A DNA stretch of 24,157 nucleotides from a virus, in the IMG/VR virus record IMGVR_UViG_3300032047_000129, positions 1-24,157 of that record. One strand, written 5' to 3'. How positions within the stretch are numbered: position 1 is the first letter of the stretch; each line of letters begins with the position of its first letter. Position numbers and translations under genes: made by a program. The notes beneath the pieces are model-generated. The model saw only the letters and a program-made list of their open reading frames with translations. It did no database searches and was not told the origin of the DNA. Positions 1 through 24,157 of this stretch are shown here, one piece after another.

Positions 1-814
1 ATGTAGTAATTGATCTTGCATTAGTTTCTTGTGTTACTAACTCTGGGTTCAGTAACAGGAAGTTGATACATCTAGTATCAATTCCTGCACCTTCTGCCCA
101 TTGTGCCCATACATTAACATCAAACTTCAAGTTAGCGGTTACATATCTGGTCTTCTGAGCTGAATCAATGCTATTAACCATATAATCTCCGTTGTCTGGG
201 TTTGCTGTCAAAATTATGTGCCAGTCCTTTGGTAGTGTCCATGAGATATAAGTCTGACGGTCTATCAATTCCATAACCGCTTGAATAAATCTTGTATCTG
301 CACGGTTCCAGTCATCTAACAATAATATACCACCATCTTTCTTGTCTGCAATCCACTCTGGTGCACAGTAAGACATTCTATTCTTACCAGTCATCTTGTA
401 TCCATTCTTCAGATACTCCTGTACAGCAAGTTCATCTACCCATTGCCCTACCTTTTTGGTAACAGTTGTGTTTAGATTTGCTAAGCTAGAACCTGCAGCT
501 CTCTGTGTTGCAGTAACCATTGCTAATTCATTATTAGGTTTGGTTATTACTTTTTCTTTATACATTTGAAATTGTCTAACAGGAAAACCTACTAAGTCAC
601 CTAACTCTTCTATCTGTGCTAAATTAAGCTTGACATAGTTTAGGTTATTTTCTTTAGCTAGCTCTACTACAGTTGAAGTCTTACCAATACCTGACTCACC
701 TACAATCTCTACAGATACAGAGTTCTTACCTTCTTCTTGTAAGAATCTGTTGTTAGATATAATATGATTTACAAATCCTTTTAGTTCTGTTACATTTAAA
801 TTTACTTCTGCCAT
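1..814 (-). CDS. MoxR-type AAA+ ATPase (C-terminus cut by window edge)
   Basis: Reading from ATG at 814, 271 residues are open to the left edge with no stop, so the gene is partial. Visible: Walker A GESGIGKT (residues 39-46), Walker B ILLLDDWNRAD (about 163-173) and a sensor-1-like ILTANPDN (about 201-208). The order and spacing match MoxR/dynein-type AAA+ ATPases that remodel proteins or load metals. It starts 10 bp after the stop of a VWA/metallopeptidase gene, the classic MoxR-VWA pairing, so the two products probably act together. The AT-rich leader before ATG has no Shine-Dalgarno sequence, typical of Bacteroidota. The family call is firm; the substrate is unknown. Confidence 0.88.
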   Translation of the reverse strand, partial: MAEVNLNVTELKGFVNHIISNNRFLQEEGKNSVSVEIVGESGIGKTSTVVELAKENNLNYVKLNLAQIEELGDLVGFPVRQFQMYKEKVITKPNNELAMVTATQRAAGSSLANLNTTVTKKVGQWVDELAVQEYLKNGYKMTGKNRMSYCAPEWIADKKDGGILLLDDWNRADTRFIQAVMELIDRQTYISWTLPKDWHIILTANPDNGDYMVNSIDSAQKTRYVTANLKFDVNVWAQWAEGAGIDTRCINFLLLNPELVTQETNARSITT

Positions 815-824
815 TTTTATTTTA

Positions 825-1985
825 TTAATTAAGTTGAATTTTCTTTCCTGGTAACTCTTCATTTATACTACAGTTTGAACTGTGTACCCATAACGTATTG
901 TTTGGACAGTCATCTGGAGTATAAGCCTCACCATCTGTTAAATATATTAGAGCAGTATATGCTCCTTTTTTCTCATTATAATGATCTATTACTGGTTGGA
1001 AACTTGTTCCACCACGACCATGTATTTCCCAATCTTTTTTTGGATTGAATTCTTTTACACTATTTAATCTAGTATCACACTGTGCTACTGTAATCTTATG
1101 ACCCGTCTTATGCATATGCACAAGCTCAGAATAAAATTCTTTAAGTTCATCATTGTTTACAGATCCGCTTGTGTCAACACCAACAAGTATATGATTCTTG
1201 AATTTTATCTTTAGGCCTGGATTTGCAGCATAACGTTTATTATACTTACGTCTTAGCTTTTTAGTATATACAATACTTGAATTACCAATAAACCTTCTTA
1301 GATATGCTTTCCAATTAAACTTAGGAGGTTCTATATTTAATAATCTTTTAATAAGATCTTTTAACTCCCCTGGTATATTCCCTTGCTTTTTTACTGTTTG
1401 CTCTGCTGACTCCTTAAGTTGATGTTCCACCTGCTTTTGTATTAGCTTTTTATCTGCTTCTGACAAATCATCAAACTCATTCCATGTACCATGACAATAC
1501 TGTGATGTACCATCCATTTGATCCATTAGACTGTCTAGAGATGGAGATGTTCCTTGATCTTTGGCTTCTTCTAATAACTTATAGTATTCTTTTGTACCTG
1601 CTTTCTTGGGTAAATCTAACTCAGGAAAACTTGACAATAATAAACCACCTTCAGGTAATTTACTTTCCAGTATGTACTGGTTGATTTCTAAATCTGCAGC
1701 TATATTAAATAATTTATGATCTGCATATAGATCTCTCATAATTAAATGACCAAATGCAATATGCAATAGCTCATGTTTAATTAATCCAAACCTATGATCT
1801 TCACTTAGATTTATAAAAAATTCAGGGTTTATTGTCAATTGTACACCTATTCCATGCTTGCTTACACCAGCAGTGGGTATGTTCTCAGTATATTTCTTAT
1901 TTATACCAATCAAAAAAAGCCCGTAAAAGGGCTCTGTGAATATTAATGTTTTGGTTGTCCTTGCAACCTTATCTTGTACTATCAT
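825..1985 (-). CDS. DUF2201-type putative metallopeptidase with C-terminal VWA domain
   Basis: 386 aa. The N-terminal half carries a zinc-peptidase motif HELLHIAFGH (residues 71-80) followed by FNIAADLEINQYI (about 93-105), as in the DUF2201 N-terminal metallopeptidase-like domain. The C-terminal part is a VWA-like fold with all MIDAS elements: DTSGS (271-275), GGTSFQP (325-331) and LTDGE (349-353). The middle (130-220) is charged and probably flexible. The start overlaps the previous gene's stop as ATGA, and the MoxR gene follows after 10 bp, so the three are cotranscribed and likely translationally coupled. Cellular relatives of MoxR-VWA pairs work as chaperone or metal-insertion machines; what this phage pair acts on is not shown by the sequence. 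Confidence 0.85.
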   Translation of the reverse strand: MIVQDKVARTTKTLIFTEPFYGLFLIGINKKYTENIPTAGVSKHGIGVQLTINPEFFINLSEDHRFGLIKHELLHIAFGHLIMRDLYADHKLFNIAADLEINQYILESKLPEGGLLLSSFPELDLPKKAGTKEYYKLLEEAKDQGTSPSLDSLMDQMDGTSQYCHGTWNEFDDLSEADKKLIQKQVEHQLKESAEQTVKKQGNIPGELKDLIKRLLNIEPPKFNWKAYLRRFIGNSSIVYTKKLRRKYNKRYAANPGLKIKFKNHILVGVDTSGSVNNDELKEFYSELVHMHKTGHKITVAQCDTRLNSVKEFNPKKDWEIHGRGGTSFQPVIDHYNEKKGAYTALIYLTDGEAYTPDDCPNNTLWVHSSNCSINEELPGKKIQLN

Positions 1986-2281
1986 TTGTATATTAATTTT
2001 ACGTAACTTTTATACAGATTTGCAGCTGTTACATTATCATCTATTAGTTTAATTATATGATCAGATAATAATTCTTTCCACGGGTATGATACACCAATGG
2101 ATTTGTAGAATAGTTTTCTATTATCAAAGAGCAATGCTTTAGCAATTAATCTATTGATAATATTTCTATCTGCAATATCTATGTTTTTATATAGTTCAAG
2201 TCCTAGAACAACATCATCCTTGTCCTGACTCTTTATCATTTGTATTATCCGTAATAGTTCTTGGGCTGTGATTATTGTCAT
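1982..2281 (-). CDS. Hypothetical small helical protein
   Basis: 99 aa, unrecognised. The sequence looks helical and repeats short hydrophobic/charged segments (AQELLRIIQMIKSQ, NRLIAKALLFDNRKLF). Its 5' end overlaps the 3' end of the RusA gene by 68 bp; a later in-frame Met (about 2239) would shorten the overlap to 26 bp. Its stop overlaps the start of the metallopeptidase/VWA gene as ATGA, strong evidence that it is translated and coupled. Its position suggests a partner or adaptor of the MoxR-VWA pair, but that is inference only. Confidence 0.6.
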   Translation of the reverse strand: MTIITAQELLRIIQMIKSQDKDDVVLGLELYKNIDIADRNIINRLIAKALLFDNRKLFYKSIGVSYPWKELLSDHIIKLIDDNVTAANLYKSYVKLIYK

Positions 2282-2645
2282 CTTCTAGTATTTCAATCCA
2301 TACTCCCGGATTAGATTTATTATAGGTATATTTCTGGAACACTGGAATTATAAATTCAGCGTTATCATCTTCTATCCATCCGGCCTTAACCATATCATCT
2401 TGCACAGTCTGTGCAGGATTAATATAGTCAAATTTATGACGTGTCCCCCTAATAAACTCAAAAGATATATGAACAGGTAATGTTTTTTTTGCTAATTCTT
2501 TCTTAAATTCATCAGCATATTCAGCATAATACTTCTTTGCTATCTTTCTATAGTTAACTACAGCTTTGCTAGCAATAAAGTATTTTCCTGTCCATCTTCT
2601 ACCATTTTTACTACTTGGTACAGATCCTGGTATAAACCATTTCAT
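2214..2645 (-). CDS. rusA: RusA-family Holliday junction resolvase
   Basis: 143 aa, close to the usual RusA length (about 120) with a hydrophilic tail. The N-terminus IPGSVPSSKNGRRW matches the RusA opening (PxxKxR/G region), and residues about 72-99 carry the diagnostic block DYINPAQTVQDDMVKAGWIEDD, with spaced aspartates that bind metal and the terminal G-x-x-x-DD. RusA proteins cut four-way DNA junctions formed in recombination or branched replication before packaging. It lies 2 bp after the primase gene, in the replication/recombination run. The C-terminal 20 or so residues, rich in N, D and T, overlap the next gene. Confidence 0.82.
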   Translation of the reverse strand: MKWFIPGSVPSSKNGRRWTGKYFIASKAVVNYRKIAKKYYAEYADEFKKELAKKTLPVHISFEFIRGTRHKFDYINPAQTVQDDMVKAGWIEDDNAEFIIPVFQKYTYNKSNPGVWIEILEDDNNHSPRTITDNTNDKESGQG

Positions 2646-2647
2646 AT

Positions 2648-3625
2648 TTATTTATTTAGTATCTCTTTAAGTAAAGGCTTCAGAACTTTATGCACATGAT
2701 TAACACCATGAGTATTTATTGCATCTGAAATATCTTTACATACTGGTAATGATAACCCATCAATCTTATAAACTTCTTTATATTTATTAATTGCATTTCT
2801 GCCTGCGTCATCATTATCAAAGAGTGTTATTATTTTTTTATACTTCTTCTTTAATATTGTTATTATATGTGGTTTAATCATAGTGTTTTCACTATCTGGT
2901 GCTAACACTTCTATATTATACCCTATACCCTTTAAAGACATAGCATCTTTAAGTGAAGAACATATAACAAGATACGGCTTATTATACTTAAGCTGATCTA
3001 TACCCTGCAGGTAGCTTTTAACTTTATGAAACTTATGTTTTTTACTACGTGGTTGATATATTTTATATACCTCCCCGTTCTTATCAAAGTATCCATAACA
3101 CCATTTGCTTCCTACTTGTAAACTTCTATACTGAGATCCTTCTTGTTTAACCATAGTATAATAGTCAATTGGCTTTACATTATAGTTATCTAATATTGTT
3201 TTACCAATACCAAATCCCAACCAAAATTTTCTATCTTCTATAGTCCAACCTCTATGTTTTATATAATCTATTGTCCATTTAGCTACAGGTTCAAACTGCT
3301 GTTCTTTATAATCAGGAGACTTAATGTATACATTATAGTCACTAACTATTTTATTCATTGCATCAGTATATGATACATCAAACATAAACATAACTAGGTC
3401 AGCTTTATTACCCATCTTACCAGTTGAGAAATCTTTAAATTTATATTGCATAAGTGATTTATCTACATAAATGCAAAAACTTGCTGTTCTCTCATTAGGA
3501 TTAAAGATTGATTTAATCTTTATATCCTGGCCTGTTAAGGGTTCTGATAGATTTAAATAATGCTGAAACACCCAATAGCTTGGTACATCTGATCCTTCTC
3601 TGACTAAACCTTTTGTATTAAACAT
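2648..3625 (-). CDS. DNA primase, TOPRIM type
   Basis: 325 aa. Residues 35-95 resemble the CHC2 primase N-terminal fold (FNPNERTASF, then YKFKDFSTGKMGNKADLVMF) but lack the zinc-binding cysteines. A TOPRIM domain follows at about 215-285: YLVICSSLKDAM in place of the usual EG-containing strand, and LFDNDDAGRNA as the DxD motif. It would make RNA primers for the DnaB helicase encoded at 5761-6714. The loss of the canonical TOPRIM Glu (SSLKD instead of EGxxD) is seen in other phage primases as far as I recall. Its start overlaps the stop of an 18-codon ORF as TAATG. Confidence 0.83.
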   Translation of the reverse strand: MFNTKGLVREGSDVPSYWVFQHYLNLSEPLTGQDIKIKSIFNPNERTASFCIYVDKSLMQYKFKDFSTGKMGNKADLVMFMFDVSYTDAMNKIVSDYNVYIKSPDYKEQQFEPVAKWTIDYIKHRGWTIEDRKFWLGFGIGKTILDNYNVKPIDYYTMVKQEGSQYRSLQVGSKWCYGYFDKNGEVYKIYQPRSKKHKFHKVKSYLQGIDQLKYNKPYLVICSSLKDAMSLKGIGYNIEVLAPDSENTMIKPHIITILKKKYKKIITLFDNDDAGRNAINKYKEVYKIDGLSLPVCKDISDAINTHGVNHVHKVLKPLLKEILNK

Positions 3626-3681
3626 TATCTAGCATTATCAACTTCCCACATCCATTCAAAGTCTGGTTCATTTTCTTCCAT
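3625..3681 (-). CDS. Possible 18-aa leader peptide before primase
   Basis: ATG at 3681 opens a frame reading MEENEPDFEWMWEVDNAR and stopping with TAA at 3627-3625. The stop shares a base with the primase ATG (TAATG), the same junction used between other genes here. It is acidic with two Trp. It sits between a terminator-like hairpin and the primase. It could be a translated leader that couples or attenuates primase expression, or simply chance. Too short to test by eye. Confidence 0.35.
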   Translation of the reverse strand: MEENEPDFEWMWEVDNAR

Positions 3682-3704
3682 ATTTATAGTATTAAAGTAA
3701 ATCA

Positions 3705-3737
3705 AGGAGGGAGAAAATCCTTAGTAAACCCCCTCCT
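3705..3737 (-). terminator. Hairpin downstream of SSB-like gene
   Basis: Inverted repeat AGGAGGG (3705-3711) and CCCTCCT (3731-3737) with a 19-nt loop. On the minus strand it follows the SSB-like gene by 21 bp and is trailed by TTGATTTACTTT. GC-rich for this genome. It may be a partial terminator or an mRNA 3'-end stabiliser separating high-level SSB expression from primase. Confidence 0.5.
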
Positions 3738-3758
3738 ATCATTACAAACAAAAACAAA

Positions 3759-4430
3759 TTATAGATCAAAATCATCACCCTTTGCTCCTACTGGCTCAAA
3801 GTTTTGTGCTGGTGTGTTTTCTTTCTGTAATTTTCTTAAGTGATTAGTATTATTAGCATCAAACGTTAAAAGTCTTGAATTTTCTTTATTCAATTCTTCT
3901 AATGGAATGCCATCTTTGCTCATTCTTGGTAAGAATAAATCATAGTTTACATAACCTTCTTTATTTTCCCATTCACGCCCACCAATACATGCGTTAAAGT
4001 ACTCACTGTTTGAGAATAATTTGTTACACTCAATCATAAATACCTCAATAGTATTAGCTTCTATCTTGTCAAGCTCTTCTCTTTTATTAAGAACTTCACT
4101 TAGATATACCATACTTTTTAGTACTTCTGTATCTCTATTTATTTCTCTACCGCTTGGTAACGTTGCATCTTTATATGGATATGGTGAGAATCTAACTCTA
4201 CCTACTTGACCTTCATAACGTGGTCCATTAGGATTATTCATATCTTTTAAGAAACCATTGAACTCACCCTGTACTGGCTCACTCTCTACATGTAAAACAA
4301 TATTGTATGCATCTGCATCATATGGTGTTACATCAAATGTTATAGAATTAATTTTTACTTTTTGATTACCTACACCAATAACTGGTTTTACGTTGCCTGA
4401 ACCTGCAGACATGTCTTTAGTACTTAACAT
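3759..4430 (-). CDS. Probable single-stranded DNA-binding protein (SSB-like)
   Basis: 223 aa. No clear OB-fold signature can be named by eye, but the protein has a beta-rich body (VKINSITFDVTPYDADAYNI, GRVRFSPYPYKD) and a low-complexity linker ending in the acidic tip KGDDFDL, like the partner-binding tails of SSBs. It lies immediately before (upstream of) a primase and after a Sak4-like ATPase, a combination in which SSBs are common since Sak4 recombinases work with a cognate SSB. A strong hairpin follows the gene. The role is inferred from tail plus context; no catalytic motif is visible. Confidence 0.6.
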   Translation of the reverse strand: MLSTKDMSAGSGNVKPVIGVGNQKVKINSITFDVTPYDADAYNIVLHVESEPVQGEFNGFLKDMNNPNGPRYEGQVGRVRFSPYPYKDATLPSGREINRDTEVLKSMVYLSEVLNKREELDKIEANTIEVFMIECNKLFSNSEYFNACIGGREWENKEGYVNYDLFLPRMSKDGIPLEELNKENSRLLTFDANNTNHLRKLQKENTPAQNFEPVGAKGDDFDL

Positions 4431-4457
4431 AATTTTTCTTTTTTTTTAATTAATTTA

Positions 4458-5141
4458 TTATTCTTCATATTTCTGTATGCACTCTTTTACATACTTCAGG
4501 TCATTAGGGATAAATAAATCCTCAAACATACCCATTGGTGATTTACATGTGTTCTCTCCATTGTTTTGAGTTTCAAAACCATATACAAGTCCACCATCAT
4601 CATTTTTATTTACTTTACCAAATAGTACAATAGAAAATAAGCCTTCCAAAGTTAATGTATTATCTATCATTTTACCAATAGTTTTAGCTTTAACTTTTCT
4701 ATTACCGTTTATATCTGTTGAATCTTCTGAGTGAGTTAAGAATATAATAGTTAAATCATCTCTCATATCTTTAGGCATCTTTGCTACCATAGCTAAGTTT
4801 GCTGCTATTTGAGTGAATTTATCATAACCTTTTTCATTTGCTCTTTCAAAGTATTCAAATGAACTCATGTACTGCCAGTCATCTATAACTAATGTTTTGA
4901 TATGTGGCATCTTTTCATCAACATGCTTCATTGCTTTAATTATACCTGCAGCTGATGCAGCTGAAGTAATGTTACCTTTTGGATTCTCTTTGCTAATTTG
5001 AATATACTTACTCTTATAGCCTTTGAATGGTAAAGGTTTGTTTGCAATATTTATAATGAAAGTCTCTTTAGGATCTAATGTTCTGATTGAGGTTGACTTT
5101 CCTGTACCTGAATCTGCAATTACTAATACGCTTTGTGCCAT
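4458..5141 (-). CDS. Sak4-like RecA-fold ATPase (AAA_24 type)
   Basis: 227 aa. Walker A ADSGTGKST at residues 9-17, right at the N-terminus; Walker B TLVIDDWQ at 83-90; a sensor-like strand TIIFLTHSED at about 130-140. This compact architecture fits the Sak4/AAA_24 family of phage single-strand-annealing or recombinase ATPases, minimal RecA/Rad51 relatives. It would load on SSB-coated ssDNA and promote annealing during recombination-dependent replication. It is 2 bp after the 5144-5707 gene and 27 bp before the SSB-like gene. Start preceded by TAATTAAATAAAT with no Shine-Dalgarno. Confidence 0.8.
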   Translation of the reverse strand: MAQSVLVIADSGTGKSTSIRTLDPKETFIINIANKPLPFKGYKSKYIQISKENPKGNITSAASAAGIIKAMKHVDEKMPHIKTLVIDDWQYMSSFEYFERANEKGYDKFTQIAANLAMVAKMPKDMRDDLTIIFLTHSEDSTDINGNRKVKAKTIGKMIDNTLTLEGLFSIVLFGKVNKNDDGGLVYGFETQNNGENTCKSPMGMFEDLFIPNDLKYVKECIQKYEE

Positions 5142-5143
5142 AT

Positions 5144-5707
5144 TTATTTAATTAATTTATTTATTACTTTAGTTAACGTTATCAATGTTTGGTTTATTTC
5201 TTCTAGCTTTTCTATCAAAGGATCCACAACTTTTGCATCTGGATTAGGGATATCAGGATTAGACCAGTCAATTTTTGTAGCCTTACCTATTATCTTAAGA
5301 CCATCTGCATTAGTTCTAGCTGTAACATCATTAATTACTTTGAGCTCACTTACTGGAATCAAATGTCTTTGAAATCCTGAGCTTGAAGTTATAAGTTCAT
5401 ACTCATCTTTCCAATGCGGATTATACTTATGTAAATACAATGTTCTTTTAGGATCTTCTGAGTCATAGTCTATACTTACAAACTCAGTGTATATATCTTT
5501 ATCCTTTTCCAATTCACTTGGAAAGAATGAAACATATAATTCATCTTTACCTGATGGACGGTATGCCATCTTTGGTATGTATAGTGCATTTATCTTACCT
5601 TCTGTCTGAAAGTAATCTTCATGCTCTTCTCTTAATTTGAGGACTTTTGCTTTGCGTTCTGCAGGTGTTAATCCCATGTTCTTATTTTTTATATTTTTAG
5701 TATTCAT
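5144..5707 (-). CDS. Hypothetical protein cotranscribed with Sak4
   Basis: 187 aa, not recognised. It starts with a basic N-terminus (MNTKNIKNKNMGLTPAERKA) and ends in a likely coiled coil (PLIEKLEEINQTLITLTKVI). Its middle contains beta-like segments (ELYVSFFPSEL, RTLYLHKYNPHW). It sits first in the run of Sak4, SSB-like, primase and RusA genes, and its start is 24 bp downstream of a copy of the TAGTTGGGGAGCAG motif. A DNA-binding or recombination accessory role is likely from context, without direct evidence. Confidence 0.65.
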   Translation of the reverse strand: MNTKNIKNKNMGLTPAERKAKVLKLREEHEDYFQTEGKINALYIPKMAYRPSGKDELYVSFFPSELEKDKDIYTEFVSIDYDSEDPKRTLYLHKYNPHWKDEYELITSSSGFQRHLIPVSELKVINDVTARTNADGLKIIGKATKIDWSNPDIPNPDAKVVDPLIEKLEEINQTLITLTKVINKLIK

Positions 5708-5730
5708 TTTATTTTAAATGGTGCGTATGA

Positions 5731-5744
5731 TAGTTGGGGAGCAG
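5731..5744 (-). promoter_or_regulatory. Copy 1 of recurring intergenic motif
   Basis: TAGTTGGGGAGCAG on the plus strand (CTGCTCCCCAACTA read in the direction of the genes), 24 bp before the ATG at 5707. A degenerate second copy, GGTTGGGTGTGCAG, follows at about 5746-5759. Three other exact copies of the 13-mer occur in this window, all intergenic and in the same orientation. Confidence 0.6.
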
Positions 5745-5760
5745 TGGTTGGGTGTGCAGG

Positions 5761-6714
5761 TTATCTACGTTCTTGTTGACCTGGTGTGGCCATTTCTTCT
5801 ATCTGCATCTGTTCAAACTTTGCTCTAAAGAAACTCATTCTTGCATCACCGTTTCTTGCTTTTAAGAAGTGTAATACTAATGTTCTATCATTCTCTATTA
5901 TATATCTATCAGGTCCATAGAACCTAATCTTTTGTTTAGCGGGTCTATTAATACCTATTAACATATCTGCATGTTGAAGCATTGCATCTGATCCAAATAT
6001 GTCTGACTCAAGTATATAGTTACCGTACTTACCATCTATAGCCCTATCCGGGTTATCTATGTTTCTATTAAGTTGTGACAAGGCAATAAATAAACAAGGA
6101 TAATCTCTTTTACATTGTGTAAAGAATTCACCTAATTCAAATAGCATATCTAATGTGCTATTCTGATATGGTGCTCTCTTGACTAACATTGTATGGTCAA
6201 GTGTTATCATTGTATTAATACCTTTATGTTTATTCATATACTGATCTATCTGATCACGCATCTGATTAACAGTCATAGGTGTACTAATTATATCTACTGG
6301 ATGCTTTACTCTTTCTTTAGCATACTGATGACACGTGTTCAGTGTATCTGTACTTAGAGTAGACCCAGCACTACATAACTCTTTATAAGTTTTACCAGTA
6401 ATAGAACTAAATTCTCTAATAGCAGATGTTCTACCTACCATCTCAAACTGAAACTCTAATACTCTAAACTTATCATTTGGATTAAGGGCAAACGATTCTC
6501 TAATGATCTGGTCTTTAATTAATGTCTTACCTGAACCAGGTCTTCCACCAATTACAGTGAGTGTGTTCCACTCTATACCATCAGTAGCTGCATCATTGAA
6601 CTTAGGCCATGGAGTATATATAGATTTTTCCTCACCGGTAGATCTAGCGTACATATATTTAAGTGCTTCATTAAAAGCAGCATATTGTCCAACCCAAGAT
6701 TCTTTCTTTTTCAT
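5761..6714 (-). CDS. dnaB: Replicative DNA helicase, DnaB C-terminal type
   Basis: 317 aa, RecA-like helicase core without the DnaB N-terminal domain. Walker A GRPGSGKT (57-64), Walker B MITLDHT (169-175), the DnaB motif ALSQLNR (211-217), and a C-terminal KARNGDARMSFF with the conserved K/R-NG loop. It would unwind DNA 5' to 3' as a hexamer at the fork with the primase at 2648-3625. ATG overlaps the stop of the upstream winged-helix gene (ATGA), so the two are coupled, suggesting a helicase-loader pair. The Walker B His after Asp (LDHT) differs from the commonest LDYL form. Confidence 0.88.
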   Translation of the reverse strand: MKKKESWVGQYAAFNEALKYMYARSTGEEKSIYTPWPKFNDAATDGIEWNTLTVIGGRPGSGKTLIKDQIIRESFALNPNDKFRVLEFQFEMVGRTSAIREFSSITGKTYKELCSAGSTLSTDTLNTCHQYAKERVKHPVDIISTPMTVNQMRDQIDQYMNKHKGINTMITLDHTMLVKRAPYQNSTLDMLFELGEFFTQCKRDYPCLFIALSQLNRNIDNPDRAIDGKYGNYILESDIFGSDAMLQHADMLIGINRPAKQKIRFYGPDRYIIENDRTLVLHFLKARNGDARMSFFRAKFEQMQIEEMATPGQQERR

Positions 6715-7301
6715 ACAACTTTTTCTTTAAAGTGATCATCTTCTGTATTGATCCCTTCTATTATTAAATCACAGTAGTCAGCAAGTCTTGAATGCTTTAC
6801 TTTGTGCTTGTCTTGCTTTGATATAAAGTATTGACTTGTTTGCATATACAAATAGTCAGCATCTCTATACTCATTAACATACATTTTAGTAGCCTTCATA
6901 ACATCATCCCATGTGTAATCATAAGTTTCAAAGAACCATCTAAAGTTTTCTCCCAATGCTTTTACGTTATTACGTGCAGGATTACCGCTTGGTAATCTTT
7001 TAGCAGGGAATATTTCTCTATATGAATTAATCTTGTCAACAAAGTTCTTACCCATTAGTTGGATATCTGTTTTCTTTTTGGCCTTTATAAAATAATTATC
7101 TAGTCTAATACAGAACATTCTTGCTTCTGGAGACATTGTATATGTACCATTCTCTTTTACTATCAAACCTAAATCAACAAGAGCTTTTTTATCTGACTCT
7201 TCTATTGACGCTAAGCCAACTTTTTGTTTCATTGAAAATAGTATAAGTGCTTGATTGGGTGTTAGCTTTTGAGCTAATATCTTTTGGAATAGTTCCCACA
7301 T
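6711..7301 (-). CDS. Probable replisome organiser / helicase loader (winged helix)
   Basis: 196 aa. Residues about 12-68 read like a winged helix (LTPNQALILFSMKQKVG, then ALVDLGLIVKENGTYTMSPE). The C-terminal half (about 95-185) is helical and Trp/Tyr rich (FRWFFETYDYTWDDVMKA, YLYMQTSQYFISKQ), as in phage replisome-organiser C-terminal regions. It ends in ATGA with the DnaB start. No ATPase motif, so it is not a DnaC-type loader. The function is inferred from the fold hint and the coupling to DnaB. Confidence 0.6.
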   Translation of the reverse strand: MWELFQKILAQKLTPNQALILFSMKQKVGLASIEESDKKALVDLGLIVKENGTYTMSPEARMFCIRLDNYFIKAKKKTDIQLMGKNFVDKINSYREIFPAKRLPSGNPARNNVKALGENFRWFFETYDYTWDDVMKATKMYVNEYRDADYLYMQTSQYFISKQDKHKVKHSRLADYCDLIIEGINTEDDHFKEKVV

Positions 7302-7338
7302 ATGTGCTTGGTTTTAAAGGTTATAAAGATACAAAATT

Positions 7339-8058
7339 CTACCATTCTATCCTATCTTTTTCAAGGTATTCTAGCTTTTCATTTACTAAATTAAATACAT
7401 CCTTACAGTCCCATTCACCACCTCTATATGCAGCTGATGCTGGGTGACTTACATAAATCTTTCTAACGTTATCCAACCACGGAGACCATGCTTCTGCTTT
7501 CTTACCAAGTAATACAAATATTAGATCTTGGTTATGTCTATTTAGATTATCAAATAGGTATTCAGTAAATGATTTCCATATTGCATAATGAGATCCTATT
7601 TTGTTTACTTCACATGTAAATGCTGTATTAATTAATAATACACCCTGGTTAGCCCAACGTCTTAGATCACATTCTTCTGGTGTATACATAACTCTACCTG
7701 TGTCAGTGTAATTACCAATAGTTTGCTTTAGTATATATTGTAAAGACTTTTCTGCTTTACCTTTTTTACTACAGCTAAATGCTATACCATCCGCAACTCC
7801 TAACTGTGGGTATGGATCTTGGCCTACCATTACAACTTTTACTTTATCATATGGACACTCATAGAATGCATTGAATATGTCTTTGAACTTTGGTGTAAAT
7901 CTTCTACCTGCATTTACATTATTTACAAGCTCATTTACTATATGATCAAAGCTAAGACCATTTATATATGGAGATAGCATTGTATCCCAACCGCTTTCTA
8001 TTAATTTTTTATTTAAATTTTCTCTAAGATTTATTATGTCTACTTGAACTTTTTCCAT
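7339..8058 (-). CDS. ung: Uracil-DNA glycosylase, family 1
   Basis: 239 aa, normal UDG length. The water-activating loop is GQDPYP (79-84) with catalytic Asp81, where cellular enzymes usually have GQDPYH. Then ADGIAFS (89-95), LLINTAFT (141-148) for uracil recognition, and SHPASAAYRGG (204-214) with His205 in the place of the HPSPLS loop. It removes uracil from DNA, which would limit misincorporated dUMP or cytosine deamination damage. It lies alone at the end of a minus-strand run, divergent from the plus-strand gene at 8094. No sign of inactivation; the changed loops may tune activity or inhibitor sensitivity. Confidence 0.93.
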   Translation of the reverse strand: MEKVQVDIINLRENLNKKLIESGWDTMLSPYINGLSFDHIVNELVNNVNAGRRFTPKFKDIFNAFYECPYDKVKVVMVGQDPYPQLGVADGIAFSCSKKGKAEKSLQYILKQTIGNYTDTGRVMYTPEECDLRRWANQGVLLINTAFTCEVNKIGSHYAIWKSFTEYLFDNLNRHNQDLIFVLLGKKAEAWSPWLDNVRKIYVSHPASAAYRGGEWDCKDVFNLVNEKLEYLEKDRIEW

Positions 8059-8075
8059 AAATTATATTATATTTG
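8044..8075 (+). promoter_or_regulatory. Bacteroidota-type promoter for plus-strand island
   Basis: TATATTTG (8068-8075) matches the TAnnTTTG -7 box, and TTG at 8044-8046 lies 21 bp upstream, matching the -33 box spacing. The ATG at 8094 follows 18 bp after the box. The promoter overlaps the 5' end of the UDG gene, and would transcribe away from it. Confidence 0.65.
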
Positions 8076-8093
8076 TATTCTAAATTAATTAAT

Positions 8094-8540
8094 ATGTCTG
8101 AATCTTTACAAACTTATTCTACTTATGATCACTCAAAGGTTATTAAAAATATTGAGTGTTCTACTGTTTACATTACTTCACTCCAAAATATTATTACAAA
8201 TGATATTTTAGAAAGTGACTATGCAGATAATATTGCATACACCTTTAAAAAATTTGAAAAGATAGTTGATGTTGCAACCAGAAAAAATAATGGTGAAGAT
8301 GTATCTGAGGATGATATAAAAAATCTTCCTAAGCTTGATCAATTTGAGTCAAGAATATACACTTTGTTTTCTCTACTACAAGAGCTAAAATATAAAGCAC
8401 AGAAACAAGGTCTTGAACAGAAGACTGAAACTTCTGCAACTAAAGATGAACTTAGAGAGGTTGCTGAGATGATGAAGAGAGGAGAAGATATAACTGAGAA
8501 GTTCAAGGATCTTCAATCTAAATTAAAAGTTGTAAAGTAA
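8094..8540 (+). CDS. Hypothetical helical protein of plus-strand island
   Basis: 148 aa from ATG at 8094, chosen over the in-frame ATG at 8073 because 8073 lies inside the putative promoter and 8094 has the AT-rich leader (TAATTAATTAAT). The protein is strongly helical and charged; the C-terminus (TKDELREVAEMMKRGEDITE, KFKDLQSKLKVVK) is a probable coiled coil. No family recognised. It is the only reading-strand exception within the minus block and is coupled by TAATG to a 46-aa basic ORF. Could be an independently acquired (moron-like) unit. Confidence 0.7.
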   Translation: MSESLQTYSTYDHSKVIKNIECSTVYITSLQNIITNDILESDYADNIAYTFKKFEKIVDVATRKNNGEDVSEDDIKNLPKLDQFESRIYTLFSLLQELKYKAQKQGLEQKTETSATKDELREVAEMMKRGEDITEKFKDLQSKLKVVK

Positions 8541-8680
8541 TGCCTAAGAAAAGAAAACTTAATAGTAAAAATCCTAAGTACTTACCTAAAGATGCTATTA
8601 AAGAACCTGCTGTATTAGAAAAGAGATTAATTAATCCTAAAGCAAAGCATAAAGCTTATGCTGTTTTCTTATCATCTTAA
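8540..8680 (+). CDS. 46-aa basic protein coupled to upstream gene
   Basis: ATG at 8540 shares its A with the previous stop (TAATG). The product starts MPKKRKLNSKNPKYLPKDAI and ends KAYAVFLSS; about a third of residues are Lys/Arg. Its stop at 8678-8680 overlaps the convergent minus-strand gene ending at 8672. The junction type, identical to those in the late block, argues that it is translated. Function unknown; a nucleic-acid-binding peptide is possible. Confidence 0.5.
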   Translation: MPKKRKLNSKNPKYLPKDAIKEPAVLEKRLINPKAKHKAYAVFLSS

Positions 8681-9055
8681 CTGCATACCACCAAAATCTC
8701 CTATTTCCATAGCAGCTTGTATAGCCAAGTTTAGTTCTTCTTTATCACATTTAGCAAAGGACTTACAGTATTCTACATTGTTTCTCATAAAACATAAACC
8801 CGCTCTACGCTTGACTTGTAGTTTAACCTCTTCAAATGTATGACCTATTTCATTTGCTATCTCTCTAATCATAGCATGTATCCTTGCTAGCTGCGGGTTA
8901 CTACCTTTACCATCATTGACACCAATAAATATATCCAACCTTACACTCTCAGGCTGATCTTTTAAAAAGTTTTTAAATTTAATTTCATATGCTTTTATAG
9001 GGAAATGTAATTCCCCATCTTTTACACGTGCTTCTACAAACAATTGATCCTTCAT
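8672..9055 (-). CDS. Hypothetical protein, possibly NinB-like
   Basis: The frame is open from 9115, but ATG at 9055 overlaps the stop of the upstream gene as ATGA and gives 127 aa starting MKDQLFVEARV; I prefer that start. It contains QLARIHAMIREIANEIGHTF and then a basic segment with cysteines (VKRRAGLCFM, CKSFAKCDKEELN). The helical arrangement after a beta-rich N-terminus is reminiscent of NinB-type recombination proteins, but this is a weak impression. It converges with the plus-strand island, overlapping by 9 bp. Confidence 0.6.
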   Translation of the reverse strand: MKDQLFVEARVKDGELHFPIKAYEIKFKNFLKDQPESVRLDIFIGVNDGKGSNPQLARIHAMIREIANEIGHTFEEVKLQVKRRAGLCFMRNNVEYCKSFAKCDKEELNLAIQAAMEIGDFGGMQLR

Positions 9056-9237
9056 ACAAGTTGACTTAACATTATTAATATTCCCATTAGGATTATACAA
9101 ATCATTACAGTCCAAGCAGCAAATTTCTCTGTTGCTTCTACTCTGTGTCTGGATCTACCTTGTCTATACTTAATATCTTCTTCTGTCATTTCTGGTTTCT
9201 TAAGATATTCTTTACCGTTATTTGCAAAATGTTTCAT
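9052..9237 (-). CDS. Small single-pass membrane protein
   Basis: 61 aa: a charged N-terminal part (KHFANNGKEYLKKPEM, KYRQGRSRHRVEA) and one C-terminal transmembrane segment (about 43-60, VMICIILMGILIMLSQLV). It starts 2 bp after the 3D-domain gene stop and ends as ATGA with the next start. This tail-anchored layout near a secreted cell-wall protein fits a holin-like, superinfection or envelope role, none of which is demonstrated. Confidence 0.6.
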   Translation of the reverse strand: MKHFANNGKEYLKKPEMTEEDIKYRQGRSRHRVEATEKFAAWTVMICIILMGILIMLSQLV

Positions 9238-9239
9238 AA

Positions 9240-9590
9240 TTATTTATCTAAATATATTGTTACGTTATCCCACTTACCACCTTTCATAGATTCATTAACT
9301 AAGAAATCTATTCTGTGTGTCCATCTTTTATTCATTCTATCTTGTACTATCCAATAGCCATCCATTGGACCTGCATTCTCTACACATACACGTGTACCAA
9401 ATGTATAACCCAAAGCTTCTAAGTCTCTAGATACTGCTATCCATCTATGTCCACCAGGATTATCTTTATCTATAACTTTATTAGATGCTGTAATAAATGG
9501 TGTGCTGTCTGTCTGACCAGGAACTGCATGATATATAGTGGCTGTAACTGAAATTTTTAAACCTATTAGTATTGTTAGTATTGTTTTCAT
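9240..9590 (-). CDS. Secreted 3D-domain (double-psi barrel) protein
   Basis: 116 aa. The first ~20 residues (MKTILTILIGLKISVTATIY) look like a signal peptide or membrane anchor. The rest resembles the 3D (three-Asp) domain found in MltA and related murein-binding/hydrolase proteins: an early ITASNKVID, then WIAVSRDLEALGYTFGTRV, VQDRMN and RIDFLV, matching the AVdp.lplGt.v, v.Dtgg and riD positions. It probably acts on or binds peptidoglycan in the periplasm. It is far from the late endolysin gene and on the early strand, so entry-exclusion or early envelope modification is possible. Confidence 0.68.
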   Translation of the reverse strand: MKTILTILIGLKISVTATIYHAVPGQTDSTPFITASNKVIDKDNPGGHRWIAVSRDLEALGYTFGTRVCVENAGPMDGYWIVQDRMNKRWTHRIDFLVNESMKGGKWDNVTIYLDK

Positions 9591-9607
9591 ATTTTATTGT
9601 AGTGTAC

Positions 9608-9666
9608 TACGGACTGAGTAATAGTATTAACTGTTCTGGCAAAATTGCCTTTATACCCAGTCCGTA
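9608..9666 (-). terminator. Nested inverted repeat between two minus-strand genes
   Basis: TACGGACTG (9608-9616) pairs perfectly with CAGTCCGTA (9658-9666), enclosing a small hairpin GGCAAAATTGCC (9638-9649). It lies 8 bp after the stop of the 9675-9935 gene and 17 bp before the 3D-domain start. There is no long U tract, so it may be an mRNA-processing or regulatory structure instead of a simple terminator. Confidence 0.5.
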
Positions 9667-9674
9667 ATAACCTG

Positions 9675-9935
9675 TTATTCTTCTATTGATTCTAGTATCT
9701 CTTCTTCTACAAGTTCTAAGTCCAAGTACTCTTCTTCAATTAAATCTTTCACATCTACATGTACAAGGTGTCCTCTTCTATCTTTCAATGCAACCCATAC
9801 GTTAGTTATTGTTACTAATGATGGTGATCCGGGATAACCACTACCATCTGCGTAGTAGTCAATAGCCCTTTCTCCTTTGGTATAGTCATATTCCATATCA
9901 AGTACTTTACCATTATGATCATATGTATACTCCAT
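9675..9935 (-). CDS. Acidic hypothetical protein
   Basis: 86 aa. N-terminal beta-like portion with YDYTKGERAIDYYADGSG and GYPGSPSLVTITNVWVALKD, and a very acidic C-terminus (IEEEYLDLELVEEEILESIE). Small proteins with a similar D-G-x-G-Y-P-G-S-P core are, to my memory, widespread in tailed phages with no assigned function. The start codon shares a base with the stop of the zinc-ribbon gene upstream, so the two are coupled. Confidence 0.65.
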   Translation of the reverse strand: MEYTYDHNGKVLDMEYDYTKGERAIDYYADGSGYPGSPSLVTITNVWVALKDRRGHLVHVDVKDLIEEEYLDLELVEEEILESIEE

Positions 9936-10249
9936 TACTTAAATCTTAGAGTATTTTTATCTACAATAACAAACTCTTGGCCACAATCTAGACATTCTAC
10001 TTCTGTCTCATTATTTATTGTGCTATGTAGCCTTGAATGTGCAAAACAATTAGGACACACATATTTTATACCAACTTCTATATCATTATAACTTGGCTTT
10101 CTAAATTTATTAGGGTCACGTTTACTACGTTCATCATCACTGATCCACTCTTCCACGCTAACACGTGCCATGTCTTGTATATATGCATCATGGCTACCTT
10201 GGTACTTCTCTTCCATCTGGGCCATAAATATTTCTTTCATTCTTCCCAT
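9935..10249 (-). CDS. Zinc-ribbon protein
   Basis: 104 aa. The C-terminal half has CPNC (65-68) and CLDC (86-89), a four-cysteine ribbon ending in the common CGQEF strand. The N-terminal half is helical and charged. Zinc ribbons of this kind often bind nucleic acid or recruit polymerase; here there is no further clue. It is 2 bp after the SF2 helicase stop and overlaps the next gene by one base. Confidence 0.65.
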   Translation of the reverse strand: MGRMKEIFMAQMEEKYQGSHDAYIQDMARVSVEEWISDDERSKRDPNKFRKPSYNDIEVGIKYVCPNCFAHSRLHSTINNETEVECLDCGQEFVIVDKNTLRFK

Positions 10250-10251
10250 AT

Positions 10252-11352
10252 CTATTTATTTAAAGGATTATATAATTTAATTTTATTCTCATCAAACGAC
10301 TTTAATGCTGATTCCACCCATCTTTCATCTTGTGTACCTTTGTAACACAGTATATGACAAGTTGCTGTCTCAGTAGGATTAAGTCTTAGTAATCTACCTA
10401 TCCTTTGAGCAGTCTTTTTTTCATTGCCATACGCATGCATTATAACACCTTGCTTTAAATTAGGTATTGATACTCCTTCACTCAATTGTAATACACATGA
10501 TAGTTTACTTATCCTGCCATCAGAGAACAATTCTAAATTATCCTCTGACTTTGGATTCTTTGAATGATAACTATGTTTACATATTCTGTCTGCTTGTGCT
10601 TGAGTATTAGCAAAGACAATACATTTACTATCAATGTTTTTAATCATACTCTTTACATAGCTCTCTTTACTTGTATAATCCATCAAAGCTCTCATTCTCA
10701 TTATCCTTGCAAACTGAATTTGCTTTTGAGTTTGAGCATCTGCTAATCTAGATGTTACATAGTTATAATCTTTATATTCTGATGTCCACCAGTGTCCACC
10801 ATTCTTATTTTTCTTTTTAAGTGCTGGTAACTTGGACAGTTCTAATTGATGTACAATTATCTTGTAATCATTTAATATTTTTGAATCAGTAGCTTTGTCT
10901 ACATCAAAACTATATCTAATAGGACAGTACTTCTGTACTAATTTACCCTTATCTGACTGCTTATTTCTTGGTGGTGTACCTGTTAGTCCTAATATCTTAC
11001 CTTGAAACTGTGATAAGAATACTTCATGGCCTGGTAATATAGAGTGACACTCATCTAGATAAACTATATCATAATCATTTGGATTATGTTTCTTGAGTGA
11101 TAAATAAGTAGTAAATGTAATATGATCTTCTAAGGTATTGTTATTCATATTATCTAATTCATCATACCAAGACTTCATTACTGAGGTTTTTGGTATTACT
11201 ACTAAAACATTTATAAATGGATTAAAATTCTTTAATAAATGATTAATTGCAATTCTAGTTTTACCAACACCCATTGATATCCCTAGACCACATCTTTTAT
11301 GTTGCATTGCTATTGCTAATGCATCTGCTTGGACTATATCTCTACTATTCAT
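10252..11352 (-). CDS. SF2 DEAD/H-type helicase (UvsW/RAD25-like)
   Basis: 366 aa. Motif I GISMGVGKT (24-32), motif Ia VVIPKTS (51-57), motif II DECH (100-103), motif III LTGTPP (123-128), and C-terminal domain motifs IV (CIVFANT, 244-250), V (SEGVSIPNL, 291-299) and VI QRIGRLLR (316-323). Both RecA-like domains are present and intact, compact compared with cellular SF2 enzymes. Phage relatives such as UvsW unwind branched DNA and R-loops and shift replication to recombination-dependent mode. ATG overlaps the stop of a 31-aa membrane peptide gene as ATGA. Confidence 0.88.
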   Translation of the reverse strand: MNSRDIVQADALAIAMQHKRCGLGISMGVGKTRIAINHLLKNFNPFINVLVVIPKTSVMKSWYDELDNMNNNTLEDHITFTTYLSLKKHNPNDYDIVYLDECHSILPGHEVFLSQFQGKILGLTGTPPRNKQSDKGKLVQKYCPIRYSFDVDKATDSKILNDYKIIVHQLELSKLPALKKKNKNGGHWWTSEYKDYNYVTSRLADAQTQKQIQFARIMRMRALMDYTSKESYVKSMIKNIDSKCIVFANTQAQADRICKHSYHSKNPKSEDNLELFSDGRISKLSCVLQLSEGVSIPNLKQGVIMHAYGNEKKTAQRIGRLLRLNPTETATCHILCYKGTQDERWVESALKSFDENKIKLYNPLNK

Positions 11353-11444
11353 AATATAACTTTTAATATATTAGACCATATTAGGTATGTGATTAATAAT
11401 ATTAGTAACCATACCCACGGTTTAATATTGAAATTCTTTTTCAT
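11349..11444 (-). CDS. 31-aa single-pass membrane peptide
   Basis: ATG at 11444 to TGA at 11351-11349. The product begins MKKNFNIKPW and continues with a hydrophobic run (VWLLILLITYLIWSNILKVI) long enough to cross a membrane. The stop overlaps the helicase start (ATGA), and the ATG is 5 bp after the HNH gene stop, so the ORF fills the gap exactly. These junctions make it a likely real gene although it is very short. A membrane-anchoring, toxic or superinfection-type peptide is possible. Confidence 0.6.
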   Translation of the reverse strand: MKKNFNIKPWVWLLILLITYLIWSNILKVIL

Positions 11445-11449
11445 ATTGT

Positions 11450-11722
11450 TTATTTAGATCTTGGTATTGAGTAACCTAATTCAATTGCTTCTGCAGGATG
11501 TTCTTCTATCCACATATGGCAATTTCTACAAACAGGTAGCCACGTGTTTACATCTAAATGATGTAAACCACGGCCCTGTTTATGATGGACATCTGTTGCG
11601 TGTAAACTACACTTGTGTATCTTAGCATGACATACTGGATGATCCATTAAATACTTCCTACGCAATTTTGCATATGAAGCATTAGTCTTTGACATTTTCT
11701 TAGAGTATTTCTTAATTGCCAT
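11450..11722 (-). CDS. HNH endonuclease
   Basis: 90 aa. Zinc/active-site residues are in order: Cys31, Cys38, HH at 46-47 (DVHHKQGRG), Asn59 (LDVNTWLPVC), Cys65 and CxxC/H at 65-69 (CRNCHMWIEEHP). A lysine-rich N-terminus (MAIKKYSKKMSKTNAS) would contact DNA. Standalone small HNH proteins in phages nick or cut DNA, often for packaging, recombination or homing; here it sits among helicase and unknown genes and away from the terminase. It overlaps the previous gene by 11 bp. Confidence 0.85.
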   Translation of the reverse strand: MAIKKYSKKMSKTNASYAKLRRKYLMDHPVCHAKIHKCSLHATDVHHKQGRGLHHLDVNTWLPVCRNCHMWIEEHPAEAIELGYSIPRSK

Positions 11723-12239
11723 TTGATTTTATAGTAAAGTAATTCCTTGGTAATAGACCTAGTGACATAAACTTTAGTATAACATCTTCATAGTTAATAC
11801 CTAACTCTTTGAAAGTCATAGTGTTAGTGTAATCATCTAACACTTCTTCTGGTGGAAATGAAGCTATGTATTGAGCCAATGAAGAATGCTTAAAAGTTGT
11901 ACTAAGATAATGATTTATTTTCTTATTACAAAGCATTTGCTTCCATGCATTGAGCTCTTTCTGTGCTCTTTTCCATACCCTTGTTATTCTACGTTTCTTG
12001 TCCCAATGAAGTTTTCTAACTTCTTCAGGTTTATAAACCTTTAATCCATGTAGTACACGTTTAAATAAAAAATGTTGATAAGGATTAAGTTTAGAATATT
12101 GAAATGAATTGATGATTGATGGTGGGTGTAATTGATATTCATCATATAGACCCAAATATTGGTAGCGTTCTACACGCTTACTAAGCTTGGATTCAGCCTC
12201 ACTTAGTTTTAGTTGTTGTAGTTGTTCCTGTGATAGCAT
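11712..12239 (-). CDS. Hypothetical basic helical protein
   Basis: 175 aa, not recognised. It is rich in Lys/Arg, Tyr and Trp (KLHWDKKRRITRVWKRAQKE, LNAWKQMLCNKK), with a probable N-terminal coiled coil (EQLQQLKLSEAESKLSKRVE). The composition suggests nucleic-acid binding. It is the first gene after the strong 12283-12338 hairpin and overlaps the HNH gene by 11 bp, so it starts a transcription unit leading into HNH, TM peptide and SF2 helicase. Confidence 0.6.
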   Translation of the reverse strand: MLSQEQLQQLKLSEAESKLSKRVERYQYLGLYDEYQLHPPSIINSFQYSKLNPYQHFLFKRVLHGLKVYKPEEVRKLHWDKKRRITRVWKRAQKELNAWKQMLCNKKINHYLSTTFKHSSLAQYIASFPPEEVLDDYTNTMTFKELGINYEDVILKFMSLGLLPRNYFTIKSNGN

Positions 12240-12282
12240 ACTTGTTTAGGTTTTAGTTATAGATTATGTTAAGTAATATAAA

Positions 12283-12338
12283 ATTAGCTCAGCCTGGTAG
12301 GTAATGAATTACCGTACACCCCAGGATTCTGAGCTAAT
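12283..12338 (-). terminator. Multi-tier hairpin terminator with tRNA-like word
   Basis: ATTAGCTCAG (12283-12292) pairs perfectly with CTGAGCTAAT (12329-12338); then CCTGG (12293-12297) pairs CCAGG (12321-12325) with a 3-nt bulge; then GGTAA (12300-12304) pairs TTACC (12309-12313). On the minus strand the structure is followed by TTTTATATT, so it can terminate the 12357-12923 transcript. The left arm mimics a tRNA D-arm (AGCTCAGCCTGGTAG) but no complete tRNA can be folded. Confidence 0.7.
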
Positions 12339-12356
12339 CTTATGATTTATAGTTTA

Positions 12357-12923
12357 TTAAAGAGTAAAATCTTCAACAACTTCTTCTACATTATCTGTAA
12401 CTTCAACCACATCTTCTACTTCATCTACTTTCTCTTCAGATTCTAAACCAAATGCTTCAGCAGGCTTAACTTCTTTGTTAATCTTTGCTGTTGTAGCAGT
12501 TCCATTTGCTAATCTGATTTCTTCTCCGTTATCATGTGCTATCAATACATCTTCAACAGTTGCATCTGAACTATAAGATGTTTTCCTATAAATAGGTTCT
12601 CCATCTACTGAACAAACAACACCCGTTTGACCTGCCATTTTTAAATGTTGGTTAGGGTTTTCATTGTTAAATGGATTTAATTTCTCTGTGATAACAATTC
12701 TACCTGATAATTTCTCACCGGCAGTCCATTCTAAAGCTTCTAATGCTTCTATTTTACCACCAATAATAGCACTTAATGGTACATAGTCAACAAAGCTGTT
12801 AGAGTTAATCATAACTCTCTTTTGAGTTACTCTGATAAAGCCAAATTCTGGTTTGTTTTTAGATTGACGGACAACATTACCCATCTCATCCGCTTCAACG
12901 GTTACTTGATTTTTCTTTTGCAT
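12357..12923 (-). CDS. Hypothetical protein with acidic SSB-like tail
   Basis: 188 aa. The body is beta-rich (FGFIRVTQKRVMINSNSF, SGRIVITEKLNPFN, GVVCSVDGEPIYRK) and may hold a small barrel. The last ~40 residues are almost all Glu/Val/Asp and end VVEDFTL, a tail like those of ssDNA-binding proteins. It is bounded by a strong terminator, suggesting separate, high-level expression. It could be a second ssDNA-binding or DNA-mimicking protein; I do not recognise a family. Confidence 0.62.
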   Translation of the reverse strand: MQKKNQVTVEADEMGNVVRQSKNKPEFGFIRVTQKRVMINSNSFVDYVPLSAIIGGKIEALEALEWTAGEKLSGRIVITEKLNPFNNENPNQHLKMAGQTGVVCSVDGEPIYRKTSYSSDATVEDVLIAHDNGEEIRLANGTATTAKINKEVKPAEAFGLESEEKVDEVEDVVEVTDNVEEVVEDFTL

Positions 12924-12964
12924 TTTTAATAAAATTTAAGTGTGAATAAAATAATTGTTGATGA

Positions 12965-13234
12965 TTAGATATCATCTGAATGGAAATACGGATCATCTAA
13001 TTTCTCAAAAGAAGTTACTTCATCCAATGCCGGTTCATTCTCAAGAATCATTTCATTCTCTACAAATGTTGGTACTGAATTGCGTTTATAACTACTATTG
13101 TAAAATGGATCACCCACTTCCTTTGTATACGCTGAACTTAGACCATTAAGGTCATTATACTCATCATCTGAGAGAGATAAGTACTGTTCAACTGAACATT
13201 CTATTATACGTCCATTAGGAAGTTGTATTATCAT
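12965..13234 (-). CDS. Hypothetical phage protein (MIIQLPNGRIIE type)
   Basis: 89 aa. The N-terminus MIIQLPNGRIIECSVEQYLS, then LSDDEYNDLNGL, resembles a small conserved phage protein that I recall from Bacteroidota and marine phages with no function. The C-terminal half is acidic and disordered (NEMILENEPALDEV). The start codon lies in the arm of an inverted repeat (13233-13262). Confidence 0.65.
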   Translation of the reverse strand: MIIQLPNGRIIECSVEQYLSLSDDEYNDLNGLSSAYTKEVGDPFYNSSYKRNSVPTFVENEMILENEPALDEVTSFEKLDDPYFHSDDI

Positions 13235-13262
13235 TATCTTAAATTATTATTGTAAAGATAAT
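13233..13262 (-). promoter_or_regulatory. Inverted repeat covering a start codon
   Basis: ATTATCTT (13233-13240) and AAGATAAT (13255-13262) form an 8-bp stem with a 14-nt loop. One arm overlaps the first bases of the ATG at 13234-13232. In mRNA it could hide the start; in DNA it could be an operator. AT-only stems arise easily in this genome, so this is tentative. The rest of the 13,235-13,343 gap shows no gene. Confidence 0.35.
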
Positions 13263-13343
13263 AATATAACTCTTCCTGTATCAGTATAATTAAATGAATT
13301 TAGGCTTTATGCCAAATTATATTGCATATATATAGCTAACGTT

Positions 13344-13595
13344 TTAGACTATATGTATCTTTCTACCAACTCTTTTTATGTATTGGTAGTGTTTTAGCTC
13401 TTTAATCCATCTATGTATGCTAGATTGACTTGAGCCAAGGTCATCTGCTAATCTACTTATAGATGGAAAGCAGGTTCTCTCTTTATTAGAGTAACATGCC
13501 AGCAAACTATATAGTGCTTTAGACTGAACAGATAAATTTATATCTGTAATGACCTTATGTGATACTATGCCAAATCTATTTAAAGTCTTGTGCAT
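13344..13595 (-). CDS. Helix-turn-helix (HTH_36-like) DNA-binding protein
   Basis: 83 aa. Residues 22-75 match the HTH_36/replication-initiator winged-helix pattern: LSVQSKALYSLLACYSN, CFPSISRLADDLGSSQSSIH with the recognition helix, then IKELKHYQYIKRV as the wing. It is short, with only the DNA-binding domain. Possible regulator or origin-binding protein, coupled by a 20-bp overlap to the 65-aa gene upstream. Confidence 0.75.
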   Translation of the reverse strand: MHKTLNRFGIVSHKVITDINLSVQSKALYSLLACYSNKERTCFPSISRLADDLGSSQSSIHRWIKELKHYQYIKRVGRKIHIV

Positions 13596-13773
13596 GATCT
13601 TTTAATAATATAAGCATTGCCATACCTTCATCCTTTTCTTTCTGTAGAACAGGGTCATTTAGGGCATACTTATTATTCATATATTGTGCAAAGCTATCAG
13701 CATAATGTTTTCTTATGCTATTGTAGTTCTTTTGCTCATTTTGAATTAACTGTATAGATAATTTAGGTGCCAT
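13576..13773 (-). CDS. Hypothetical 65-aa helical protein
   Basis: Mostly helical and charged (IQNEQKNYNSIRKHYADSFA, DPVLQKEKDEGMAMLILLKD). Starts 1 bp after the stop of the 162-aa gene and overlaps the HTH gene by 20 bp, so it belongs to this operon. No family recognised. Confidence 0.5.
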   Translation of the reverse strand: MAPKLSIQLIQNEQKNYNSIRKHYADSFAQYMNNKYALNDPVLQKEKDEGMAMLILLKDHAQDFK

Positions 13774-13774
13774 A

Positions 13775-14263
13775 TTACTTTTCTTTTTTAAAATACTTAA
13801 TTGATTTCTTATCTACCTTATGTAAATGCATAGGATTAAAGGTATCTTCTACATATTTTATCTGGTGCTTATCATCATGATATAGTAGATTAACTTTTAT
13901 TCTACTATAAAACGGATTAAACACTGAACTGGTGGACCATGATTCATCATCTACTACTTGACCATATACTTTGCCATCACTTGGTAACAAACCCATTTCT
14001 TTTAGATAATCAGGTTCATACTCTTGGTTAACATGGAATGATTTAGGTTTTACTATTACATAATCACCTACTTTGACAGGCTTATACTCTTCTTCTATCA
14101 TCATAAGATGCACTATACACTCTATGTGGTGTGAGCTTAACTCTCTAAGTAGTATATCTTTTATGTGATCTGCGTTATGAGCATAGTTTACATTATCATT
14201 ATCTATTAATTCCTTGAATATATTATGTATTATTATTTTATGTACTTCATATGTATCTGCCAT
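13775..14263 (-). CDS. Hypothetical protein, possible SH3-like barrel
   Basis: 162 aa. N-terminal helical third (EVHKIIIHNIFKELIDND), then a beta-rich section (KVGDYVIVKPKSFHVNQEYE, SDGKVYGQVVDDE, RIKVNLLYHDD) of the kind seen in small SH3-like domains. First gene after the structured 14,264-14,487 intergenic region; its ATG is 30 bp past a TAGTTGGGGAGCAG copy. Function unknown. Confidence 0.62.
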   Translation of the reverse strand: MADTYEVHKIIIHNIFKELIDNDNVNYAHNADHIKDILLRELSSHHIECIVHLMMIEEEYKPVKVGDYVIVKPKSFHVNQEYEPDYLKEMGLLPSDGKVYGQVVDDESWSTSSVFNPFYSRIKVNLLYHDDKHQIKYVEDTFNPMHLHKVDKKSIKYFKKEK

Positions 14264-14292
14264 ATTCTTTTATTTTTTATATAAGTGGTTAA

Positions 14293-14306
14293 TAGTTGGG
14301 GAGCAG
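14293..14306 (-). promoter_or_regulatory. Copy 2 of recurring intergenic motif
   Basis: TAGTTGGGGAGCAG, identical over 14 bp to copies at 5731 and 16996. It lies 30 bp before the ATG of the 13775-14263 gene and 18 bp beyond the base of a 57-nt hairpin (14325-14381). Confidence 0.6.
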
Positions 14307-14324
14307 AAAACTCCTTAATTAAAA

Positions 14325-14381
14325 AATCAGCTACAGACTCCCTAAAACAAGTATGAGAAAAGGGAGAATGTAGTTCTGATT
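14325..14381. repeat. Long imperfect hairpin in 14,264-14,487 gap
   Basis: Three stems line up: AATCAG/CTGATT (14325-14330, 14376-14381), CTACA/TGTAG (14331-14335, 14369-14373) and CTCCCT/AGGGAG (14338-14343, 14361-14366), separated by symmetric 2-nt internal loops and capped by a 17-nt A-rich loop. Stem sequence is not low complexity, so this looks like selected RNA or DNA structure. The gap of 224 bp holds no ORF. Confidence 0.6.
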
Positions 14382-14425
14382 CTTTGGTGACCACTCAATC
14401 AACCATTAGCTTTTACGACAGGGCC

Positions 14426-14453
14426 ATTATGTTAGTTATTATATAAACATAAT
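14426..14453. repeat. Inverted repeat ATTATGTT/AACATAAT
   Basis: ATTATGTT (14426-14433) and AACATAAT (14446-14453) with a 12-nt AT loop. The left arm belongs to an 11-mer CATTATGTTAG that also occurs at 16335-16345, and CATTATGTT also at 17183. Confidence 0.4.
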
Positions 14454-14474
14454 AATACTGGTATTGTTAGTGTG

Positions 14475-14484
14475 TCACCGGTGA
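14475..14484. promoter_or_regulatory. Perfect palindrome TCACCGGTGA
   Basis: A 10-bp perfect palindrome, GC-rich for this genome, 3 bp beyond the stop of the DUF4846 gene. A related word GGTGACCAC occurs at 14386-14394 and again at 17215-17223. Candidate operator or protein-binding site. Confidence 0.4.
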
Positions 14485-14487
14485 TAG

Positions 14488-15321
14488 TTATTTTATAAAT
14501 CTTCTTAGTTGTCCAGGTGTGAATGTGTACTCTGGTGTGATGATATAATTTAAATCATCAAGTGAGAACCATACATCTCTGGTAAGAGGATTCATAACAA
14601 TCTGTTGTTCTTGTGCTGGCATAAAGCTCTGTGCTAGCATAAATATCTTATGGCCATTCTCATTTACAGCCATATCAACAACAGTCATAGCGTGTCCTGG
14701 ATATCCGCCTTGGATAAATATATCTCCTGGCTCCATTTCAAACATGGATATTGCATAGGTATCATCACCTTCTAGTGATGCTGTACCTGCATAGTTCCAT
14801 ATTAGGTCTAACCATTGTCTGAAAGTCTTACAACTATCTTCTCTTGGTTGCCCTATTTTTCTGATGAGGTCTCTACCCCCATTCATTTCTACATAATTAT
14901 AACCTTGTAAATAATCCAAATAGCTTGACTCTATACCATTAGTGAAGGTATAGGTCAATCTATCCAGAAACCCATTGCTATAATTATATGATGCTCTAAG
15001 ATATATAGCTGCATCTGCACAATGATGTAGGTCTCTGTCACCTATTTCATAGTCAAATACTGCTACATATATATCTCTGCTATCTTTCAGCGTACCATCA
15101 TAGTACATAACCTGATTATTCCTTTTCAAAGGATGGGCTATTAACCATTCTGAGTAAGCGTCTTTTGCAAATCTTTCATATCCATCATAAGGTTTGAACG
15201 TATTTTCTATTGTTCTGTTACCTTTATAGGATTGACTTGATGCTACAAGAGCACAAAGCATTAATGCTAATGTGATCAATTGTAGTCTTAGTACGTTTTT
15301 ACTATATTTTATATCTCTCAT
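14488..15321 (-). CDS. Secreted DUF4846 protein
   Basis: 277 aa. An N-terminal signal peptide (LRLQLITLALMLCALVASSQ, about 12-31) is followed by features of DUF4846: SEWLIAHPLKRNNQVMYYDG, DYEIGDRDLHHCADAAIYLR, a PGDIFIQGGYPGHAMTVVD segment and a MLAQSFMPAQEQ segment, then NPLTRDVWFS. The Cys in HHCAD and His in GYPGHA could form a papain-like pair, but no activity is known to me. The family is largely cellular and from Bacteroidota, so this looks like a host-derived auxiliary gene acting in the periplasm. It is coupled (ATGA) to the two-TM gene upstream. Confidence 0.8.
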   Translation of the reverse strand: MRDIKYSKNVLRLQLITLALMLCALVASSQSYKGNRTIENTFKPYDGYERFAKDAYSEWLIAHPLKRNNQVMYYDGTLKDSRDIYVAVFDYEIGDRDLHHCADAAIYLRASYNYSNGFLDRLTYTFTNGIESSYLDYLQGYNYVEMNGGRDLIRKIGQPREDSCKTFRQWLDLIWNYAGTASLEGDDTYAISMFEMEPGDIFIQGGYPGHAMTVVDMAVNENGHKIFMLAQSFMPAQEQQIVMNPLTRDVWFSLDDLNYIITPEYTFTPGQLRRFIK

Positions 15322-15680
15322 AATTCTAAACTATATTGTGATTTTTTTTTAAACTTTGCATGAACTTCTAATACCATAAACGGTACTATTATTATTGTTT
15401 CCAAACCTCTTGGTGTACATTTACATCCGATTGATAAACCTATAATAGGTTCAAATGCAAAATCATGGAAACTAAATGTAGGTAACATGCTTACTTTACG
15501 CATCTTTGTGTAATAAAACAGTCCATTCAGCATAGTAAGAAATATCACGGTTATTAATAATATTACTATAGTTCCTGATACAGGGTTATATATCATATAG
15601 TAAGATGTAACTATTGGTACGAGGATTGGCAATATAACTACAAATATAGCTTTAATTATTGCTCTAAATAAATTTTTCAT
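15318..15680 (-). CDS. Two-TM membrane protein
   Basis: 120 aa. Two hydrophobic segments at about 10-29 (KAIFVVILPILVPIVTSYYM) and 34-56 (VSGTIVILLITVIFLTML), a third weaker one near 95-108 (LETIIIVPFMVLEV), and a basic C-terminus (KFKKKSQYS). No family recognised. Its stop overlaps the DUF4846 start and a strong terminator lies upstream, so it heads the two-gene envelope unit. A holin-like role cannot be excluded. Confidence 0.62.
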   Translation of the reverse strand: MKNLFRAIIKAIFVVILPILVPIVTSYYMIYNPVSGTIVILLITVIFLTMLNGLFYYTKMRKVSMLPTFSFHDFAFEPIIGLSIGCKCTPRGLETIIIVPFMVLEVHAKFKKKSQYSLEL

Positions 15681-15705
15681 AATTGTTTTTGTTTAATGGG
15701 TTAAT

Positions 15706-15730
15706 AAAAAGAGGGAAGTTTCCTTCCCCC
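15706..15730 (-). terminator. Rho-independent terminator after lipoprotein gene
   Basis: Minus strand: eight paired bases (GGGGGAAG/CTTCCCTC, one G-T) around a GAAA tetraloop, followed by TTTTTATT. Plus coordinates of the stem are 15711-15718 and 15723-15730, U tract 15706-15710. This is a textbook intrinsic terminator 11 bp after the 51-aa lipoprotein stop. Confidence 0.88.
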
Positions 15731-15740
15731 GATTGAGTGA

Positions 15741-15896
15741 TTAACATCTTGTCATTTTCTGTTTCTTTGCATTCCAACATTTGTTGTACATTTTCTTTTT
15801 GTACTTCTGTGTTTTGCAAGTTCTTGAAGAACCACAAGATTGAATAGCTGGTCCTGCAACGAACAGGAACAACAATAGGTAGATAACTCTCTTCAT
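15741..15896 (-). CDS. 51-aa lysine-rich lipoprotein
   Basis: ATG at 15896, TAA at 15743-15741. MKRVIYLLLFLFVAGPAIQS is a lipoprotein signal ending at the lipobox Cys21 in AIQSCGSS, followed by a short, very basic tail with three more cysteines (Cys27, 40, 51; KYKKKMYNKCWN). It fills the space between the 95-aa gene and a strong terminator. Small phage lipoproteins of this size include outer-membrane spanins; a second one is at 17941. No inner-membrane spanin partner is evident, so the role stays open. Confidence 0.72.
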   Translation of the reverse strand: MKRVIYLLLFLFVAGPAIQSCGSSRTCKTQKYKKKMYNKCWNAKKQKMTRC

Positions 15897-15898
15897 AA

Positions 15899-16186
15899 TT
15901 AATTGTTATTATAGATTATTTGATTTATATCAAAGTGTGTACTATGCTGTACTTCTACAACATTATGGTACGATGCTAAGTATCTTAACGAGTCATTAGC
16001 AATAAGTTCTGCTTCAAGGTTACTCATTGAAGGAGATCCTAATTCATTACGATGTATAACTAAAGATTCTGCGTTATCACCACTAAAGAAATTGACATTA
16101 ACATCTTGTTCTCTAGTGAATAGGACTAAGCCTATTTGGTTACGATGCTGAACAAAGAGTTCAGGCTTAAGGATTTTAATTTTCAT
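15899..16186 (-). CDS. Hypothetical 95-aa protein
   Basis: Mixed alpha/beta, with KIKILKPELFVQHRNQIGLV, FTREQDVNVNFFSGDNAE and a polar C-terminus (THFDINQIIYNNN). No family recognised. Followed after 2 bp by the lipoprotein gene, with which it shares the terminator at 15706-15730. Confidence 0.55.
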   Translation of the reverse strand: MKIKILKPELFVQHRNQIGLVLFTREQDVNVNFFSGDNAESLVIHRNELGSPSMSNLEAELIANDSLRYLASYHNVVEVQHSTHFDINQIIYNNN

Positions 16187-16260
16187 ATACTTGTTATTAA
16201 GGGTTATTGCAATATTGCGGGTACTATGCCTATTATCCTATAGAGGAATAGACATATATA

Positions 16261-16334
16261 ACTAGAGTGCTTATCCATATTGGCTGACACTATTTCAGAA
16301 TAGTCAGTGGTATTGCTTGACTCATTACTCTAGT
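16261..16334. repeat. Nested inverted repeat in 16,187-16,530 gap
   Basis: Outer arms ACTAGAGT (16261-16268) and ACTCTAGT (16327-16334) enclose an inner hairpin: CTGA/TCAG (16284-16287, 16304-16307) and CTATT/AATAG (16290-16294, 16299-16303) with a TCAG loop. Another short hairpin lies at about 16231-16250. The 344-bp gap has no ORF; beside this it holds the two terminators at 16460-16523 and, at 16381-16440, GTGGTAAA repeats and CACACAGTGTG. Looks like a structured leader or small RNA. Confidence 0.5.
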
Positions 16335-16459
16335 CATTATGTTAGCTATATATATATTATAAGCAGTAACTAATTTTATTTAGTGGTAAAAGGTGGTTAT
16401 TTGTGGTAAATGGATGTCACACACAGTGTGCAACGTGCATAATAAATAAAAATAAAGGA

Positions 16460-16479
16460 GGTAACTATGCATAATTACC
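16460..16479 (-). terminator. Second of two tandem terminators
   Basis: GGTAA (16460-16464) pairs TTACC (16475-16479) around an inner palindrome TATGCATA (16466-16473). On the minus strand it is followed by TCCTTTATTTTTATTT. Lies downstream of the stronger hairpin at 16500-16523. Confidence 0.6.
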
Positions 16480-16499
16480 TTTTTATTGTAAAACAAAGG

Positions 16500-16523
16500 A
16501 GCAAGGAGGTAACCCCCCTTGCT
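16500..16523 (-). terminator. First of two tandem terminators
   Basis: AGCAAGG (16500-16506) and CCTTGCT (16517-16523) pair perfectly, extended inside by GG/CC across one mismatch, and are followed on the minus strand by TTTGTTTTAC. It is 8 bp after the stop of the 16531-16920 gene. Two terminators in tandem suggest that this gene is strongly transcribed as a single unit. Confidence 0.72.
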
Positions 16524-16530
16524 TTTGCTG

Positions 16531-16920
16531 TTAAACTGCAAGCTTACCCCAAAATAAGGTAGTGCTTGGCTCTTCTTTCATCTCTCCTGTTTCATTACCG
16601 TCTGCATCTTTTACAGGAATACTGTTGATTACAGGCTTATTTAGGTCAATGTCTACCCACTCTACAGGGTCATTCATCTTGTAGCCTTTCTCAAGCTCAT
16701 CCCAAATAGGGTGATTGATTCTACAGTACTCTTGTGTTTCTCCGTCTTGCATAGACTTAAGGACAAACTTTACATCAGGTGTTGATGTTTGAGACACTTT
16801 TCTTGGGCCTATGCCCGGAATGTTAATCTCTTTCACAGTTGTTACAATTGGTTTAGTAGTCAATTGTAGAGTTGCTTTCCCTGTTTTAGGGTTACGGTTT
16901 ACTTTATTAAAATATAGCAT
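16531..16920 (-). CDS. Hypothetical 129-aa protein, monocistronic
   Basis: Beta-rich and mostly soluble: KVNRNPKTGKATLQLTTKPI, IPGIGPRKVSQTSTPDVKF, then WVDIDLNKPVINSIPVKDAD and a final FWGKLAV. No family recognised. It is the first gene of the minus block next to the divergent switch region, flanked by motif copies upstream and tandem terminators downstream; this is the layout of an abundant early product, such as a host-takeover or DNA-binding protein. Confidence 0.6.
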   Translation of the reverse strand: MLYFNKVNRNPKTGKATLQLTTKPIVTTVKEINIPGIGPRKVSQTSTPDVKFVLKSMQDGETQEYCRINHPIWDELEKGYKMNDPVEWVDIDLNKPVINSIPVKDADGNETGEMKEEPSTTLFWGKLAV

Positions 16921-16995
16921 AATTAAGGATTTTAAGTTATATACACGGCTTATATGTATATTAAATTGTTTAAGAGTAATAGCCTACTCATTTAT

Positions 16996-17009
16996 TAGTT
17001 GGGGAGCAG
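16996..17009 (-). promoter_or_regulatory. Copy 3 of recurring intergenic motif
   Basis: TAGTTGGGGAGCAG, 76 bp before the ATG at 16920 and identical over 14 bp to copies 1 and 2. Confidence 0.55.
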
Positions 17010-17185
17010 AGCGGTTATATACATAGAGCAGATTGCTTATATATACATACACACTTAGTCTTCCGTTGGTAGAGCAGTAGTAGAAATGATTGTAGTTACA
17101 ATACATAGATAGTACATACTCCTGTGCTTTGTTGTAGTGTAGTCTTTTCTTCTGTGTAGCAGACTTTTTTTATATAGCTACACAT

Positions 17186-17193
17186 TATGTTTG
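17186..17193 (+). promoter_or_regulatory. TATGTTTG promoter-like box
   Basis: Matches the Bacteroidota TAnnTTTG -7 element and points toward the late block, 215 bp before the first late ATG. No TTG is found at the -33 position, only a T tract, so the call is tentative. Confidence 0.4.
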
Positions 17194-17234
17194 ACACCCT
17201 GCATTTCTACGGGGGGTGACCACACTTCAAATTT

Positions 17235-17247
17235 TAGTTGGGGAGCA
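17235..17247 (-). promoter_or_regulatory. Copy 4 of recurring intergenic motif
   Basis: TAGTTGGGGAGCA, identical over 13 bp to the other copies but followed by A instead of G. No annotated minus-strand gene begins close downstream, which separates this copy from the other three. Confidence 0.5.
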
Positions 17248-17408
17248 ATCTAATAGAACCTCTTGCACATGCCAAACACACAATTTTTTGGGGGGCAAAA
17301 AAAAATTTTACTGGAAGGCGGGGCATATTAGTGAGTCAAACACTTTTATAAAAACTAAAAATTCATTATATTGTTTGTATAGAAGAGTTTCTAACTAAAT
17401 AAAAAATT

Positions 17409-17735
17409 ATGTCAAACTGGGAAGATAATAATGAGGAACATGAAAATGGTTTGACGGAAATTGAACAAATGCAGATGGATATGGTATTATTAGAAATAGC
17501 ATATAACAATGCTTATTTAATATTATCTAATCAAATATCATTTGAGGATCTAATGGTTAGTCAATTCAAAAAGGGTGGTGATGCTATAATGGCATTTGAT
17601 CCTGATGACGGACCAAAACTAGAAGAATTAGAAAATATGATTAATCATTTTATAGGTACAGAAGAATATGAGAAGTGTGCCTTACTTAAGGATGTTATGA
17701 ATAAAGCGTATCCGGAAACTAAAAATGAAGCGTAA
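17409..17735 (+). CDS. Hypothetical acidic protein, first late gene
   Basis: 108 aa. Acidic and helical (NWEDNNEEHENGLTEIEQMQ, LVSQFKKGGDAIM) with FDPDDGPKLEELENMINHFI near the C-terminus, and a last segment EYEKCALLKDVMNKAYPE resembling the UVR-type helix pair (YExCAxLKD). Starts after an AT-rich leader (ACTAAATAAAAAATT). TAATG overlap with the next gene. Unknown function. Confidence 0.6.
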   Translation: MSNWEDNNEEHENGLTEIEQMQMDMVLLEIAYNNAYLILSNQISFEDLMVSQFKKGGDAIMAFDPDDGPKLEELENMINHFIGTEEYEKCALLKDVMNKAYPETKNEA

Positions 17736-17941
17736 TGGCATTAAAAAAATCAAGTAAGAAAAAGAAAAGTACGGTAAATAGTTCAGGAAACTATACTAAA
17801 CCGGGAATGCGTAAAAGATTATTTAATTCTATCAAAGCTGGAAGCAAAGGTGGTAGACCAGGACAATGGTCAGCACGTAAAGCTCAGATGTTAGCAAAGC
17901 GTTACAAGGCTGCTGGTGGAGGATATAAAAGCAAAAAATAA
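17735..17941 (+). CDS. Small Lys/Arg-rich protein A
   Basis: 68 aa, over one third Lys/Arg. After a basic head (KKSSKKKKST) comes KPGMRKRLFNSIKAGSKGG and GQWSARKAQMLAKRYKAAGG, a block I recall from many phage and some giant-virus small proteins of unknown function. It would bind DNA or be packaged in the capsid. Coupled by TAATG on both sides, within a run of such proteins. Confidence 0.72.
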   Translation: MALKKSSKKKKSTVNSSGNYTKPGMRKRLFNSIKAGSKGGRPGQWSARKAQMLAKRYKAAGGGYKSKK

Positions 17942-18126
17942 TGATTAAAAGGATTATATTAATATTATTTGTATTTTTGTTTATGAGCTGTGGTACATCA
18001 AAGCCATCATGGGAAAGAAAAGAATGCTGTAAAGAAGCAAAGGTGACTCAAACTGATCATGCTATTATGGGTATACTTTTTTCTTCATTAATATTATTTT
18101 CATTACATACTTTTACAACTAGGTAA
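17941..18126 (+). CDS. 61-aa lipoprotein with second membrane segment
   Basis: Signal MIKRIILILFVFLFMSC with lipobox Cys17 (FMSCGTS), a short linker with a second Cys pair (ECCKE), then a transmembrane-like segment (IMGILFSSLILFSLHTF, about 43-59). A lipid anchor plus a TM segment in a late operon fits a lysis accessory such as a spanin, but the proline-rich or coiled-coil linker of known spanins is missing. Confidence 0.65.
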   Translation: MIKRIILILFVFLFMSCGTSKPSWERKECCKEAKVTQTDHAIMGILFSSLILFSLHTFTTR

Positions 18127-18368
18127 TGGCAAAAACAAAACAACAAAAAAGTCTAACTAGATGGACTAAACAAAAGTGGAGAACTCCTTCGGGTAAAAAA
18201 AGTTCTGAAACTGGAGAAGTATATGCTCCATCAAAGACTATTAAGAAACTTAAATCTACTAAGAAAGGTAGATCTAAGCTTGCAGCTGCTAATAAAAAGA
18301 AGAGAGCTGCAACAAAAAAAGGTAAACAACATGCTAGACATGGATTACATAAAGGTAAAAAAAGATAA
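18126..18368 (+). CDS. Small Lys/Arg-rich protein B
   Basis: 80 aa: KSLTRWTKQKWRTPSGKKSS, then YAPSKTIKKLKSTKK and a tail of AAANKKKRAATKKGKQHARH. The W-x-x-x-x-W and SGK pattern followed by an (A/K)-rich tail is a small basic family I recall from phages and giant viruses, of unknown function. Expected to be virion DNA-associated. TAATG overlap with the lipoprotein gene. Confidence 0.7.
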   Translation: MAKTKQQKSLTRWTKQKWRTPSGKKSSETGEVYAPSKTIKKLKSTKKGRSKLAAANKKKRAATKKGKQHARHGLHKGKKR

Positions 18369-18385
18369 CCATATAAAATAAAAAG

Positions 18386-18718
18386 ATGAGTACAATATTA
18401 CAAGACATGATGGGCATGTTAAGAAGAAAAGAAGTAGTTACCCCAAAAGCAGAAGACTACGTTACAATTGCTAGATTTGCAAATGTTCAAGAAAGGTTAA
18501 AACCTCAACCTAAAGTAATAACAGAATTAGTTACACTAGCTTTGTTAAAATCATTTACTGATCAAAAGTTAAAAGATATATCAGGACTTGGTGTACCAGC
18601 CTATGAAGATGATGGAGCAGCAGGAGCTGCAGGACTTCAAAAGGGAAGTTTATGGCAAACAGATGGAACAGGAGATGCACCATTAAATGCAGCAGGGATC
18701 TTAATGATTAAACAATAG
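18386..18718 (+). CDS. Small structural-type protein
   Basis: 110 aa. The N-terminal 60 residues are helical (STILQDMMGMLRRKEVV, TELVTLALLKSFTDQKLKDI). The C-terminus switches to a Gly/Ala-rich strand-like region: GAAGAAGLQKGSLWQTDGTG followed by APLNAAGILMIKQ, an ending I recall in small phage virion and tail-associated proteins. Probably a head or tail decoration component; not proven. Confidence 0.6.
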   Translation: MSTILQDMMGMLRRKEVVTPKAEDYVTIARFANVQERLKPQPKVITELVTLALLKSFTDQKLKDISGLGVPAYEDDGAAGAAGLQKGSLWQTDGTGDAPLNAAGILMIKQ

Positions 18719-18720
18719 GC

Positions 18721-19011
18721 ATGGCAAAAAAGAAAGATAGTAGATTGGCTAAAGCAGGAGTCTCTGGGTATAATAAACCTAAGAGAACTCCTAATCATCC
18801 TAAGAAATCACACGTAGTGGTTGCTAAAGTAGGAGATAAAGTAAAAACTATACGTTTTGGTCAACAAGGAGTAAAAACTGCAGGCAAACCTAAAGCAGGT
18901 GAGTCAGCTAAACAAAAGGCAAGACGTAAGAGTTTCAAAGCTAGACACGGTAAAAATATTGCTAAGGGTAAAATGAGTGCTGCATATTGGGCAGATAAAG
19001 TAAAATGGTAA
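18721..19011 (+). CDS. Small Lys/Arg-rich protein C
   Basis: 96 aa: RLAKAGVSGYNKPKRTPNHP, then KSHVVVAKVGDKVKTIRFG and QQGVKTAGKP, and a tail KARRKSFKARHGKNIAKGKM ending AAYWADKVKW. I recall this family from cyanophages and other marine phages, always as a small late protein of unknown function. The beta-like GDKVKTIRFGQQG core flanked by basic arms suggests DNA binding in the virion. Confidence 0.75.
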   Translation: MAKKKDSRLAKAGVSGYNKPKRTPNHPKKSHVVVAKVGDKVKTIRFGQQGVKTAGKPKAGESAKQKARRKSFKARHGKNIAKGKMSAAYWADKVKW

Positions 19012-19050
19012 AAAAAATGTATTAAACTTTTTTTATTTAAACTTATTCTA

Positions 19051-19058
19051 TATATTTG
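19051..19058 (+). promoter_or_regulatory. TATATTTG promoter-like box
   Basis: Perfect TAnnTTTG match 26 bp before the ATG at 19084, in the 72-bp gap after protein C. Just upstream an A7/T7 pair (about 19011-19037) could act as a weak terminator. A separate promoter for the coiled-coil and lysis genes is plausible. Confidence 0.5.
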
Positions 19059-19083
19059 TTATTATTAATTTAAATTTATTAAG

Positions 19084-19386
19084 ATGGCAAATAAAACCAA
19101 ACAAGACCTTTCTGATAAACAACCAGAGTTATCAAAAGAAGAATTATCAAAGCGTAGAGAAGAAATTACAGAATTCTACAAAGATAATATCCCACATTTA
19201 GAAATACAAGCTGATTATGAGATGCTACTTGCATCTATTGAAAAGTCAAGAGCAGAGAGAATGCAAGCTCAAATGTTTATGGCACAGCAATATGCTAATC
19301 AAAACTCAGTAGATAAAGATTCACCAGAAGCTAAAGCTTTTCAAGAAGCTATGGAACAAGCTCAAGAAAAAGTTAGCCAGTCATGA
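19084..19386 (+). CDS. Coiled-coil hypothetical protein
   Basis: 100 aa, almost wholly helical and charged: KEELSKRREEITEFYKDNIP, LEIQADYEMLLASIEKSRAE, RMQAQMFMAQQYANQNSV. No family recognised; could be a scaffold or virion assembly protein. Stop overlaps the endolysin start (ATGA). Confidence 0.65.
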   Translation: MANKTKQDLSDKQPELSKEELSKRREEITEFYKDNIPHLEIQADYEMLLASIEKSRAERMQAQMFMAQQYANQNSVDKDSPEAKAFQEAMEQAQEKVSQS

Positions 19387-20306
19387 AACAGTTAAAGATA
19401 CGGGATCAAGGTCCTGATGTAGTAACATTACAAACTAAATTAGGAATTACAGCAGATGGAATATTTGGACCTAATACAGAAAAACATGTTAAAAGATTCC
19501 AATTGGCTCACAATTTACCAGTAGATGGTATTGTTACTAATGATGCATGGGTAATATTACTTAATTTACAAGTAAGTGAGCCAGATGAAATTGATGAGGA
19601 CAGTGATATATATGCACAGCATTATCTCACCAATTATGATCAAATAATACATAGACATTTTTTACCAAAAGGAGAATACGTTAGAAGAACTAATTGTATT
19701 AATGAGTATGTTTTTTTACATCATACTGCAGGAAATGCAAATCCTTATGCATGTATTGATTATTGGGGTAGAGATACTAGAGGTAGAGTAGCTACTGAAT
19801 TTGTATTAGGTGGACAAAATCATAGAACAGGGAGTGATGAGTATGATGGAATAATGGTTCAAGCATTTCCAGAAGGTAATCAAGGATTTCATTTAGGTAA
19901 AACTGGATCAGGTCATATGAACCGTAATTCAGTAGGATTAGAGATATGTAATATGGGTTATTTAACTAATGGTAATTTAACCTATGTTAAAAGCAGATGT
20001 ATACATTCACAAATTATAGAATTAAAAGAACCTTTTAGAGGGAGCTTACATTGGCACAATTATTCTGAAAATCAAATTAAAGAAACAGAAAAATGGTTAA
20101 GGTATATAGGTGAAAGAGATGGTATAGATATTAGATTAGGTTTAAAACAATTTATACAAAAGCATGGCCCTACAAAAGGGTTTGATTTTAATTCTGATGC
20201 ATATTACGGAAAAGTAAAAGGATTATTAACACATACTAATGTCAGAAAGGATAAAACTGATTGTTATCCACATCCTGATCTTGTAGATATGATAATGAGT
20301 TTGTAA
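19383..20306 (+). CDS. Endolysin: peptidoglycan-binding domain plus N-acetylmuramoyl-L-alanine amidase
   Basis: 307 aa. Residues 1-60 form a PG_binding_1 domain (LKIRDQGPDVVTLQTKLGIT, DGIFGPNTEKHVKRFQ). After a linker, residues 105-300 are an Amidase_2/T7-lysozyme-type domain: FLHHTAGN (first zinc His at 113 or 114), GFHLGKTG, NSVGLEICN, and THTNVRKD then KTDCYPHP supplying His284, Lys291 and Cys294. The enzyme would cut the MurNAc-L-Ala bond to release virions. No signal peptide, so it needs a holin or similar to reach the wall; none is obvious next to it. Confidence 0.9.
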   Translation: MKQLKIRDQGPDVVTLQTKLGITADGIFGPNTEKHVKRFQLAHNLPVDGIVTNDAWVILLNLQVSEPDEIDEDSDIYAQHYLTNYDQIIHRHFLPKGEYVRRTNCINEYVFLHHTAGNANPYACIDYWGRDTRGRVATEFVLGGQNHRTGSDEYDGIMVQAFPEGNQGFHLGKTGSGHMNRNSVGLEICNMGYLTNGNLTYVKSRCIHSQIIELKEPFRGSLHWHNYSENQIKETEKWLRYIGERDGIDIRLGLKQFIQKHGPTKGFDFNSDAYYGKVKGLLTHTNVRKDKTDCYPHPDLVDMIMSL

Positions 20307-20307
20307 T

Positions 20308-20679
20308 ATGGCGTTAGTAAATAAAGTAGATTTAAAGTTAAAAGTAGATATAGAGTTATCAATTAAGTATCAAATAGTTACTTATTGTTTTTTTAATAAT
20401 ATACCTATTAGTGCTTCTGATCTAAACTTTTTGAAAGAACTTTCTAAAAAAGATAATATAGAACTAACTAAATTTTGTATAGAGCTTGTAAATTTAAATA
20501 TTTTTAAAAGTCCACAGTCAGCAAGAAATGCTATTACTAAAGCAGAAAAGAAAAACTTGTTGTTTAAGACTGGAAATAATAAAAAAACTATTTCCATAAA
20601 TAAAGATATAAATATTCAGAATAAAGGTTTAGTGTTATTAGATTATAAAGTTTTAGGAAGTGAATCCAAAGAGTCATAA
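20308..20679 (+). CDS. Hypothetical winged-helix-like protein
   Basis: 123 aa. Helices separated by short turns (IKYQIVTYCFFNNIPISASD, LNFLKELSKKDNIELTKFCI, SPQSARNAITKAEKKNLLFK) followed by a basic beta end (TGNNKKTISINKDI) give the feel of a winged-helix domain. 20-bp overlap with the HU-like gene. Possible late regulator or DNA-binding structural protein. Confidence 0.55.
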   Translation: MALVNKVDLKLKVDIELSIKYQIVTYCFFNNIPISASDLNFLKELSKKDNIELTKFCIELVNLNIFKSPQSARNAITKAEKKNLLFKTGNNKKTISINKDINIQNKGLVLLDYKVLGSESKES

Positions 20680-21028
20680 AGAGTTTAAAAAAGGTATAGC
20701 AGAAAAAGTAGGAGTTCATCCATCAGTAGTAGATGATTTTATTACTTTTTATTATGCTAAATTGAGAAAGTCTTTATCTAATTTAAATTATCCTAGGATT
20801 CAAGTTGATGGTTTAGGAACATTTCATATTAGAAAAAAGAGATTAGAACACTCTATTAAGAAAAATAAAAGTATATTAGGTAATCTTAAGAAAAGAACTT
20901 ATAAAGGTTTTGCACAGAGTGAAAATATTTTGTTTAATATAAACATAATGGAAAAGGCGTTAGAACAATTAGAAAAAGATATAATAAAGAAAAAAAATTT
21001 TAAAGATGCCAATAAAGAGTTGGAGTAA
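20660..21028 (+). CDS. HU/IHF-like DNA-binding protein
   Basis: 122 aa. Residues 10-60 show the HU/IHF pattern: helices GIAEKVGVHPSVVDDFITFY and YAKLRKSLSNLN, then the strand IQVDGLGTFHIRKKR, equivalent to the V-x-L-x-G-F/T-G-F-x-x-R box. The C-terminus (KKNKSILGNLKKRTYKGF) is a basic helical extension not found in cellular HU. It would bend or compact DNA for packaging or recombination. Encoded in the late block, as in other large Bacteroidota phages to my recollection. Confidence 0.75.
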   Translation: MNPKSHKEFKKGIAEKVGVHPSVVDDFITFYYAKLRKSLSNLNYPRIQVDGLGTFHIRKKRLEHSIKKNKSILGNLKKRTYKGFAQSENILFNINIMEKALEQLEKDIIKKKNFKDANKELE

Positions 21029-21344
21029 ATATTTAGATGTTTTTAAAAATGCAGACAAGATTGCAGAAGGTATTAAGAATAATATCTTTAAGAAAGAACA
21101 TGTAGAAGCTATAGCTCAAGAAAGATTTAAAATATGTATTGCTTGCTCATTATTTGATGCAAGAGGGGACAATTGTATGGCCCCAGGGACTCAACCTTGT
21201 TGTTCAGATTGTGGTTGTAGTTTAGCATTTAAAGTTAGATCATTATCATCTGATTGTCCAAAGGCATATTGGGATGCAGTAGCTACAGAAGAACAAGAAG
21301 AACAAGTAATGAGTCAAGTAAATAAAAATTTAAAAGATGAATAA
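21006..21344 (+). CDS. Cysteine-rich zinc-binding protein
   Basis: 112 aa. Eight cysteines: Cys44, Cys47, Cys57, Cys65, Cys66, Cys69, Cys71 and Cys84, in the context CIAC, then PCCSDCGCSLAFKV and SDCPKAYW. At least one zinc site is expected. The C..C..CC..CGC.L..K....S.CP...W series is shared by small late-gene proteins of marine phages as I recall. Overlaps the HU-like gene by 23 bp. Function unknown. Confidence 0.7.
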   Translation: MPIKSWSKYLDVFKNADKIAEGIKNNIFKKEHVEAIAQERFKICIACSLFDARGDNCMAPGTQPCCSDCGCSLAFKVRSLSSDCPKAYWDAVATEEQEEQVMSQVNKNLKDE

Positions 21345-21447
21345 TTTAATAAACAGTGATACAGATGTTTCAGCTAATTTAGTTGTAATATGGTGTACAA
21401 CAGATACTTATAATTTAACAACTGAATGTCATGGCAATAAGATTTAA
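21337..21447 (+). CDS. 36-aa bridging ORF
   Basis: ATG at 21337 overlaps the end of the zinc-protein gene and runs to TAA at 21445-21447, 17 bp into the nuclease gene. Product begins MNNLINSDTDVSANLVVIWC. It exactly spans an otherwise empty 86-bp gap. No RBS or motif; translation is uncertain. Confidence 0.4.
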   Translation: MNNLINSDTDVSANLVVIWCTTDTYNLTTECHGNKI

Positions 21448-22249
21448 AGAAGAAGGTCATGTATATGAAAGCATAGATCAAGATAAAATTAATTGGTTAA
21501 GTGTTACCTCATTTATTGCTAAATTTAAACCTAAGTTTGATAGAGATGGTCAGGCAGTTAAATCATCTAAGAATAAAAGATCTAAATGGTATGGGATGAC
21601 ACCCAAAGAAATTATTTCTGCATGGGATGGGGAAACTGAAAGAGCAATTAAATTAGGTAATTGGTATCATAACCAAAGAGAAACTGATATGTTAGATCTT
21701 AAGACTATTGGTAGACATGGTGTTGAGGTTCCAATTATTAAACCATTAGTGGATGATGATGGAATAAAATTAGCACCAGTACAAAAACTAGAAGAAGGTG
21801 TATATCCTGAACATTTAGTTTATTTAAAATCATTGGGTTTATGTGGACAAGCAGATTTAGTTGAAGTAGTAAATGGTTACATAAATATAACTGATTATAA
21901 GACAAATAAAGAAATTAAAACTAAAGGTTTTACTAATTGGGAAGGAATAACTAATAAAATGTATAGGCCTGTAAATCATTTAGATGATTGTAATTTAAAT
22001 CATTATAACTTACAACTCAGTATTTATGCGTATATTATTAAAAAGCACAACCCTAAACTTAAGATTGGTAAGCTAACAATACAGCATGTCAAATTTAAGC
22101 AGATTGGTGAAGATACTAATGGTTATCCAATTAATGAACATGTTGATGGTGAACCAGTATTAGAAAATATAAAAATGTATGAACTACCATATTTAAAAGA
22201 TGAAGTAAGATCTATTGTAATGTGGTTAAAAGATAATTCTAAAAATTAA
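21431..22249 (+). CDS. PD-(D/E)XK nuclease, RecB/Cas4-like
   Basis: 272 aa. Motifs in order: an early LGNWYHNQRE (75-84), acidic PEHLVYLKSLGLCGQADLVE (126-145) with Asp142, the core ITDYKTNK (153-160) with Asp155 and Lys157, and the family Q-x-x-x-Y helix LQLSIYAYIIKK (194-205). This is the RecB-nuclease arrangement of phage exonucleases. It could degrade host DNA, resect ends for the Sak4/SSB annealing pair, or trim packaged ends. Unusually it lies in the late block, away from the recombination genes. Confidence 0.85.
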   Translation: MAIRFKEEGHVYESIDQDKINWLSVTSFIAKFKPKFDRDGQAVKSSKNKRSKWYGMTPKEIISAWDGETERAIKLGNWYHNQRETDMLDLKTIGRHGVEVPIIKPLVDDDGIKLAPVQKLEEGVYPEHLVYLKSLGLCGQADLVEVVNGYINITDYKTNKEIKTKGFTNWEGITNKMYRPVNHLDDCNLNHYNLQLSIYAYIIKKHNPKLKIGKLTIQHVKFKQIGEDTNGYPINEHVDGEPVLENIKMYELPYLKDEVRSIVMWLKDNSKN

Positions 22250-22254
22250 AAACT

Positions 22255-22584
22255 ATGGCTAAAATTCCAATATTTACTCCAGACTTTAGAACATTTACAC
22301 AAGTATATCCATATATGCAAATGGAAAATGAGTTACCTGCAAGAGATGCTAATAATAAACTACTACCAATGTCATATAATAGAACAGCTGATATATATAT
22401 TGATGTTACTAAAATACTAAGTGTAGGGAAATTTTTTGATAATCAACTAAATGAATTTTCAAATGAATGTAGAGTTCTTATTATAAGTGGTGTTGCATTA
22501 CCAATATATGTAACAGAGTCATATGCTTCTATAAAAACAATATTAGATGGAATTGACTGTAATGATTTATGTTCTGACTCATGA
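22255..22584 (+). CDS. Hypothetical protein near terminase
   Basis: 109 aa, mixed alpha/beta (KIPIFTPDFRTFTQVYPYMQ, ADIYIDVTKILSVGKFFDN, RVLIISGVALPIYVTES). No family recognised. The stop overlaps the next start (ATGA). Confidence 0.6.
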   Translation: MAKIPIFTPDFRTFTQVYPYMQMENELPARDANNKLLPMSYNRTADIYIDVTKILSVGKFFDNQLNEFSNECRVLIISGVALPIYVTESYASIKTILDGIDCNDLCSDS

Positions 22585-23099
22585 TAGTAAAATTATTTGA
22601 TATACAAAACAGTAAGGTAGTTATAACAGAGCATTGTTACACTTTACCATTTCTTAAAAAAATAATGGATGAATATCCAGATACACATATGCAAGTTTAT
22701 CAATATTTGTTTTATATGACTTGTCCAAATCCTGATTTAAATCCTTTTTTTAATTTACCTGAACATGAAAAAGAAGATATTATAATAGAGGAGATACAGT
22801 TAGAAGAATCACCAGAAGATAGTAAAATTAGGTATGCATTAGATATGTGTAAAACAATGTATGAAACACCAACTTACAGAGCATATGTAGGTATTAAAGC
22901 TATGTTAGATAGATTGGCTAAATATATGGAGGTAACTCCTATAGAGCATGGTAGAGACGGTAATATGAACTCTATGATTAACGCTGCTGCTAAGTTTGAG
23001 CAGATAAGACAGTCATACAAAGGTGCATATACAGATATGAGACAGGAACAAGAAAGCTCTGTACGTGGTGGTGCAGGATTAGCTTATGACCAATTATAA
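22581..23099 (+). CDS. Hypothetical protein, candidate small terminase
   Basis: 172 aa. After an alpha/beta start, the C-terminal half is helical and conserved-looking: TPTYRAYVGIKAMLDRLAKY, MEVTPIEHGRDGNMNSMINA, AAKFEQIRQSYKGAYTDM. It sits two genes before the large terminase subunit. Small terminases are helical DNA-binding oligomers and often lie here, but no helix-turn-helix can be named, so the label is positional. Confidence 0.5.
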   Translation: MIVKLFDIQNSKVVITEHCYTLPFLKKIMDEYPDTHMQVYQYLFYMTCPNPDLNPFFNLPEHEKEDIIIEEIQLEESPEDSKIRYALDMCKTMYETPTYRAYVGIKAMLDRLAKYMEVTPIEHGRDGNMNSMINAAAKFEQIRQSYKGAYTDMRQEQESSVRGGAGLAYDQL

Positions 23100-23116
23100 A
23101 CCAATAATAAAATAAT

Positions 23117-23392
23117 ATGAAACAAGTTGTAATACCAGTAGGTAAAAGAATCTTAATTAAACGCAAAGCATCAATAACTAAAACAGCTTCAGGAATTATT
23201 ATTCCAGAGGTAGCTCAAAAAAAAGAATTTAAAGGAACTGTTGTTGGAATAGGTGCTGAGGTAGAAGAAATAAAAATAGGAGATGAAGTACAATATGCTG
23301 ATCATGCTATGCCAACTAAAATGGAGCATGAGGGTGTAGAACATTTATTGCTAAATCAGGGTGATGTTTTTGCAATAATTAGATATGAGTAG
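23117..23392 (+). CDS. groES: GroES-like co-chaperonin
   Basis: 91 aa, the usual GroES length. N-terminal strand VVIPVGKRILIKRK, mobile-loop ITKTASGIIIP with the hydrophobic IIIP tripeptide that docks on GroEL, and the later KGTVVGIGAEVEEIKIGDEV and LLNQGDVFAIIRY strands. Phage co-chaperonins such as T4 gp31 replace host GroES so that the host GroEL can fold the major capsid protein. Overlaps the terminase start by 8 bp. Confidence 0.88.
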   Translation: MKQVVIPVGKRILIKRKASITKTASGIIIPEVAQKKEFKGTVVGIGAEVEEIKIGDEVQYADHAMPTKMEHEGVEHLLLNQGDVFAIIRYE

Positions 23393-24157
23393 AATCATAC
23401 CTACATATGAAGCAGGACAATGGTCTACTACAGAATTTTCTACTGAAGAGGCTTTTCAAGAATTTATATTTAATTTGTTTAAAGAACCAGGAGAATATAA
23501 GTTTAATGAAACAGCTTTACTTTTTAATGAACAAGCTAGAATATTTAATGAACAAGGTTTTTATTGTAATAAACCTTTTAGATCAAAAGATTTTACTTCA
23601 TATTGGGAAGATCAAAAAAATAAATGTAGGACTGGTGTAATATTTAAACATGATGAACATGTATGGTATTTAACTAGAGATTATTACATGTGGTTAAACT
23701 TCTTACCAATATTTGATAAAGAAGAAAAACATTACGGATTTGCTAAAGTGCGGGATGCACAATATCATATGGCTTTATATGAGTTATTAGCAGAGCTAAA
23801 TAATCAACACTCAGCTATACTTAAAAAAAGACAGATAGCATCTTCATACTTCCATATGGGTAAAATTATAAACCAGTATTGGTTTGAAGAAGGATCTATT
23901 TGTAAAATAGGAGCTTCACTAAAAGATTATATTAATGACAAGGGATCTTGGAAGTTTTTAGAAGAATACAAAACATTTTTAAATGAGCATACTGCTTGGT
24001 ATAGACCAAGTAATCCAGAAAAAGTATTATTATGGCAACAGCAGATTGAAGTCAAGGTTAATAATAGAAAAACATCTAGAGGACTTAAATCTAAAATACA
24101 AGGTGCATCTTTTGAAAAGAATGCAACAACAGGTGTTGGTGGACCTTGTACTTACTT
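23385..24157 (+). CDS. terL: Terminase large subunit (C-terminus cut by window edge)
   Basis: 257 codons are visible from ATG at 23385, overlapping the GroES stop. Residues 60-130 have the adaptor-like YWEDQKNKCRTGVIFKHDEH and WYLTRDYYMWLNFLPIF; then AILKKRQIASSYFHMGKII (about 146-164) sits at the Walker A position, degenerate (RQIASS instead of GxGKS). SRGLKSKIQGASFEKNAT and GVGGPCTY lead toward where Walker B and the catalytic Glu should lie, beyond the edge. It is the packaging motor; the nuclease half is not seen. Confidence 0.82.
   Translation, partial: MSRIIPTYEAGQWSTTEFSTEEAFQEFIFNLFKEPGEYKFNETALLFNEQARIFNEQGFYCNKPFRSKDFTSYWEDQKNKCRTGVIFKHDEHVWYLTRDYYMWLNFLPIFDKEEKHYGFAKVRDAQYHMALYELLAELNNQHSAILKKRQIASSYFHMGKIINQYWFEEGSICKIGASLKDYINDKGSWKFLEEYKTFLNEHTAWYRPSNPEKVLLWQQQIEVKVNNRKTSRGLKSKIQGASFEKNATTGVGGPCTY

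Follow-up and report, generated by a model that had tools for sequence, protein, structure and literature searches.

We found that a GC-rich word repeated between the genes of a marine crAss-like phage forms the core of a conserved 23-bp element. With a probability of about two in three, this word provides the recognition sequence in a promoter for early genes of a marine crAss-like clade, and the enzyme that uses it is probably the giant RNA polymerase injected by the phage. From the sequence we infer promoter activity, the start site and the polymerase used.

Results

The window (the whole stretch of 24,157 nucleotides analysed here, from record IMGVR_UViG_3300032047_000129) is part of a marine crAss-like phage genome of 107,860 bp (99.93% identical), in which an early block at about 22.9-48 kb faces the remaining genes. 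Its large terminase matched 126 phage records; the 15 listed were mostly uncultured gut cr-phages at 24-26% identity, which we take to be crAss-like. The homologous terminase and the genome of about 100 kb with two facing blocks place the phage in the Crassvirales. A DNA search in phages matched other marine phages only over short stretches of genes on the facing block, with none in 5000-12900, and tblastn of two early proteins against phages gave no match. PHROGs and Pfam held no family for the genes directly downstream of copies 1-3 of the word, and Rfam at gathering thresholds found no match in the window.

The word, CTGCTCCCCAACTA on the minus strand, occurs four times in the window, each time directed into the minus-strand replication/early block. 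Rescanning confirmed three exact copies, at 5731-5744, 14293-14306 and 16996-17009. The fourth, at 17235-17248, counts as 13/14 because its last base is mismatched. Gene calls bore out the report of the first-pass annotation that all four lie on one strand and outside genes, and the distances of 24, 30 and 76 that it gave to the ATGs at 5707, 14263 and 16920 were correct. With up to three mismatches the window contained six matches against 1.07 expected, a number that none of 100 shuffles reached; the two extra matches (9434, minus strand; 13460, plus strand) have three mismatches each.

Table 1. Positions of the sites and of neighbouring features in the window.
Feature	Position	Strand	Description
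Copy 1	5723..5745	-	23-bp element ACTGCTCCCCAACTATCATACGC; putative +1 G at 5724, 17 nt before ATG 5707
Copy 2	14285..14307	-	Element TCTGCTCCCCAACTATTAACCAC; 23 nt before ATG 14263; without the conserved G19
Copy 3 (B-type site)	16988..17010	-	Element TCTGCTCCCCAACTAATAAATGA; putative +1 G at 16989, 69 nt before ATG 16920
Site A with copy 4	17212..17287	-	23-bp element at 17227-17249, G at 17228; kept in the divergent region of relatives
Site A flanking blocks	upstream 17269-17287; downstream ACCCCC 17212-17217	-	Conserved
Hairpin GAGTA-GGCTAT-TACTC	16974..16989	-	Starts at the putative +1 of copy 3; stem covaries among relatives
First early-block gene, 129 aa	16531..16920	-	Confident, mainly beta-strand model; weak SSB/OB-like matches
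162-aa gene	13775..14263	-	Directly after copy 2
187-aa gene	5144..5707	-	Directly after copy 1
Sak4-like gene	4458-5141		After the 187-aa gene
Primase	2648-3625		After the 187-aa and Sak4-like genes

Comparison with relatives revealed a longer element of 23 bp around the word, TCTGCTCCCNARCTA followed by six AT-rich positions and GC. Site groups were defined by at most one mismatch to the word, so its own conservation in the logo is by construction; what is kept beyond it is mainly TC before the word and a G at a fixed distance after it. Our first logo contained loci fetched by the exact 23-bp pattern, which inflated its TC and TTGC, and the counts used here come from a recount without them. 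In this recount G stood at position 19 in 30 of 33 B groups and all 19 A groups, T at -2 in 26/33 and C at -1 in 29/33 of the B groups, and the spacer was AT at 169/198 positions in B and 109/114 in A. Four of the 78 site groups overlap an ORF of at least 100 aa; two of these (L199 and L275), inside other genes, are clearly chance sites and are included in the 33 B groups. The distance from the G to the ATG at B sites ranged from 17 to 512 nt, and this variability speaks against a translation signal. The sequences indicate a conserved element in one orientation upstream of early genes with a fixed geometry to the predicted start base, the exceptions being copy 2 and the L169 relative of copy 1, where the G is absent. 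Farther out, the flanks of B sites are essentially not conserved. Site A has further conserved blocks, which lie outside the reach of the promoter reading.

The element is nearly exclusive to intergenic positions of the early block. A profile trained without this phage found only these four clear sites in the 107,860-bp genome (24-30 bits); the next best hit, inside a late gene, scored 11.8 bits, and the best of six shuffles 13.4. Across four genomes, eight matches had at most one mismatch, all in the early direction and seven of them intergenic, which agrees with the expectation that the word would be neither scattered nor present in both orientations. All 54 stretches from an exact-pattern scan of IMG/VR were relatives. 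The exact 23-bp pattern is nearly absent from cellular genomes: 84,980 of them (GTDB) gave three stretches, one of them a crAss-like contig and the other two lone matches in which 0/314 panel proteins had a match. Related loci came from among the matches listed, at most 80 per search. With up to two mismatches there were 40 matches against 12 for the reversed-pattern control, so such matches alone mean little; with at most one mismatch to TGCTCCCNARCTA there were 37 against 3.

The first-pass annotation had expected the word at the same sites in relatives, which held for copy 4 and failed for copy 1. Site A was present in 48 of 63 sources, which are not independent since 14 shared their site window with another source. 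Among the 15 sources without it, six extend less than 500 bases in the direction of the divergent region and two have a version with three mismatches. A further site lay within 1.5 kb of site A in 28 of the 34 sources with enough sequence and was missing in six. Copy 1 was absent from 67 of the 76 relatives examined, and in most relatives a helicase stop overlaps the next start codon at its place. Counterparts of copies 3 and 4 occur in many relatives; the other two copies are lineage-specific.

Their positions bear on a different reading, that the word is a replication origin or packaging repeat marking a DNA-handling site near the divergent region. Copies 3 and 4 do lie in the divergent region, where the GC skew changes sign, but the skew tracks the strand of the genes as well, with another change near 48 kb. 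Copies 2 and 1, about 2.7 kb and about 11 kb from copy 3, sit inside the gene block before start codons and in the same orientation. We rejected this as the main reading because of the distant copies and the strand-linked skew, and consider it the least probable of the alternatives.

Bacteroidota housekeeping promoters have a TTG and a -7 box, TAnnTTTG. As the first-pass annotation had noted, the word does not resemble them: in 128-bp site windows TAnnTTTG occurred in 1/27 A and 0/51 B groups against 1.8 and 3.7 expected, and a TAnnTTTG and TTG pair likewise in 1/27 and 0/51. These sites therefore do not look like promoters of a Bacteroidota sigma factor. Use by the housekeeping sigma factor would be favoured by a TA-N3-TTTG after the word in 14/27 A and 14/51 B groups (28 of 78) against 2.0 and 3.9 expected, a count partly raised by loci fetched with TTGC. 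This spacing, however, is one base longer than in the Bacteroidota promoter, the -33 TTG is missing in B sites, and the exact 23-bp pattern is confined as described above. With TAnnTTTG below chance in the site windows, a host promoter was rejected as the main reading and seems very improbable.

The word could instead bind a phage regulator that switches early transcription from other promoters. For such an operator speak the clear sites in control regions of the four genomes, the additional conserved blocks of site A, and the GC-rich nature of the word together with weak ACCCAAC repeats in tandem upstream of copy 1 and of its relative; the degenerate tandem copy reported next to copy 1 is indeed there (TGGTTGGGTGTGCAG, plus strand). 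Against it, the word lacks the symmetry of a palindrome, and no enrichment of host boxes was seen. B sites keep nothing promoter-like at a fixed distance but the TC, the AT-rich six and the G, so the operator's partner promoter would be missing. We regard an operator as unlikely.

At B sites before the first gene, a hairpin at or next to G19 covaries among relatives, with 30/30 pairs formed in six sequences. This subset was picked after inspection, and 47 of 500 shuffles reached the observed value for pairs changed on both sides. A general test for hairpins at G19 gave 6/51 B groups (control offset 4) and 3/27 A groups (control 5) at p≤0.05, close to background, so we restrict the claim to the first-gene subset. 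The first-pass suggestion of a conserved 5'-UTR element holds in part, in a different sense: the covarying hairpin after the word at copy 3 would make up the transcript's 5' end.

This hairpin would also suit a word that acts at the RNA level and marks a site of cleavage or antitermination; G19 would then be a 5' end left by processing and shielded by the hairpin. Since the B sites are on the strand of site A and downstream of it, they may have such a role, and the region has more terminator-like hairpins than expected (11 listed, with some overlap, against 1.4, counting both strands). Site A, however, is at the head of the block and has late-strand genes on the far side, the six bases before the G are AT-rich and free in sequence, like a melting region, and neither copy 1 nor copy 2 has a hairpin at the corresponding place. 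An RNA element is in our view improbable.

Discussion

Among a promoter, an operator and a 5'-UTR element, the three readings first offered, the promoter fits best. The first-pass annotation had thought of a phage-modified polymerase; we consider a modified host enzyme less likely than the phage's own injected polymerase because fixed host boxes are missing, the 23-bp unit is confined to crAss-like relatives apart from the two lone cellular matches, and the phage encodes the crAss-type catalytic motif. The giant virion RNA polymerase of crAss phages belongs to the two-barrel class, close to RNA-interference polymerases, and the structure of one from a crAss-like phage has been solved. The 4565-aa giant protein of our phage carries ADFDIDKV where phi14:2 gp66 has SDFDIDKM, with the DFDID catalytic motif in both, and its sequence marks it as the giant RNA polymerase protein with the DFDxD motif of the Crassvirales. 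The neighbouring 1906-aa protein matches crAss 'RNA-polymerase subunit' genes at 23-25% identity (among the 30 listed of 65 matches). Neither 3578 aa of the giant protein nor its 1906-aa neighbour had a match when searched by sequence against the PDB, and phmmer of the giant proteins against phi14:2 pieces found none, leaving the catalytic motif as the sole shared feature.

We propose that the promoter unit spans about 23 bp, made up of TCTGCTCCCNARCTA, six AT-rich base pairs and G(C), with RNA most likely starting at or next to G19 and transcription running into the replication/early block. The most likely enzyme would be the giant two-barrel polymerase in the virion. Site A, with copy 4, would open the block, and the B site at copy 3 would serve the first gene, whose RNA would begin with the short hairpin; copies 1 and 2 may be extra promoters gained within the block in this lineage. 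In relatives, members of the 129-aa first-gene family are found after site A or after a B site. Most top rows of a fold search with its product were SSBs, yet the matches are weak (Foldseek E at least 0.017, TM about 0.3, Z at most 4.0). It is a tentative further step, which we hold at somewhat less than even odds, that this is a double-stranded, sequence-defined promoter of a crAss-like virion polymerase, consisting of the word, the melting six and the start G, that it was gained at new places within the early block, and that at the first gene it is linked to an RNA hairpin at the 5' end and to an SSB-like product.

Three phages offer comparisons. In phi14:2, early genes are tied to the virion enzyme (PMC10136315). 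It shares with our phage the order, an early/replication block facing a structural block and the DFDID motif, but the word is absent from its early control DNA in the early orientation: we found no early-strand match with up to three mismatches and no profile match of at least 8 bits (418 of 100,418 bases unread). The element is therefore a feature of the clade and not a general crAss promoter. A k-mer search of 5,606 bases of phi14:2 early intergenic DNA found no word of at least nine bases and at least 30% GC repeated three times.

The enzyme of phage N4 is T7-like, in contrast to the two-barrel enzyme of crAss phages. The N4 virion RNA polymerase is injected and uses few promoters before early genes, with a GC-rich heptamer just upstream of the start (PMC4496689). 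An injected polymerase, a GC-rich word before the start and few promoters before early genes are what we propose here from sequence. Unlike our sites, N4 promoters need inverted repeats around the heptamer. Stems of at least 5 bp around the word occurred in 1/51 B groups (1.0 expected; reached by 119/200 shuffles) and 3/27 A groups (1.1 expected; reached by 17/200), and at none of the four window copies. With flanking inverted repeats near background, we rejected a hairpin promoter of the N4 type. In Thermus phage P23-45 (gp96, gp64), conserved motifs kept in relatives lie upstream of the phage-polymerase starts (PMC10770324). A conserved upstream motif supported by relatives is common to both systems, but in P23-45 the starts were mapped experimentally, and there the AT-rich motif belongs to the virion enzyme and the GC-rich one to the non-virion enzyme.

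The literature that we searched, a set without the primary phi14:2 paper, stated no promoter sequence for a crAss-like phage. These phages are very abundant. With a defined candidate of 23 bp, for which a start base is predicted and nature supplies variants and site-loss controls, promoter recognition by this class of polymerase becomes directly testable, and the element may help to mark early genes when marine crAss-like genomes are annotated.

Phage and genome layout

The window, a linear virus fragment of 24,157 bases, is 99.93% identical, in reverse orientation, to a single segment of a 107,860-bp contig (L006/G001), the genome of the same phage. In this genome an early/replication block occupies one strand at about 22.9-48 kb, and the structural and giant-protein genes face it, nearly all on the other strand. 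We found that a 1906-aa protein matched 65 phage records, the 30 listed being mostly annotated 'RNA-polymerase subunit' and coming from crAss-like phages at 23-25% identity, and that the terminase matched 126 records, mostly from uncultured cr-phages among the 15 listed. An adjoining 4565-aa protein carries ADFDIDKV where gp66, the annotated catalytic subunit of the cultured crAss-like phage phi14:2, has SDFDIDKM. Based on the polymerase-subunit and terminase matches and the DFDID motif, the sequences indicate that this is a marine crAss-like phage encoding its own RNA polymerase.

Two further features of the region were recorded. Relatives of the 96-aa PHROG 7595 gene occur in at least 595 IMG/VR stretches, 71 of the 80 examined lacking a word match at two mismatches, and the DNA around this gene matches genomes of roseophage, pelagiphage and HMO-2011. 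Eleven terminator-like sites, some overlapping and on both strands, were listed in 13700-17500, versus 1.4 expected; two strong hairpins of this kind lie within the early block.

Features of the window
Feature	Position	Strand	Content
Copy 1	from 5731		word
Copy 2	from 14293		word
Copy 3	from 16996		B-type site
Copy 4	from 17235		word within site A
Site A	17212-17287	-	composite site including copy 4
Early/replication block	16,920 down to 1	-	helicases, Sak4-like protein, primase, RusA-like nuclease
First early gene	16531-16920	-	129-aa product
Terminator-like hairpin	16523-16500	-	within early block
Terminator-like hairpin	15730-15711	-	within early block
Facing block	from 17,409	+	endolysin, terminase start
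96-aa gene	18721-19011	+	PHROG 7595

The word and its distribution

The first-pass annotation had described four copies of a GC-rich word of 13-14 bp, all intergenic, in one orientation and at given distances from start codons, and each of these points was borne out. We scanned the whole 107,860-bp genome with a 23-column profile trained on 70 site groups from relatives; the phage's own sites and the copy 1 and copy 2 sites of its nearest lineage were excluded from the training set. The four copies were recovered at 24-30 bits; the fifth-best match (11.8 bits) lay within a late gene, and the top score in six shuffled genomes was 13.4 bits. The sister genome G006 carries three sites, each intergenic and in early orientation, and genomes G002 and G010 have a single clear site apiece (18.8 and 18.0 bits).

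An IMG/VR scan with the exact pattern TCTGCTCCCYARCTANNNNTTGC returned 54 stretches. Each of the 54 encoded two or more matches (tblastn, 1e-8) to 314 panel proteins drawn from four clade genomes, and their surroundings took the form either of site A or of a plain B-type site, the 23-bp unit alone. With a slightly looser pattern, 84,980 bacterial and archaeal genomes gave three stretches. One, L339 (WLWP01000004.1), is a crAss-like contig in a MAG bin; it carries both sites, has 34 matches to the panel, and its presence in a Pseudomonadales MAG is probably a binning error; the other two had no match to the 314-protein panel. The profile found no match in the phi14:2 genome, whose divergent region holds a word match with three mismatches, but on the opposite strand. 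Near 98026 in the early/late divergent region of the phi14:2 record, TTGGGGAGTATCCCCAA forms a 7-bp stem with a 3-nt loop that recalls the promoter hairpins of N4.

Anatomy of the 23-bp unit

The unit was analysed in 19 A and 33 B groups (80% identity grouping), none fetched with the 23-bp pattern. G at position 19, the putative +1, was found in 19/19 A and 30/33 B groups, the three exceptions being copy 2, a relative of copy 1 (L169) and a site that fell by chance within a late gene. B groups have T at -2 in 26/33 and C at -1 in 29/33. Word and G are separated by six bases, A or T at 109/114 positions in A and 169/198 in B groups, compared with 75% AT farther downstream of B sites, whose outer flanks show essentially no conservation. 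At copy 3 this spacer differs among near-identical genomes (ATAAAT, ATATAT, ATAATT) while word and hairpin stay constant. G lies 17-512 nt (B sites) or 53-379 nt (A sites) before the first ATG that opens an ORF of at least 50 codons, so the unit has no tie to translation.

Sites A and B in relatives

Site A, represented by copy 4, was present in 48 of 63 divergent-region sources (56 loci found via a neighbouring gene, two earlier loci and five genomes or genome fragments; some sources are not independent of others). It comprises AAARTTRTGTRTTTKGCRTG, about 20 bp, TCTGCTCCCCARCTA, WWWWTTG and GG..GGGTACCCCC. Six of the 15 sources without it have fewer than 500 bases towards the divergent region; in another two, L262 and L264, the site is more divergent and reads TAATCCCCAACAA...TTTTTTGAG...TACCCCC. 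Outside the 23-bp unit, site A has a conserved upstream block and a downstream ACCCCC that is invariant in 27/27 groups, and in some relatives its flanks can pair (TTGAGG/CCTCAA, TTGTGG/CCACAA). These extra blocks may be part of the facing late promoter, a regulator site or a leader structure.

A second, B-type site, such as copy 3, follows within 1.5 kb in 28 of the 34 sources having at least 1.5 kb past site A; none was found there in L251, L258, L259, L260, G002 and G010. The 23-bp unit is the sole thing that B-type sites have in common. An inverted repeat of 5-7 bp ends 0-8 nt upstream of TC-TGCTCCC in 20/51 B and 3/27 A groups (downstream control, 3/51). It stands directly before the word at loci such as L254, L266, L284, L287, L320 and L331, the stems differ in sequence (CGTGCT/AGCACG, GGCATT/AATGCC, GCTGCGC/GCGCAGC), and it was not found at the window copies.

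A hairpin before the first early gene

B sites preceding the first early gene have a hairpin whose first base is G19 or its neighbour. It reads GAGTA-GGCTAT-TACTC in the window, and GCACA-GGTAAT-TGTGC, GCATA-GGTAAT-TATGC and others in relatives. RNA folding places it at the 5' end of the leader. Ten such sequences were selected after inspection and aligned with position 18 or 19 in register; 48/50 of their positions pair, and none of 20,000 arm permutations did as well. The six beginning exactly at G19 pair at 30/30, both partners having changed in three of the pairs, and slid registers give 4-67% pairing; 4 of 500 column shuffles attained the pairing and covariation score, and 47 of 500 attained three such pairs. 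Because a blind test of all sites was near background (B 6/51, control 4; A 3/27, control 5) and copies 1 and 2 had no G19 hairpin, we assign the hairpin to the first-gene sites and not to the promoter unit. The model of the first gene's product (pLDDT 91.9) has weak matches, mostly to SSB/OB folds (Foldseek E 0.017, Z up to 4.0). Paralogues of this gene can follow site A as well as a B site within one contig (L238, L287).

Copies 1 and 2

Unlike copies 3 and 4, copies 1 and 2 are local. The copy 1 junction has the word in 9 of 76 relatives; in 63 of the 67 without it, the helicase gene finishes with ATGA, so that its stop codon shares bases with the start codon that follows. The 53 bases between the two genes in the window suggest that a pair of overlapping genes was parted when copy 1 was gained. 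One other lineage has both copies (copy 1 in L045, L048, L051 and L054, copy 2 in the L051 record and L261).

A candidate early promoter

The word is real, and its conservation makes it very likely functional. The unit's GC-rich word, AT-rich six bases and fixed G are what one would expect of a promoter that works alone and serves a dedicated polymerase, as are its position before early genes, its early orientation, the variable leaders and the lack of another fixed partner. TAnnTTTG is a promoter box of Bacteroidota hosts, and host boxes near A and B sites were at or under chance. N4-type stems flanking the word were near background. Early in crAss-like infection the enzyme available is the virion RNA polymerase; in a review, that of phi14:2 is tied to rifampicin-resistant early transcription (PMC10136315). 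Phage P23-45 offers a precedent: motifs preceding its mapped start sites were attributed to two polymerases of the phage, and conservation in relatives backed this (PMC10770324). The literature searched yielded no crAss promoter sequence; the primary phi14:2 paper, which may contain a motif, lay outside its scope. We infer the promoter activity, start base and enzyme of the unit, which is most likely an early promoter of this crAss-like phage clade. Being immediately testable, such a candidate merits attention.
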